Assembly: GCF_014356525.2 (NCBI RefSeq)
Contig: NC_052506.1
Span: forward strand, 8,921,698-8,985,697
Direction: 5' to 3'
DNA length: 64,000 nucleotides
Source: Nilaparvata lugens
Taxonomy: Eukaryota; Arthropoda; Insecta; Hemiptera; Delphacidae
Shown: positions 1 through 64,000 of the stretch, one piece after another
How the letters are laid out: every line of letters begins with the position of its first letter
Numbering within the stretch: the stretch's first letter is position 1
Program-made: the position numbers and the translations under genes
The notes under the pieces: model-generated
Seen by the model: the letters and a program-made list of their open reading frames with translations, nothing else
Told to the model about the DNA's origin: nothing
The model's database searches: none

Positions 1-405
1 AAGTTTTTATTTTCTCATTTCTATAATTGGAAACGTTTTTTCTTGACGAAATTAAACATTTCTAAATAATTCAAAATAGCTAAAACTTTACACTATTTTC
101 ACATTATTTTATTTTGTGTTTAATTTTCTAGTTTTTTTGAAATTTCATTCAAATGTAACTATGACAATGACTGCGACTACGCCCCGTTTCGGAAATCCAA
201 TTTTCTGACTCCAGCTGTTTTAAGTCTAGAACTTACTTAAATCCCGAGCTCGGAACCGGCTCTTAATGTTTTCTCAATAAGACAAAACTTCCATATTTTA
301 TCATCCGCCTGTTCTATGTTTAAGATGTTTAAAGAGCTTGAACTAAAAAAATTGAAGACTTGTAATAAATATGGAATAAATAATAATAAATGGAATGGTA
401 CTAAC
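1..405. other. AT-rich intronic sequence, nothing recognised
   Basis: This stretch lies immediately downstream, on the minus strand, of the splice donor at the left edge of the exon at 406-527, so it is inferred to be the start of the next intron. I see no further exon with a coding signature, no repeat shared with the rest of the window, and no long inverted repeat. Confidence 0.5.
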
Positions 406-527
406 ATATTCTTCAGCAGGATGTGCTCTGAATTCCCTGGCGAAGACATCAAGGATTTTCTCACCGACCCATCGGCCCTTGGTGAAGGTGGTGAACGTGA
501 AGTAGTAGGGGTACACTTTCCGTAGCC
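406..527 (-). CDS. Internal coding exon of an RPUSD2/Rib2-like RNA pseudouridine synthase
   Basis: Read on the minus strand, this 122-nt exon follows an acceptor (TTTTGACAG) and ends at a donor (GTTAGT). It starts with two bases that finish a glycine codon begun in the exon at 15632-15719, then encodes 40 residues: LRKVYPYYFTFTTFTKGRW and onward to HPAEEY. The pattern PYYF..T..KGRWVG..ILDVF..EFR..P..YY/EY is the conserved block before the catalytic domain in eukaryotic RluA-family pseudouridine synthases of the RPUSD2 (yeast Rib2/Pus8, Pus9) group, which isomerise uridine in RNA. Family assignment is from recognition of this block, not a search. The catalytic HRLDxxTSG-type motif is not in the window and should lie in exons further left. 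An extended open frame starting at 549 reads through the acceptor and is not the true start. Confidence 0.86.
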
Positions 528-663
528 CTGTCAAAACATTATTCCACATAATAAAACTTGGTAATACAATATTTTGGTTCGCATGCCTAAGCTCATTAGA
601 AGATCATATAGAACAATTTTCTCAATACAGTGACAAGATAGTAAACAGTATAACAAGATGAAG

Positions 664-929
664 CCATAGAGAAACAATAGCGTAAGTAGACATCCTATGG
701 TATAGGGCGTTTATGTCGCTACTTTTTCTATTATCTCAAGCGGATTACTGTCGATTTTTAATGTTTCGACCGGGTAAGAGTGTATGAACGGCATAATGTG
801 AGAGACTACCAGCGTCACAAAGCTTCACGGGAAAGAACTACGTGGACTATCGGCTTGAGATAACAGTAAAAGTTGCGACATAAACGCCCCATACCATGCG
901 ATATCTACTTATGCGATTGTTTCTCTATG
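664..929. mobile_element. M1 MITE, copy 1
   Basis: The element begins CATAGAGAAACAATAGCG and ends with the inverted form CGATTGTTTCTCTATG. The inverted arms extend inward through TATAGGGCGTTTATGTCGC and an AACTTTTACTGTTATCTC-like segment, giving arms of about 80 bp. There is no coding capacity. The same element recurs at 1457, 2255, 5282, 34015, 42930 and, truncated, at 62653. The class is a DNA-transposon-derived MITE; the superfamily is not settled. Confidence 0.85.
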
Positions 930-1092
930 ATAAAACTTAATTATTACAATTTAATTTCAAGAATTGCACTAGCCTACTAACTATCCCCAATCAGTTTAAG
1001 CTTCAGAAATGGGCTACAAGTTCCTTTTGGATTGTGAATTTTTTCAACGTTCAAAGGTTCTTTGACTGAAGAGCACATAGTAGGCTAGAATA

Positions 1093-1303
1093 TTATTAAA
1101 AACAATATAAAACATGAAGTACCCTTTTATTTAAAACATTTTAAACTTTATAACATTTCAAACAACTAGTTTCGGCCTACTTTGGCCATTTTCAAGTTTA
1201 AATTTAGAATTTAAAGCTTCACATGTTTAAATAAAAGGGTACTTCACGTTTCTATATTTAAAAAAAAAATTAATAAAGTAGTCCTTATAAGTGGAGTAAT
1301 TTA
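1093..1303 (-). mobile_element. H1 fold-back element, copy 1, with hammerhead-like motif
   Basis: The arms AAGTACCCTTTTATTTAAA and TTTAAATAAAAGGGTACTT face each other around a central hammerhead-like motif on the minus strand, followed by an AT-rich tail containing AGTAGTCC. The target duplication AGGCTAGAATA (1082-1092) has a slightly altered partner on the right (AGGCTAGAGAATA from 1304). It lies in the first unit of the 800-bp duplication. Confidence 0.85.
1157..1202 (-). ncRNA. Hammerhead-ribozyme-like motif, H1 copy 1
   Basis: On the minus strand the order is: stem I 5' strand UUUAAAC, core UUGAAAA plus an extra U, stem II GGCC/GGCC with an AAAGUA loop, GAA, stem III AC-UA-GU, H17 = U, then stem I 3' strand GUUUGAA (seven pairs with stem I 5'). 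Canonical C3 and G8 are both replaced, by U and A, which could still pair. One nucleotide is inserted between A9 and stem II. Predicted cleavage lies between 1164 and 1163. Activity is not proved. Confidence 0.6.
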
Positions 1304-1456
1304 AGGCTAGAGAATAGTATCACCAGAAGAAATATCAGAACTTTGAATAAAACATATGATAAATAATAATTATTGAACTGATCATTCTGCCTTCTCAGAT
1401 ATAAAATGAAATGTTTTATTGACAGAAATATAAAATTACAACATCTTAGAAATACC

Positions 1457-1729
1457 TCAAAGAACAATAGCATGAGTAGATATCCCATGGTATAGGGCGT
1501 TTATGTCGCAACTTTTACTGTTATCTCAAGCCGATAGTCCACGTAGTTCTTTCCCGTGAAGCTGTGTGACGCTGGTAGTCTCTCATACTGTGCCGTTTAT
1601 ACACTCTCATCCCAACAAGACAGTAAAAACCGACAGTAATTGATAATAATCGGTTCGAGATAACAGTAAAAGTTGCGACATGAACGCCCTATACCATGGG
1701 ATATCTACTCATGCTATTGTTTCTCTATG
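1457..1729. mobile_element. M1 MITE, copy 2
   Basis: This matches M1 across TATAGGGCGTTTATGTCGC and its inverted partner near 1680-1700. The left terminus is altered (CTCAAAGAACAATAGC instead of CATAGAGAAACAATAGC). It is part of the 800-bp tandem duplication. Confidence 0.85.
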
Positions 1730-1891
1730 ATAAAACTTAATTATTACAATTTAATTTCAAGAATTGCACTAGCCTACTAACTATCCCCAATCAGTTTAAG
1801 CTTCAGAAATGGGCTTCAAGTTTCTTTTGGATTGTGAATTTTTTCAACGTTCAAAGGTTCTTGACTGAAGAGCACATAGTAGGCTAGAATA

Positions 1892-2102
1892 TTATTAAAA
1901 ACAATATAAAACATGAAGTACCCTTTTATTTAAAACATTTTAAACTTTATAACATTTCAAACAACTAGTTTCGGCCTACTTTGGCCATTTTCAAGTTTAA
2001 ATTTAGAATTTAAAGCTTAACATGTTTAAATAAAAGGGTACTTCACGTTTCTATATTTAAAAAAAAAATTAATAAAGTAGTCCATATAAGTGGAGTAATT
2101 TA
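1892..2102 (-). mobile_element. H1 fold-back element, copy 2, with perfect 11-bp target duplication
   Basis: This is the same element as at 1093, in the second duplication unit. Here both flanks are intact: AGGCTAGAATA at 1881-1891 and at 2103-2113. The 211-bp insert has inverted arms ending in AGTACCC/GGGTACT and a one-sided tail with AGTAGTCC. Confidence 0.88.
1956..2001 (-). ncRNA. Hammerhead-ribozyme-like motif, H1 copy 2
   Basis: The sequence is identical in all key positions to the motif at 1157-1202 (U3/A8, stem II GGCC/GGCC, stem III AC-UA-GU, H17 = U, seven-pair stem I). It is a duplicate and not independent evidence. Confidence 0.6.
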
Positions 2103-2254
2103 AGGCTAGAATAGTATCACCAGAAGAAATATCAGAACTTTGAATAAAACATATGATAAATAATAATTATTGAACTGATCATTCTGCCTTCTCAGATATA
2201 AAATGAAATGTTTTATTGACAGAAATATAAAATTACAACATCTTAGAAATACCT

Positions 2255-2526
2255 CAAAGAACAATAGCATGAGTAGATATCCCATGGTATAGGGCGTTTA
2301 TGTCGCAACTTTTACTGTTATCTCAAGCCGATAGTCCACGTAGTTCTTTCCCGTGAAGCTGTGTGACGCTGGTAGTCTCTCATACTGTGCCGTTTATACA
2401 CTCTCATCCCAACAAGACAGTAAAAACCGACAGTAATTGATAATAATCGGTTCGAGATAACAGTAAAAGTTGCGACATGAACGCCCTATACCATGGGATA
2501 TCTACTCATGCTATTGTTTCTCTATG
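2255..2526. mobile_element. M1 MITE, copy 3
   Basis: This is the duplicate of M1 copy 2, ending GCTATTGTTTCTCTATG. It is followed at 2527-2632 by an inverted copy of the sequence that precedes it (about 2145-2254), so the whole 2145-2632 region forms one large imperfect palindrome. Confidence 0.85.
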
Positions 2527-2676
2527 GTATTTCTAAGATGTTGTAATTTTATATTTTTGCCAATAAAACATTTCATTTCATATATGAGAAGGCAGAATGA
2601 TCAGTTCAATTATTTATTATATGTTCTATTCTAAGTTATGATATGGGATATCTACTTACGCTATTGTTTATCTATG
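2527..2676. repeat. Inverted copy of the M1 left flank plus an M1 end fragment
   Basis: From 2527 to 2632 the sequence (GTATTTCTAAGATGTTGTAA and onward) is the reverse complement of the stretch left of M1 copy 3. At 2639-2676 there is a solitary M1 terminus (GGGATATCTACTTACGC, then TTTATCTATGG). Confidence 0.8.
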
Positions 2677-3052
2677 GAAATACATAATAAAAGCAATACA
2701 AATTTTACAACATGGGAAAATACTATTACAAAATAAAATGCAATGCCAATTGAGTATTTGCATCTCGAGGCACTAGACCTGTTTGAGATGGTGATATAAA
2801 ATTGATTACAAAACTAGCGCTAAAATGTAGTTACTGAGGCCGACAGTCGCATATGAAGTGACACATATTACATAACAGTATCGATGATTTATCAATTTTA
2901 GCTTCGAAGTATATTGTACAATATTATGATAAACAAGTTTATAAGGCTACATGAGAATTCTAGAAAAGGCATCTATATTCTCACATTCCATTACAAATCT
3001 CTTAGCATCTCTCAAAAACCTTGATCGTATCTTGCCCTGATATTCATACATT
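2677..3052. other. No recognised feature
   Basis: This is AT-rich unique sequence in this window. I see no gene, tandem repeat or long inverted repeat. Confidence 0.4.
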
Positions 3053-3439
3053 ACTTTTTGCTTTTGGAAAAAACGACTAGCAGTCAGATATTTTCCAATA
3101 AATGAATTAATCACTCACTGTGACGAGATCTTTCGGCAGTTCCGCCATCTTCTTGGTTGTAGACACCTCTAGACAACCAAGAAGATGGCGGACCTGCCGA
3201 AAGATCTCATTGTCACAGTGAGTGATTAATTCTTTTGTAGACAGCTCTAGACAATCAAGAAGATGGCGGACCTGCCGAAAGATCTCGTTATCACAGTGAG
3301 TGATTAATTCATTTGTAGACAACTCTAGACAATCAAGAAGATGGCGGACCTGCTGAAAGATCTTGTTGTCACAGTGAGTGATTAATTCATTTATTGTAAA
3401 ATATCTGACTGCTTGTCGTTTTATCTAAAAGCAAAAAGT
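3053..3439. mobile_element. Fold-back element with expanded internal repeat
   Basis: The outer inverted termini are ACTTTTTGC and GCAAAAAGT, and the palindrome continues inward through CAGTCAGATATTTTCC and its partner at about 3400. Inside, a unit of about 90 bp holding AAGAAGATGGCGGACCTG occurs three times in direct orientation and once inverted. The short minus-strand frame here is a by-product of the repeat, not a gene. Confidence 0.78.
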
Positions 3440-3543
3440 GATTTAATAATAAGCAGTTCGTGATGGAAAACAACATTGAAGAATAATTCATACATTACAT
3501 TATCAATTACTCGGGAAACACAATCAAGTTTTTTCAATGCCTT

Positions 3544-3870
3544 GAACTAAAGTGCGAGATAAATTAATTTTAACACAGCTCTTTCTCGAAGACGGATGCT
3601 CTATCCTCCACTAATCACTCCCACTACCTAGCAGCATTCTAACGCGTCGCGCCAACACTCCCCTCCAGCTAGTGCCTGGCATTGTTCCAAAATCGTTTAC
3701 TGGTCAGGTATATTGGTTTGAGATGTTTCCATCACAAGAACATGAAGCAAAATGACACGGCGCATCCAATTGTGCGCAGGATGTCCGTCTGTGTCTATGC
3801 TACAAACTGTGGAGGGAGAAATGGGTTTCTCCTCTTCATGTTAAAAGTAATTTATCTCGCACTTTAGTTC
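3544..3870. mobile_element. MITE with GAACTAAAGTGCGAGATAAATTA termini
   Basis: The left terminus GAACTAAAGTGCGAGATAA and the right terminus TTATCTCGCACTTTAGTTC are perfect inverted repeats of about 23 bp. The 280-bp interior includes a GC-richer segment and no convincing coding frame. Confidence 0.75.
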
Positions 3871-5281
3871 CTAATTACTGAGAATCTCTTAATTTGCACA
3901 GTTTTATACGACTTGCAAGATTGTATCAAATGAAGTAGCGACTAGACCAGCTACGTTTTTTGTATCGCCCATTCAAATTGCTTGTAAATGAGAGGACTAT
4001 TGCGATGATAGTTATCAACTAGTCGAATCCCCGAATCGCTTCGACTAACGATGCTTATTTAGCATTTGCAAATGTCGGCAGGAATGTAGATGAGACTGTA
4101 GAAATGTAAAGTGAGTTCGAACACGTTTTTTCGGGTGGGCGTGAGCAAATAGAAGTGACAATGGTGTAATTACAGCGGTCCAAAGAAGCTCGTCGCTATT
4201 GAGTTTGCAAGATTAGAGATAAGCAAGTGTTGAAAAGAGCTGTGCTCTGTGTCTGGTCTGCCCCCAGGTGCTCGCTAATGAAAGTGAAGAGGAGAGTGAG
4301 AGGAGGGTATGCACTTTCCTTGAAAGAAGGAGAAGAAGTGAGGGATGCAGGCAGGTTCCCAACCCCACAGCTGAGTCAGCTATTGCATTGTTAGACGGCG
4401 GCGCCCTGTTCACACTCTTCTGTACTGAGGACACGGTAGGCACTTTGCTATCTTTTCTTAATCCTGTTTTCTGCTAACCACACACTAATTACCATCATCT
4501 ACTCGCGTTGAGAGCGTCGCAGATCAAGCCCACTTCACATATTTTAGCTGAACAACGTCTGCTTACTAAGTCTGAACAGAGTTCGGAACGTGTTCTAGAC
4601 AATACGAGCTATGGCTAGTGACAATCGACACTTCATCACTGTTTTTAACTGAATTTTGATGAAATTTCAAAATTGATAAGGAACCAACATGAGAGCAACC
4701 GATAAGAGTAAACGCGATCCACTGAATCACAAGACAAGTGATTCTTTGAAACTTACAAACATGGAAATCATCGGATCATTACTTAAAAAACTATTATATA
4801 CGATTTGTCACTTTGGAATATTTTTTCAATTTCAATTTTTTTTCAATTTTCAATTTATTTATTTATTTTAATTTTCACAATATTACAATTCACCAAGTAC
4901 ATATATAATAACCTCTCTAGCTATTTAGCTATTTGAGAGGTATACAGTTAGAAAATTCACAGACAATAATTATTTTAAAACAATTTGACATTTCCAATGA
5001 ACACAAAGCCAACAAAAGAAGTTCGAAAACAGTTCAGTACAGATTGTCGGTACACTTTTTTAGCATCCCACTTTGTCACAGTATTCTGATCACAGATATC
5101 CATACAGAAGGCATTTGCTGCCAACTTGATTTTCATCGTCTCAGCCACATTAATTAAGGATATATTCATACAGTGTGTTCTGAAAAAGATGTCCATAAGC
5201 CAGGGGGTGATTCCTCACATCAAAAGAAGAAAAAAGTTCTAATTAACGTCGGTACGAAAATGCTTAGTTACCAAGTTATAC
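3871..5281. other. Unique sequence, no gene recognised
   Basis: The part from about 4120 to 4480 is GC-richer and purine-rich, giving overlapping open frames on both strands with no family signature. The part at 4820-4880 is low-complexity T/A sequence (repeated TTTTTCAATTT). No inverted repeat or window-internal repeat was seen. Confidence 0.4.
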
Positions 5282-5556
5282 CATAGAGAAACAATAGCGT
5301 AAGTAGATATCCCATGATATAGGGCGTTTATGTCGCAACTTTTACTGTTTTCTCAAGCCGATTACTGCCGATTATTGTAGATTTTTACTGTTTTGACCGG
5401 GTAAGAATGTATGAACGGCACAATATGAGAGACTACGAGCGTCTTAGAGCTTCACGGGAAAGAACTACGTGGACTTTCGGCTTGAGATAACAGTAAAAGT
5501 TGCGACATAAACGCCCTATACCATGGGATATCTACTTATGCTATCGTTTCTCTATG
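5282..5556. mobile_element. M1 MITE, copy 4
   Basis: Complete M1 element from CATAGAGAAACAATAGCG to CTATCGTTTCTCTATG, with the TATAGGGCGTTTATGTCGC block and its inverted partner. No target duplication is obvious at this copy. Confidence 0.85.
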
Positions 5557-6621
5557 CTGTTACTTAACTTCATGAAACACCATCACATTCATAGGCCTAC
5601 CAGCCTACCCATCGTAATTACTGTAGTTATACAGAGTGAAAGATTTCGTCAGAATTTCAGTTCCCCTGCCCTGCGGGTATTTGTTGGCTGTTAATCAAGA
5701 TGTTGAATTCAGCGTGCTTTATGTAAAATGAACTGATAAATTGAATAAAACCGTTTCCAGACCGTTAGCTACAGTAGTTTTTAATATATGTGACGAAATA
5801 CGCGAAACTTGGTTCCGAAAAACAAGTTCCTTTAAGGTTTGAAGCAGATTTACTATGTTTAATGTACAATAAACACAAAATATTTTCCTACAGAACTTGT
5901 AGAAAATTTAATTTCGGAAAGAAAGATATAGAATAAGTCTATAATAGACAATCGCAACCTTGAAAAATAATCCTTAATTATATACAAAATGCATGAAAAA
6001 TAGACATAATCTGTTAAGCTCAAAAATGCTCAACAATTAATAGTTCAAAAATGAACCTATTTAATGAAGGAATCCTTATTTCAATTATAAACATCATTCT
6101 AACAATAAATATTTCTTCAGTTCATATGATATGGTATCTTTAATGGATATTGGTTTTTAACAAAGAAAATAGCATGCTTTGAGTATGGCCATCATGTATA
6201 GAATGATTAATTCAATACAATGAATTCATTCATTCAATTCAAATTATATGGCATCTTTAATGGTTATTGATTTGTACCAAAGAAAATAGAATGCTCTGAG
6301 TATGACCATAATGTATAGAATGATAAATAATTCATCTATTGATGCTGCTTTCTCATCTATTGATATTACTTTTTCAACTCGATTTTGGAGTAATAATACG
6401 CATTTATTTAATGATTAATTTATGTTATTCAATCTTTCAGAATTATACAACTTATAGAAAAGTACCACAGGCTAATTACGCCCAAAACGGTTCCAATTCT
6501 AATTGAAGCAGAATAAGTTAACCGCATCTCACTGACAACACACAAGGTTTCTTATGTTGGCAGTGCCAAATATTGCATTGATAATATTGTTATACTCAAG
6601 TTAAAATCAATGTCTATTTGT
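5557..6621. other. Mostly unique AT-rich sequence with a short tandem duplication
   Basis: A segment of about 85 bp beginning TATCTTTAATGG near 6134 recurs, diverged, near 6249 (both contain ATGTATAGAATGAT). Otherwise I see no gene or mobile element. Confidence 0.5.
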
Positions 6622-6757
6622 ATTGTATTTGTTGCAAATCTGGAGTGCAGAAAAATTTTTCCCGCACTAGAGCGGAAAAGTGATTCTTTGCGTTCTGTAA
6701 TCAGTGCAGCAATGGCCACTTTTCAACGTAACTGTAGGAAAAAATACTTCTAAATTG
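6622..6757. repeat. Interspersed repeat S2, copy 1
   Basis: This contains TTTTTCCCGCACTAGAGCGG and CAATGGCCACTTTTCAACGT. The reverse complement occurs at 21050-21190, near identical over about 130 bp. The origin is unknown; the copy at 21021 continues into a LINE-like tail (ATTCATT repeats). Confidence 0.7.
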
Positions 6758-7310
6758 AGTTAAAAAATAATTCAAAAATTACAAACTTTGAAAAACACTA
6801 TTTAGAACTAGCATTGAGTATCTTATAACGACTGCTGGCAATCAACCCCTTCACATTAGATATTAAGATAGAGACCGTCACAGGCTAGATCACTTTCCTT
6901 AATCAGCAAGAAACTAATCTAAATGGAGTGGGGGAAACAGAGGGGAATCGATGTTTCAGAACTCTTCGAATTTTGATGGTTACAGAGCAAGTTTCGGATC
7001 GAATGGCTAACGGATATCTTAAGTGGAATCATCTATTAAGAACAATGGCGGAGCTAAATATTGATTGCCACTTCCCGAGCCAAAGCAAGAGCATGGTCAA
7101 GTTTCAGACATGCTATCCGTTCCGAGAACTTTTACTAATGGCAAAGTACGCCATTGAATGCGGAATATTAATTTGTAATGGTAGTCGAGATCCAAGAATC
7201 TATGATTACTCGGGGTAGCCAAGTTCAAAGTTTAAGCAAATTGATGAAGAAATTAGCAACTCTATGCAGAAAATATACGAATCTTCCATTAATATTATTT
7301 ATTAATGTAA
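6758..7310. other. No recognised feature
   Basis: A plus-strand frame at 6928-7218 (96 codons) has no recognisable motif and no splice context that would favour coding. No repeat was detected. Confidence 0.4.
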
Positions 7311-7917
7311 AGGTGCGTACAGATTTACGCGCCGCGAACATAAGCAATTCACTTATAATCAGCTGATGCCAAGCTTTTTATATCTGTATCTTACCGTTTC
7401 TGTAAAAATACAGATATAGTCAGCTGATTAAAAGTGAATTACAAAATTAAATGAGCAATTCACTTTTAATCAGCTGATGCTAAGCTTTTTATATCTGTAT
7501 CTTACCGTTTCTGTAAAAATACAGATATAGTCAGCTGATTAAAAGTGAATTACAAAATTAAATGAGCAATTCACTTTTAATCAGCTGATGCTAAGCTTTT
7601 TATATCTGTATCTTACCGTTTCTGTAAAAATACAGATATAGTCAGCTGATTAAAAGTGAACTGCAAAATTAAATGAGCAATTCACTTTTAATCAACTGAT
7701 GCCAAGCTTTTTATATCTGTATCTTACCGTTTCTGTCAAAATACAGATATAGTCAGCTGATTAAAAGTGAATTGCGAAATTAAATGAGCAATTCACTTTT
7801 AATCAGCTGATGCCAAGCTTTTTATATCTGTATCTTACCGTTTCTGTAAAAATACAGATATAGTCAGCTGATTAAAAGTGAATTGCTCATGTTCGCGGCG
7901 CTTATATCTGTATGCAA
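7311..7917. mobile_element. MITE with GGTGCGTACAGAT-type termini and an internal palindromic satellite
   Basis: The outer ends are inverted: AGGTGCGTACAGAT with GCGCCGCGAACAT on the left, and ATGTTCGCGGCGC with ATATCTGTATGC on the right. Between them a palindromic unit of 111 bp (GCAATTCACTTTTAATCAGC and its inverted form) is repeated five times from 7344, 7455, 7566, 7677 and 7788. A relative with the same terminus is at 27302-27634. Confidence 0.85.
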
Positions 7918-8186
7918 CTCAAGAGATTGAATAGAATGGAGGAAAAAACTATTAGAACGTAGATATGGAAGCAATTCATAGTCAAAACCAGGTTTCTTAT
8001 CACAAGCTGATTTACAAAATACCTTGTTGAAATATGGGGAAAATTACTACAAAATTATCGGTAAAAATTCAGGCGAGATAATTTCCAGGTTTTCGAGGCA
8101 CTTTGAGAAGGGAAGACACGTTAAATGTCATTAGGATACGGGTCCTATAATTTGTACAATGATTTGATGTTCTAGTTTCCAGTGGG

Positions 8187-8375
8187 CTATAATGAAGTGA
8201 AATATATTGGATGAAATTGTAAAGTTTCTCTATCTCTATCAGTCTGTCAAGAAGGGACAGTTCAATAGAATTGCAGTCATTCTCAAAACTTTGATTCACG
8301 CTATAATGAAGTGAAATATATTGGATGAAATTTTAAAGTTTCTTTATTTCTCTCAGTCTGTCTAATTCTGTCTAT
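8187..8375. repeat. Tandem duplication, period 114 bp
   Basis: CTATAATGAAGTGAAATATA starts at 8187 and again at 8301, followed in both by TTGGATGAAATT and the TCTCAGTCTGTC-type sequence. The flanking TCAATAGAATTGCAGT motif also recurs to the right of the LINE fragments at 9400 and 9510, suggesting this was the pre-insertion flank. Confidence 0.75.
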
Positions 8376-8700
8376 TCTAATCTTCCTTCCTTTCCATTCT
8401 TCATTCCATTCATCCATCGATCTTACATAATATATTATATTCATGATCTCATCTCAACATTTTCTGTTCTTTAGTACCTATTGTATATCGACATTATTAC
8501 TCAATTAATTTCTAAACACTTAATTAAATCCCACCTCATAACATTTGTTTCATTCATCTATTTGGAATCATTAATGCAATATTGTACTCCCTATTACTCA
8601 TTCTAATATCATTCATCCCATAATTCTAGATTCAAATAACAAATTCACATGTTATAATATTCCCAACAGCTCTATTCTATTACAACCCGGTCGTGTGTTG
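8376..8700. other. Pyrimidine-rich sequence, no recognised feature
   Basis: The stretch is T/C-rich with many CATTC and ATTCATC words. I see no gene or defined element. Confidence 0.4.
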
Positions 8701-8790
8701 ATGGGGAGGATATTATATTTTATATCCTTCTTAGGGAATCGACAATTATTTGTTAAAACACCGCCGATTTATGAAGTTACATTACAATTT
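8701..8790 (+). mobile_element. LINE 3'-UTR-like fragment
   Basis: TGGGGAGGATATTATATTTT and CGCCGATTTATG resemble the LINE 3' sequence at 37931-38217 (GGGGAGGATATTTTT, CGCCAATTTATG), diverged and truncated. Confidence 0.5.
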
Positions 8791-9209
8791 TATTGACCGA
8801 GCGAAGTGAGGTCTAAGATTCAAGTCGACGGTTTGGCATTTCTCCTAATGTTTAAATGTTTGAATGTTTATGTGTTTATATGTTGCGCATTTACGGCGAA
8901 ACGCGGTAAAAGATTTTCATGAAATTTGACAGGTATGTTCCTTTTTTAATTGCGCGTCGACGTATATACACGGTTTTTGGAAATTTTGCATTTCAAGGAT
9001 AAAAGGAGAAAGGAGCCTCCTTCATACACTAATATTAGAGTAAAAATCAGACTATATAATTATTCATCATAAATCATCTGACAAGTTATTACACAGATGT
9101 GTGGAGAAGCAAGTCTATTACTGTATTTCCATAAGGTCTATAGTTTCAATCAGGAACTTGTGGATGAGAATACTGCGTGAGGTCTACTGTTCACAGAACT
9201 GCTAGTATT
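8791..9209 (+). mobile_element. Family C element, copy 1 (Helitron-like)
   Basis: The element starts TATTGACCGAGCGAAGTGAG and runs through GTCGACGGTTTGGCATTTCT, CGCGTCGACGTATATAC and AGGAGCCTCCTTCATAC to a 3' end CTGTTCACAGAACTGCTAG followed by T. The 3' end has a small GTTC/GAAC hairpin a few bases before CTAG-T, which resembles a Helitron terminus. There is no coding capacity. The superfamily is an inference. Confidence 0.65.
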
Positions 9210-9239
9210 ATTGTTATTCTAATTGCATTTAATCTTTAT

Positions 9240-9530
9240 TCTCATTGATTAATTTTTATACTTTGTATAACTCGTTAAAACTAATTAGCATTACTTTCAT
9301 TTAATGTAAATTAGTGTATAAGCCAGTGAATATTGTAACATACATAAATAAAGAAATCTAATCTAAATGTAATCTAATCTGTCTAGAAGGGACATTTCAA
9401 TAGAATTGCAGTTATAGTGTATAAGCCAGTAAATATTGTAACATACATAAATAAAGAAATCTAATCTAAATCTAATCTAATCTGTCTAGAAGGGACATTT
9501 CAATAGAATTGCAGTCATTCTCAAAACTTT
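9240..9530 (+). mobile_element. LINE 3' end, duplicated, with (AATCT)n tail
   Basis: GTGTATAAGCCAGTGAATAT and ACATAAATAAAG, followed by repeats of AATCT, occur twice (about 9312 and 9416). The same GTGTATAAGCCAGTATATAT block ends the LINE fragments at 37931 and 63728. The second copy is followed by sequence matching the 8240-8300 flank, so the region records an insertion plus a duplication. Confidence 0.6.
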
Positions 9531-10449
9531 GATTTACGGTGATGACATTGAAGCTTAAAGCACGGAATAAATAAACCAAATAGTGTTCTCAACTCTGTGC
9601 TTAAAGGTAACACATTTTCCAGCTGAATCTATCGAACGTATTAGACTCAACACTCTCAGCAAATCTCACTTCTCAAAAGCTTAAAGAACCTGATAAGAGC
9701 TCAATCAAATCCGTGCCTCGGTTTATGTAGATGATGCTGAAATTTATGCGGCTAGAGTCTAGAAAAATCAATCTATATGAAATGTGTTGCAGCCTGAATA
9801 TTGAAAAAGAAAACGTCGTAGGTAAGCGAAAAGATCAGCAAACTGGTGGGGAGAGGAAGAGAGAGAGTGCAAGAGGCATCAGACTCGATTAGAGCAGAGG
9901 GAACTTAGCACAAGAGGACGCGACACATCAGAGGGAGAAGAAGAGACAAGTATTAATAATGGAGAAAGAGAGAGAGAGGATTGGTGTGACAGCCGCAGAC
10001 AGCCTTGCTGAATAAGTAATGGCGCTCACTGTACTTCACCAATTACCCACTGACTTTTCAGATTAATCTCTCTCACTTCTTGCAGCCTCCAGCAGACGAT
10101 CAGAGACGTCGACCAATATTTTCAGAAACTCTTTGCCTCTGACAAACGTAAATAAACCCAACAGCAGTAAGCCAAGAGTAAAATGCAGTTGACATTTTGT
10201 GAGTGCTACCACGGAATAAGCATACCACCGTAGTGCTTCTTTCCTCTGTGGTGCTACCAACCCAACTCAATATTAATCAAACAATTTGCCACGCAACAAG
10301 GAGCAAACGATCGTGAGCGTCCTGTCAGTAGTGCATCAGTGACAATCAGAACATTTTTGATGGAGTTGAGTTGGAGCACAGATATGCTTATGCTATATAC
10401 GGTATGCTTATTCCGTGGTTGGAGTAATACGGAAGGGTCGATGTCAAAC
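9531..10449. other. Unique sequence, no gene recognised
   Basis: A purine-rich patch (GAGAGGAAGAGAGAGAG, around 9850-9990) is present. Open frames of 65-89 codons occur on the minus strand but show no family signature. Confidence 0.4.
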
Positions 10450-10790
10450 AAGGCAAACGACAGAAGAGTCCTGCGACAGTCGAGACCAGCGACATTCGAG
10501 GCCAGCAACGGTAGAGGACTCATGAAAAAGAGGCCTCAAATGTCGCCTGCGTTAGGCGACAGTTGAGGCCTCTCTAATGTTTGTACAGCCTCGACATTCC
10601 GACAATCGAGACCTGCGACGGTAGAAGACTCCTGAAAAAGAGGCCTCAAATGTCGCCTGCGTTAGGCGACAGTTGAGGCCTCTCAAATTTTTGTATAGCC
10701 CCGACAGTCGAGGCCTACGACCGTAGAGGACTGGAAAACAGTCCTCTACTGTCGTCGGTCTCGACTGTCGCGCCCCCAATGCGGAACAGA
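10450..10790. repeat. GC-rich inverted and tandem repeat
   Basis: A unit containing AAAAAGAGGCCTCAAATGTC, GCGTTAGGCGAC and TTGAGGCCTCTC occurs at about 10525 and again at about 10640. The ends are inverted relatives (GTCCTGCGACAGTCGAGACC near 10468; GGTCTCGACTGTCG near 10757). It stands out by base composition from the AT-rich surroundings and is probably a fold-back mobile element. Confidence 0.65.
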
Positions 10791-11030
10791 ACAGAGAGCT
10801 GATACTGAAGTGATAAAGTTGCCTGTATTGTGGTGGATCATGTAATTTCCAATGGATCCATGCCAATGGATTTTTACAATCAGGAAGAATGGTTGGAGTA
10901 CTTGAGAAATAAAACTAAAAAAATTGATGTAAACTAAGCTATTAATGTAAATTTTGTTATCATGACGAGTCTGTTGCTTAAGCCGCAATTTTGTGACACC
11001 GTTGAGTGGGAGGAGACTGTCTAGCTGGGC

Positions 11031-11118
11031 CAATGGCAGGCGATCATGCCCTTGACCAATAGCAGTACTCGCCTACTAGTATAAATTCTGCTGCTCTTGT
11101 ATTTAGTTTTAGTTTATC
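11031..11118 (+). promoter_or_regulatory. Putative RNA polymerase II promoter inside H2
   Basis: CCAAT occurs at 11032-11036 and 11058-11062, and TATAAA at 11082-11087. An initiator-like TCAGAG lies at 11116-11121, about 35 bp after the TATA box and exactly where the hammerhead-like motif begins. The same block is conserved in the copy at 41590-41660. Function is inferred from spacing and conservation only. Confidence 0.45.
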
Positions 11119-11158
11119 AGAGATTGACAATGGTGTAATAACCGAAACCGGTCTTTCT
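11119..11158 (+). ncRNA. Hammerhead-ribozyme-like motif, H2
   Basis: The order is stem I 5' AGAGA, core UUGACAA plus one extra U, stem II GGU/ACC with loop GUAAUA, GAA, stem III AC-CG-GU, H17 = C at 11153, then stem I 3' UUUCU (five pairs, one G-U). Positions 3 and 8 are U and A instead of C and G. Confidence 0.58.
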
Positions 11159-11525
11159 AAGTATCAATGAATCTGTGGTTTTTTGACAATATCTTAGTCT
11201 TTTTCATTTAATATGAATAATTACCACAATTTCAACTTCTCAACTAAACAAAAATAAAAAATAATATATAATTAAAAGTTAATCATTATTTTACAGTTTC
11301 AAGTGATTAGTGAGTGCTATTGTGTTATTCAATTTGGTTTGTAGACAATCTAAATTAAAACTTTTCAAATGTTTGGACTGAAAATTGGACCTGAATTCAA
11401 GTGTATGGAACATAACCTACTTTTTGGACAAAGTATAGTGTATAAATAACAATTCGGGGAAGACACAGTGCCTGATAGTCCTTTCCCAGTCATTTTTGAG
11501 AATTGGGTTCTGTTTAACAATAAAA

Positions 11526-12117
11526 TATCGGGGACCTAGCTTCGCTCTGGAGTACAAAAGCATAAACAATTTATTACGAAAGAAGGAATTATAATAACAG
11601 TCATAGTTCATACAGAAATGTTCTATCTAATCACAGTAAATTGAGAATAATTCCCAGAGGAATGCAAAAATTTCCCTCACAAAGGCCCGGTTGCACAAAA
11701 GCCGGTTAAAATTTAATCCTGATTAACTTCACGTGAACCAAATCAGAGAGGACCATTTCAAAATGATGGATCTAATCAGGGTTGAAAATAACCCGGCCTT
11801 TTTGCAACCATATTGAATGATTACAAAAGTTCAACAGCTGAGTCATAATTTTGTCACAGTCCCACACACATGAACTCGCTCACTCACTTCCATCATCAAC
11901 AGACGACGAAATAATTATTATCAGTTGTTTTTCCAAGGATGAATTATCCTTTTAATGTCCTACAGCGAGTTTTCCCATGGATGAGACCTAGTGCAATCGA
12001 ATTATTATATTATAAACCTACTATGTTCTGAATTTCATGAGAATCGTTAGACCTGTTTTCGAGATCCGGTGAAATACAAACATATAAACAGAAATTGTTC
12101 GTTTGATACTATAGGAT
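11526..12117 (-). mobile_element. Family A2 element, copy 1, nested in family A
   Basis: The element starts TATCGGGGACCTAGCTTCGC and ends ACTATAGGATA, and is the reverse complement of the copy at 38273-38923. It sits inside the AATAAATAAATAAC stretch just before the host element's terminal hairpin, which fixes both of its ends. An inner MITE with GGCCCGGTTGCACAAAAGCC termini lies at 11682-11812. Confidence 0.85.
11682..11812. mobile_element. Small MITE (GGCCCGGTTGCACAAA termini) within A2
   Basis: Left GGCCCGGTTGCACAAAAGCC and right GGCCTTTTTGCAACC are inverted, with inner arms GGTTAAAATTTAATC and its degenerate partner. The same segment is in the other A2 copy at 38632-38771, so it belonged to A2 before A2 spread. 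Confidence 0.7.
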
Positions 12118-12152
12118 AAATAACAAGCGAAGCTCGGTGCCCCGATATTTAA

Positions 12153-12430
12153 TACTATTGAAAAGAGAATTAGGTTATTTGAATCTTATTATCACTAATG
12201 AAGGGATGAAGCACTCCATTTGGTCGTGATTAATTGGTTTTGAGATAATTTGAGGAATCCCAGTCCTTTGCTGGGTCACTAGAAACGAACATAGCTGATT
12301 AAAGGATACAGGGAAATTTGGAACATCTAAATTCAAAAGAATAGTTTGTATAAATATTTTTGGCCTGAGAATTTTGTAGAAATCTAGAAGACATAACCTC
12401 ATTTCGGAAAGGAATTCTAAATTTTGAAGA
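12153..12430. other. No gene; short shared repeat
   Basis: GAAATCTAGAAGACATAACC at about 12380 also occurs at 54213 and 54523, with similar flanks. Otherwise nothing was recognised. Confidence 0.4.
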
Positions 12431-12576
12431 GAAACATACCTGTCAAATTTCATGAAAATCTATAACCGCGTTACGCCGTAAATGCGCAACATTTAAACAT
12501 TCAAACATTTAAACATTAAGAGAGATGCCAAACCGTCGACTTGAATCTTAGACCTCACTTCGCTCGGTCAATAAAG
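12431..12576 (-). mobile_element. Family C fragment, copy 2
   Basis: CATACCTGTCAAATTTCATG through AATGCCAAACCGTCGACTTG-like sequence to CACTTCGCTCGGTCAATAAA matches the reverse complement of the first third of family C. Confidence 0.8.
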
Positions 12577-13312
12577 GATAAAGAATTCAAATCAGTTGTC
12601 AAGGAGAAAAGCAAGAGAGCGAGACATCAAAATAAATTGGAACAGAGAAATACAGACGGTCTGCTTGAAGGTGGAACGAAAAGAGCTTTGGGGAGAAGCA
12701 GTTGTAGAGACCTGCATCAGAATCTTACTGAAATAAGTCAAATTGATACGCAGGCAAGGGAAAAGAGCCAATATACATTCGAGGAGAGCTTATTTGCTAT
12801 CGAGTGAAATTCAGTTGAGTGTTGAGAAGTAATACTCTTAGTTCAACAACAATTTTCCCAATCAATTCAGCAACGGATTGAAAGTTCATTTGGTTCGTGG
12901 GTGTGTGTGGGCAGGGAAAGGGATTAGAAAAGGAGAGAGGCTGAGTGAAGAGGGAGGGAGATCGAGTAACTCCTTGCAGGCGGACTGAAGGGCGAAGGGA
13001 TAGGCTGTTACTAGTTGATAACCGCTGGGCTGCTGATAAGGGCTCAGGGAACCCTCCACCCAGCATAAAGCATTGGCAACGTGCTGAGAATTGATGCGAT
13101 TACTCTTGTTGTAGGTTGCAACGGCGCAAAATCCGCTCATAGATTGTCAATTGCCAGTGTGTAAATGGTGAACCAACCGTTGAGGATTGAATATGTCATG
13201 ATACATAAGACCTTACACATTTCTACTGTACTTGACTCCCTTCTCCATAGCTACCAATGGAAGATTGACCTGATTAAATTTATTTTACCTATTTGAATTT
13301 TTTTACCTGGGT
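12577..13312. other. Unique sequence, no gene recognised
   Basis: Overlapping minus-strand frames at 12797-13140 lack any recognised motif. The segment 13199-13260 (TTTCTACTGTACTTGACTCC, AGCTACCAATGG) is a diverged relative of 14750-14810. Confidence 0.4.
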
Positions 13313-13450
13313 AATAGTATATTTCGCACCTGAGCAGAAAATGAGATTTTTCCGGCTCGAAATCGGCTTTCAAGTCCGAGGCCGTAGGCCGAGGACTAGA
13401 AAAGATTGAAAGCCGGAAAAACATTTTTGCCCGTGGTGCGAACGCTATTT
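13313..13450. mobile_element. Short MITE (TTCGCACC termini)
   Basis: AATAGTATATTTCGCACC on the left and GGTGCGAACGCTATT on the right are inverted, and the arms continue as TTTTTCCGGCTCGAAATC / AAGCCGGAAAAA. The centre holds the short palindrome GAGGCCGTAGGCCGAGG. Confidence 0.7.
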
Positions 13451-13476
13451 TTCACCACACACAAAAATAAACAATA

Positions 13477-13513
13477 TATATATATATTATATATATATAT
13501 ATATAATATATAT
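13477..13513. repeat. (AT)n microsatellite
   Basis: Alternating AT with two AA/TT interruptions. Confidence 0.9.
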
Positions 13514-13621
13514 GAGAATAGTTGTTTACTAAGCACTTCCGAAAGCAGAAGTGGAAGGTGATAGCTCTAGCAAATCTGAGGTAATCTGAATATCAGGAAA
13601 TTGTCCAAATATTTTTATTTT

Positions 13622-14420
13622 TTATTCTGATTTGTCTAAATAACCTAAAAGATGATGTTCAATTATGTGGGAGGTTGAGTTCATTCTTTTTTATTCTTTC
13701 AAATTAATGACAATAAGATGATATTATAAATGTTTTAATTATTGAATAATGAACACAAATAATGAAAAGTTTTTTGATCAGCTGTTTTTGATCACCTTTC
13801 TTAGTTCCATGTTAGCGGCTGGAAAGGGTACTCTATCCGGCCTAGGCCGGAAAGAAACCTGTTCTGACATCAGACGAGAGTCGTCTGCAAACAATGTCTT
13901 TCAGATCTACGTAGGGACTGGAAAACAGCTGCTTTCTGTGCAGTGTGGCGAAAATTTATTTTTGTCATAGTCATTCAATCTCAGCTGTTTTTCATGCATG
14001 AAATCAAGCCGGTAAACAACTGTTTGCTGAATAAATAAACATATGATTCTCATTACAGCATACTCTACTGTAATGAAAATTGAAACCACATGTTTCCTTT
14101 ACAATCGAGTATATTTCTTAGTTCCGAAATAGGAACAGCAAAACAACTACAAAAAAGTAATCTTCTGCGCTCCAGGGTGAAGTTTTGTCAGCTTCCACAG
14201 AATTCCTGATTCGGAATTTGTAAACTAGGTTATGTTTATAGAATGCATGTAGTAACTTCAGCAAGAGCAGGTAATGTTTTCTATTTCTCAATTATTCTTC
14301 TTTTAGATTATTATGACAAAAAATAGTGTACGTTACTTGGACGTGAATGTCTTTTGCAGTACTCGAATGAAATTTTAGTCTCGGCTAACGCCTCGACTAG
14401 AAACATCGTTCTTGCCATGA
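13622..14420. repeat. Interspersed repeat G, copy 1
   Basis: The first part (13622-13790, TGTCTAAATAACCTAAAAGA, TTTTTTGATCAGCTG) recurs at 23645-23815. The later part (13955-14420, GTCATAGTCATTCAATC, TCCTGATTCGGAATTTGTAA, GTAATGTTTTCTATTTC) recurs at 29862-30790. The termini are not defined and no coding signature is visible. Confidence 0.65.
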
Positions 14421-14581
14421 ATGTAACATGCTATAATTTTTCGGCTCTAAATTTATTGTCTAAATTTAATATTTTCTAAATTTGGCTTAGTGGTTTTGTG
14501 TTTTGTTTCGGTTTTGTATATGTTTTGACTTTTTAACATCAAAATGAACTTTATTCCGAAGTGAAAAGTGTAAATTCAAAG

Positions 14582-14700
14582 TATTGTGCTGACTATAACC
14601 TTAGTGTCCGGTTTCCCATTAGGGAACTTTGGACTATATACGGCGAGGTGCAACTACCCTTGGGTCCCCCACCATTCAAAGCCATACGCTAATAATAATC
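14582..14700 (+). mobile_element. LINE-like 3' fragment K, copy 1, short (TAA)n tail
   Basis: GTGTCCGGTTTCCCATTAGG, ACTATATACGGCGAGGTG and AAGCCATACGC are followed by TAATAATAAT. The copy at 48178-48358 has the same sequence and a much longer (TAA)n tail. A TAA-repeat tail is known from I-type LINEs; the assignment is inferred. Confidence 0.6.
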
Positions 14701-14997
14701 ATCATTCTTGCCTGCAAAAGACCCCTTCCCATCCTTGTGACGTAAGATACTATTGGCTTCAACATTTCTACTGTTCTTGACTTCCTTATACATGGCTACC
14801 AATGGATTGACCACTGGCTAATGGGTAAATTATTTTTGAAAGTTATTGTCTTCGTAGTCAGAGTTGTATAACAAGTTGAACGTTGAGATTAAAAAAATTA
14901 AACGTTTTTGAGGTTAGTCTACGTCTTCAAGAATCTAAACCAAAAAATAAAGAGAAATCAGAGTATTGTGAATGTTTATGTTTCTACATTTAATTAA
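14701..14997. other. No recognised gene
   Basis: 14707-14810 is shared in diverged form with 30775-30830 and 13199-13260. The remainder is unique AT-rich sequence. Confidence 0.4.
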
Positions 14998-15570
14998 AGC
15001 CCCACACACACATCGATTTTTGTTCGTGCGATATTTTGCCGTTCTTATAAATTCAATTAGATTGAACAGATGATTTCAAACAGAATATCGGGGCACCGAG
15101 CTTCGCTCGTTATTTTTATTTATTGATAAACAGAACTCAATTCTCAAAATGATCGTGTTTATATTTCACAGCTGGCTATAATAATTTATGTCATCTTATG
15201 AATTTCGGGGATGCGATATATTTATTTTTCACATACCTACTCACTCACTCACTCTTTTTTTCACTATTCACAGCTGTTTCAGCCAAGGATGAATTATCCT
15301 TTTAATGTCGTTCAGCGAGTTTTCCCAAGGATAAGATCTAGTGCAATCGAATTTTTATATCATAAACCTACTATTTTCCAAATTCCGTGAAAATCGTTAG
15401 AGCTGTTTTCGAGATGCGTTGAACATAAATAACCAGATATAAATATATAAAAATACAGAAATTGCTCGCTTAATATAATAGGATAGGATGATGTTTGTCA
15501 AGTCCCGTTTAATCTGATAGAATTTATAAGGACTGCAGAATATCGTACAAACAATTATGCGGGGATTAAT
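14998..15570. mobile_element. Family B MITE, copy 1, interrupted by an A3 element
   Basis: The left half (CACACATCGATTTTTGTTCG, CGATATTTTGCCGTTC) and right half (GATGATGTTTGTCAAGTCCC, AAGGACTGCAGAATATCGTA) are inverted relatives. They are continuous in the uninterrupted copy at 22858-23047. The A3 insertion sits at the ACAGATGATG position of the intact copy. Confidence 0.8.
15084..15486 (-). mobile_element. Family A3 element, copy 1 (short family A form)
   Basis: It starts AATATCGGGGCACCGAGC and ends ATTGCTCGCTTAATATAATA, then GGAT. Compared with full-length family A it keeps both ends and the GGATGAATTATCCTTTTAAT core but has a different, shorter middle (CACTATTCACAGCTGTTTC). Confidence 0.85.
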
Positions 15571-15631
15571 GCTCTGGTATGCAACTGTGAATTGAATTTT
15601 TTAGGATAATTGAGTGATGAGTATAACCTAC

Positions 15632-15719
15632 CATTTTCAATGTAGTAGGACGTCTCATTGTATCTTTCATCGGTGAAGCCTGGACGCTTAGCCTTCAGTG
15701 CCTTAGTTTCCAGTTTCGC
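15632..15719 (-). CDS. Internal coding exon of the RPUSD2/Rib2-like pseudouridine synthase
   Basis: On the minus strand the exon follows acceptor GTTGTATGTTGCAG and ends at donor G/GTAGGTTAT. It is 88 nt: 29 codons in phase 0 (AKLETKALKAKRPGFTDER and onward to SYYIEN) plus one base. That base joins GG of the exon at 406-527 to give ENG-LRKVYPYYF, which matches the ETSYYFEGGLRKVxPYYF-type sequence of RPUSD2 proteins. The lysine-rich start is typical of the poorly conserved N-terminal region. The upstream exon(s) with the initiator codon were not found in this window. The interval to the right may therefore be a further large intron. Confidence 0.84.
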
Positions 15720-15770
15720 CTGCAACATACAACAACAATAACATAAGTTCAATAGAGAATATTAGATTAT

Positions 15771-15908
15771 ACAGAGTGTTTCAGAAGTAGTGTCGAACAT
15801 TTTAGGGTATTGTTCCTGGATGATAGGAGACTACAAATGACGTGTTTGAAGTGTCCAAAACTCAGCGGTTATCATGCATGACTATGAACAAACAAGATCA
15901 TCTGAAAA
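15771..15908. mobile_element. Internally deleted T1 MITE
   Basis: ACAGAGTGTTTCAGAAGTAG through AACTCAGCGGTTATC matches the terminus of the T1 element at 55837. It then jumps to ACAAACAAGATCATCTGAAAA, which lies in the middle of that element. The opposite terminus is missing. Confidence 0.7.
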
Positions 15909-16655
15909 AGGTTCAGATATAGGTTTCAAATATGAATTTAAGGTTTCTCCTTACAATCCTACCTTTTTTAATTTGAATTCTCTGTGATTCATCGTACATC
16001 GCATATTTTCTGGACCATCTATTGACAATCAACAACTATGAAAAAAACATTTAATTCATCTTTGAAACACTGATTTAACCTATTTTTATTCTATTATTCA
16101 ACACTTTACTGATAGATATTACTACCAATTGATTGAGTATGTTTTCGGAATAATAAATGCTTCATGACTAAGCACATAGGAAGTCCGTATTTAGATGTAA
16201 ATGAAAAAATTGATTGTCAGATAATTTCATTATTCACCAAATAAAGTCAAGTGTGACATGAGATATATTGACTTTTTGGCGGTACGAAGTTCGCCGGGTA
16301 AACTAGTTATTTTATTAATATAATAATCATGATAATAAAGAGTGAAATTTTCAATATTTTTTTTGCAATTATTGTGAAGGAAAAGTTTTGTTTGGATTCG
16401 TATTTGGAAATTGATCAATCTAATAAATTCAAAATTGTAGTAGATACATTTTTTGGACTCAAAATTGTGTACGAATTATCATTTAAGTTACGTAAGTAGA
16501 ATAACCTTTAGACTGTGTATTCCAAATTGAGGTTTGAAGCAGTTTTGGGCAAATGCCTGTTGTTTTTACCTGCATTGTATTTGCATATGAATAAATAAAT
16601 ATATAAATACATAATAATAATATATTAATTATAATAATATAAATATTTATAATAA

Positions 16656-16875
16656 TTATTCACTATTGATGACAACAAAATCAGTAATCAATTTGAATGA
16701 AATCAACTCTGATTGCGGACCCTTTTGACTGGATTTCCCCATCTGATCCGCAATTTCGCTCATTAAACCAGATGAATCTTGATGAAGACATTGGAATCGA
16801 CGCAGATATTTAACAAGTTTGAGAATTCGATCAACGCTTTGTGATTTACGGCTTTGAAATTCTTGCAAAGTTTTC
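16656..16875 (-). CDS. Possible coding exon of unknown protein, copy 1
   Basis: On the minus strand a plausible acceptor (AACTCTGTTGTAG) precedes one base and then an open frame KTLQEFQSRKSQSVDRILK and onward, about 72 codons to TAA. The composition is protein-like (charged, helical, KLVKYLRRFQCLHQ) and unlike the AT-rich shadows elsewhere. I do not recognise the family. No good donor is visible, so if real it would be a terminal exon. It lies upstream of the RPUSD2-like exon on the same strand, but nothing links the two. The duplicate at 18302 keeps the frame open with a few amino-acid changes. Confidence 0.35.
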
Positions 16876-16921
16876 CTACAACAGAGTTTATAATTGAGTT
16901 ATAAAAATCATACTTTCTCTA

Positions 16922-17215
16922 CTAGGAGTTCACCCCGTTGGCCGAGTTGCATCGCCCGAGGTGGAGGGAAAGAAAATAACAAAGAAGAAGAGAGAGTGAA
17001 GGGAAGAGAGGGGAAAAATAGGAGAGAGCCTGGTTGTTGAGAGTGAAGTTTACCAGAAGTTTTCCACGATATAGTCAATGGAAAGCAAGTTGGTAGACTT
17101 TGTTTGATGCCTGGCCATTGCTGGTTCGTTACTGCGTCGAGATGAGATGAGAGGAGAACAGCTTTCAGCTGTAGGCGAACGCTGTAAGTTTACAAGCGGC
17201 CGGCCACCTTGGCTC
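16922..17215. other. GC-richer unique segment, duplicated at 18568
   Basis: TTGGCCGAGTTGCATCGCCC and GGCCGGCCACCTTGG are GC-rich relative to the surroundings. No frame or RNA fold was recognised. The second copy is nearly identical. Confidence 0.4.
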
Positions 17216-17667
17216 AACTAAATAGGCTACAGTATAGGCTACAGTACTAGAGCTACAGTATAGGCTACAGTATAGGCTACAGTAATAAACTACAGTATAG
17301 GCTACAGTACTAGAGCTACAATATAGGCTACAGTAATAGGCTACAGTATAGGCTACAGTATAGGCTACAGTAATAAACTACAGTATAGGCTACAGAACTA
17401 GAGCTACAATATAGGCTACAGTATAGGCTACAGTACTAGAGCTACAGTATAGGCTACAGTAATAAACTACAGTATATGGTACAGTACTAGAGCTACAATA
17501 TAGGCTACAGTATAGGCTACAGTACTAGAGCTACAGTATAGGCTACAGTAATAAACTACAGTATAGGCTACAGTACTAGAGCTACAGTATAGGCTACAGT
17601 AATAGGCTACAGTATAGACTACATTACTAGAGCTACAGTATAGGCTACAGTAATAAACTACAGTATA
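17216..17667. repeat. CTACAGTA minisatellite, array 1
   Basis: Interleaved units of 12-15 bp: TAGGCTACAGTA, CTAGAGCTACAGTA and TAATAAACTACAGTA. All share CTACAGTA, and the higher-order pattern repeats. The open frames through it are repeat artefacts. Confidence 0.92.
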
Positions 17668-18301
17668 GACAATCAACAACTATGAAAAAAACATTTAATT
17701 CATCTTTGAAACACTGATTTAACCTATTTTTATTCTATTATTCAACACTTTACTGATAGATATTACTACCAATTGATTGAGTATGTTTTCGGAATAATAA
17801 ATGCTTCATGACTAAGCACATAGGAAGTCCGTATTTAGATGTAAATGAAAAAATTGATTGTCAGATAATTTTCATTATTCACCAAATAAAGTCAAGTGTG
17901 ACATGAGATATATTGACTTTTTGGCGGTACGAAGTTCGCCGGGTAAACTAGTTATTTTATTAATATAATAATCATGATAATAAAGAGTGAAATTTTCAAT
18001 ATTTTTTTGCAATTATTGTGAAGGAAAAGTTTGTTTGGATTCGTATTTGGAAATTGATCAATCTAATAAATTCAAAATTGTAGTAGATACATTTTTTGGA
18101 CTCAAAATTGTGTACGAATTATCATTTAAGTTACGTAAGTAGGATAACCTTTAGACTGTGAATTCCAAATTAAGGTTTGAAGCAGTTTTGGGCAAATGCC
18201 TGTTGTTTTTACCTGCATTGTATTTGCATATGAATAAATAAATATATAAATACATAATAATAATATATTAATTATAATAATAATATAAATATTTATAATA
18301 A

Positions 18302-18521
18302 TTATTCACTATTGATGACAACAAAATCAGTAATCAATTTGAATGAAATCAACTCTGATTGCGGACTCTTTCGACTGGATTTCCCCATCTGATCCACAAT
18401 TTCGCTCATTAAACCAGATGAATCTTGATGAAGACATTGGAATCGACGCAGATATTTAACAAGTTTGAGAATTCGATCAACGCTTTGTGATTTACGGCTT
18501 TGAAATTCTTGCAAAGTTTTC
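18302..18521 (-). CDS. Possible coding exon of unknown protein, copy 2
   Basis: This is the duplicate of 16656-16875. The acceptor, reading frame and stop are preserved. Visible replacements include A to V (EIADQ / EIVDQ), Q to R and G to S near the C-terminal third. An open frame of this size kept in both copies is weak support for coding; the copies may simply be young. Confidence 0.33.
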
Positions 18522-18865
18522 CTACAACAGAGTTTATAATTGAGTTATAAAAATCATACTTTCTCTACTAGGAGTTCACCCCGTTGGCCGAGTTGCATCG
18601 CCCGAGGTGGAGGGAAAGAAAATAACAAAGAAGAAGAGAGAGTGAAGGGAAGAGAGGGGAAAAATAGGAGAGAGCCTGGTTGTTGAGAGTGAAGTTTACC
18701 AGAAGTTTTCCACGATATAGTCAATGGAAAGCAAGTTGGTAGACTTTGTTTGATGCCTGGCCATTGCTGGTTCGTTACTGCGTCGAGATGAGATGAGAGG
18801 AGAACAGCTTTCAGCTGTAGGCGATCGCTGTAAGTTTACAAGCGGCCGGCCACCTTGGCTCAACT

Positions 18866-19741
18866 AAATAGGCTACAGTATAGGCTACAGTACTAGAGCT
18901 ACAGTACTAGAGCTACAGTATAGGCTACAGTAATAAACTACAGTATAGGCTACAGTACTAGAGCTACAATATAGGCTACAGTAATAGGCTACAGTATAGG
19001 CTACAGTATAGGCTACAGTAATAAACTACAGTATAGGCTACAGAACTAGAGCTACAATATAGGCTACAGTATAGGCTACAGTACTAGAGCTACAGTATAG
19101 GCTACAGTAATAAACTACAGTATATGGTACAGTACTAGAGCTACAATATAGGCTACAGTATAGGCTACAGTACTAGAGCTACAGTATAGGCTACAGTAAT
19201 AAACTACAGTATATGCTACAGTACTAGAGCTACAGTATAGGCTACAGTAATAGGCTACAGTATAGACTACATTACTAGAGCTACAGTATAGGCTACAGTA
19301 ATAAACTACAGTATAGACTACAGTACTAGAGCTACAGTATAGGCTACAGTACTAGAGCTACAGTATAGGCTACAGTACTGGAGCTACAGTATAGGCTACA
19401 GTACTAGAGCTAGAGTATAGGCTACAGTAATAGGCTACAGTATAGACTACAGTACTAGAACTACAGTATAGGCTACAGTACTAGAGCTACAGTATAGGCT
19501 ACAGTACTAGAGCTACAGTATAGGCTACAGTACTAGAGCTACAGTATAGGCTACAGTAATAAACTACAGTATAGGCTACAGTACTAGAGCTACAGTATAG
19601 GCTACAGTAATAGGCTACAGTATAGGCTACAGTACTAGAGCTACAGTATGGGATACAGTAATAGGCTACAGTATAGACTACAGTACTAGAGCTACAGTAT
19701 AGGCTACAGTAATAAACTACAGTATAGGCTACAGTACTACA
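18866..19741. repeat. CTACAGTA minisatellite, array 2
   Basis: The same three unit types as at 17216, extended to about 870 bp. The last third shows a regular alternation of TAGGCTACAGTA and CTAGAGCTACAGTA. Confidence 0.92.
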
Positions 19742-19866
19742 GCTGCTGCCCCAAACAATTATTCCCTGCAGCTCATTTGAGGCCAGTATTACATCGTCGT
19801 CTACATCTTATCACATGACCTATTTCAAGGACCAACACAGAAGGAGGAAGTATAAGAATAGGGAGT

Positions 19867-19929
19867 GCAAAAGAAGAGGAAAAAGGAGAAGAAGAAGAAA
19901 AAGAAGGAAGAGGAGGAGGAAAAAGAAGG

Positions 19930-19962
<33 letters not shown>

Positions 19963-20061
19963 AGAAGAAGAGAAGAAGAAGAAGAAGGAGGAGGAGGAGG
20001 AGGAGGAGGAGGAGGTGGTGGAGGAGGAGGAGGAAGAAGGAGAAGAAGAGGAAGAAGGAAC
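19867..20061. repeat. Purine tract (GAA/GGA/AAG)n
   Basis: Almost 200 bp of uninterrupted A and G on the plus strand, grading from GAAGAA to GGAGGA and back. It produces long spurious frames in several phases (poly-K/R, poly-E, poly-L, poly-S). Confidence 0.95.
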
Positions 20062-21020
20062 GTTGTGCAGCACGAATTGTCTGCAAAGTCTCATCAAACT
20101 CCACCGACCTGCATTCCACCAAATTGCATCTACTTGCAAATTTCCGAATGTTGATCAGCGGCGAGATTTCCTGGCATGTTGCTATTAATGGATAATAAAT
20201 TGAGATATGACGAAAATGATTAGCTGTATTGTGTGTAGCGGTGTTTTCCAACTGACAGCACAATGTACGCTGATGAATGGGGATGATGTGGCTTTGGGAG
20301 GTAACAGCAGGGGTGGGGGGAGGTATTTTCATTAGAGCTTAGACATGGGGTGGATGGGAGAGGGGTTAAGTAGTGAGGAGGCAATGAATGAATGAGTGAA
20401 CGGGTAGCGACCGCTTCTCAGGTGAACACCAAGTGTTTATCAGTATAGGTTTGCTGTTGAGGAGGAGGAAGTTGTATTAGAAGGAGGAAGAGGAGGAGGT
20501 GGTTGAGGAGGCGGAGGAGTTGAGGAGGCAGATCTGATTATCGCCGGACACGAGATCTGATTAGCAGTCCAAGTCCTGGCTAGGAATGGCGGATTTATAT
20601 TGCGGCTCTACACAGCCTTATCAGTCACACACGCACGCGTGTGTATGTGGGCAAGCGCGCGCGCACTTGAACTTCTTCGTACGGTTCTAATTGCAAGCGT
20701 CGGGACGCGCCATGACGCCTTTCCTCTCTCCTCAAACCAGCTGAAGCCTCTATTCTCGACTGCGCTGATCCGATCTCGTTTCCAATTTAGTTTGCTCTAT
20801 ACCAGTGCTGGCCTTCCCATCCCCATGTTATACCGCTTGAGGCGCTTCCCGCAATAACTTGGGCCGCATGAAAACATGTCTGACTCTCCATTTGCACCTT
20901 CCTTTCGGCGATCGTTACATCTTTCCCACACAAAAGCTATCAAGCCTCGCTGATTACACAATATTCCTCGAATAAGAGGATTCATATCCTCGAGAATACA
21001 CTGATATTTCCACTGCATTC
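20062..21020. other. Unique sequence, locally GC- and purine-rich
   Basis: 20458-20530 is GGAGGA-rich, and 20620-20670 has alternating GTGT/GCGC. Frames at 20600-20857 and on the opposite strand lack a recognisable motif. Confidence 0.4.
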
Positions 21021-21190
21021 ATATTATGAATGAATAATGAATTTATTGCCAAATAAAAGAAATATTTTTTCCTACAGTTACGTTGAAAAGTGGCCATTGC
21101 TGCACTGATTACAGAACGCAAAGAATCACTTTTCCGCTCTAGTGCGGGAAAAATTTTTCTGCACTCCAGATTTGCAATATGGCAACGCAA
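21021..21190 (-). repeat. Interspersed repeat S2, copy 2, with LINE-like tail
   Basis: This is the reverse complement of 6622-6757. On the minus strand it continues into TTTGGCAATAAATTCATTA followed by TTCATTC units, a pattern typical of a LINE or LINE-mobilised SINE 3' end. Confidence 0.65.
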
Positions 21191-21478
21191 AATACTTAGT
21201 AGGTTATATGGAGCAACAGTGCAGCAAAATCCAAATGAAGTTGGTAACAGTGACTGGGCTGCTATAGTGAGCAGAGGTGCAACCAAGCACAACGCGCTAA
21301 TTATTATTCATTATATATTATAACCAAGGACAACGAGGACTTTAGGATTTTAGGATTAAGGTTTTTATCAATAATAAAATTACACAGGAAAACATTTGAT
21401 GGATTTCAGGCAATTTTACCCATAATTACCCACTTTTCATATTCAATGGTAACTGTAGGAAAAACTTAATGTGAAATA

Positions 21479-21582
21479 CGTGCGCAAAGTTCCTCTGCTG
21501 CACTCAAGAAACCATTCCGCCCTCGCCTACGGCTCGGGCGTAAACGTTTCTTTCGGTGCAGCAAACTGACACTTTGCGCACT
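21479..21582. mobile_element. Short palindromic MITE (TGCGCAAAGT termini)
   Basis: TGCGCAAAGT and ACTTTGCGCA are inverted. The arms continue as GCTGCACTCAAGAAAC / GTTTCTTTCGGTGCAGC around a GC-rich centre. Confidence 0.7.
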
Positions 21583-22383
21583 AGTTGCACAAATAACTAT
21601 TACAAATTAAATAATCAATATCGGGGCACCGAGCTTCGCTCGTTATTTATTTATTGACTTTTGATAAACCGAACACAATTCTTTAAAATGATTGGGGAAG
21701 TACTAATAGGCACAGCCCAAAACTGATCTTTCCCGAATTTTGATTTATACACTATAAATAGTCCAGAAAGTACGTTATGTTCCATACACTTGAATTCAGG
21801 TTCAACTTTCTGCTCAAACATTTGGAAACAAAAAATTTATAATTTAGATTATATACAAACCAAATTGAATAACAAAATAACACTCACTAATCACTTGAAA
21901 TTGTCAAATAATGATCAACTTTGAAAATTATGATATACTCTAGTTTAGGAGGATTATCATGCCATGTCAACAAATCAGATTATGTTGATCAAATCGATTA
22001 AATTGTCTAGCTAGATAAAATTTCTCGCTGATTGATTATGATTACACAGCTGGAAGTAATTTTGTCTCTCTCCCACACAGGCACACGCATCTTCTGTTAT
22101 CGAGAGACGACGGACGAAATTATCATCTGTTTTCCAAGGATGAATTACCCTTCTAATGTCGTTCAGCAAGTTTTCCAAAGAATGAGACCTAGTGCAATCG
22201 AATCTTTATATCATAAGCCCACTATGTTCCAAATTTCGTGAGAATCGTTAGACCCGTTTTCGAGATCCGTAAAACATAAATAACAAAATATAAAAATAGC
22301 CAGATATAAAAATAACCAGACATCAAACTAACCAGATATAAAAATAACCAGACATCAAACTAACCAGATATAAAAATAACCAG

Positions 22384-22570
22384 CTTATTTATCTCTTTTC
22401 TGTACAGTGCTACTTTTTATAGAAATAGGAATGAAAATAAAAATCTCAGTACCATTTATGAATTATTTAATCACAACATGTTTCGGACATTGATGCCATT
22501 TTCAAGTGATCACTGTTGTGATTAATTAATTCATAAAGGGTACTGAGATTTTTATTTTTCTTTCTATTTC
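22384..22570 (-). mobile_element. H1 fold-back element, copy 3, with 15-bp target duplication
   Basis: TATAAAAATAACCAG flanks the insert at 22369-22383 and 22571-22585. The arms CTCAGTACC and GGTACTGAG enclose the hammerhead-like motif. The one-sided tail (ATCTCTTTTCTGTACAG) lies on the left. The duplication length is an upper bound because the flank is repetitive. Confidence 0.82.
22469..22511 (-). ncRNA. Hammerhead-ribozyme-like motif, H1 copy 3
   Basis: On the minus strand: stem I GAUCAC/GUGAUU (six pairs), core UUGAAAA plus U, stem II GG-CAU/AUG-CC with a bulged U, GAA, stem III AC-AU-GU, H17 = U. Positions 3 and 8 are U and A. Confidence 0.55.
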
Positions 22571-22626
22571 TATAAAAATAACCAGATATATAAATACAGA
22601 AATTGCTCGTTTAATATAATAGGATT

Positions 22627-22857
22627 AAATTACAATAGTTTTTGGCGTGACTGGAAAAAGAAGCATTGAGCTACAGCAACGAGTTCTAAAAATAAAAAAT
22701 GCGTTTTTTAATCTAATAACAGCAGTACAAATGATACAATTCTATATTAAATCCAAAAACAAGTTTTTTTCTAAATCGCAATACCAATTCGTATAATCAC
22801 TGGCACTACCGTTCAATCACTCTGAACTCCAAATATAAAGTAAGCAAACAATTCAAT
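22627..22857. other. No recognised feature
   Basis: AT-rich unique sequence. Confidence 0.4.
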
Positions 22858-23047
22858 TAGGCTAGCTACACACAAACATAGATTCTTGTTCGATTGATAT
22901 TTTTCCGTCCTTGTAAATTCTATTGGATTAACCAGATGATTTTAAACAGATGATGTTTGTCAAGTTTCGTTTAATCTGATAGAATTCATAAGGACGGCAA
23001 AATATCGTACGAACAAAAATCGATGTGTGTATAACTAACTGGCTTTA
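22858..23047. mobile_element. Family B MITE, copy 2 (uninterrupted)
   Basis: Inverted arms: GATTCTTGTTCGATTGATAT on the left and ATATCGTACGAACAAAAATC on the right, continuing through CCGTCCTTGTAAATTCTATT and its partner. The centre contains ACAGATGATGTTTGTC, the site occupied by A3 in the copy at 14998. Confidence 0.82.
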
Positions 23048-23644
23048 GGCTTCTTGATTTTTTAAAAATCCAAATAAACACATTTATTTGGAGGCAAATA
23101 ACGCACTGTTTCACTCACGTAAATATATTATTTTAAATAAATAAATTTATTTCCTTTAAAAAAATTCAAACAAGCAATTAAAACATAAAAAGTACAAAAT
23201 ATCTAAAATACAATAGGTCTATATAAAATATGGAATTTAAATCTATTGGAAATTAACCTTTTCAACTATTGGAAACCCATGTACTAGAGTAGATGTTAGA
23301 AGTAGTTATAGATTCTGGGTTTAGATTCTGGGAACTTTGTATGAATATTTATCGCTTGATGGTTTGGCATATTGGTAGACTGGACTCCCCCCTCTGTGTA
23401 CGAGTATTTGTTAAGAGCTTATGACAATGCATTTCCAGTAACAAAATAATATGAAATCATCACCAACTATTCTAAGAATACCCATTTCAATATTTGAAAA
23501 ATATATTGTCCTTTGAGTCAACGAAAAAAAATATGCACAATAATCTTAGTTCGGCTCCAAGGTTCCTATCTCAGATTAAGCTGGGTTGTCGTTTATGCGT
23601 AAAATGCCGTCGTCAACCACGAATCTCAGATTAGGTTCATTTCA
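23048..23644. other. No recognised feature
   Basis: AT-rich sequence with runs of AAATAAATAAATTTATTT near 23130. No gene or defined element was seen. Confidence 0.4.
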
Positions 23645-23815
23645 ATTTGTCTAAATAACCTGAAAGATTATGTTCAATTACGTTTTAATGGGAGAGGTTG
23701 AGTTTATACATTTTTATTCTTCTAAATTGCAATATGTTGATATTATTAGGAATGTTTTGATTTTCGAATGATAAAGACAAATAATGAAAAGCTATTTGAT
23801 CAGCTGTTTTAGCAC
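23645..23815. repeat. Interspersed repeat G fragment
   Basis: TGTCTAAATAACCTGAAAGA to TTGATCAGCTGTTTT matches 13622-13790 with substitutions and small indels. Confidence 0.65.
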
Positions 23816-24879
23816 ACTTGAAATTTGGACAACATGAATGTCAACAATGCTTGTCGTCGTCGACTGCGGATATTTACGCACAAACGAAAATGCACCTTTA
23901 AATAAACTTCAAAGCGTGAATAAACTGGAGATGAGTTTCGCAGTCAGTTCTATATCATGGAAATCCAACTTGATTTTCAAAATCTTTCAAAGACTTTTTC
24001 ATGCCACTGTCCAATATCCGAAGCGGAATAATTGAGATATGAGAATATCCTCTTTGAGAGAAAATTCTTGTGTTTCTCATTATTCATCTGTTTTAGACAG
24101 GAGTGGACATAATACCTTTTCCGTTAAATTCATCAAAGCAATAAGCTCCTTCAAAAAAACTCAACGATAATAAGTGCTTTCGATTAGATATGCTCGTGTA
24201 TCAAGTATAAAAGTGGAAAGTGTCCACTCCACTTGTTTGTGTGTCCATGTAAATGATTTTATCTGATTACTTTCGATCGAATGGTTAGTAGAGCTTAGCC
24301 GAGGCAGCTGGCAGGAAGACCAATGGAAAATCACTGCCTGTGTGATCACTAACGTATAAATAAATGCTTTTGTTGGGAGGCGGTGGGTCGTGCAGGGTCC
24401 GAGCGTTAATCGCAGGACGTGCGCTCTTATTAGAATCAAAGGCGATACAACGTCCCTCCAATTGTTTGATGAATTCTCACAGACCGACGACTCCGAAGAT
24501 CGACCCCTACGTATAAAACGTACTCTCTCTCTCTCTCCTATTTTCCTTTCACATCTCTATTATTCCTGTTTACATCTCTCTTTGTGGGTTAAGTAGAAGA
24601 GGGGGCTCTTATTGCCTCAATTTTGCCCACATCACTTTAGTTATAATTTTTTTGGGGGCAGATTACTTTTCTTTAATCTTTTTCTTAAAAATTATGTTTA
24701 TAATTTTTTTTTATTTGAATCCGCGGTTCTTTCCATCGTCTTCGCTATGATAAATTAATAATAATTTGTTGAAAAATTTACTTACCTGTAGCTTTACATC
24801 ATTATTTATTTTAATGTTAGGTATAATTCTAATCTATTAGATCCATTTTTTCCAGTAAAGTTAATAAAAAATTAATTTT
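23816..24879. other. Unique sequence, no gene recognised
   Basis: The section 24160-24600 is GC-richer, with short frames on both strands but no family signature and a CT-microsatellite at 24522-24538. Confidence 0.4.
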
Positions 24880-24944
24880 AAGGTATATTTTGAAATTGTA
24901 AAGTGTAAATAAAAGGCATTTATCTATCTATCTATCTATCTCTT
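24880..24944 (+). mobile_element. LINE or SINE 3' tail with (TATC)n
   Basis: TTGTAAAGTGTAAATAAAAG precedes GCATT and five to six TATC units. A polyadenylation-like AATAAA next to a short tandem tail is typical of LINE 3' ends. The 5' extent could not be defined. Confidence 0.45.
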
Positions 24945-25327
24945 TCGAATTTTAAGCACCTCGCTTCTTTCATGAACAAGCTAATGAAAACCCGCGCGTC
25001 ATTTGCAAAGCTTCGATTGCCTGAAAAAATCGTCACGCGCAAAAATGGCACCAAAATTTCGTTGCCATCTATCGACATCGATTTGTTTGTCTACCTCTTT
25101 CTATTGTCAACTGCATGGTTGTATTGAACTAGATAATTGCTTGATTATTTTGAAAACTGTATCATTTGAAGCCAAGGCTCACATTCGAGTTATATTCTTA
25201 CATGCGGCTCAATAAATGAAAATTCATTCACGAGTCTATTTTGGTGAGGTATGAAAAATGGACACCCATTTTCATTATTTTAAAGCTACATTGTCTTATT
25301 CTTTCACGGTCGCAGCTTCACTTATAT
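24945..25327. other. No recognised feature
   Basis: Unique sequence. The plus-strand frame at 25003-25215 has no recognisable motif. Confidence 0.4.
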
Positions 25328-25470
25328 GGGCTACTTTTGTACAAATAAATAAAACAATATAAAAATCCTGTAGTACCCTTTATTATTAAAAACTTAAGAA
25401 TATTTCAACTGTTGAAATATTTTGAAGTTTTTAATAATAGAGGGTACTACAAGATTTTTATATTGTTTTA
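25328..25470. mobile_element. H1-like fold-back element lacking the ribozyme motif
   Basis: GTAGTACCCTTTATTATTAA and TTAATAATAGAGGGTACTAC are inverted, and the AGTAGCCC tail is present in inverted form at 25328. The central segment is AATATTTCAACTGTTGAAATATT instead of the hammerhead-like core. Confidence 0.7.
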
Positions 25471-26307
25471 TCAATTAATGAATAAAATATAATATTTGTA
25501 TTCAAACTATAAGCTCTACTTAAGGAAAACTTGGATCATTCTACTCCGATGACATTACTTCTACTTTGATACTCCATTTAAGCTGCATGGTTTGAACTAA
25601 AATATACTGAGTTTTTCTTATTTCGAATATGAAGTTAGACTTATTTATTTTCAATAGTTATTCCCAAACAAACTTTATTCAGTAAATACCCTTCAAATTG
25701 ATTCATCCATCACTTCACATAGAAAAGTATTGGAAATTATAAATAACCTACATCACTTCTAACCGTTTCCATAGAAAAGAATTGGAAATTATAAATAACC
25801 TCCATCACTTCAAACCGTTTCCATATAAAAGAATTAGGAATTATAAATAACCAATTAATATTCAGTTTTAACCAGAATTAGGTGGAACGGAAGGTGGGAG
25901 AATGCAGCCTGTCTGCTCTATTTCCAGCTGTTTGAAGTATTTCGTGACCTGTACGCCTGAGAAAGATTAGCTGAAAAAGAGAGCCGACCAATGAAAAGGA
26001 TGGAGGATGGGTTGCGATAACTAGAGAGGTGTCAGGGTGTACCCGGGTACTCTGCTCCCCCGAGGGGGTTCGACACCCCATTTCGCCCCGAATAAAAACG
26101 ACAACCAGTGAACTGAACAGCGCGAAACGAAGTTAATGGGGGGGCCAGGATAAATAGCTAATGAGGATCTGGCTTATTGAGCCACTGAAGCTCTCCCGCA
26201 TGCATCATAATCCAACATTCGTTCCGAAAGTCTATCAATCCGGATGTCGAGTGGGACACCTCAATGATTTCTGTGTCACTCGTATTTTGTTCATTCGCTT
26301 CTGATGT
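25471..26307. other. Unique sequence with a 53-bp tandem triplication
   Basis: GGAAATTATAAATAACC occurs near 25730 and 25785 and, as GGAATTATAAATAACC, near 25836, with CATCACTTC and CCGTTTCCATA between them. 25880-26150 is GC-richer. A minus-strand frame here (ending at 26158) runs into the satellite and is unproven. Confidence 0.5.
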
Positions 26308-27118
26308 AGCTTGATCCATCAGACAAGATGTTAACAGACGAATAATGTTTCCTGATCCATCAGACAAGATGTTAACAGACGAATAATGTTTCCTGATCCA
26401 TCAGACAAGATGTTAACAGACGAATAATGTTTCCTGATCCATCAGACAAGATGTTAACAGACGAATAATATTTCCTGATCAATCAGACAAGATGTTAACA
26501 GACGAATAATGTTTCCTGATGTTAACAGTCGAATAATGTTTTCTGATCCATCAGACAAGATGTTAACAGACGAATAATGTTTCCTGATCCATCAGACAAG
26601 ATGTTAACAGACGAATAATGTTTCCTGATCCATCAGACAAGATGTTAACAGACGAATAATGTTTCCTGATCCATCAGACAAGATGTTAACAGACGAATAA
26701 TGTTTCCTGATCCATCAGACAAGGTGTTAACAGACGAATAATGTTTCCTGATTCATCAGACAAGATGTTAACAGACGAATAATGTTTCCTGATCCATCAG
26801 ACAAGATGTTAACAGACGAATAATGTTTCCTGATCCATCAGACAAGATGTTGACAGACGAATAATGTTTCCTGATCCATCAGACAAGATGTTAACAGACG
26901 AATAATGTTTCCTGATCCATCAGACAAGATGTTATCAGACGAATAATGTTTTCTGATCCATCAGACAAGATGTTATCAGACGAATAATGTTTTCTGATCC
27001 ATCAGACAAGATGTTAACAGTCGAATAATGTTTCCTGATCCATCAGACAAGATGTTAACAGTCCAATAATGTTTTCTGATCCATCAGACAAAATGTTAAA
27101 ATACGAATAATGTTCTGA
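26308..27118. repeat. 41-bp minisatellite
   Basis: About twenty direct copies of a 41-bp unit containing CATCAGACAAGATGTTAACA and GACGAATAATG, very homogeneous except at the right end. There are no spacers of the CRISPR type; unit and period are constant. Confidence 0.95.
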
Positions 27119-27301
27119 TCTTTTCATGATGATCTTTTAATAATGTTGCATGTTTCCTCTAATAATGTTAATCTCAAATCGAATCAAACCTCTATGATTT
27201 AAAGATGAGCTAAAATAAAATCATCATAAACCACTCATCCTCAAAGAATACCAACTAATATATTCGTTTGGGAGATTGCTAACCTGGGAATCATTTCTCT
27301 A

Positions 27302-27634
27302 TAGGTGCGTACAGACTTTCACTCTGCTCCGCAATCGAACGTCACTCGAGCAGATCAATTCAATTCAATTTCATTTATTGCCAATTAGAATATTCAAAAC
27401 ATATTACAAACTCTTTATAATATGACATATCATTAAAATAAACATAATTACTCATACATATACTTGCATACAATTAAAATAAAATATAAAATCTAGGCAT
27501 CGATCGATTGATGATCGATCGGGGAGCAAGAGTGGAACGCGAGAAGAGCTAACATCTCCCGTAACGTTCATGATCGGAGCGATTGCAGAGCGAGTGCGGA
27601 GCGTGTTGGAGTCGCTTATATCTGTACGCACCTT
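27302..27634. mobile_element. MITE with AGGTGCGTACAG termini, containing a LINE 3' fragment
   Basis: Left AGGTGCGTACAGA and right TATCTGTACGCACCT are inverted; inner arms are degenerate and GC-rich (GATCGGAGCGATTGCAGAGC). From about 27353 to 27497 an AT-rich segment begins with ATTCAATTCAATTTCATTTA, the reverse complement of a LINE 3' tail, and is probably an insertion. Confidence 0.72.
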
Positions 27635-28079
27635 ATGATGTAAACGAGATAACTAATCATAAATTTACTCTTCGTCAAAGAATCCTGATACATCAAATTC
27701 AAATTCAAATTATTTTTTTCAAAAAAATTACATATTTACAAAATATAACAGTGTTATGGATTAAATGAATATTCTCCCTGCCTGGATGATTTGTCCGTGT
27801 GCTGGGAGGAGTCGCAAATTATCAGACAGAGCAAAACAATGGAAATAATAAAAAATTACTATGAATAATAATGAAATTTAAAAGAATAATAACAAAGTTT
27901 ATTATAATGATAATTATTATTAAAACTTAAGATAGAAAAAATGAGAGTTTCAGCTCGACGGCGTTTAAAGGGCTGTGTTGGGTGTGGAAAATTGTTAACC
28001 TGAGAATGATTAAAAAAACTATAGCTATTGTGGAAAAATACCTACAGTATTTATTCACTTCTTATATTTCCAACTAATC
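27635..28079. other. No gene; minor LINE-tail-like sequence
   Basis: AAATTCAAATTCAAATTATT near 27686 resembles an inverted LINE tail. The rest is AT-rich unique sequence. Confidence 0.4.
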
Positions 28080-28885
28080 AACTGTTTTCGATTTGTTTGA
28101 TTTTGAAATGATTTCAATTGAATGAGATTTGTATAGAATTTGGAGTTGTTGGAATTTGAAAGAGCGTTTATAGAATTAGATGAAATTTGCTTGTTTCAGG
28201 AAAATTCATTGATGAAATCATAGAATAATTAATGAGAATAGCGGATCTCTCATATATCAATCGCAAATTGTGTTTGATTTTTTCGATTTTGAAATGATTT
28301 CAACTGAATGAGATTTGTAAAGAATTTGGAAAGAGTACCAATCAGTTGATTTTTCAGAAAAATTCATTAATGAAATCATAAAATAATCAATGAGAATAGC
28401 TGATCCCTCATATATCATTCGCAAATTGTTTTTGATTTGTTCGATTCTAGAATGATTTTAACTGAATGAGATTTGTATAGAATTCTATTTGGAAAGAGTT
28501 GTTGGAATTCGAAAGAACGTTCATAGAATTAGATGAAATTTGCTTGTTTCATACAAATTCATTGATGAAATCATGAAATAATCAGTCAGAAGAATTGGGA
28601 ATAGCGGATCTCTCATATATAATTCGCAATTTGTTTTTGATTTGTTCGATTTTAACTGAATGAGATTTATATAGAGTACCAATCACTTGATTTTTGCTTG
28701 CTTCAGGAAAACTCATAATCAATGAGAATAGCGGATCTCTAATATATCATTCGCAAATTGTTTTTGTTTTTTTTTTCGATTTTAAAATGATTTTAACTAA
28801 ATGAGATTTGTATAGCATTTGGAAAGAGTACCAATTTTTGCTTCAGGAAAATTAGCGGATCTCTCGTATATCATTCGCAAATTCA
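28080..28885. repeat. Degenerate tandem repeat, unit about 170-180 bp
   Basis: A unit with TTTGATTTGTTCGATTTT, GAATGAGATTTGTATAGAAT, AAATTCATTGATGAAATCAT and AGCGGATCTCTCATATATCA recurs about five times, increasingly shortened to the right. Confidence 0.85.
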
Positions 28886-29861
28886 TCACCCACTAATGTC
28901 ATTCGGGAACAGCTTTACTCCACTTTACATCCAGAGAATTCCACTACAAAAATCTCTTTCAACAGTTGATTGGAAGGTTTTTTCGGGGAGTGGAGAATGA
29001 AATTGGATGGGTTTCTTTTTGATGTAACATACTTTTGCAGCAAGTAAATGCACCGCCAAAGATACAGGACTGTCTGTGTGAAGGAGAGTACTTTGCACTG
29101 ACAAAAAAGGGATATACATTCAGGTGGGAGCATGTGTGAGTGTGTGAATGGAATGCTTGGAATGCGGGATGTTGGCTGCTATGGGTTTTGTCCAGGATTT
29201 CATGCTCTCCAACCCACGGCTCGGCTTCGACAGACAAAAAGTATGCAGAGTCCAGAGCCCTTCAACACAGTTAGTAGCTCCCTCATGGCATCATCATCCA
29301 GCCTTCCCTTCCCCACCTACCACACACTCCAACAAACCCCCCCCCCCTACATCACTTGAAAACGTAATCACAGCCAAGTGTTCCATTCTCAAATCTCTAT
29401 TAGCTGGACGAGAAAGAGCTCAGAATAATACTCTCGTTGAATCCCCTGAATATTTTAAAAGATTATCAACATTTGATCGGTAGTTAGGTACCATACAGTA
29501 ATTTAATCTATTAAAAACATTTCAGAGACGTGTTCGTATCCATTAGCAAGAAACATCACTCGCGAGAAAATCTTTTCCTATTGATATGCTTGAATATACT
29601 GTCATTGTCATGGAAACGATATTGCTTCATCTCATAGCCACTTTGGTGAGAATAATCAGCTGCTTTTTTTTTCAAATCTTTTTCACCAATCATGTATTAG
29701 ATTCTAGGCCTACGTTGTAATATCGTAGGCCGAGGCCTTGTATTAGAGGTGGCTGGCTATGTTTATCTGAAAATGTGAATATTAGGTACTATTATTATCT
29801 GAAATAGAAACAGTAGGTACTTCAGTCGATAGTATCAGAGACAAAAATATAATGTATTTAA
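28886..29861. other. Unique sequence, no gene recognised
   Basis: Overlapping frames at 28915-29483 on both strands lack recognised motifs. A C-run lies at 29337-29346. Confidence 0.4.
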
Positions 29862-30441
29862 TTCCTTTTTGGTCATAGTCATTCAATTTCAGCTGTATTA
29901 CACGCATGAATTGATCAAGCCGGTATATTATCAATATTTTTAGTTTAGTTATTATTTTTGAAGTGGAAATTGGACCTTTTGAAGTGAAAAGTGAAATCTT
30001 AACCTCATTCTTTTTTGAAACTTTTATTTGTAAAAAATTGGGAGAAGACAGTTTTCGGCTATGCCTGTTGTCTTCTCCCAATCATATTATTTATATTATA
30101 ATTATTATAATTTGTGATTGTCAATTAAATAAATAAATAACTGATTGTAGAACAAATAAACATATGATTCTCATTACAGCATACTATAAAATGTTAAATA
30201 AATAAATATACTGTAATAAAATCATAGGTTTTCTTTACAGTCGAGTATGTTTCCAAGTTCCGAAATAGGAACAACAAAACTGGTAAAAAAAACGCCTTTC
30301 AGCGCTCCAGGTGGAAATTTTGTAAACTACAATCAAGAATTCCTGATTCGGAATTTGTAAACTAGGTTATGTTTATAGAATGCATGTAGTAGCTTCAGCA
30401 CAAGCAGGTAATGTTTTCTATTTCCCAATTATTCTTCTTTA

Positions 30442-30657
30442 CTTTTTGTGTAGTTTAGGAGTTGATATTGTGGTAGGCCTAATTATTCATATTGAATGAA
30501 AAAGACTAAGAAATTGTCAAAAAACCACAGATCTATTGATATTAGAAAGACCGGTTTCGGTTATTACACCATTGTCAATCTCTGATAAACTGAGTTTATC
30601 TTTCTAAGTATCAATAAATCTGTGGTTTTTTGACAATTTCTCATTTTTTTCATTCAA
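30442..30657 (-). mobile_element. H2 fold-back element with 12-bp target duplication
   Basis: TATTCTTCTTTA flanks the insert at 30430-30441 and 30658-30669, and the uninterrupted site is seen in repeat G copy 1. The arms (AAAGACTAAGAAATTGTC / GACAATTTCTCATTTTTTT) enclose a hammerhead-like motif on the minus strand. The tail CTTTTTGTGTAG is on the left only. Confidence 0.88.
30545..30583 (-). ncRNA. Hammerhead-ribozyme-like motif, H2
   Basis: Same structure as at 11119-11158, read on the minus strand: AGAGA/UUUCU stem I, UUGACAA core plus U, GGU/ACC stem II, GAA, AC-CG-GU stem III, H17 = C. Confidence 0.58.
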
Positions 30658-30838
30658 TATTCTTCTTTAGATTATTATAACAAAAAATAGTGTACGGTAC
30701 TTGGACGTTAATGTATCTTGCAGGGCTCGAATGAATTCTAGTCTCGGCTAACGCCCCAACTGGAAACATAATTCTTGCCCTGCAAAAGGGCCCTTCCCGT
30801 CCATGTGACGTAAAATGCTATTACTCTATGATAGTACT

Positions 30839-31074
30839 ATACTCTGTCCAAATTCGCATGAGCTCTGAAGGATTAGGCCGATCCTCGCTTCCCCACGCGC
30901 AGGCACACACGCCCAGCCTACCTGCGCCATTGATATACTATGTATACTACATAGTATACAGGAAGACAGACCGTCCCTTTACTCACACACACAAAAGGAG
31001 ACTGCGCTTATGTGTGTGAGTAGTAGGAGGGTCGGCCTAATCCTTCAGAGCTCATGCGAATTTGGACAGAGTAT
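30839..31074. mobile_element. MITE with TATACTCTGTCCAAATTCG termini
   Basis: The outer 40 bp are near-perfect inverted repeats (ATACTCTGTCCAAATTCGCA and TGCGAATTTGGACAGAGTAT). The interior has short palindromes (TATACTATGTATACTACATA) and no coding frame. Confidence 0.82.
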
Positions 31075-31562
31075 AATTCAATTCTGTTTGCACAGTTGTA
31101 ATGTTTTGGATATTGCATCTTTTGTTTACAGTAATAAGCAGAAATTCATGGAGGATAACATTTCACACAGATACCCCACAAGACATAAAATGTTTACCCT
31201 CCAGTACCCCACTCATAGACTTTCGCTCTTGGAGGGGGGACCACATTATTCTGGGGCTCAGAATTTTCAACTGTTTGACGGAAGAGCTTAAGAGTGTTGA
31301 CAGTCATGGTAAATTTTATACAGCTCTCAAAGATATACTGACTGAATGCTGCCCGTATTCATTAAGAGAATGTTATGAGATCTTCTCATTGAAATCCTAG
31401 AGATCAGAAGTTATCCAGACGATTTTATAAAATGAAAAACTTTCCCCTCAATGGAGGGAAACCATATACTTGATATATTTGACATGTCGTACACCGTTTG
31501 AGCTTTGCTCATCATATGCGGTTTTATACGATGAAATAACAATAACAATAACAATAACAATG
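31075..31562 (+). pseudogene. LINE ORF2 C-terminus and 3' UTR with (AATAAC)n tail, frameshifted
   Basis: Translated, one frame gives SHRYPTRHKMFTLQYPTHRL and SLLEGGPHYS. After about 31245 the homologous continuation is in the next frame (LGLRIFNCLTEELKSV and KFYTALKDILTECCPYSLRE). This resembles the C-terminal region of Jockey/I-type non-LTR reverse transcriptase ORFs (YNTRxxxxL, Y.G.KLFN.LP..IK). It ends at a stop near 31400, followed by about 150 bp of 3' UTR and ACAATAACAATAACAATAAC. It is 5'-truncated and frameshifted. The family call is from pattern recognition. Confidence 0.62.
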
Positions 31563-32531
31563 TGTTGGTGATGCCAGCGTACAATTTATCACTTACTGCA
31601 CTTTACATTCGATTTATGCCACGGTCATGTGTGAAACAACTTTTCATATTAATTCATTTCGCGTATGAAAATGATAAATGTGAGGACCTACATTTCAAAT
31701 TACCAAGCTACCAAGTAATGAAGCCTCATCACGTTCAACTATCATAGTTAATTTTCTCCATTGAATAATTTATATTCCATAAGTTTCAGTCAATGAACTA
31801 CGATAGCTTAGTACAGTTCAAAACATTTCAAGAAGCCTAGAGATGCTAGCTAACAACTATTCATCAACGATCAAACTACCTCACACTTTACATTCAAATC
31901 ACGCCGACACCTCCTGCGCAATAACCAGCGCAGCCCTAAATCTCAGCTTCTCGACTGGACTCTATTAGAATTGGACCAGGAAAGCTATTGTATGAGTCCA
32001 AAAGAACAGAGTTCTGTATAACAATACCATTCACTACGCCATTTTCAAACAAAGAGGGGAAACACGTTTCAGACGCAGTCGTATATTTACGGCGGCCGTA
32101 TACAGGTGTTGGCAAGTTGGGATTGATTATTTACAATGTGAGAAGTCGAAGCCACCGAGTAGCAGAGGCTGGTGGTGGCTTTCAATCTCGAATCTCGCTG
32201 GGTCAACAGATCTCACCGTCGTAAAACCTTCTTTCCAGCAGTATAAAGCAAATGAGACGAATGCCACCCTACCAATGTTTCCCACGTGCTGGCTAGATAG
32301 TTACACGAAATTCTTTTTCTTATTTCAAAGTGCGGAGACCTTTGTAAAAGTTCCTCATTTATTGAACATGTTTCAATTTCTTGATAATTGACTATAGTGA
32401 CTAATAATGCACTTGCAATCATTTGATATGGCATTGGAAAACGAATTAGCGAGCATCATTTGATTGTTATATCTCGAATTCCATGTGGAACAAATATAGA
32501 GGGAATCCAATGTCATTACATCAATAGAGGG
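31563..32531. other. Unique sequence, no gene recognised
   Basis: Short frames at 31562-32434 show no motif. 32090-32220 is GC-richer. No repeat was seen. Confidence 0.4.
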
Positions 32532-32750
32532 TATAGTGAGGTCCACGTTATAATGGCAGTGGATAAAGATAGAAGAATAGCAATGCCGATTCTCTGCATT
32601 AATTAATCATATTTCTACACTGTGAAAAACATGATTGGCGTCGTTGTGGACCTAGAAAAGGATAGTTCCACCGGCTTTGTCGAATGATAGACGAGGATAG
32701 CAAAACCAAAGTTGATCAAATACTGTCATTATAACGTGGACCTCACTATA
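32532..32750. mobile_element. MITE, probably mariner-like (TATAGTGAGGTCCACG termini)
   Basis: Inverted termini TATAGTGAGGTCCACGTTAT and ATAACGTGGACCTCACTATA with CAG/CTG beyond. The outermost TA on each side is consistent with a TA target duplication, which is characteristic of Tc1/mariner. No transposase remains. Confidence 0.78.
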
Positions 32751-32902
32751 GTTTGCTCTCTCTCTCACCGGTAGCGTTTCTAGTTGTAATGTACACAGTA
32801 TTTCAATAGTATATTATGATAATATCTATTTATCCATGAAAACATAGATTTGATACAGTCCAACATAATATTGTATTATGATAGGGATGAAAAATGGAAT
32901 AC

Positions 32903-33470
32903 TTTATTGTTATTACTATCGTATTTCATAAAACTTTTAAGTGAAAAAACACTCACATTCTTTGGTGTGGAGACGACGATCGTTTCGTGCTGGTGTTGTA
33001 CATTCTCAAGACAAACTGAAACTTTGAATTAAAACTGAGTTTCTGTTTGGATCAGTTTTAATTCAGAGTTTCTGTTTGGATCAGTTTTAAACTCAGTTTT
33101 AATTCAAAGTTTTTGTTTGGATCAGTTTTAATTCAGAGTTTCTGTTTGGATTAGTTTTAAACTCAGATTTAATTCAGAGTTTCTGTTTGGATCAGTTTCA
33201 AACTCAGTTTTAATTCAGAGTTTCTGTTTGGATCAGTTTCAAACTCATTTTTAAACTCAGTTTTGATTCAAAGTTTCTGTTTGGATCAGTTTTAAACTCA
33301 GTTTTAATTCAGAGTTTCTGTTTGCATCAGTTTTAAACTCAGTTCTAATTTAGAGTTTATGTTTGGCTTGAGAATGTACAACACCAGCTCGAAACGGTCG
33401 TCACCACAACAAAGAATGTGAGTGTTTTTTCACTTTAAAGTTTTATTAAATACGATAGTAATAATAAAAG
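32903..33470. mobile_element. Large fold-back element with internal minisatellite
   Basis: Arms of about 95 bp (TACTATCGTATTTCATAAAA, ACACTCACATTCTTTG, GTACATTCTCAAG on the left; inverted on the right from 33366). Between them about nine degenerate copies of a 40-bp unit (GTTTCTGTTTGGATCAGTTT, AAACTCAGTTTTAATTC). Confidence 0.85.
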
Positions 33471-33596
33471 TGAAAACAAGATGGATAACCAAAAACGACT
33501 TTATTGTTGTATAATTATTTTTAGTACATACCTTAAAATAAGAGTGCATTACCTCATAAAACAGAGAACTCAACAAACTTGAAAAATCTGCTGTTA

Positions 33597-34340
33597 CAAG
33601 CCATAGAATATTCAAATTCATGAGTTTCGATTTGAAATATTTGCATCCTGTGTGAATTACTGTTGTAGAATGTACGAGTACATTATGTATTTAGAAATAT
33701 ATCATAAAAAATCTATTAGAACAAGGGTGATTTATTTATCTCGTTCCAAATTTTAGAGAATTCTTATTCAGATATCTACAAATTAGTGACTTAAGAATCA
33801 AATTTGTCTGTAACAAATAATAAATTTGTCAAGCCATAGAATATTTAAATTTATGAGTTTCGATTTGAAATATTTGCATCTTGTGTGAATTACTGTTGTA
33901 GAATGTACGAGTACATTATGTATTTAGAAATATATCATAAAAAATCTATTAGAACAAGGGTGATTTATTTATCTCGTTCCAATTCTTAGATATTCTTATT
34001 CAGATATCTACAAACATAGAGAAACAATAATAGAATAAGTAGATATCCCATGGCATAGGGCGTTTATGTCGCAACTTTTACAGTTATCTCGAGCCGATAG
34101 CCCACGTAGTTCTTTCCCGTGAAGCTTTATGTCTCTCATATTGTGCCGTTCATACACTCTTATCCGGTCAAAACAGTAAAAATCAACAATAATCGGCTTG
34201 GGATAACAGTAAAAGTTGCGACATAAACGCCCTATGCCATGAGATATCTACTTACGCTATTATTGTTTCTCTATGCTACAAATTAGTGACTCAAGAATGA
34301 AATTTGTCTGTAACTTCATTCCATCATAGACGAATAATTT
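33597..34340. repeat. Tandem duplication, period 235 bp, second copy split by M1
   Basis: GCCATAGAATATTCAAATTC at 33599 recurs as GCCATAGAATATTTAAATTT at 33835. The second copy continues to GATATCTACAAA at 34014, is interrupted by M1, and resumes CTACAAATTAGTGACTCAAG. The first copy provides the empty site GATATCTACAAATTAGTGAC. Confidence 0.9.
34015..34275. mobile_element. M1 MITE, copy 5, with 7-bp target duplication
   Basis: The element runs CATAGAGAAACAATAATAGA to ATTATTGTTTCTCTATG. CTACAAA on both sides is single in the empty site of the neighbouring duplicate, so the target duplication is exactly 7 bp. Confidence 0.9.
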
Positions 34341-34856
34341 ACCTACATCTTTTCTCCTCGGTTCAATATTCCTAGGAAGAGAATATTGAAGCTCCCTCCT
34401 ATATAAGCTCCCTCCACATAATACATGCAGTCTTAACGAAATGCGTGCATAAATTTCCCTTCTTCTGCCTCATAACCGACGAGGTGGAAAGAATAAAGTG
34501 GAGGCAGTAAATTTGTAGGAAAACTTGACGAAAACAATGCATGTTGACAGTGGAGGGACCGAGGTAGGCTAAAGTAGGTGCGTTGCTGGTTGCGTTTGGA
34601 CCCCTGGACGAAACCAACTGGTCTGTTTGAACGAGCATCCATCACGCTTGGCTGACATTTGCAAATCTTTTGTTTCGGTTTCGCTCATTCTTCATCCTGT
34701 CTCAACTTACAGATTCAATCTTCGCCCCCAAGTGGAACACCCCAATCACACTTCCAACATATTCCCGAGTTGCTAGTCTTATGTCCAATGTCTCTGACAA
34801 CGTTCAAGTAGATATAAATAAATATATAAATCTGAGTACCCTTTTTAAATTATTGG
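34341..34856. other. Unique sequence, no gene recognised
   Basis: Minus-strand frames at 34399-34645 overlap each other in different phases and show no family motif. Confidence 0.4.
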
Positions 34857-34972
34857 AAGAAGAAAAGAAGAAGAAGAAGAAGAAGAAGAAGAAGAAAAAG
34901 AAGAAAAAGAAGAAAAAGAAGAAGAAGAAGAAGAAGAAGAAGAAGAAGAAGAAGGGGAAGAAGAAGAAGATC
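34857..34972. repeat. (AAG)n microsatellite
   Basis: About 115 bp of AAG with occasional AAA and GGG interruptions. The lysine-rich frame through it is an artefact. Confidence 0.95.
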
Positions 34973-35018
34973 GTATTCATGTTCCAACATAGAGAAATAA
35001 TACATAATGCTTATCTAT

Positions 35019-35322
35019 ATACAGGGTGTCCCAGATAAGGTGTAAACCCCGGCTACCATAGATTCTACATGCGATTTGCAACAAAAAATGATCAGTAAAA
35101 TTTTCTCCTATCGACCTTCGTTTTCGAGATATATCGATTTTTCAAGTAGGCGTACTTCCAGTCATTAAATCGTCAATATCGATTTATCGAAAAATATTGA
35201 AAAATCCATATATCTCGAAAACGAAGGTCGATAGGAGAAAATTTTACTGAACATTTTTTTGTTGCAAACTGCATGTACAATCTATGGTAGCCGGGGTTTA
35301 CACCTTATCTGGGACACCTGTA
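35019..35322. mobile_element. MITE with ACAGGGTGTCCCAGATAAGG termini
   Basis: The two halves are inverted over about 120 bp each: GGTGTAAACCCCGGCTACCA on the left, TGGTAGCCGGGGTTTACACC on the right, then TTTTCGAGATATATCGA / ATATCTCGAAAAC inside. TATA flanks both ends. Confidence 0.85.
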
Positions 35323-35779
35323 TATATAAAAGGGAAATGGCACTCACTCACTGACTAACTGACTGACTGACTCACTAGCAGAACTAAAAATCTACCGCAC
35401 CAAAAACGTTCAAATTTGGTAGGTATGTTCAGTTGGCCCTTTAGAGGCGCACTAAGAAATCTTTTGGCAATATTTTAACTCTACGGGTGGTTTTTAAGGG
35501 TTTAAAGTTCGTCATTAAGCATGTATATTCTTCTTATTCTCTTAATTATAATTGAAAAATGACCATACCATATGTTAATATAAAACTATAATCTAGAGAG
35601 AGTACCTCTTCGAAACAGTTGTTAACTGGTAACTAAATTAATAATTTTGTCAGGTTGGCATTAGGTTTGAGTTGACTTTGTTAGGTTGACACAAAGTTGA
35701 AGATTGAAATGCATATATCGCGGAAAAATTGATTGGGCACTGCTACTTTAATCAGAGCCATTCCTGGGAATATTATATT
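35323..35779. repeat. Repeat Y, copy 1 (TATATAAAAGNGAAATGGCACTCACT start)
   Basis: TATAAAAGGGAAATGGCACT followed by CACTGACTGAC repeats also begins the segments at 59738 and 61328. The downstream sequence is diverged and the 3' limit is uncertain. Confidence 0.45.
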
Positions 35780-36003
35780 ACTAGCCGTCAGGCTCGCTTC
35801 GCTCGCCATATCTGTTTAGCCAGACGTTAGCCAGACGTCTGGACCCCCCGGTTGGATCGTCCTAACATATGATAAAAATGCTCAAATGAAAAATGCAGGC
35901 GAGCGAAGCGAAATCTCATTCTTGGACGATGCAGTCGGGGGTCCAGTAGGCGGAGCCCCCTGGCTAGACGGATATGGCGAGCGAAGCGAGCCTGACGGCT
36001 AGT
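35780..36003. mobile_element. MITE with CTAGCCGTCAGGCTCGCTTC termini
   Basis: CTAGCCGTCAGGCTCGCTTC and GAAGCGAGCCTGACGGCTAG are perfect inverted termini, continuing through GCTCGCCATATC/GATATGGCGAGC. The centre is GC-rich (GTCTGGACCCCCCGG, GTCGGGGGTCCAG). Confidence 0.85.
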
Positions 36004-36189
36004 GTATTATATATGTTATCTTTTATCTATGTATAAGCTACAGGTCTGATGTCTCAACCAATGAGAAGAACGCTAAGGTTGGAAGTTGAAATAAATCAAA
36101 TTATTCAAACTGGTTGATGATGAAATAAGGTAAAGTTTTTCCCTACAGCTATTACTGATAGAACTGAAAATTAATTCATTTAATACATG

Positions 36190-36295
36190 AAATTTTCACG
36201 TAGCTGTTTACCCTGTTGTCAATATTTGCAGTAGCAGAAGTCTTCGGGGTGAATTACAGCATTTTATTTAGATTTTCGTTTAATAATAATTATGA
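36190..36295 (+). mobile_element. Repeat F (SINE-like body), copy 1
   Basis: TAGCTGTTTACCCTGTTGTC, AGCAGAAGTCTTCGGGGTGA and TTTAGATTTTCGTTTAATAA match the bodies at 42724, 43933, 54757 and 55123. No tRNA-like head is present here. Confidence 0.7.
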
Positions 36296-36741
36296 ATTCA
36301 TTCAACTGCAATCTCTATTCTTCATACTGAAACTCAACTCTTCTATCTAGAAATCAAATATTGATCAATATTTAAATATACAAGAAAAACAACTCTGTCA
36401 AAACAAAATAACATGATTGGCGCTGCTTGCAAAACCGAAGTTTGAGTGCTGGATGCGAGTATCGATATTAATTTTCAATATGAAAAATTTCAATGAAGAA
36501 ATAAATAGATGAGACAAGAATGAATATACATTATGGAAGGAAATATAAATAAACAAATTGAAAGTAATATACGATTTATAAATTGTTTTTGAGAGTAAAT
36601 TGAAAATTTTGAAAATTGAGAGTGACATAACCCACATTTCGATTCGGGCAGTATAGTATGAATTGGGAATGGGACAGTATTATGCCTTTCCTCATGTCAA
36701 GTATTTGTACACAATTTGATAAATGGATAAATAAATAAATA
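36296..36741. other. No recognised feature
   Basis: AT-rich unique sequence. Confidence 0.4.
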
Positions 36742-37337
36742 TACTGCTAGTTCTGTGAACAGTAGACCTCACGCAGTATTCTCATCCATAAGTACCTGAT
36801 TGAAACTTATGGAAATACAGCAATAGACTGGCTTCTCCACACATCTGTGTAATCACTCTTGTCAGCTGATTTATGATGAATACTTCTATAGTCTGATTTT
36901 TACTCTAATATTGGCGTATGAAGGAGGCTCCTTTTTCCTTTTATATTATCCTTGTAATGCAAAATTTCCAAAAACCTTGTATATACGTCGACGCGCATGA
37001 CCTTATGGAAATACAGCAATAGACTGGCTTCTCCGCACATCTGTGTAATCACTTGTCAGCTGATTTATGATGAATAATTCTATAGTCTGATTTATACTCT
37101 AATATTGGCGTATGAAGGAAGCTCCTTTTTCCTTTCATATTATCCTTGGAATGGAAAATTACGAAAAACCTTGTATATACGTCGACGCGCAATTGAAAAA
37201 GGAACATTCCTGTCAAATTTCATGAAAATCTATTACCGCGTTTCGCCGTAAATGCGCAACATATAAACATTTAAACATTAAGAGAAATGCCAAACCGTCG
37301 ACTTGAATCTTAGAGCTCACTTCGTTCGGTCAATAAA
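36742..37337 (-). mobile_element. Family C element, copy 3, with internal duplication
   Basis: A nearly complete reverse-complement copy ending CTTCGTTCGGTCAATAAA. A segment of about 195 bp (CTTATGGAAATACAGCAATA to CGTCGACGCGC) is duplicated in tandem at about 36808 and 37003. Confidence 0.82.
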
Positions 37338-37930
37338 AACTTCAAAGTTTTCACTCAACGTTAATATTGTTTTCATCATCAATGATCAACAGTAGCCTTC
37401 TTCAAATGAGTTTTCTTCACTTCATTATAAGTGATCCTTTGACAACCATCTTCGTGGACCATAAGAGAGATGTATGACCAGTTTGGGGTCATATAATGGT
37501 CGCAAATACCTGTTGATTTAATAATATTGCCGGGAAACACAAAGGGCTTGACCTTTTCCTAGATGTGTTTCGTGGGGGGATTGAACGTGGAAGAGCAGCA
37601 GCACAGTGTGTTATCATAACTGCAAAATAAAATTTACTCTGGAGAGAAGAGGTGGTCGAGTGAGAGAATGCGCCGTTATGACTCCTTCCAGCCAACAGCC
37701 TAATGTCTCCATCGAGAATGATGTATGGTGCACCTCGCACAGTGACTCAAATTCTCTTCCATTTTTTATACTTCTTTCGTTTTGGTAGAGAGGACAATGG
37801 GCGGGCCGGCCCACTTCTTCAATATCTTTTCACTGCATCAACACGTCAGAGATGTCCTAGCTTTTTCAAATTGAATTGCAACTCAATAATTATGCCGTAA
37901 TATTCTCTAATTCTTCACTTTTTTGGTAGA
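37338..37930. other. Unique sequence, no gene recognised
   Basis: Several overlapping short frames near 37489-37900 in both strands, none with a recognisable motif. Confidence 0.4.
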
Positions 37931-38217
37931 GAGTTAGTGGGGAGGATATTTTTAATATTCTTCCCAAAGAATGGACATTGATATGTCCAAAGCTCCGCCA
38001 ATTTATGTAGATGCATAACAATATGATTATTATCTATAGTTATTATATTACAAATTGCTTTTTCATATCATATACAGTTCAATAGTTATTTTCTTAGTCT
38101 ATATTATGTAAATTCATCTATAACTTTGCTGTATTGTAAGCTATTGTATACAAGTGTATAAGCCAGTATATATTGTAATCTACATAAATAAAGTACTCAA
38201 TCAATTCTTTAATCCTT
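37931..38217 (+). mobile_element. LINE 3' end (family L3), copy 1
   Basis: GGGGAGGATATTTTTAATAT, CTCCGCCAATTTATGTAGAT and GTGTATAAGCCAGTATATAT, ending ACATAAATAAAGTACTCAATCAATT. The reverse complement at 63728-64000 is almost identical and ends in (TCAA)n. A polyadenylation-like AATAAA plus short tandem tail supports a LINE 3' UTR; no ORF is left. Confidence 0.65.
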
Positions 38218-38272
38218 TCTTTAATTCTTTATTCAAAAAAATAAATAACAATCAAATACATTCCAAATAGTA

Positions 38273-38923
38273 TATCCTATACTATTAAACGAGCAATTTC
38301 TGTTTATATGTTTAGATGTTTGGATGTTTAGATGTTTATATGTTTGTATTTCACCGGATCTCGAAAACGGCTACAACGATTCTCACGAAATTCAGAACAT
38401 AGTAGGTTTATAATATAAAAATTCGATTGGACTAGGTCTCATCCCTGGAAAAACTCGCTGAAGGACATTAAAAGGATAATCATTATTCATCCTTGGAAAA
38501 ACAGCTGATAATAATTATTTCGTCGTCTGTTGGTGATGGAAGTGAGTGAGCGTGTTCATGTGTGTGGGGGGACTGTGTCAAAATTATGAGTCAGCAGTTG
38601 AACTATTGTAATCATTCAATCGGGTACTTAGTGCAGGTTGCAAAAAAGCCGGGTTATTTTCAATCCTGATTAATTCCAGTAGATCCATCATTTTGAAATG
38701 GTCTTCTCTGATTTGGTTCACGTGAAGTTAATCAGGATTAAAATTTAACCAGCTTTTGTGCAACCGGGCCTTTGTGAGGGAAATTTTGGCATTCCTCTGG
38801 GAATTAATCTCAATTTACTGTGATTAGATAGAATATTTCTGTATGAATGTTATTATAATTTCATCTTTCGTAATGAATTTTTTATGCTTTTGTACTCCAG
38901 AGCGAAGCTCGGTCCCCGATATT
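38273..38923 (+). mobile_element. Family A2 element, copy 2, complete
   Basis: It starts TATCCTATACTATTAAACGA and ends CCAGAGCGAAGCTCGGTCCCCGATATT. It shares all segments with the nested copy at 11526-12117, including the inner GGTTGCACAAAAG-type MITE at 38632-38771. Confidence 0.88.
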
Positions 38924-39011
38924 TATTGTAATGAGAGGAAGGGGTCATCTGCATACAATTGTTTTCAGAATACCTGTTATCCACATTGGAGTATTTGTGG
39001 TACAATAAGAC

Positions 39012-39370
39012 TACACTAGAGTCCCGATTAACCGAGTTAATCGGGACCGCTACAACCTCGGATAGTCAAATACTCGGTTAGCACGGAGGGCCTAATCTAA
39101 ATAAGGGGTTAAGGAAATCAAATAAAAATACGTACCATGTGATGTACACCAACATGAACTATATTCAAAACCACACAACTAGATAATAGTAGTACATACT
39201 TTAAAGTATTAAAAAGTTACAAAGGTTTGAAAAAATCTTTGACAGTTCTTTGTGTAATCGAACTGCTTCGCTTCTTAGCTGCCAAACTGACCTTGACCTT
39301 GGCCGATCCGAGGCTCGGTTAACACGGAACCTCGGTTGACCGAGACTCGGTTAATCGAGACTCTAGTGTA
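39012..39370. mobile_element. MITE, probably pogo-like (TACACTAGAGTC termini)
   Basis: TACACTAGAGTCCCGATTAA and TTAATCGAGACTCTAGTGTA are inverted termini bounded by TA. Subterminal copies of CTCGGTTAA/TTAACCGAG recur. The sequence style matches pogo/Tigger-derived elements; no intact transposase is present. Confidence 0.78.
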
Positions 39371-40422
39371 CTTCGAAATTCATCCTTGATAGAAAACTCT
39401 GTTATGTGGGAGGTTTCCAGTTGATAGTATCAAACCAGACTGGTTCAAACACAGAAATCGAAACAAGTTTTTTGAAATTTAGATAACAATAGCAATTTCA
39501 ATTACTGTCAAGCGAGAAAAGCTTGTACTTCAAGAACAGAGCTGGTGAGAAAGCTGGGTGAAGATTTAGTGAGAACTTGGATGATAAATTCGATGCATGT
39601 TGATGCGCCGCGCCGCGCGCTGCAAAAAATGAAACTAAGTTTCCCTTTCAAAGGCGCTCAAAGCTGTTAACGGCACATTAATATATTTTGAGAGAAAACA
39701 AGGCACGGCCCGGCAAGGCTTTGAGATGTAGAGAGCAGAGAGAGAGAGAGAGAGTGAGAGAGAGAGAGGGAGAAAGGAACAGAAAGAGTGAACAGCGGAA
39801 AAGAGAGAGGGTTGACGATGGCCTTTTACTTGTAGAGCAGAGTGGCCCCAAAATAGGAACTGAACATTCGACGCTCAAAGCGACCCCCTCTTCACCCCAC
39901 ACTACTTTCCACCCCCCCCCCCACCACAACAAAATTCACATCGCTAACCGCTCGAAATTTTACCGACCCAATATGCATCAGACTAGCCCTCGTTCAAAAC
40001 TACAAAAGATAACATCGGTTCTCAAAGAGAACTCTAGCTACTGCAGACTCATCGGATTATTTTGTTGAAAGAAAAAGAGTTCCATGTGGATGCCTGCCAC
40101 TAAGTTATAAAGCGATGACCCCGGAAGCAACCTCAAGAGAGGAAAATGAATGTAAATTTAGAACACTCTTAGACAACAAAGACAATATTATACTGTAGAG
40201 TAAAATAATACAGACCATTGTAGCTCTCTGATTATACTATAATAATATTCGTATGGTTTTTTTTTGGGTGAGGAGTCCCAGACGGAGGTTCCACCTCGCT
40301 TGAATAAATCATTTAAGCCGTCAATGTGCCTTACGATAATACAATAATACTACTTGATTACAGCCAATGATCCAGGTATATTATTGAATGATGAATTAAT
40401 TCACAATCAATTATACTAGTAG
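39371..40422. other. Unique sequence with a (GA)n tract
   Basis: 39738-39773 is (GA)n and 39910-39925 is C-rich. Frames at 39678-40068 through this tract lack a recognisable domain. Confidence 0.5.
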
Positions 40423-40447
40423 TTCTGTGAGCAGTAGACCTCGCGCT
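40423..40447 (-). mobile_element. Family C 3'-terminal fragment
   Basis: CTAGTAGTTCTGTGAGCAGT is the reverse complement of the C terminus (hairpin then CTAG). A similar scrap is at 51267-51290. Confidence 0.55.
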
Positions 40448-40611
40448 CAGTAAGTTACATTGACCGGTTGTATATGCTCTCAAAAATTAATGAATAATTT
40501 ATCAATTTAAAATGACTAGAAAAAATCCTAAATATATAGAGCTTTCTGTCCTATATCGTACCGGACGTGTCGTCCTGGAATGTGCGTGTGTCGCTGTTAT
40601 CAGGTCTGGCT

Positions 40612-40828
40612 GCAACTGTCTACTAACGTTGATGGAAAGATACATTTTCAAGATGTTCGATGTTTTTGAACGGTAGTATTATAGTCAACTGTCGACTAAC
40701 ATTAATGGAAAAATACATTTTCAAGATGTTCGATGTTTTTGAACGGGTAGTATTATAGTCATGTCTACTAACGTTGATGGAAACATACATTTTCAAGATG
40801 TTCGATGTTTTTGACGGGTAGTATTAGG
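40612..40828. repeat. Tandem triplication, unit about 75 bp
   Basis: Three copies of a unit with TACATTTTCAAGATGTTCGA and GGTAGTATTATAGTC, starting near 40612, 40686 and 40762. Confidence 0.88.
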
Positions 40829-40836
40829 TCCACTAG

Positions 40837-41108
40837 ACAGCTGATTTATGATGAATAGTTCTATAGTCTGATTTTTACGGTAATATTGTTGTATGAAGGA
40901 GGCTCCTTTTTCCTTTTATATATCCTTGAAATGCAAAATTTCCAAAACCTTGTATATCGTCGACGCGCAATTTAAAAACGTACCTGTCAAATTTTATGAA
41001 AATCTATTACCACGTTTCGCCGTAAATGCGCAACATATAAAAGTTTAAACATTAAGAGAAATGCCAAACCGTCGACTTGAATCTTAGACCTCACTTCGCT
41101 CGGTCAAT
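40837..41108 (-). mobile_element. Family C element, copy 4 (partial)
   Basis: CAGCTGATTTATGATGAATA through GAAGGAGGCTCCTTTTTCC to CACTTCGCTCGGTCAAT, with small deletions relative to other copies. Confidence 0.8.
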
Positions 41109-41310
41109 TAAAAAAAAATTGATATGGAGACAGATGACAAGTTCTTAATTTCACATGATATCAAAAGCATTCAAAATTAACAAAGAACTATTTTTAAATA
41201 TTTCTATCTGCAATTACAGTTATGTCTACTACGAAATAACAACGATTGCTACACTCAAGTCTTGTCTTTCAAGAGTTGTGAGAACTCTCCAATTTTGAAC
41301 AGTTACCAAC
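41109..41310. other. No recognised feature
   Basis: Short unique segment between family C and H2. Confidence 0.35.
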
Positions 41311-41406
41311 ACTTTTTGTGTAGTCGAGAAGTTGATATTGTGATAATTATTCATATTAAATGAAAAAACTAAGAAATTGTACAAAACCACAGATTTATTG
41401 ATACTT

Positions 41407-41446
41407 AGAAAGACCGGTTTCGGCTATTACACCATTGTCAATCTCT
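41407..41446 (-). ncRNA. Hammerhead-ribozyme-like motif, H2 left arm
   Basis: Minus strand: AGAGA/UUUCU stem I, UUGACAA core plus U, stem II GGU/GCC (one wobble), GAA, stem III AC-CG-GU, H17 = C. Confidence 0.57.
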
Positions 41447-41677
41447 GATAAACTAAAACTAAATACAAGAACAGCAGAGTTATACTAGTAGGAGAGATTG
41501 TACTGAAAGTAAATTCTGTTATCATGACGAGTTTTTGCTTGAGCCGCCATTTTGTGACACCGTTTATTGGGAGGAGACTGTCAAACTGGGCCAATGGCAG
41601 GCATTCATGTTTTGACCAATAGCAGTACCGCCTACTAGTATAAATTCGCTGCTCTTGTATTGAGTTTTTAGTTTATC

Positions 41678-41704
41678 AGAGATTGACAATGGTGTAATAA
41701 CCGA
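41678..41704 (+). ncRNA. Hammerhead-ribozyme-like motif, H2 right arm, truncated by the gap
   Basis: AGAGA, UUGACAAU, GGUGUAAUAACC and GA are visible; the remainder falls in the Ns. Confidence 0.5.
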
Positions 41705-41804
41705 NNNNNNNNNNNNNNNNNNNNNNNNNNNNNNNNNNNNNNNNNNNNNNNNNNNNNNNNNNNNNNNNNNNNNNNNNNNNNNNNNNNNNNNNNNNNNNNN
41801 NNNN
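41705..41804. other. Assembly gap (100 N)
   Basis: Exactly 100 Ns, a conventional placeholder length, so the true size is unknown. Sequence resumes in a GAA repeat. Confidence 0.99.
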
Positions 41805-41879
41805 GAAGAAGAAGAAGAGAAGAAGAAGAAGAGAAGAAGAGAAGAAGAAGAAGAAGAAGAAGAAGAAGAAGAAGAAGAT
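41805..41879. repeat. (GAA)n microsatellite at gap edge
   Basis: GAAGAA with GAGAAG interruptions directly after the gap, probably the cause of the assembly break. Confidence 0.93.
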
Positions 41880-42003
41880 ATATCATTGAAAATAGATTCC
41901 ATGAGATATGTATATTCTACATACGAATATATGTTTCACCTATCTTGAACGACTTATCTATCGTCCTATCATTGACTTGAACTACTTATCATCACCTACT
42001 AAT

Positions 42004-42305
42004 GCCGGGTCCACACTGAAAAAATGTTCGGCAAACTTGTTTGTTTAGGGGTTCAGGGACAAACATTTTAAAAATTTTCGACAATCATTCTCTGTCAAAA
42101 AAAAAATTACTGTTTTCACAAACTTTTTCAGTGTTTGCTGAATTTGCGGCGCAACCCAAAACCTGTTTTCCCCAATTACAAATATTTTGTTTGGTGACGC
42201 GTCAACACTGGCCAAGGGCAAACATTGTTTGTCAAATATAATAAAATTTGCCTAAACTGTTTCAACAAACATGTTTGTCGAACATTTGTTCAGTGTGGAC
42301 ACGGC
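42004..42305. mobile_element. MITE with GCCGGGTCCACACTGAA termini
   Basis: GCCGGGTCCACACTGAA and TTCAGTGTGGACACGGC are inverted, followed inside by several copies of AAACATGTTTGTC-like palindromes. No coding capacity. Confidence 0.78.
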
Positions 42306-42368
42306 TTGAGACCCTAATCTTGAACTGGTTTCAAACACAAGGAACCAGGTATTAAGAAATTTGATTTC

Positions 42369-42725
42369 ATTAAAGGTAATGTTTTGCGAAAACGAGATGG
42401 GATATAGTTATTTTTCAAATATAACTTAGTTGTCATTTTATTACTCAAACCAATTCACTATCAATTCTCTTTCTGAAACCTATTATTATCTTTTTCTTTC
42501 TAAATATTGTTTTTCAAAGATTTGTAATTGTTGAATAATTATTATTTTCATTAAGGATCATGTTTCGCGAAAACGAGATGGGATATAGTAGTTTTTCAAA
42601 TATAACATAGTTGTCATTTTATTACCAAACCAATTCACAATCAATATCTTTCTGAAACCCATTATTATCTTTTTCTTTCTAAATATTGTTTTACAAAGAT
42701 TTGTAATTGTTGAATAATTATTATT
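42369..42725. repeat. Tandem duplication, period about 182 bp
   Basis: GCGAAAACGAGATGGGATAT appears at about 42387 and 42568. The following 150 bp (TTTTTCAAATATAAC, TCTTTTTCTTTCTAAATATT) is repeated with few changes. Confidence 0.88.
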
Positions 42726-42815
42726 AAACGAAATTCCAATTAAATTCTGTAAATTACCCCGAAGACTTCTGCTACTGTAAATATTGACAACAGGGTGAAA
42801 GCTAGATAATAATAA
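42726..42815 (-). mobile_element. Repeat F (SINE-like body), copy 2
   Basis: CCCCGAAGACTTCTGCTACT and TATTGACAACAGGGTGAAAG match the reverse of the F body. The head is absent. Confidence 0.65.
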
Positions 42816-42929
42816 TTATTCATCAATTAACATTTGAACAAATGCAACTTCAAGTTTATTTACATTTGTAATTGTGTTGTTTTGTGGCAAATTGGTTTCA
42901 TATATGATTGAGATTCGATAGACTGTAAT

Positions 42930-43194
42930 CATAGAGAAACAATAGCATGAGTAGATATCCCATGGTATAGGGCGTTTATGTCGCAACTTTTACTGTTATC
43001 TCAAGCCAATAGTCCACGTAGTTCTTTCCCGTGAAGCTGTGTGACACTGGTAGTCTCTCATACTGTGCCGTTTATACACTCTCACCCCAACAAGACAGTA
43101 AAAACCGACAGTAATCGACTTGAGATAACAGTAAAAGTTGCGACATGAACGCCCTATACCATGGGATATCTACTTACGCTATTGTTTATCTATG
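42930..43194. mobile_element. M1 MITE, copy 6, with CTGTAAT target duplication
   Basis: CATAGAGAAACAATAGCATG to CGCTATTGTTTATCTATG, flanked by CTGTAAT on both sides (the next base, C, is also shared). Confidence 0.88.
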
Positions 43195-43932
43195 CTGTAA
43201 TCAATGTGAAATGTACTGTCAAAGATATTGAAATACAACGTCAAAACCTGGGAAATTTGTTGGCAAATTTCTGTGGACTGGTCTCCAAGATACAGACTTG
43301 TAAAAAGAAAGCTGGAAAACGCTGGCCTGTCTCAAGTGAGTCACAAGTAAAACAAGACAGAAAGATACTCGAGCATCCTTTCAGAGAAGCTAAAAAAGAA
43401 GCTGCAAGGGAGCAGGGTGGGATTCAGGAAGGACAAACTCGGTATAGAGAGCCGGTCAGAGTGCACTCGAGATCCTTCCAGTCCTCAATACCAAAGCAAG
43501 TAGACCGCATATCCTTGGCTATCAACCACTCATCACGGACCAAAGCAAAAGAAGAAAATCACGTGGGCAAGAATGTATTCTTGAAGTAGCAGGATAAATT
43601 GATAAGAATACATTATTGGTCTGTGTTTCATATTCAGAAACTGAGCTGCTATTCTATTCTTACATAAGATACCTCCAGAAGATACTAATGGTGATACTTC
43701 TTGCAACAACAGTGCTGAATTACAGAACATTGACCAATCAAACAAGAATTAATCCTAATTTTCCAATTGTTATTCCTTTTAAATGCTTCCAAGTTTGTAT
43801 AGATGTTGATGAAGATTCTACAACAGAGTATTGATGTATTGAATTGATGTATTCATTCTTAAATTATCCTTCAATTCTATTATTGAAGATTCAACAAATG
43901 TGTTACAAAGATCTTGGTGAATAGTTATTTTT
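43195..43932. other. Unique sequence with an unexplained open frame
   Basis: A plus-strand frame of 142 codons (43161-43589) starts inside M1 and runs through K/E/Q-rich sequence. I recognise no domain and think it is probably not a gene. Confidence 0.4.
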
Positions 43933-44045
43933 AAACGAAAATCCAATGTTAAATGCTGTAAACCACCCCGAAGACTTCTGCTACTGCAAATATTGACAAC
44001 AGGGTTAAAAGCTAGATGGAAATTACAGCATTTAACTTAGGACTC
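43933..44045 (-). mobile_element. Repeat F (SINE-like body), copy 3
   Basis: AAACCACCCCGAAGACTTCT, CAAATATTGACAACAGGGTT and AGCTAGATGGAAATTACAGC match the F body in reverse orientation. Confidence 0.65.
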
Positions 44046-44056
44046 AACTTAATAAT

Positions 44057-44787
44057 TATCCTATTATATTAAACGAGCAATTTCTGTATATATCTGGTTA
44101 TTTTTTTATCTGACTATTTTTATATCTGGTTATTTATGTTTTACGGATCTCGAAAACAGCTCTAACGATATTCACGAAGGTATCGTTACATAGTAGGTTT
44201 ATGATTTAGAGATTCGATTGCACTAGGTCTCATTCTTTGGAAAACTCGCTGAACGACATTAAAAGGATAATTCATCCTTGGAAAACAGATGATAATTTCG
44301 TCGTCTCTCGATAACAGAAGATGCGTGTGCCTGTGCGGGAGAGAGACAGAATTATTTCCAGCTGTGTAATCATAATCAATCAGCGAGAAATTTTATCTAG
44401 CTAAACAATTAAATCGATTTGATCAACATAATCTGATTTGTTGACATGACATGATAATCCTCCTAAACTAGAGTATATCATAATTTTCAAAGTTGATCAT
44501 TATTTGACAATTTCAAGTGATTAGTGAGTGTTATTTTGTTATTTAATTTGGTTTGTATATAATCTGAATTATAATTTTTTTGTTTTCAAATGTTTTAACA
44601 GAAAATTGAACCTTAATTCAAGTGTATGGAACATAACCTACTTTCTGGACAATTTATAGTGTATAAATCAAAATTCGGGAAAGAAACCGTTTTGGGCTGT
44701 GCTGTTAGTACTTCCCCAATCATTTTAAAGAATTGTGTTTGGTTTATCAAAAGTCAATAAATAAATAAGCTCGGTGCCCCGATATTT
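44057..44787 (+). mobile_element. Family A element, full length
   Basis: Starts TATCCTATTATATTAAACGA and ends AAGCTCGGTGCCCCGATATT. Contains GGATCTCGAAAACAGC, GGATAATTCATCCTTGG (a short palindrome), CGTCGTCTCTCGATAACAGA and the GTGTATGGAACATAACC block. No open frame is conserved between copies. Confidence 0.9.
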
Positions 44788-44799
44788 ATTCATGAATTG

Positions 44800-45345
44800 G
44801 CATTTGAATAAATCAAATTTCTCATCAATTTCCATCTGCAGATCATATTATTTTATTTCTTCTTCCAAGAATCAGCGTTATCTCAAGAATCACAAGTAAA
44901 ATTTAATGATTTCGACTAACAGAATGTATTTCAAATTGCTAGACGATGGAAAATTTTACAATTGGGGACAATTTTACAAAAGCTAGATGGAAATTACAGC
45001 ATTTAACTTAGGACTTAACTTGATAATAATTATTCATGAATAGGGATTTGAATAAATGAAATTTCTCATCAATTTCCATCTGCAGATCATATTATTTTAT
45101 TTCTTCTTCCAAGAAGGCAAACACAAAATTATCAAATTTTACTTGATAATAAATATTCATGAATCGGCATTTGAATAAATGAAATTTCTCATCAATTTCC
45201 ATCTGTAGATCTTGGTAACAATATTATTTTATTTCTTCCAAGAATCAGTGTTATTTCAACAATCAAACGTAAAATTAAAATTATTTCGACTGAAAGAATG
45301 TATTTCAAATTGCTATACGATGGAAAATTTCATAATTGGGGACTA
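44800..45345. repeat. Degenerate tandem repeat downstream of family A
   Basis: CATTTGAATAAAT-like, CTCATCAATTTCCATCTGCA and ATTATTTTATTTCTTC occur three times (about 44804, 45045, 45166), with AAGCTAGATGGAAATTACAG fragments of repeat F between them. Confidence 0.7.
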
Positions 45346-46267
45346 CCAGTTGAATAGATAAACATATTTTGGATTACTCAGCTAATAACCAGGAAATGCC
45401 ATCAGCATTGATCTGCAAGTTAACACAAACTACATAGTATAATGGTTGGACTAATTATTATTAGATCAGTATTGGAGCATTGCGTATTCATGTCTCATGT
45501 ATGGGCTCAATCAAGGCCACTGACATGATCCTCAGCCCTGTATGTCAATATGCAGTAGCCCTATAACTATATGCAGAACTTGGACGCGACATACACTGAG
45601 CAAACAGTTCGGATGAGGCCGCAAATGCTATTTGCCTGTTTGTGTCTCCAGCTCATTATGCAGACATATGTCCAGCAAACGACAAATCCATCTATGATAC
45701 TTTGATTAGCATACCCTAATTAATTATGTACTCAGCAATTATTGGCTAGAAAAGTGATTGACATCTTTCAAAATTCGATGAACACCACTTCATTGGAAAC
45801 AATTTTCAATAATATGCTTAATGGATACAGACAATTATTGGAATATGAGGAGCTTGAATTAAAAGAGGCAAACAAAATAAAAAACTTGAAAAAGTTCTAG
45901 ATCAAAATTGAAAAAAGTGTAAAATTCAAAAAATGCTGATACAGACTAGAGATCTCAATTCATATGAGAGCTTTTGTCCATACTTTTCTTCTATCTTATC
46001 TTTGTTCTTTCTTTTGGATAGACCATCTAGGGACCACAGTAATTCACCATTAATCATTATCATCAACGCCATCATCATTTTCATCATTAACGTTGGTCTC
46101 CCGCTTTCGTCTCCAACACTCTTTCATCCACGCACTCTGAGCGATTCGTCTTTCCAACGACCAAGTTTCAATTCTGGGTTCGTCTGGGAAAACATTAACT
46201 TACAGCTGATTACGTATCTATCTTATCTATTCTCTTTCCATGATTATATTTTCCATGGATTAATTAA
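45346..46267. other. Unique sequence, no gene recognised
   Basis: A 119-codon plus-strand frame at 45933-46292 has low-complexity hydrophobic stretches and no recognised motif. Confidence 0.4.
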
Positions 46268-47106
46268 CTTAACGCTCATTATTTTTATTTAATGATAAAC
46301 AGAACAGAATTCTCAGAATTGATCGTGTTCAAATTTCACAGCTGGCTATATGTCATCTTAAGAGTTTAGGGGTTGCGATGTTTTGATTTCCCATAGAATC
46401 ATTCGCTCACTTTTTTTATCCACAGACGACGGAAGTCTCAGCTGTTTCAGACAAGGATGAATTATCCCTTTAATGTCGTTCAGCGAGTTTTCCCAAGGAT
46501 GAGACCTAGTGCAATTGAATTTTTATATCATAAACCTACTATGTTCCAAATTTCGTGAAAATCGTTAGAGCCGTTTTCGAGATCCGTTAAACATAAATAA
46601 CCAGATATAAAAATAACCAGATATATAAATACAGAAATTGTTCACTCACTTTTTTACTATTCACAGCTGTTTCAGCCAAGGATGAATTATCTTTTTTAAG
46701 TCGTTCAGCGAGTTTTCCCAAGGATTAGACCTTGTGCAATCGAATCTTTATATCATAAACTACTTTGTTCCAAATTTCGTGAAAATCGTTAGAGCCGTTT
46801 TCGAGATCCGTTAAACATAAATAACCAGATATAAAAATAACCAGATACATAAATACAGAAATTGTTCACTCACTTTTTTACTATTCACAGCTGTTTCAGC
46901 CAAGGATGAATTATCTTTTTTAAGTCGTTCAGCGAGTTTTCCCAAGGATTAGACCTTGTGCAATCGAATCTTTATATCATAAACCTACTTTGTTCCAAAT
47001 TTCGTGAAAATCGTTAGAGCCGTTTTCGAGATCCGTTAAACATAAATAACCAGATATAAAAATAACCACATATATAAATACAGAAATTGCTCGCTTAATA
47101 AAATAG
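46268..47106 (-). mobile_element. Family A3 element, copy 2, with internal triplication
   Basis: The right-hand 224-bp segment (TTCACTCACTTTTTTACTAT through CAGATATAAAAATAACC to ACAGAAATTG) is present in tandem, starting at 46641 and 46865, plus a diverged first copy at about 46406. The right end is CTCGCTTAATAAAATAGGGT. Confidence 0.85.
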
Positions 47107-47640
47107 GGTATGGGGTTATCGAGAAATTCGACTATTAACTAGAAATTTGATCTTAGTTTATTTAGGATAGATTTTTCTAGTAACTTCTCAGTACTGAACT
47201 AATCTTGTCTATTCAAGTTTCAGGAGGTGGCAATTTGTACAAAAATTTTGCCATGAGCTACAAAACTTGGAGCGTTTCTTGATCATTTGCAATGAGAAGT
47301 TTTAAGATGTAGCATGAAAAATTGCAGGAGGAAGAATGGGAGAGATGAAATACAGGATATTCGTAGGATTTCAAGGAGAGGGAGAAGTAGAATACAGCAG
47401 AAATAAAGATGCAGGGAACGTTTTTATCAGAAATACTCAAACTTTGTACAATATTGATCAATTGCCAACAAAGGAGAACTGAATTTCAAGAAATATAGAA
47501 ATATAGGATTTCAAGAAATATAGAAGAGGGAGAAGTAGAATACAGCAGAAATAAAGATGCAGGAAACGTTTTTATCAGAAATACTCAAACTTTGCACAAT
47601 ATTGATCAATTGCCAACAAAGGAGAACTAGATCCTATGGT
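47107..47640. repeat. Local direct duplication (about 130 bp)
   Basis: GGAGAAGTAGAATACAGCAG followed by AAATAAAGATGCAGG, and GATCAATTGCCAACAAAGGA, occur at about 47381 and again at about 47529. The rest of the interval is unique. Confidence 0.8.
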
Positions 47641-48177
47641 CAGTACAACTAACCATGCTACAAATCGTCTGGAAAAATTCAATAGCTATTGTTTTCCTGC
47701 TCACATATATGATAAAAATACGCTACTGAAACATAAGCTCAGTTATAGAGCGTGGAACACAAGTGGAGGCTTAACGGAATCTCGATAACTCTTCTGTTAT
47801 CTGTAATACTAGGAGCAGGGGTCCTTCGCAGCAGAAGTTTTGCTATTGCTAGCCGTCTTCCAGCTGCCATAAAACGCTTTTATTTTCCATGTCTCGATTT
47901 TATGGGCAGAGTCCTCTCAGGAAGTGGTCGAACAACGGGGGTCGCCTCGCCTCGTTCCCGCTAAGTATTGAGCCACAAGTGTTTCATAAACGTCCTATTA
48001 CGCAATGCCTCGTCCCATACATTCCCGATGGCTCTATATTCAGCATTCACTTTCTACACAAGCTGAATGGAATCTTTCCAAGAAGAAAAAATGGGAGACC
48101 AGTGTGGAAATGAAAACAGTTATAGCAATCTCGAGGACCATTTATACATAGAGAGGATTGAATTTGAAGTGATGTGC
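47641..48177. other. Unique sequence, no gene recognised
   Basis: GC-richer around 47810-47990. Two overlapping short frames show no motif. Confidence 0.4.
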
Positions 48178-48278
48178 TTACTATAACCTCAGTGTCCGGT
48201 TTCCCATTAGGGAACTTTGGACTATATACGGCGAGGTGGAACTACCCTTGAGTCTCCCCACCATTAAAAGCCATACGC

Positions 48279-48338
<60 letters not shown>

Positions 48339-48358
48339 TAGTAATAATAATAATAGGG
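48178..48358 (+). mobile_element. LINE-like 3' fragment K, copy 2, with long (TAA)n tail
   Basis: GTGTCCGGTTTCCCATTAGG and AAGCCATACGC as at 14582, followed by about 75 bp of TAA repeat (48281-48357). The tail length suggests a later or better-preserved insertion than copy 1. Confidence 0.65.
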
Positions 48359-48644
48359 GAGGAATCGAGCTTATTTCAATTCCTTCATTAGCAACCTTAG
48401 AAGCCTCCATTAGAAGCCTTCAATTCCTTCATTCCAGTTAATTAGAAACTTGGATAAATTGATGGATTAGAAGAACCGATATTCAGCAACACTGGAAGAC
48501 CAAGCCTACAATGAAAATGTATTCAAAATTACGTGAAATATGGACGGAAGGATATCAACGGTTTTCACTACAGTTTCGTATTTCAAAATAGTGGCTCTTT
48601 TTATACAACTTTATAAATATAATTTCCCCATTCGAATTTATGGT
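48359..48644. other. No recognised feature
   Basis: Short AT-rich segment with a partial local repeat of TTCAATTCCTTCATT. Confidence 0.4.
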
Positions 48645-49334
48645 TATCATATTATATTGATCGAGCAATTACTGTATATATTTTTATATTTGGTTTATTT
48701 ATATTTATTTATGGTTATTTATGTCCAACGGATCTCGAAAACGGCTCCAACGGCTTTCACGAAATTTGGAACAAAGTGGGTTTATGATATAAAAATTCGA
48801 TTGCAATAGGTCTCATCCCTGGGAAAACTCGCTGAAGGACATGAAAAGTATAATTCATCCTTGGAAAAACAGATGATAATTTCGTCGTCTGTCGATAACA
48901 GAAGATGCGTGTGCCTGTGTGGGAGATCAGCTGTGTAATCGATCAGCTTACCGTATCGCGCGAGAAATCTAGAAATTTTAATAGACTCGATCAAAATAAT
49001 CCGATTTGTTGACATGACATGGTATATCATAATATTATTCAAAGTTAATCATTATTTCACAGTATTAAGTGATTAGTGAGTGTTATTTTGTTATTCAATT
49101 TGGTTTGTAAACAATCTAAATTAGAACTTTTTTGTTTTCGAATATTTGAACTGAAAATTGGACCTGAATTCAAGTGTATGGAATAAAACCTACTTTTTGG
49201 ATAGTGTATAAATCAGAATTCCTGGAAGAAACAGTTTTGGGCTGTGCCTGTTAGTCCTTCCCCAATCATTTTGAAGAATTGTGTTCTGTTTATCAATAAA
49301 TAAATAACGTGCGAAGCTCGGTGCCCCGATATTA
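48645..49334 (+). mobile_element. Family A element, full length
   Basis: Starts ATCATATTATATTGATCGAG and ends GTGCGAAGCTCGGTGCCCCGATATT, with a deletion of the CCTAAACTAGAG segment present in the copy at 44057. Confidence 0.88.
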
Positions 49335-49672
49335 GATTGATGATTACATCAAGTGTAAAGATAATAATGAATAAAATGTGTCGTAGTCATATTCACGGCA
49401 TACTAATGGAGAGTCACAATGGAGAGCATTGTGAGAGAGTCAAGTAAGTCAAGACTAAATTTAAGTTAAGTATAGAAAAATTGAATTTACCGTTTGATCA
49501 GTCTACAAGAGCGATTTTGTTGAATTGAACTATGTTGATTAGTCAATATCGATAGTTCAATACGGTTCAAATTTGAATATAGATTTCAAAAAAAGGAGGG
49601 AATGTCTTGTTCCATCAAGAACAACTGTTATGTGAATACTATAGTCATCTCACTTCAAATAACACTCTAAAT
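49335..49672. other. No recognised feature
   Basis: Unique AT-rich sequence. Confidence 0.4.
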
Positions 49673-49850
49673 CTGCGTTTACACCAAAGTTATTAATAAC
49701 CAAAATGTTAATAACTTAATCCTTATAGATTCTATTAGATTGAACATAACTTATCATAAACATGATAAGCATATGTGTTTGTCAAGTTCCGTTCAATTTA
49801 ATAGAATCTATAAGTTTAACATTTTGTTAATAACTTTGGTGTAAACGCAG
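49673..49850. mobile_element. MITE with CTGCGTTTACACCAAAGTTA termini
   Basis: CTGCGTTTACACCAAAGTTA and TAACTTTGGTGTAAACGCAG are perfect inverted termini. The inner part (TTATAGATTCTATTAGATTG, TTGTCAAGTTCCG) is related to the interior of family B. Confidence 0.85.
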
Positions 49851-49967
49851 CTTAAATAAGAGTGATTATTGCATATAGTGCAGATACTACTGTAAAAGAA
49901 AACACAAATAACTTTGAATGAAAAAGACTAAGAAATTGTCAAAAAACCACTGATTTATTGATAATTA

Positions 49968-50006
49968 GAAAGACCGGTTTCGGTTATTACACCATTGTCA
50001 AACTCT
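49968..50006 (-). ncRNA. Hammerhead-ribozyme-like motif, H2 left arm
   Basis: Minus strand: stem I AGAGU/UUUCU (terminal pair lost), UUGACAA plus U, GGU/ACC, GAA, AC-CG-GU, H17 = C. Confidence 0.52.
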
Positions 50007-50015
50007 GAGTTTATC

Positions 50016-50055
50016 AGAGATTGACAATGGTGTAATAACCGAAACCGGTCTTTCT
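50016..50055 (+). ncRNA. Hammerhead-ribozyme-like motif, H2 right arm
   Basis: Plus strand: AGAGA/UUUCU stem I, UUGACAA plus U, GGU/ACC stem II, GAA, AC-CG-GU, H17 = C at 50050. Confidence 0.57.
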
Positions 50056-50156
50056 AATTATCAATAAATCAGTGGTTTTTTGACAATTGAATAATTACCA
50101 CAATATCAACTTCTCAACTACACACACAAAAAAAAAGAAGAAAAACAAATAACTTT

Positions 50157-51295
50157 CAGTTCTGATTTTCGTTCGACCATCAAAGTAGTTATTCGTTGAG
50201 GACAACTACTGCAGGAGTAATGCTATGAATATAAAGATCTATCCCAGCAACTGCAGAGAGAAACAATATACGTAGCAGGGTTGTAACCGAGTGAGTAGTT
50301 TCCTTTCGAATTGAATTTCCTGAGAAGAGTTTCCTGTAGGGGAGGCTTGTGGTGCATGCGCCTGTGTCGACTTTGCCTTGGCCTCGACCAGTGATTTACA
50401 GGTCTTTTACGGCGAGAGGAGCACTACTTTAACGGCCAGGCAAGACGAAAACGATGTTTACGCATTTCAATGGCCGAACACAGCGCGTATTGAACAACGA
50501 CCTCTACAAAATAAACGATCGTCGCGAAAATAAATTTTTATAACGGTAAATAAATATTTAAACATGTCCAGTGGATGTTGAAAGAATTGTTGAGAGGTGG
50601 AGAAACGGATGAACACTGCAAGGAATAAGTAAACTAGGGGGACGTTGGTGTTCCAAGTCCACGTTTGGGGATACAGCATCACATAAACAACGAGTGAAGT
50701 GTGCAGGGGTGATTTTAATAGGGGTAACACGACTTTGTCGTGAACCCGGCACACGTTTATTAGCGAGGAAACGGAAAGGGCTGATCCTTTTTATCATGCA
50801 AATCTCCAGGCGAACCTTACCTCGACTCAATCTCATAGCAGCGTAATGAAATTCATCAATTATTAACACCTAAACTATGACAATTTTCATTAGCCAAAAC
50901 TTGTCCGGTAAAAGTCTCGTCACAAACTGGACCGTCCGGGTCCCACGTGATAAAAGTTTCAGTTTGACCAGTCACCAGTTTAGCTCTACGTATGCACTGC
51001 AGCATCGTCTCATGCATAGGCATTATGCGACTCGTAAAAGCAAACAAGTGAATGAAACACTTTTACAAGCTGCAACCTACGTGCATGGTCGCCTCCTTCG
51101 AAGCTCGACTACAATCTACATTTTATTTCTACTCCCTGATGTATTCAAGTTTACTTCCGGCTATGTTATCAATTCTTATCCCCGTGAAACTAAATTCCAC
51201 TCTTATAATAGCCAGGTGAGTTACAGTTTCCGTTTCAATCCAAATTACGAGTATCATGTTACTCATACTAGTAGTTCTGTGAACAGTAGGAAATA
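50157..51295. other. Unique, GC-richer sequence with long spurious-looking frames
   Basis: A 159-codon plus-strand frame (50877-51356) and minus-strand frames at 50467-51047 overlap. None carries a recognised motif, and the plus frame runs into an H1-like element. No repeat was detected in 50157-51260. Confidence 0.45.
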
Positions 51296-51391
51296 TAACA
51301 ATATTTCAACGACTAGTTTCGACCATAACTTAGGTCATTTTCAATTTGAAATTTAATCATAAAAACGTATTAATTTGTATAAAAGTAGCCC
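51296..51391 (-). mobile_element. H1-like element, truncated, with hammerhead-like motif
   Basis: The motif is followed by an AT-rich tail and AAAAGTAGCCC, as in other H1 elements, but the AGTACCC/GGGTACT arms are missing. A family C terminal scrap abuts the left side. Confidence 0.6.
51303..51352 (-). ncRNA. Hammerhead-ribozyme-like motif, independent H1 variant
   Basis: Minus strand: stem I AUUUCAA/UUGAAAU (seven pairs above one A-G mismatch), core UUGAAAA plus U, stem II GACC/GGUC, GAA, stem III AC-UA-GU, H17 = C. The stem sequences differ from all other copies yet still pair, which supports the structure. Confidence 0.6.
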
Positions 51392-51417
51392 ATAGTAGCC
51401 TATTTCACAGAGCGTTT

Positions 51418-51566
51418 TTACTTACCTTGCCCTATTACCATAGCTAAGGAAAGTATTGCTTTCCGAAAAAAATTAAGGTACCCCAATTTCTATATTTCTA
51501 TACGTTTCAAGGTCCCCTGAGTCCGAAAAAGTGGTTTTTGGGTATTGGTCTGTATGTGTGTGTGTG

Positions 51567-51600
<34 letters not shown>

Positions 51601-52255
51601 CTGTGTACACGATATCTCATCTCCCAATTAACGGAATGACTTGAAATTTGGAACTTGAGGTCCTTTCACTATAAGGATCCGACACGAACAATTTCGATCA
51701 AATGCAATTCAAGATGGCGGCTAAAATGGCGAAAATGTTGTCAAAAACAGGGTTTTTCGTGATTTTCTCGGAAACGGCTCCAGCGATTTTGATCAAATTC
51801 ATAACTAAAATATTCATTGATAAGCTCTATCAACTGCCACAAGTCCCATATCTGTAAAAATTTCAGGAGCTCCGCCCCATCAATGCAAAGTTCGATTTTA
51901 GATTACCAATTATCAGGCTTCAGATACAATTTAAACAGAAAAAATCAAGTGGAGTAGATTGAGCATAAAAATCTCTACAATTAATGTTCAGTAACATTTT
52001 CACCTAAAATTGAAAATAGACTCTAAAATTCGAGAAAAAGTGATTATTCAATTGCAAATTATTGTTGATTCTATTAAATCATTCACTATGAAGAGATAGC
52101 AGACCTCATGTGTGTCTCCAGCGTTATTGCCCTGTCACCAGCTGGCTCAAATCTTTGAATAGTAGACTTGAGATGCGCGGGAACACTAGCGTCAGGTGAT
52201 CAATTTTCATAACGGCAAGGAAAGTTGTGTGAGTGCGCCACACCAGATTTTCACT
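51418..52255. mobile_element. Non-autonomous element with TTTCCTTRCC-type ends
   Basis: The left side (CTTACCTTGCCCTATTACCA, CTAAGGAAAGTATTGCTTTC) and right side (GGCAAGGAAAGTTGTGTGAG, GCGCCACACCAGATTTT) are partly inverted. The interior has TCCAGCGATTTTGATCAAAT, AAGATGGCGGCTAAAATGGC and a (TG)n tract at 51557-51602. No coding frame. Boundaries are approximate. Confidence 0.55.
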
Positions 52256-52392
52256 CTAATATTGGCGTATGAAGGAGGCTCCTTTTTCCTTCCATATTAT
52301 CCTTGAAATGCAAAATTTCCAAAAACCTTGTATATACGTCGACGCGCAATTAAAAAAGGAACATACCTGTCAAATGTCATGAAAATGTATTA
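52247..52392 (-). mobile_element. Family C fragment, copy 5
   Basis: TTTTCACTCTAATATTGGCG to CCTGTCAAATGTCATGAAAA matches the central part of family C. Confidence 0.8.
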
Positions 52393-53012
52393 CTTTTCGT
52401 GATATACCGGCTAACTAAATAAAATTTCCAATCAAGTGAATTATATTGTGAGGCAGAAGATTTTAAATGCAATAAACAGGAATTTTACTTCAAGAATGGA
52501 ATAAGTGATTAAAATATTCCATCATTTGTACAATCCAGGTGAGTTTCAACTCATAAATTTCGAATCAATACTGATATACTTTACAAGAACGACGAATTAC
52601 AACTGAAGAATTGAGCAGAACCCTTTCATCAAGAAGCTTAAAGTTCGAAAATGAATGAAATTTGAGTGGGAGGACCAGGCACTGGCAACTCTTACTTGGA
52701 AAAGCTGCCATTGAAAAGATATTCTTTTCGACTCAATGTTTCTCTGTTCGCTTTTCAAAGTGCCGCTCTTTACTTGGAGTGGTCATTAACCCTTGTTCTA
52801 TCGTAAAGTACAGCCGCTCGTGCCTCACAATGACTGCCTCTCTCTCACTCCTGGTCACCAAACACCCATTCCTCTCCACTGACCTATTTCAAGTAGCTTG
52901 GTAGACTGAATTGTTGTTTAAAGACTCATACAATTAATTATTTTTCTACTGATATTATAATCACTCAAGTGATCAACTAATATTTTAAAATATGTCATAT
53001 AGAATTTTCACA
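52393..53012. other. No recognised feature
   Basis: Unique sequence; the 80-codon frame at 52662 has no motif. Confidence 0.4.
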
Positions 53013-53251
53013 CCTATTCTATTATAATTAAAAGAGCAATTTCTGTATATCTGTTTATATTTTCATATCTGGTTATTTATGTTCAACGGATCTCGAAAAC
53101 GGCTCTAACGATTTTCACGAAATTTGGTACATAGTAGGTTTATGATATAAAAATTCGATTGCACTAGGTCTCATCCCTGGGAAAACTCGCTGAAGGACAT
53201 GAAAAGGATAAAAATTATTCATCCTTGGAAAAACATATGATAATTTCGTCG

Positions 53252-53431
53252 AAATAGAAAGAAAAATAAAAATCTCAGTACCCTTTATGAATTATTTAAT
53301 CACAACATGTTTCGGACATTGATGCCAATTTCAAGTGAAACATGTTGCGATTAAATAATTCATAAAGGGTACTGAGATTTTTATTTTTCTTTCTATTTCT
53401 ATAAAAAGTAGCCCTATACAGAAAAGAGATA
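53252..53431 (-). mobile_element. H1 fold-back element, copy 4, with 13-bp target duplication
   Basis: GATAATTTCGTCG lies at 53239-53251 and 53432-53444, and is single in other family A copies. The arms CTCAGTACCCTTTATGAATT / AATTCATAAAGGGTACTGAG are near-perfect; the tail AAAAAGTAGCCC is on the right. Closely related to the copy at 22384. Confidence 0.92.
53298..53340 (-). ncRNA. Degenerate hammerhead-like motif, H1 copy 4
   Basis: GAAAC-AU-GU-U is kept, but the core reads UUGAAAU (A9 changed) and stem I is shortened, so this copy is predicted to be inactive. Confidence 0.45.
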
Positions 53432-54052
53432 GATAATTTCGTCGTCTGTCGAAACAGAAGATGCGTGTGTAGGAGAAAAACAGATTTATTTCCAGCTGTG
53501 TAATCAATCAGCGAGAAATATTATCTAGCTAGACAATTTAATCGACTTGATCAAAATAATATGATTTGTTGACATGACATGATAATCCTTTACTAGAGTA
53601 TATTACAATTTCCAAAGTTGATCATTATTTGACAATTTTAAGAGATTAGTAAGTGTTATTTTGTTATTCAATTTAGATTGTAAATAATCTAAATTAGAAC
53701 TTTTTTGTTTTAAAATGTTTGAACTGAAAATTGAACCTGAATTCAAGTGTATGGAACATAACCTACAATCTAAACTATTTATAGTGTATAAATCAAAATT
53801 CGGGAAAGAAACAGTTTGGGCTGTGCCTGTTAATCCTTCCCCAATGATTTTAAAGAATTGTGTTGGGTTTATTAATAGTCAAACGAATAACGAGCGAAGC
53901 TCGGTGCCCCGATATTCTTTTTGTGAAGTGACAAATATTGGCCTGATATTATGATAATTTTTGCATCGAAGAAAATGATGGATTAATCTTGAATATTAGA
54001 CAATTCAAACTTTCAGTGCAACTAAATTTTCGCCTGTTAGAAAGTGCTATAA

Positions 54053-54655
54053 TGGAACAATCTGGAAAACCCAGGTTGCTTGAGAATTCATTAACACTTG
54101 CTTGAGCCTACAACCAAACATAATACACTATTCAGTACACTCCTTGAAACTATACGAAGGTGTGCTATACAACAATGAAAATTTAAATATTTTTGGACAG
54201 AAAATTTTGTGGAAATCTAGAAGACATAACCTCATTTGGACTTTTAATGTTACCTAAATTTGGGAGAGAAATAGTACATGATATTCTTAGTTTTTCTCTC
54301 TCGATCAATCAATTAATTAATTAATTAATTAGTTTTTCTCTCCATGGAACAATCTGGAAAACTCAGGTTGCTTGATAATTCAATAACACTTGCTTGAGCA
54401 TACAACCAAACATAACACACTATTCAGTACATTTCCTTCAACTATTTCATTTCCTTGAAACTATACGACGGTGTGCTATACTAAAATGAGAATTTAAATA
54501 TTTTTGGACAGAGAATGTTGTGGAAATCTAGAAGACATAACCCCATATCGGACTTTTAATGTTAGTCTACCTAAATTTGGGAGAGAAATAGTACAAGGTA
54601 TTCTTAGTTTTTCTCTCCCGATCTGTGCTTCATTGTAAGAATGAATAAATAAAAT
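54053..54655. repeat. Direct duplication, period about 302 bp
   Basis: TGGAACAATCTGGAAAAC at 54053 recurs at 54355, followed in both by GGTTGCTTGA, CACTATTCAGTACA and GGAAATCTAGAAGACATAAC. The first copy ends in TTAATTAATTAATTAATTAG. Confidence 0.85.
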
Positions 54656-54756
54656 AAATGATTGAAACAACTTGAAACTATACTGCAATAACCTAATTTA
54701 CAGATGGAATTAAATAGAGAATGCATTTATTCAAATGCTAATTAATATATAATTAT

Positions 54757-54885
54757 TATTTAACGAAAATCCTAAATAAATGCTGTAAATCACCCCGAAG
54801 ACTTCTGCTACTGCAGGTGCAGATATTGACAACAGGGTTAACAGCTAGATGGAAATTCGATGAGAACTAATATCCAAAAATTATT
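54757..54885 (-). mobile_element. Repeat F (SINE-like body), copy 4, joined to a tRNA-like head
   Basis: On the minus strand the body begins with TTTTTGGATATTAGTTCTCA just after the tRNA-like sequence and continues through AACCCTGTTGTCAATATCTG to TTTAGGATTTTCGTTAAATA. tRNA head plus unrelated body is the SINE plan; that F is a SINE is inferred because other copies lack the head. Confidence 0.6.
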
Positions 54886-54958
54886 TGCCAGCCCGGGAAT
54901 CGAACCCGATACTTCCCGATTGCTAGTCAGGAATGCTTACCCTTACACCAAACTGACA
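54886..54958 (-). tRNA. tRNA-Ala(AGC)-like cloverleaf, probably a SINE head
   Basis: The 73-nt minus-strand sequence folds completely: acceptor TGTCAGT/GCTGGCA (seven pairs, two wobble), D arm GTGT/GCAT, anticodon stem CCTGA/TCGGG with loop CTAGCAA (anticodon AGC), five-base variable loop, T arm TCGGG/CCCGG with loop TTCGATT. A-box (TGGTGTAAGGG) and B-box (GGTTCGATTCC) are good, and TTTTT follows about 6 nt downstream. The Ala identity pair G3-U70 is absent (U-G instead) and CCA is not encoded. A repeat-derived tRNA relative is more likely than a housekeeping tRNA. Confidence 0.55.
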
Positions 54959-55122
54959 ATCTCTGGATAGCAGTGCTCATTTTATACGAAGCCATAGCGG
55001 CCAACCAGTTTACAAATGGAATTAAATAGAGAATGCATTTATTCAAATGCTAATTAATATATAATTATTATTTAACGAAAATCCTAAATAAATGCTGTAA
55101 ATCACCCCGAAGACTTTGGATA

Positions 55123-55247
55123 GTAGTTCTCATCGAATTTCCATCTAGCTGTTAACCCTGTTGTCAATATCTGCACCTGCAGTAGCAGAAGTCTTCGGGG
55201 TGATTTACAGCATTTATTTAGGATTTTCGTTAAATAATAATTATAAT
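55123..55247 (+). mobile_element. Repeat F, copy 5, head-to-head with a truncated F
   Basis: GTTCTCATCGAATTTCCATC to GGATTTTCGTTAAATAATAA reads on the plus strand and directly follows a truncated minus copy (55069-55117), forming an imperfect palindrome. Confidence 0.72.
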
Positions 55248-55250
55248 AAC

Positions 55251-55836
55251 CTAATTCTTGGACATACTTCTATCAAAATTCGGAAAGGGAAAGTTTTGGG
55301 CTAGGTCTGTTGGTCAATTCATGATTTGTGTATTATGGAATGTAAAATAAATAAATAGGACGGTGAGCAACAATTACACACAAATAAGAAATGTGTGTTT
55401 GATTGGTGGCGTGTGTGATTGGCCAGCTAGCCGTTGGCAGTCGGGCTGCATGGTGGGAGGGCGGTAGGGGGAGGTCACAATCTCATTAGCGGTCTCATTA
55501 TTCGTGTAGGAGGTTTGTGGGCGCCCCGCCCCTATTAAACTTGAAGCCAGTTCACTCTGATGAGCCACCGCTTCACTGTGCCACTGTACCACAACTGCTA
55601 TGTCCCATCACATCACCCACAACCACGGTAGTAACCCACCGCATACAAAGCTGCACGTCTTCTACAGTTCTCTCCTACACTGTGGCCAACTTGACATGTA
55701 TCTAAAGCTAAACTATATTGTGGAAAATATCCCGGAATTTGACCCTAAAAATATTGTTATAATAAATGGTAAATATTGTTCTGTTATGGTTTGATTCCCA
55801 CTTTATATGGTTGTATTCAAACTGTATAATTTGTAT
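55251..55836. other. Unique, locally GC-rich sequence
   Basis: 55375-55640 is the most GC-rich unique stretch in this part (GGGCGCCCCGCCCC near 55519). Overlapping frames on both strands have no recognised motif. Confidence 0.4.
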
Positions 55837-56811
55837 AGGGTGTTTCAGAAGTAGTCTCGAACATTTTAGGGCATTGTTCCTGGATGATAGGAGACTACAA
55901 ATGTCGTATTTGAAGTGTCCAAAACTCAGCGGTTATCCTTATAGCTGTCATTTTGTTTTTTCACTTGGAAATTTTTATCTCAAGAACAAAATGCTGTATT
56001 GATCTGAAATTTGGCTTGAATATTTATGCTATAAAGACTCATCTTTAAAAAAAAAAATATGTAAATTTTCAAAATGGCGGCCATTTTTAAATTTTTGATT
56101 CCAAATTTAACGAAAACCGTTCACTTCACAGAAAATTTACAAGAGACAAAAGAGTTGGAAAATTTTATCAAGATTTCATTATTTATAAATATTAGTTGAA
56201 GTATAACAGAGAAATTGATTCTTTTCGTACAATCATACTTTTACAAGACAAACAAGATCATCTGAAAACATTGTAAAATCAGCTGTATGGCCATATGGAG
56301 CCATACCGAGTTTCAAAGCTTCATCTTAAATACAATTGGAATTAAAAATTTAATATTGATGTTTAAATGGTGAAAAGTGGTCATGCATGCAGTACAAAAG
56401 ACATTAATTTCTCTATTATTCTTTGATCAGTCTTAATAAGGCATCCTTGGAATCTTGATAAAATTTGCTAACTTTTTTGTACTTGTAAATTTTCTGTAAA
56501 GTGAACGGTTTTCGTGAAATTTGCCATCAAAAATTCAAAATGGCCGCCATTTTAAAAATTTACATAGCTATTTTTTTATTTTATTTTTTATAAAGTTGAG
56601 TCTTTATAGCATAAATATCCATGCCAAATTTCAGATCAATAAAACATTTCATTCTTGAGATAAAAATTACCAAGTGAAAAAACAATATGGCAGCTATAAG
56701 GATAACAGCTGAGTTTTGGACACTTCAAATACGACATTTGTAGTCTCCTATCATCCAGGAACAATACCCTAGAATGTTCGACACTACTTCTGAAACACCC
56801 TGTATATATAG
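55837..56811. mobile_element. T1 MITE, complete, about 330-bp inverted termini
   Basis: AGGGTGTTTCAGAAGTAGT and ACTACTTCTGAAACACCCT are the ends. The arms stay paired through AGGAGACTACAAATGTCGTA, AAAATGGCGGCCATTTTTAA and ACGAAAACCGTTCACTTCAC. The centre is unique AT-rich sequence. A deleted relative is at 15771. Confidence 0.88.
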
Positions 56812-57136
56812 AATATTCCGGAATGTAGACCCTGAGTAAGTTATGGTTACAGTAAATACGAGACGTGTTTTGAAATTAAGAACCTTTTGGACATAAAATA
56901 CAAGTGAAGTAAATTGTTTCTTAAAAATAATACTGTCATTCATAGAGCGGACATGAACGAGAATCATAATTTCAATTTATCCTGCAGGCATTGCAAAAGA
57001 GACTAAAAAGTGTTTTAAAAGGGGGGAAGGTGCTATTGTCATATTGATTGTAATATTTCACTAGGAGCAACGCATTTGGAAAACACTCTAATAAGATAAC
57101 TTGAATCTCCAGGGTTTAATGAGCAGCAAAATATAG
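56812..57136. other. No recognised feature
   Basis: Unique sequence up to the target duplication AGCAAAATATAG at 57125-57136. Confidence 0.4.
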
Positions 57137-58260
57137 ATATTAAATGAAAAAGACTAAGAAATTGTCAAAAAACCACAGATTTATTGATACTTAGAAAGAC
57201 CGGTCTTAGTCTATTTTGCTTTTTGTGTAGTTGAGAAGTTGATATTGTAATTATTCATATTAAATGAAAAAGACTAAGAAATTGTCAAAAAACCACAGAT
57301 TTATTGATACTAGAAAGACCGGTCTTAGTCTATTTTGCTTTTTGTGTAGTTGAGAAGTTGATATTGTAATATTCATATTAAATGAAAAAGACTAAGAAAT
57401 TGTCAAAAAACCACAGATTTATTGATACTTAGAAAGACCGGTCTTAGTCTATTTTGCTTTTTGTGTAGTTGAGAAGTTGATATTGTAATTATTCATATTA
57501 AATGAAAAAGACTAAGAAATTGTCAAAAAACCACAGATTTATTGATACTTAGAAAGACCGGTCTTAGTCTATTTTGCTTTTTGTGTAGTTGAGAAGTTGA
57601 TATTGTAATTATTCATATTAAATGAAAAAGACCAAGAAATTGTCAGAAAACCACAGATTTATTGATACTTAGAAAGACCGGTCTTAGTCTATTTTGCTTT
57701 TTGTGTAGTTGAGAAGTTGATATTGTAATTACTCATATTGAATGAAAAAGACTAAGAAATTGTCAAAAAACCACAGATTTATTGATACTTAGAAAGACCG
57801 GTCTTAGTCTATTTTGCTTTTTGTGTAGTTGAGAAGTTGATATTGTAATTATTCATATTAAATGAAAAAGACTAAGAAATTGTCAAAAAACCACAGATTT
57901 ATTGATACTTAGAAAGACCGGTCTTAGTCTATTTTGCTTTTTGTGTAGTTGAGAAGTTGATATTGTAATTATTCATATTAAATGAAAAAGACCAAGAAAT
58001 TGTCAGAAAACCACAGATTTATTGATACTTAGAAAGACCGGTCTTAGTCTATTTTGCTTTTTGTGTAGTTGAGAAGTTGATATTGTAATTACTCATATTG
58101 AATGAAAAAGACTAAGAAATTGTCAAAAAACCACAGATTTATTGATACTTAGAAAGACCGGTCTTTCTAAGTATCAATAAATCTGTGGTTTTTTAACAAT
58201 TTCTTAGTCTTTTTCATTTAATATGAATAATTACAATATCAACTTCTCAACTACACAAAA
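57137..58260. repeat. Tandem array of a 120-bp H2 arm unit, flanked by a 12-bp target duplication
   Basis: Nine units start with AAATGAAAAAGACTAAG near 57142, 57262, 57380, 57500, 57620, 57740, 57860, 57980 and 58100. Each carries CAAAAAACCACAGATTTATT, AGAAAGACCGGTCTTAGTCT and TTTTGTGTAGTTGAGAAGTT. The final unit closes into an inverted arm. AGCAAAATATAG flanks the array at 57125-57136 and 58261-58272. The hammerhead-like core itself is deleted from every unit. Confidence 0.92.
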
Positions 58261-58272
58261 AGCAAAATATAG

Positions 58273-58562
58273 AATTGAAAAGGAGAAAGGCGTCCACAAA
58301 CCAAACTGGTTCTTGAAAACCTGGATAAGTCTATCTACTCAAATTCAATGAAACGCATCAAATAAGTATTTCTATTTTCATTTGTGGAATGCTAAAATCT
58401 AAGACATAAATTCAAGTTGAGAAGAGATTAAATCAGAGTAATAAAAAACCAAGTAACGAGCAATTAGGGAACTTAACCGTTTCAAATGAACTAGAATATT
58501 AGCCCGAGTGGAGAGGAGATTTAATTGAGCTTGATTTAGATAAACGGAGCAAAGTTATCAGG
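58273..58562. other. No recognised feature
   Basis: Unique sequence between the array and the 1.6-kb duplication. Confidence 0.35.
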
Positions 58563-58930
58563 GAGCGATCAAAATAACTTGTGAATAGGAGACAGAGGCG
58601 GCAATTCATTTCAATTGTGGACCAACTGAAGTCGTCGGTGGCTAGAACAGCTAGATAGCGCCAGCTGTCGCCGCCATCTTGCCATGTTGCGAGGAGATTT
58701 GTTGCGTGGCCCGACAAATATTTCTTCATTATCAATTTCCATCCAAGCTAAAAGCACAACTGGATGGATGCTACCTTGCTCCTTTTTTTCTATTAAGTTA
58801 ACCATATTAATGACTGCTAGCGCCCTAAAGTAGTCTATTTCCAAAACCAAGTTTGAATTAGTTATTTGATGGAAATTAGTCATAATGAATAGTCTCCAGT
58901 TCAAAACTAAACAAAGTCCTTCTCTCTTAA

Positions 58931-59143
58931 GGTAGGCGCACACAGATCGTCATCGGACGGACGGCACGCATCGGACGGATCGGACGATTAGATTTGATGC
59001 ATTGTTTTCAATTGGAGTGCACATACCTATCACCATCGTATATATAGGTATGCGCACTCCAATTGAAAACAATGTATCAAATCTAATCGTCCGATCCGTC
59101 CGATGCGTGCCGTCCGTCCGATGACGATCTGTGTGCGCCTACC
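58931..59143. mobile_element. Palindromic MITE with TTAA target duplication, copy 1
   Basis: Starts GGTAGGCGCACACAGATCGT and ends ACGATCTGTGTGCGCCTACC, with near-perfect arms of about 100 bp around CACCATCGTATATATAGG. TTAA flanks both sides (58927-58930 and 59144-59147), as in piggyBac-type elements. Confidence 0.88.
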
Positions 59144-59509
59144 TTAAATAAGAAGAAATTGATATAGTTTCGGATGAGTATAAAATGTTCACTTTAGAGA
59201 CTATTGTGTATAATATACATGAAGATATTTTGTATGTAGAGTCAGCTACGATAAATACCTTATTTGCAGTAACAAGGAATGAGTTCGAGTGATCGTGAAC
59301 ATACCTGAAAAAAGAGAAAAATAAACGAATTAGAAATACAGTAGTTGAGGTTTTCGAAACTAAATCAATGAATAATTAAGATTAAAATGTAATATGATAT
59401 AAGAATACGATAAATATAGTACATTTTTTCTAAAAATCTTATTAAACAACACTTCTTACACAATGATACACAATAACTTGTAACAACGGAATATCATTTA
59501 TATTTTTGA

Positions 59510-60150
59510 CTAGTAGGTAACCCGAACTCCGCAAGGATCCAAAACTTGAAAAACTGAAAACTTGACGTACTGGAATCTTGAAGAATCTAAAATAGGGCAA
59601 TAACCATCCTCAGTAAATTAATAATCTATAATGCAGAGTTTCATGTTAATCAGTTCAGTAGTTCAGACGTCATTCGTGAATTTTCCTATCCCCTACATGT
59701 ATGAGGCGATTCTTTCATCTATATATTATATAAAAGCGAAATGGCACTCACTGACTGACTGACTGACTGACTCACTCACTAAGCTGGGGTTTAATAATCT
59801 TGTGTTAGAAGGAATTTGAAATAACGCCAAAGACACGCCCAAAATTAGCGTTTTCTCAGTTGTTTCATCAAGTAATAGACAGAAAATGTTCAAATTTTGT
59901 ACAGAGGTTTCGCTAGGGTCTAAAAACTTTGTAATTAGGTGACTTTGATATTTCATCAAAGATACGCCCAAAATCAGCGTTTTTCTCAGCTTTCTGCGTT
60001 TTCAGAAACAGCATAGATTCTGCTGAAAATTGGAACAGTGTTAGCCAGTAAAATAGTGATATTTAGTGGAAAAAGCTTCTCAGTTTATTGAAACTGATGT
60101 CGGTCATTGATGAGATTATTTAATTATCAAGAATATCAAATAAGTGTGCT
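59510..60150. repeat. Repeat Y, copy 2
   Basis: TAGGTAACCCGAACTCCGCA, CAGTTCAGTAGTTCAGACGT and TATAAAAGCGAAATGGCACT followed by GACTGACTGACTGAC. The short tandem and TATATAAAAG start match 35323. The limits are uncertain. Confidence 0.5.
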
Positions 60151-60525
60151 TATAAAAGAGCGATCAAAATAACTTGTGAATAGGAGACAGAGGCGGCAAT
60201 TCATTTCAATTGTGGACCAACTGAAGTCGTCGGTGGCTAGAACAGCTAGATAGCGCCAGCTGTCGCCGCCATCTTGCCATGTTGCGAGGAGATTTGTTGC
60301 GTGGCCCGACAAATATTTCTTCATTATCAATTTCCATCCAAGCTAAAAGCACAACTGGATGGATGCTACCTTGCTCCTTTTTTTCTATTAAGTTAACCAT
60401 ATTAATGACTGCTAGCGCCCTAAAGTAGTCTATTTCCAAAACCAAGTTTGAATTAGTTATTTGATGGAAATTAGTCATAATGAATAGTCTCCAGTTCAAA
60501 ACTAAACAAAGTCCTTCTCTCTTAA

Positions 60526-60738
60526 GGTAGGCGCACACAGATCGTCATCGGACGGACGGCACGCATCGGACGGATCGGACGATTAGATTTGATGCATTGT
60601 TTTCAATTGGAGTGCACATACCTATCACCATCGTATATATAGGTATGCGCACTCCAATTGAAAACAATGTATCAAATCTAATCGTCCGATCCGTCCGATG
60701 CGTGCCGTCCGTCCGATGACGATCTGTGTGCGCCTACC
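60526..60738. mobile_element. Palindromic MITE with TTAA target duplication, copy 2
   Basis: Duplicate of 58931-59143 in the second 1595-bp unit; TTAA at 60522-60525 and 60739-60742. Confidence 0.88.
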
Positions 60739-61757
60739 TTAAATAAGAAGAAATTGATATAGTTTCGGATGAGTATAAAATGTTCCCATTTAGAGACTAT
60801 TGTGTGTAATATACATGAAGATATTTTGTATGTAGAGTCAGCTACGATAAATACCTTATTTGAAGTGACAAGGAATGAGTTCAAGTGATCGTGAACATAC
60901 CTGAAAAGAGAGAAAAATAAACGAATTAGAAATACAGTAGTTGAGGTTTTCGAAACTGAATCAATGAATAATTAAGATTAAAATGTAATATGATATAAGA
61001 ATACGATAAATATAGTACATTTTTCCTAAAAATCTTATTAAACAACACTTCTTACACAATGATACACAATAACTTGTAACAACGGAATATCATTTATATT
61101 TTTGACTAGTAGGTAACCCGAACTCCGCAAGGATCCAAAACTTGAAAAACTGAAAACTTGACGTACTGGAATCTTGAAGAATCTAAAATAGGGCAATAAC
61201 CATCCTCAGTAAATTAATAATCTATAATGCAGAGTTTCATGTTAATCAGTTCAGTAGTTCAGACGTCATTCGTGAATTTTCCTATCCCCTACATGTATGA
61301 GGCGATTCTTTCATCTATATATTATATAAAAGCGAAATGGCACTCACTGACTGACTGACTGACTGACTCACTCACTAAGCTGGGGTTTAATAATATTGTG
61401 TTCGAAGGAATTTGAAATAACGCCAAAGACACGCCCAAAATTAGCGTTTTCTCAGTTGTTTCATCAAGTAATAGACAGAAAATGTTCAAATTTTGTACAG
61501 AGGTTTCGCTAGGGTCTAAAAACTTTGTAATTAGGTGACTTTGATATTTCATCAAAGATACGCCCAAAATCAGCGTTTTTCTCAGCTTTTCTGCGTTTTC
61601 AGAAACAGCATAGATTCTGCTGAAAATTGGAACAGTGTTAGCCAGTAAAATAGTGATATTTAGTGGAAAAAGCTTCTCAGTTTATTGAAACTGATGTCGG
61701 TCATTGATGAGATTATTTAATTATCAAGAATATCAAATAAGTGTGCTTATAAAAGAG

Positions 61758-62652
61758 CAAAATGTGGAAGGCTTGCACGTGGTGAGGTAGACTTTCATAC
61801 AAGAATTTATTGAGAAGCAGGTAATTTCAACTAAGTTTGACTACGGTTGAAAAGATTCAAAAGACCGGAGAGGGGTGGAATGTTGTTGCAGAGTGCCAAA
61901 GAGATCCGAAGAAAGCCAGCTTCTCATTCGAAGGAGAGAGATTTTGTGGTGATGCATGCGTACAGTGAAGACTTGTGCTCTTCAATTTGGTTGCCTCTCA
62001 TCGAGCAAATACGACGAATAGCCGTGCACACAATATGAGCCTTTTCGGCTAGCAACGCATCAACCAACATTCCCAGCCGAATGCTGTTTGACAACTGAAC
62101 CTATCACGCTGAAATCCTGAGATACCCTCCCGGGACCGTCTTTACTCATCTTTTTCTCATTCTGCTCCACTAGATTTTTCTTCCTTTTCTTCTCCATTTA
62201 TTCTTTCCCTTCCCTCTAGTTTTCCTTCCGACTTCAAACCACCCATCCGTTTCGAAATTATGGAAAACCCTTTTGCTTCCCCCATCACAACAAACACTGG
62301 ATTCTTTCCAGAACCATTTTTCTTAGCTGGAAAACTGGGCTGTTGTTTCCAAACGATGAACTCGCTATTGAACCTATATGAAAATATGGGCTATTTGAAT
62401 TGGAATGAATTTGCTTTCATACCCAGTGAATGCTTGAGAATAACTAATTTTTACTAACTGTTATATCTATATTCATTTATTGTACAATATACTTTCATCA
62501 TAATAATATTATGATCAAAGAGAAAAAACTACTGTGTGCCTTTACTATTTCTCTCCCAAATTTTGATCAAAAGTTTATATTGTCCAAATGAGGTTATGAA
62601 TCACATCACTGATTGAACACACTTTTTGATTTTCGATCCAGAAAAAGTAATG
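61758..62652. other. Unique sequence, no gene recognised
   Basis: Pyrimidine-rich at 62140-62240. Frames at 61847 and 62260 have no motif. 62560-62610 resembles, in reverse, the GACATAACCTCAT repeat seen at 12380. Confidence 0.4.
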
Positions 62653-62813
62653 CCATAGAGAAACGATAGCATAAGTAGATATCCCATGATATAGGGCGTT
62701 TATGTCGCAACTTTTACTGTTATCCCAAGCCGATAGTTCACGTAGTTCTTTCCCATGCAGCTGTGTGTCGCTGGTAGTCTCTCAAATTGTGCCGTTCATA
62801 CACTCTCACCCCA
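62653..62813. mobile_element. M1 MITE, copy 7, right half missing
   Basis: CATAGAGAAACGATAGCATA to ATACACTCTCACCCCAA. The right inverted arm is absent. Confidence 0.82.
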
Positions 62814-63046
62814 ATAATTTTCAGTATTCATTATTATTTAAAAGTAATTCATAATTCAGAAATGAGATGGATTAGAAATTATCATTTTACTTCTAACAAC
62901 ACTATATACAAAAAAACTTTGAAAATAAAATATCCAACTTTCAGAACAGCTCGTAATCAACAATTACAGCAATTGAATTTTAAATATTAGCCTACTTATG
63001 GCAATAAAAAAGTGAACTTTGGACAAAAGTGGTCATGCATAGTCAA
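62814..63046. other. No recognised feature
   Basis: AT-rich unique sequence with a short frame of no recognised type. Confidence 0.35.
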
Positions 63047-63080
63047 GTGTACGGGAATAGATAAAATATTTCAAAAATAG

Positions 63081-63264
63081 TTTATAAAATAGAATTATAG
63101 TACCCTTTAAAATTAATAAAATAATAAAACAAGAATACAAATTGTAACTACTAGTTTCGGTGATCACACCATCTTCAGGTTATAAATGTTTTATTATTTT
63201 TTTTATTTTAAAGGGTACTATAATTCTATTTTATAAATACAAGAAAGTAGCCCTGAATTCATAC
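63081..63264 (-). mobile_element. H1 fold-back element, copy 5, with 13-bp target duplication
   Basis: ATTTCAAAAATAG at 63068-63080 and 63265-63277 flanks the insert, and the neighbouring duplicate gives a near-empty site. Arms TATAGTACCCTTTAAAAT and TTTTAAAGGGTACTATA enclose the hammerhead-like motif; tail AAGTAGCCC is on the right. Confidence 0.9.
63141..63188 (-). ncRNA. Hammerhead-ribozyme-like motif with canonical C3/G8
   Basis: Minus strand: stem I UAAC/GUUA, core CUGAAGA (canonical CUGANGA) plus one extra U, stem II GGUG-UGAU-CACC, GAA, stem III AC-UA-GU, H17 = A at 63149. This copy is the best candidate for activity in the window. Confidence 0.68.
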
Positions 63265-63727
63265 ATTTCAAAAATAGTATTCGACTATATGACATTCATT
63301 CACATTCAAAACAAGAATTCAATTCACATTGGAACTCGAGTATATTACACATTCAAATACTTAATTAATAAATTCACCAATCACCATTGGAATACAATAT
63401 CTATGGACCATGTTTCAGAATCTTGGGAACTGAAAAAAAGTAAAAATCTATCACCAAATTATCAATAAATTCAGACAGCCTAAGTGAACGGGAATAAAAT
63501 ATTTCAAAAAAGTAGGCTATTCGAGTATATGACATTCATTCACATTCAAATAAAGAATTAAATTCACATTGGAACTCCAGTATATTACACATTCAAATAC
63601 TTGATTAATAAATTCACCAATCACCATTGGAATACAATATCTACGGACCATGTTTCAGAATCTTGGGAACTGAAAAAAAGTGAAAATCTATTAACAAATT
63701 ATCAATGAATTCAGACAGCCTAAGAAG

Positions 63728-64000
63728 ATTGATTGATTGATTAAGTACTTCATTTATGTAGATTACAATATATACTGTCTTATACACTTATATACAATAG
63801 CTTACAATACAGCAAAATTATAGATGAATTTACATGATATAGACTAAGAAAATAATTATTGAACTGTATATGATATGAAAAAGCAATTTGTAATATAATA
63901 ACTATAGATAATAATTATATTGTTATGCATCTACATAAATTGGCGGAGCTTTGGACATATCAATGTCCATTCTTTGGAAAGAATATTAAAAATATCCTCC
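63728..64000 (-). mobile_element. LINE 3' end (family L3), copy 2, running off the window
   Basis: ATTGATTGATTGATTAAGTA marks the tail on the minus strand. The body to 64000 (AGGATATTTTTAATATTC on the minus strand) is the near-identical reverse complement of 37931-38217. The rest of the LINE, possibly with ORF2, would lie to the right of the window. Confidence 0.68.

Follow-up and report, generated by a model that had tools for sequence, protein, structure and literature searches.

Minimal hammerhead variants in Penelope-like retrotransposons (PLEs) were reportedly described by Cervera and de la Pena in 2014 and by Lunse, Weinberg and Breaker in 2017. In the Anolis PLE PAc, the start codon begins at stem II of the hammerhead, with C3 and G8 lying before it and the cut 26 bp downstream, and reverse transcription (RT) starts 111-118 bp into the ORF, with an optional tail of 30-40 bp (PMC11167929). 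The Anolis PLE ribozyme remained uncut without protein, ribozyme mutants inserted equally well in vitro, and reads beginning or ending at the cut site were not found (PMC11167929). PLEs with inverted pLTRs, a 31-bp tail and a TATA box are described in PMC3846280. Natural covariation of the hammerhead core to U3-A8 was reported in 2011 by Perreault et al. (PMC3088659), who credit U3-A8 in-vitro activity to Przybilski and Hammann 2007.

The Nilaparvata lugens window (the whole 64-kb stretch of DNA analysed here) contains ten full hammerhead-like copies, nine with U3-A8 and one with C3-G8. Family F1 comprises a PLE-type hammerhead at 1156-1203 (minus strand; UUGAAAA, U3-A8, stem II GGCC/GGCC, stem III ACUAGU, predicted cut after U) and a second copy at 1955-2002 (minus), both within a tandem duplication of 99% identity. 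Five of the nine U-A copies belong to the single family F3, located at 11116-11161 (plus; UUGACAA, stem III ACCGGU, predicted cut after C), 30541-30586 (minus, within a palindromic insert), 41404-41449 (minus), and 49964-50009 (minus) and 50013-50058 (plus), the last two lying head to head in the left and right arms of one insert (49916-50144). F2 is represented at the apex of a 165-nt palindrome (22467-22513, minus; UUGAAAA, stem III ACAUGU), F4 at 51303-51352 (minus; UUGAAAA, stem II GACC/GGUC) and F5 at 63141-63186 (minus), which has the C3-G8 core CUGAAGA. The window also holds a degraded F2 copy at 53296-53340 (minus; UUGAAAU, with A9 changed to U and U3-A8 retained) and a partial F3 copy with U3-A8 at 41683-41702 (plus), which adjoins a run of N at 41705-41804. 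All nine motifs listed in the first-pass annotation were recovered, eight as UUGANAA and one as CUGAAGA at 63178 (minus), those listed at 49968 and 50016 being both arms of a single palindromic insertion; the second F1 copy, the degraded F2 copy and the partial F3 copy were absent from it. A structure-aware scan, which required stem II and at least four of six stem I pairs, with thresholds fixed once the copies were known, detected the 10 copies against 0.05 expected (3 matches in 60 Markov-1 resamplings). A gapped sequence pattern, in which 11 bases were fixed and 2 allowed two choices, matched the window 12 times, whereas 100 shuffles averaged 0.32 matches; two of the 12, at 32982 and 33368, are not hammerheads.

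As the first-pass annotation had proposed, further copies were collected from the source genome, in a sample of 292 kb searched with an inclusion threshold of E <= 0.001. Together with the window, this gave 22 copies, comprising 20 with U3-A8, two with C3-G8 (63178 in the window and the sampled locus L124:9755) and none with a mixed pair, so that positions 3 and 8 change jointly throughout the set. Excluded by the threshold were L141 (U-A, A9 to U; E 0.005), the partial copy at 41683-41702 (U-A; E 0.0025), L145:5773 (U-A, weak stems; E 0.07), L122:1292 (U-A; E 0.57) and L122:1374, a weak and decayed match that aligned as C3-A8 (E 0.19, far below the threshold). Still weaker matches in the sampled genome were taken as chance, as were four matches with the GU in place among the 128 in loci taken from an IMG/VR scan (at least 120 stretches), because these form at most three of six stem I pairs.

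The copies contain three stems around the core and an NUH before the cut, with stem III limited to two pairs. The exact canonical core (C3 U4 G5 A6 N7 G8 A9 ... G12 A13 A14) is present in 2/22 copies (63178 and L124), and the other 20 are compensated by U3 and A8. In the window motifs, stem I has 4-7 consecutive pairs, its first pair being mismatched in copies 50001 and 51344, and stem II occurs as GGCC/GGCC, GACC/GGUC, GGUG/CACC or GGU/ACC, with only GG/CC in copy 22505. H17 is C in 14, U in six and A in two copies. In every one of the 22 copies an unpaired U separates A9 from stem II, a departure from the hammerhead consensus, in which A9 directly precedes pair 10.1-11.1. The reading of these motifs as unmodified hammerheads is therefore not supported, and the extra U marks them as a PLE-type variant. 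In 21 of the 22 copies, A9, the extra U and G10.1 form an AUG, which lies 26 nt from the cut in F1 and 24 nt in F5. We infer that the published PAc arrangement, CUGAAG-AUG-stem II, contains the same extra U. The copies further share with PAc the AUG opening stem II, the cut about 26 nt on, the RT-start distance and the optional tail, whereas PAc has C3-G8 and the present copies mostly have U3-A8 and an AUG that opens at most 21 codons (PMC11167929). That A8 is retained since AAAAUGG provides a better start context was considered and rejected on the shortness of these frames.

Other described hammerheads resemble the set in part. Like it, the minimal PLE hammerheads reviewed in PMC6155905 and PMC7761336 have a minimal type I motif whose stem III is very short, act as dimers and are dispersed through animal genomes in thousands of copies; in the present set, 20 of 22 copies have U3-A8. 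The stem III hexamer is self-complementary in 16 of the 22 copies, and a stem III of about two pairs with such a hexamer, suited to dimers, fits the PLE-type minimal hammerhead, for which it has a defining role according to these reviews. The natural hammerheads in PMC3088659 show the same double change to U3 and A8, whereas the extra core U is confined to the present copies in this comparison, the sections of that paper compared leaving PLE origin unstated. Animal retrozymes, which are also small and non-coding retroelements, likewise contain type I hammerheads, but are described in PMC7229834 as circular-RNA units of ~170-400 nt, whereas here mostly single ribozymes lie in inverted PLE-type inserts.

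The first-pass annotation also interpreted the variation as selection on RNA structure in several diverged lineages. In the nine motifs inspected, the stem II covariation and GAAACNNGU match its description. Among nine distinct rows, 83.0% of cells are paired against 71.2 +- 2.4 when shuffled and 27-52% when slid, and 9/15 pairs are altered on both sides. With 18 distinct rows the proportion is 82.5% against 68.4 +- 1.7, in an alignment that was fitted to the model and whose pairs-changed measure was equalled by 7/500 shuffles. Pair 3-8 is U-A in 16 and C-G in two of these 18 rows and unpaired in none, and A15.1-U16.1 is retained in 18/18. A hammerhead-like fold, the covariation of stems I and II and the joint 3-8 change are supported; the evidence from pair 3-8 itself is weaker than proposed, as this pair has two states only. 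Because of these two states, and as the 22 copies collapse to about eight sequence families with F3 alone accounting for 12, apparently only one or two switch events are visible in the history of the pair.

Under a founder effect, U3 and A8 would have arisen in a single ancestral PLE from which every U-A copy descends, and the pair would be silent on selection and activity. The two states and the dominance of F3 (12/22) are compatible with such a history, and so is the low divergence within F3, whose eleven other core-covering matches share 82-97% identity with the L146 copy; at this identity about one or two neutral changes at positions 3 and 8 are estimated for 12 copies, and the zero seen is not significant. 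However, a GGGTACT-type arm and a GTAGCCC tail are found both in the C-G copies 63178 and L124:9755 and in some U-A copies, while F3, which is U-A, lacks both motifs. If the GTAGCCC-tail group forms a single clade and C-G came first, the pair would have had to switch twice, or to switch once and revert. Stems I and II, moreover, keep covarying among the U-A families. We regard the founder effect as possible, if on the unlikely side.

Stem I could be a by-product of the palindromes and their inverted arms. This was rejected for four of the 20 copies tested (22505, 63178, L149:3195 and L141), in which the gap between the arm and position 3 is 8-9 nt. The gap is 16 nt in F1, 4 nt in L124, 19-20 nt in the F3 palindromes and 2 nt in the copy at 53296-53340, whose true position 3 is 53334; no convincing arm was identified for the remaining copies of the 20 (scores of 15-18 in other F3 copies, 16 in F4, 20 in L148 and 37 in L132).

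Four observations make the host repeats look like PLE fragments: 12-14 bp target duplications, tails on one end only, inverted arms and, upstream of one relative, a weak GIY-YIG match. Two F3 inserts are arranged head to head: 49916-50144, whose ends lie at +80 (left) and +118 (right) when counted from the A of the AUG, is flanked by 12-bp duplications at 49904-49915 and 50145-50156, and 30442-30657, with a measured end at +131, by 12-bp duplications at 30430-30441 and 30658-30669. The F2 insert at 53252-53431 has an untailed end at +77, a 33-nt tail at the other end and 13-bp duplications (53239-53251 and 53432-53444), and clean empty sites for it occur in two (44230-44350 and 48840-48960) of four related repeats examined. 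In the F5 insert at 63082-63264, the untailed end is at +91, the other end carries a 28-nt tail and the duplications measure 14 bp (63068-63081 and 63265-63278). Three inserts thus terminate without a tail at 77-91 nt beyond the AUG on one side (+77, +80 and +91) and carry a tail of 33, 38 and 28 nt, respectively, on the other, an arrangement in line with published PLEs (PMC11167929, PMC3846280); the tailed ends are at +110 (77+33), +118 and +112 to +119, and one end lies at +131. Target duplications of 12-14 bp were detected at five of 12 elements tested, four of them window inserts, and a clear duplication was missing at the other seven; the rotifer PLEs in PMC3846280 have shorter duplications of 8-10 bp. 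The 120-bp unit of a tandem array at 57137-58165 corresponds to the part of the F3 element that starts at stem III (ACCGGUC); by its sequence, the array is a PLE fragment without the ribozyme core. Many of the putative PLE insertions are inverted head to head.

Upstream of one F3 relative, at a single locus, L142:3794-3994 encodes a GIY-YIG-like piece of 67 aa, which matches PF01541 with E 0.013 and 16.2 bits, below the Pfam cut-off of 22.6 bits. It gave no significant match to PDB (best E 0.78), protein searches yielded one unnamed 91-aa relative and nothing more, and no RT domain was seen among three ORFs scanned with Pfam. The L142 reading frames are presumably PLE-like. Long inverted repeats in several copies per 64 kb could also be produced by MITEs or other DNA transposons, the hammerhead likeness being incidental; we consider this most improbable in light of the 12-14 bp target duplications, the combination of tailed and untailed ends and the GIY-YIG-like piece.

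The motifs are thus probably hammerhead-like ribozymes of the minimal type I form, located at the pseudo-LTR or 5' end of PLEs, with U3-A8 as a compensated, still-competent form of C3-G8. The ribozymes would spread through the genome as short PLE insertions, and their RNA may fold as a hammerhead in which stem III forms from the self-complementary hexamers (ACUAGU, ACCGGU, ACAUGU) of two ribozymes in a dimer. Cleavage would follow position 17, slowly or only with PLE protein bound, and reverse transcription would begin ~77-91 or 110-119 nt after the AUG, copying both ways into the target. U3-A8 would remain competent because residue 8 supplies a 2'-OH and pairing rather than a particular base. 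As for the earlier statement that G8 is catalytic, PMC6155905 gives the 2'-OH of this residue, and not the base, as the proposed general acid; A8 retains this group.

Alternatively, the motif could be a relic or a site conserved for binding or priming by the PLE protein rather than for cutting. The in vitro insertion of the Anolis mutants and the missing cut-site reads favour this, as do the uncut ribozyme sequence retained in the window inserts and the extra core U, and Rfam reported no hammerhead in the regions scanned (only a tRNA across the whole window at gathering score, and no matching hammerhead model at E <= 10 in 63080-63240 and 51270-51400). Against it, families with different loops and flanks have kept the core bases, both stems and the 3-8 pair. 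The eight F3 start points inspected are, relative to the predicted cut, at -7 (three, from a single array), -2, 0, +8, +46 and +58, the arm of L149:4544 beginning exactly at the first base past the cut and that at 30599 two bases before it; an arm starting there is suggestive of cleavage, although eight points are too few for proof. We judge a binding or relic role to be rather unlikely. More tentatively, and less probably than not, several PLE families may have switched from C3-G8 to U3-A8 at least twice independently, with the A8 ribozymes, extra U included, still cutting in vivo as dimers or aided by protein. If so, the inverted arms that stop exactly at the cut site or close to it would be a genomic trace of this cleavage.

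Because the U3-A8 swap is already described for other hammerheads, the present set offers a useful natural case of something known and is not new in kind. PLE hammerheads are conserved, and the ribozyme of the one PLE tested in PMC11167929 is uncut without protein. The coexistence of both 3-8 forms in related elements of one genome provides a ready natural set that bears on the importance of the base at position 8, on the extra U as a possible reason for the protein requirement, and on whether the ribozyme serves transposition at all.

The window has a GC content of 34.8% and contains six ORFs of at least 120 aa, one tRNA-Ala and ten full hammerhead-like motifs. The core pair 3-8 is U3-A8 in nine of these motifs and C3-G8 in one (63141-63186, minus strand; copy 63178), a swap that the first-pass annotation had correctly observed. 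A motif scan including the stems recovered these ten versus three hits in 60 Markov-1 resamplings, with thresholds that were set after the copies were known. The motifs share the layout stem I - Y3 UGA N R8 A9 - U - stem II - GAA - AC NN GU - H17 - stem I, with stem I runs of 4-7 pairs. At the gathering score, Rfam matched only the tRNA and no hammerhead in the whole window, and at E <= 10 no hammerhead was matched in two stretches (63080-63240 and 51270-51400).

A covariance model built from the first 11 copies was used to search 356 kb and yielded 22 matches at E <= 0.001, half of them in the window, counting the degraded copy 53296-53340, and the other 11 in 292 kb sampled from the rest of the genome. 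All 22 copies have an unpaired extra U separating A9 from stem II; it forms AUG with its neighbours in 21, and stem III is self-complementary in 16. In the first covariation set (11 copies, nine distinct), 9 of 15 pairs show two-sided changes, and 83.0% of cells in the nine-row structure are paired versus 71.2 +- 2.4% after shuffling and 27-52% after sliding. The 3-8 pair is U-A in 20 copies, C-G in two and mixed in none (16 and two, respectively, on 18 distinct rows), and is intact despite other core damage in L149:1376 (A6 to U), L132 (A6 to G) and 53296 (A9 to U). Contrastingly, a decayed sub-threshold match at L122:1374 (E 0.19) is aligned as C3-A8, which counts against compensation. It is one of two weak, decayed hammerhead-like matches on opposite strands at L122:1292-1416. 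The A9 to U change (UUGAAAU-U) is common to two families (53328 and L141 near 3341). As only two states occur and a single family accounts for 12 of the 22 copies, the many observations of the 3-8 change trace back to one or two events. The earlier structural reading is mostly right, with the statistical weight carried by the stems and not by that pair.

Seven of the ten motifs lie inside palindromes (BLAST of the window against itself), three of which give much more stable folds than shuffled sequence (z -11.0, -14.75 and -9.4); a copy of family F4 folds no better than shuffled sequence (z -0.65). Exact 12-14 bp flanking duplications were found for 5 of 12 elements tested; one of the five is in L129 and the others are in the window. 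The remaining seven show no clear duplication: they have 8 bp, no repeat at all, or a match made ambiguous by a tandem repeat. An empty site for the insert 53252-53431 is present in two related repeats. With the A of AUG as origin, the ends without a tail fall at +77, +80 and +91, and tails of 33, 38 and 28 nt extend them to +110, +118 and +119, respectively; the tailed end of the relative L124 lies at +112 and the measured end of a fourth insert (30442-30657) at +131. Two ribozyme-free hairpins (25316-25476 and L129:4086-4169, the latter with a 12-bp target duplication) share GGGTACT arms and a GTAGCCC tail with ribozyme-bearing copies but lack a ribozyme at the apex.

In the Anolis Penelope-like element (PLE), reverse transcription begins within the ORF at 111-118 bp, two start sites are separated by a 30-40 bp tail, both target strands are cut and extended, and the hammerhead carries the start codon at stem II (PMC11167929). 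A second account describes inverted, mostly head-to-head pseudo-LTRs, one with an optional 31-bp tail, in elements with a TATA box and duplications of 8-10 bp, compared with 12-14 bp here (PMC3846280). The element of family F3 has TATAAA 36 nt upstream of stem I. In L142, the longest relative of this element, a 67-aa piece encoded upstream gives a weak, below-cut-off GIY-YIG match (E 0.013), and a PDB search with it returned nothing significant; a Pfam scan of three ORFs found no reverse transcriptase. Set beside the published features, the duplications, insert ends and tails, TATAAA and GIY-YIG piece lead us to read the hosts as putative PLEs. That the hairpins are instead MITEs or other DNA transposons with an incidental likeness to hammerheads is very improbable.

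A tandem array of about 8.6 120-bp units (57137-58165) matches the F3 PLE from ribozyme stem III to the 3' end, and its right end (58157) abuts an inverted copy with ACCGGT at the palindrome centre. A tandem duplication (673-2529) with a unit of ~797 bp carries the F1 ribozyme in a part that is 99% identical, and includes an inverted repeat of ~270 nt that has related sequences at 5273, 34015, 42930 and, in part, 62654. Further tandem repeats comprise 4.9 units of a 111-bp inverted repeat (7343-7886) and a duplication of ~1595-bp spacing (58555-61088; about 98-99% identity). A partial F3 ribozyme (41683-41702) faces another at 41404-41449 and is directly followed by an N run (41705-41804), which probably reflects a palindrome left as a gap in the assembly.

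Of 20 copies examined, 4 have the start of the ribozyme-bearing copy 8-9 nt ahead of position 3, where stem I has its outer end, hinting that the template RNA may start there; the distances in F1 (16 nt) and in the F3 palindromes (19-20 nt) fit poorly. Relative to the predicted cut, F3 copies with a start inside or beyond the ribozyme begin at 0, -2, -7 (one array), +8, +46 and +58. A cleaved template would produce the exact start, but this is a single event, and it could equally come from arrest of reverse transcription at the folded ribozyme or from annealing of the self-complementary hexamer.

The motifs belong to an established class, PLE-type hammerheads, and their core swap has precedents in other hammerheads. 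Przybilski and Hammann (2007) are credited with in vitro activity of U3-A8 hammerheads, and PLE hammerheads were reportedly described in papers of 2014 and 2017; no report of U3-A8 in PLEs was found in the literature searched, which is weak evidence, these two papers lying outside it. A 2011 study reports U3-A8 covariation in natural hammerheads and activity in vitro (PMC3088659). In contrast to 20 of 22 copies here, the Anolis hammerhead has C3/G8; C3G and G8C each abolish its cleavage and together partly restore it, and it cleaves with protein only (PMC11167929). Residue 8 is proposed to supply the general acid through its 2'-OH (PMC6155905), so A at this position is not disabling in principle. 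From sequence, these are likely PLE-type hammerheads with a compensated, still competent U3-A8 pair and predicted cleavage. It is doubtful that PLE families switched from C3-G8 to U3-A8 at least twice independently and that A8, extra-U ribozymes still cut in vivo. Both assessments are lowered slightly by the weak C3-A8 match and the seven elements without clear duplication. Of lasting interest are possible cutting by an A8, extra-U ribozyme and the predominance of U3-A8 in a genome that also has a C3-G8 family with the same arm and tail motifs.
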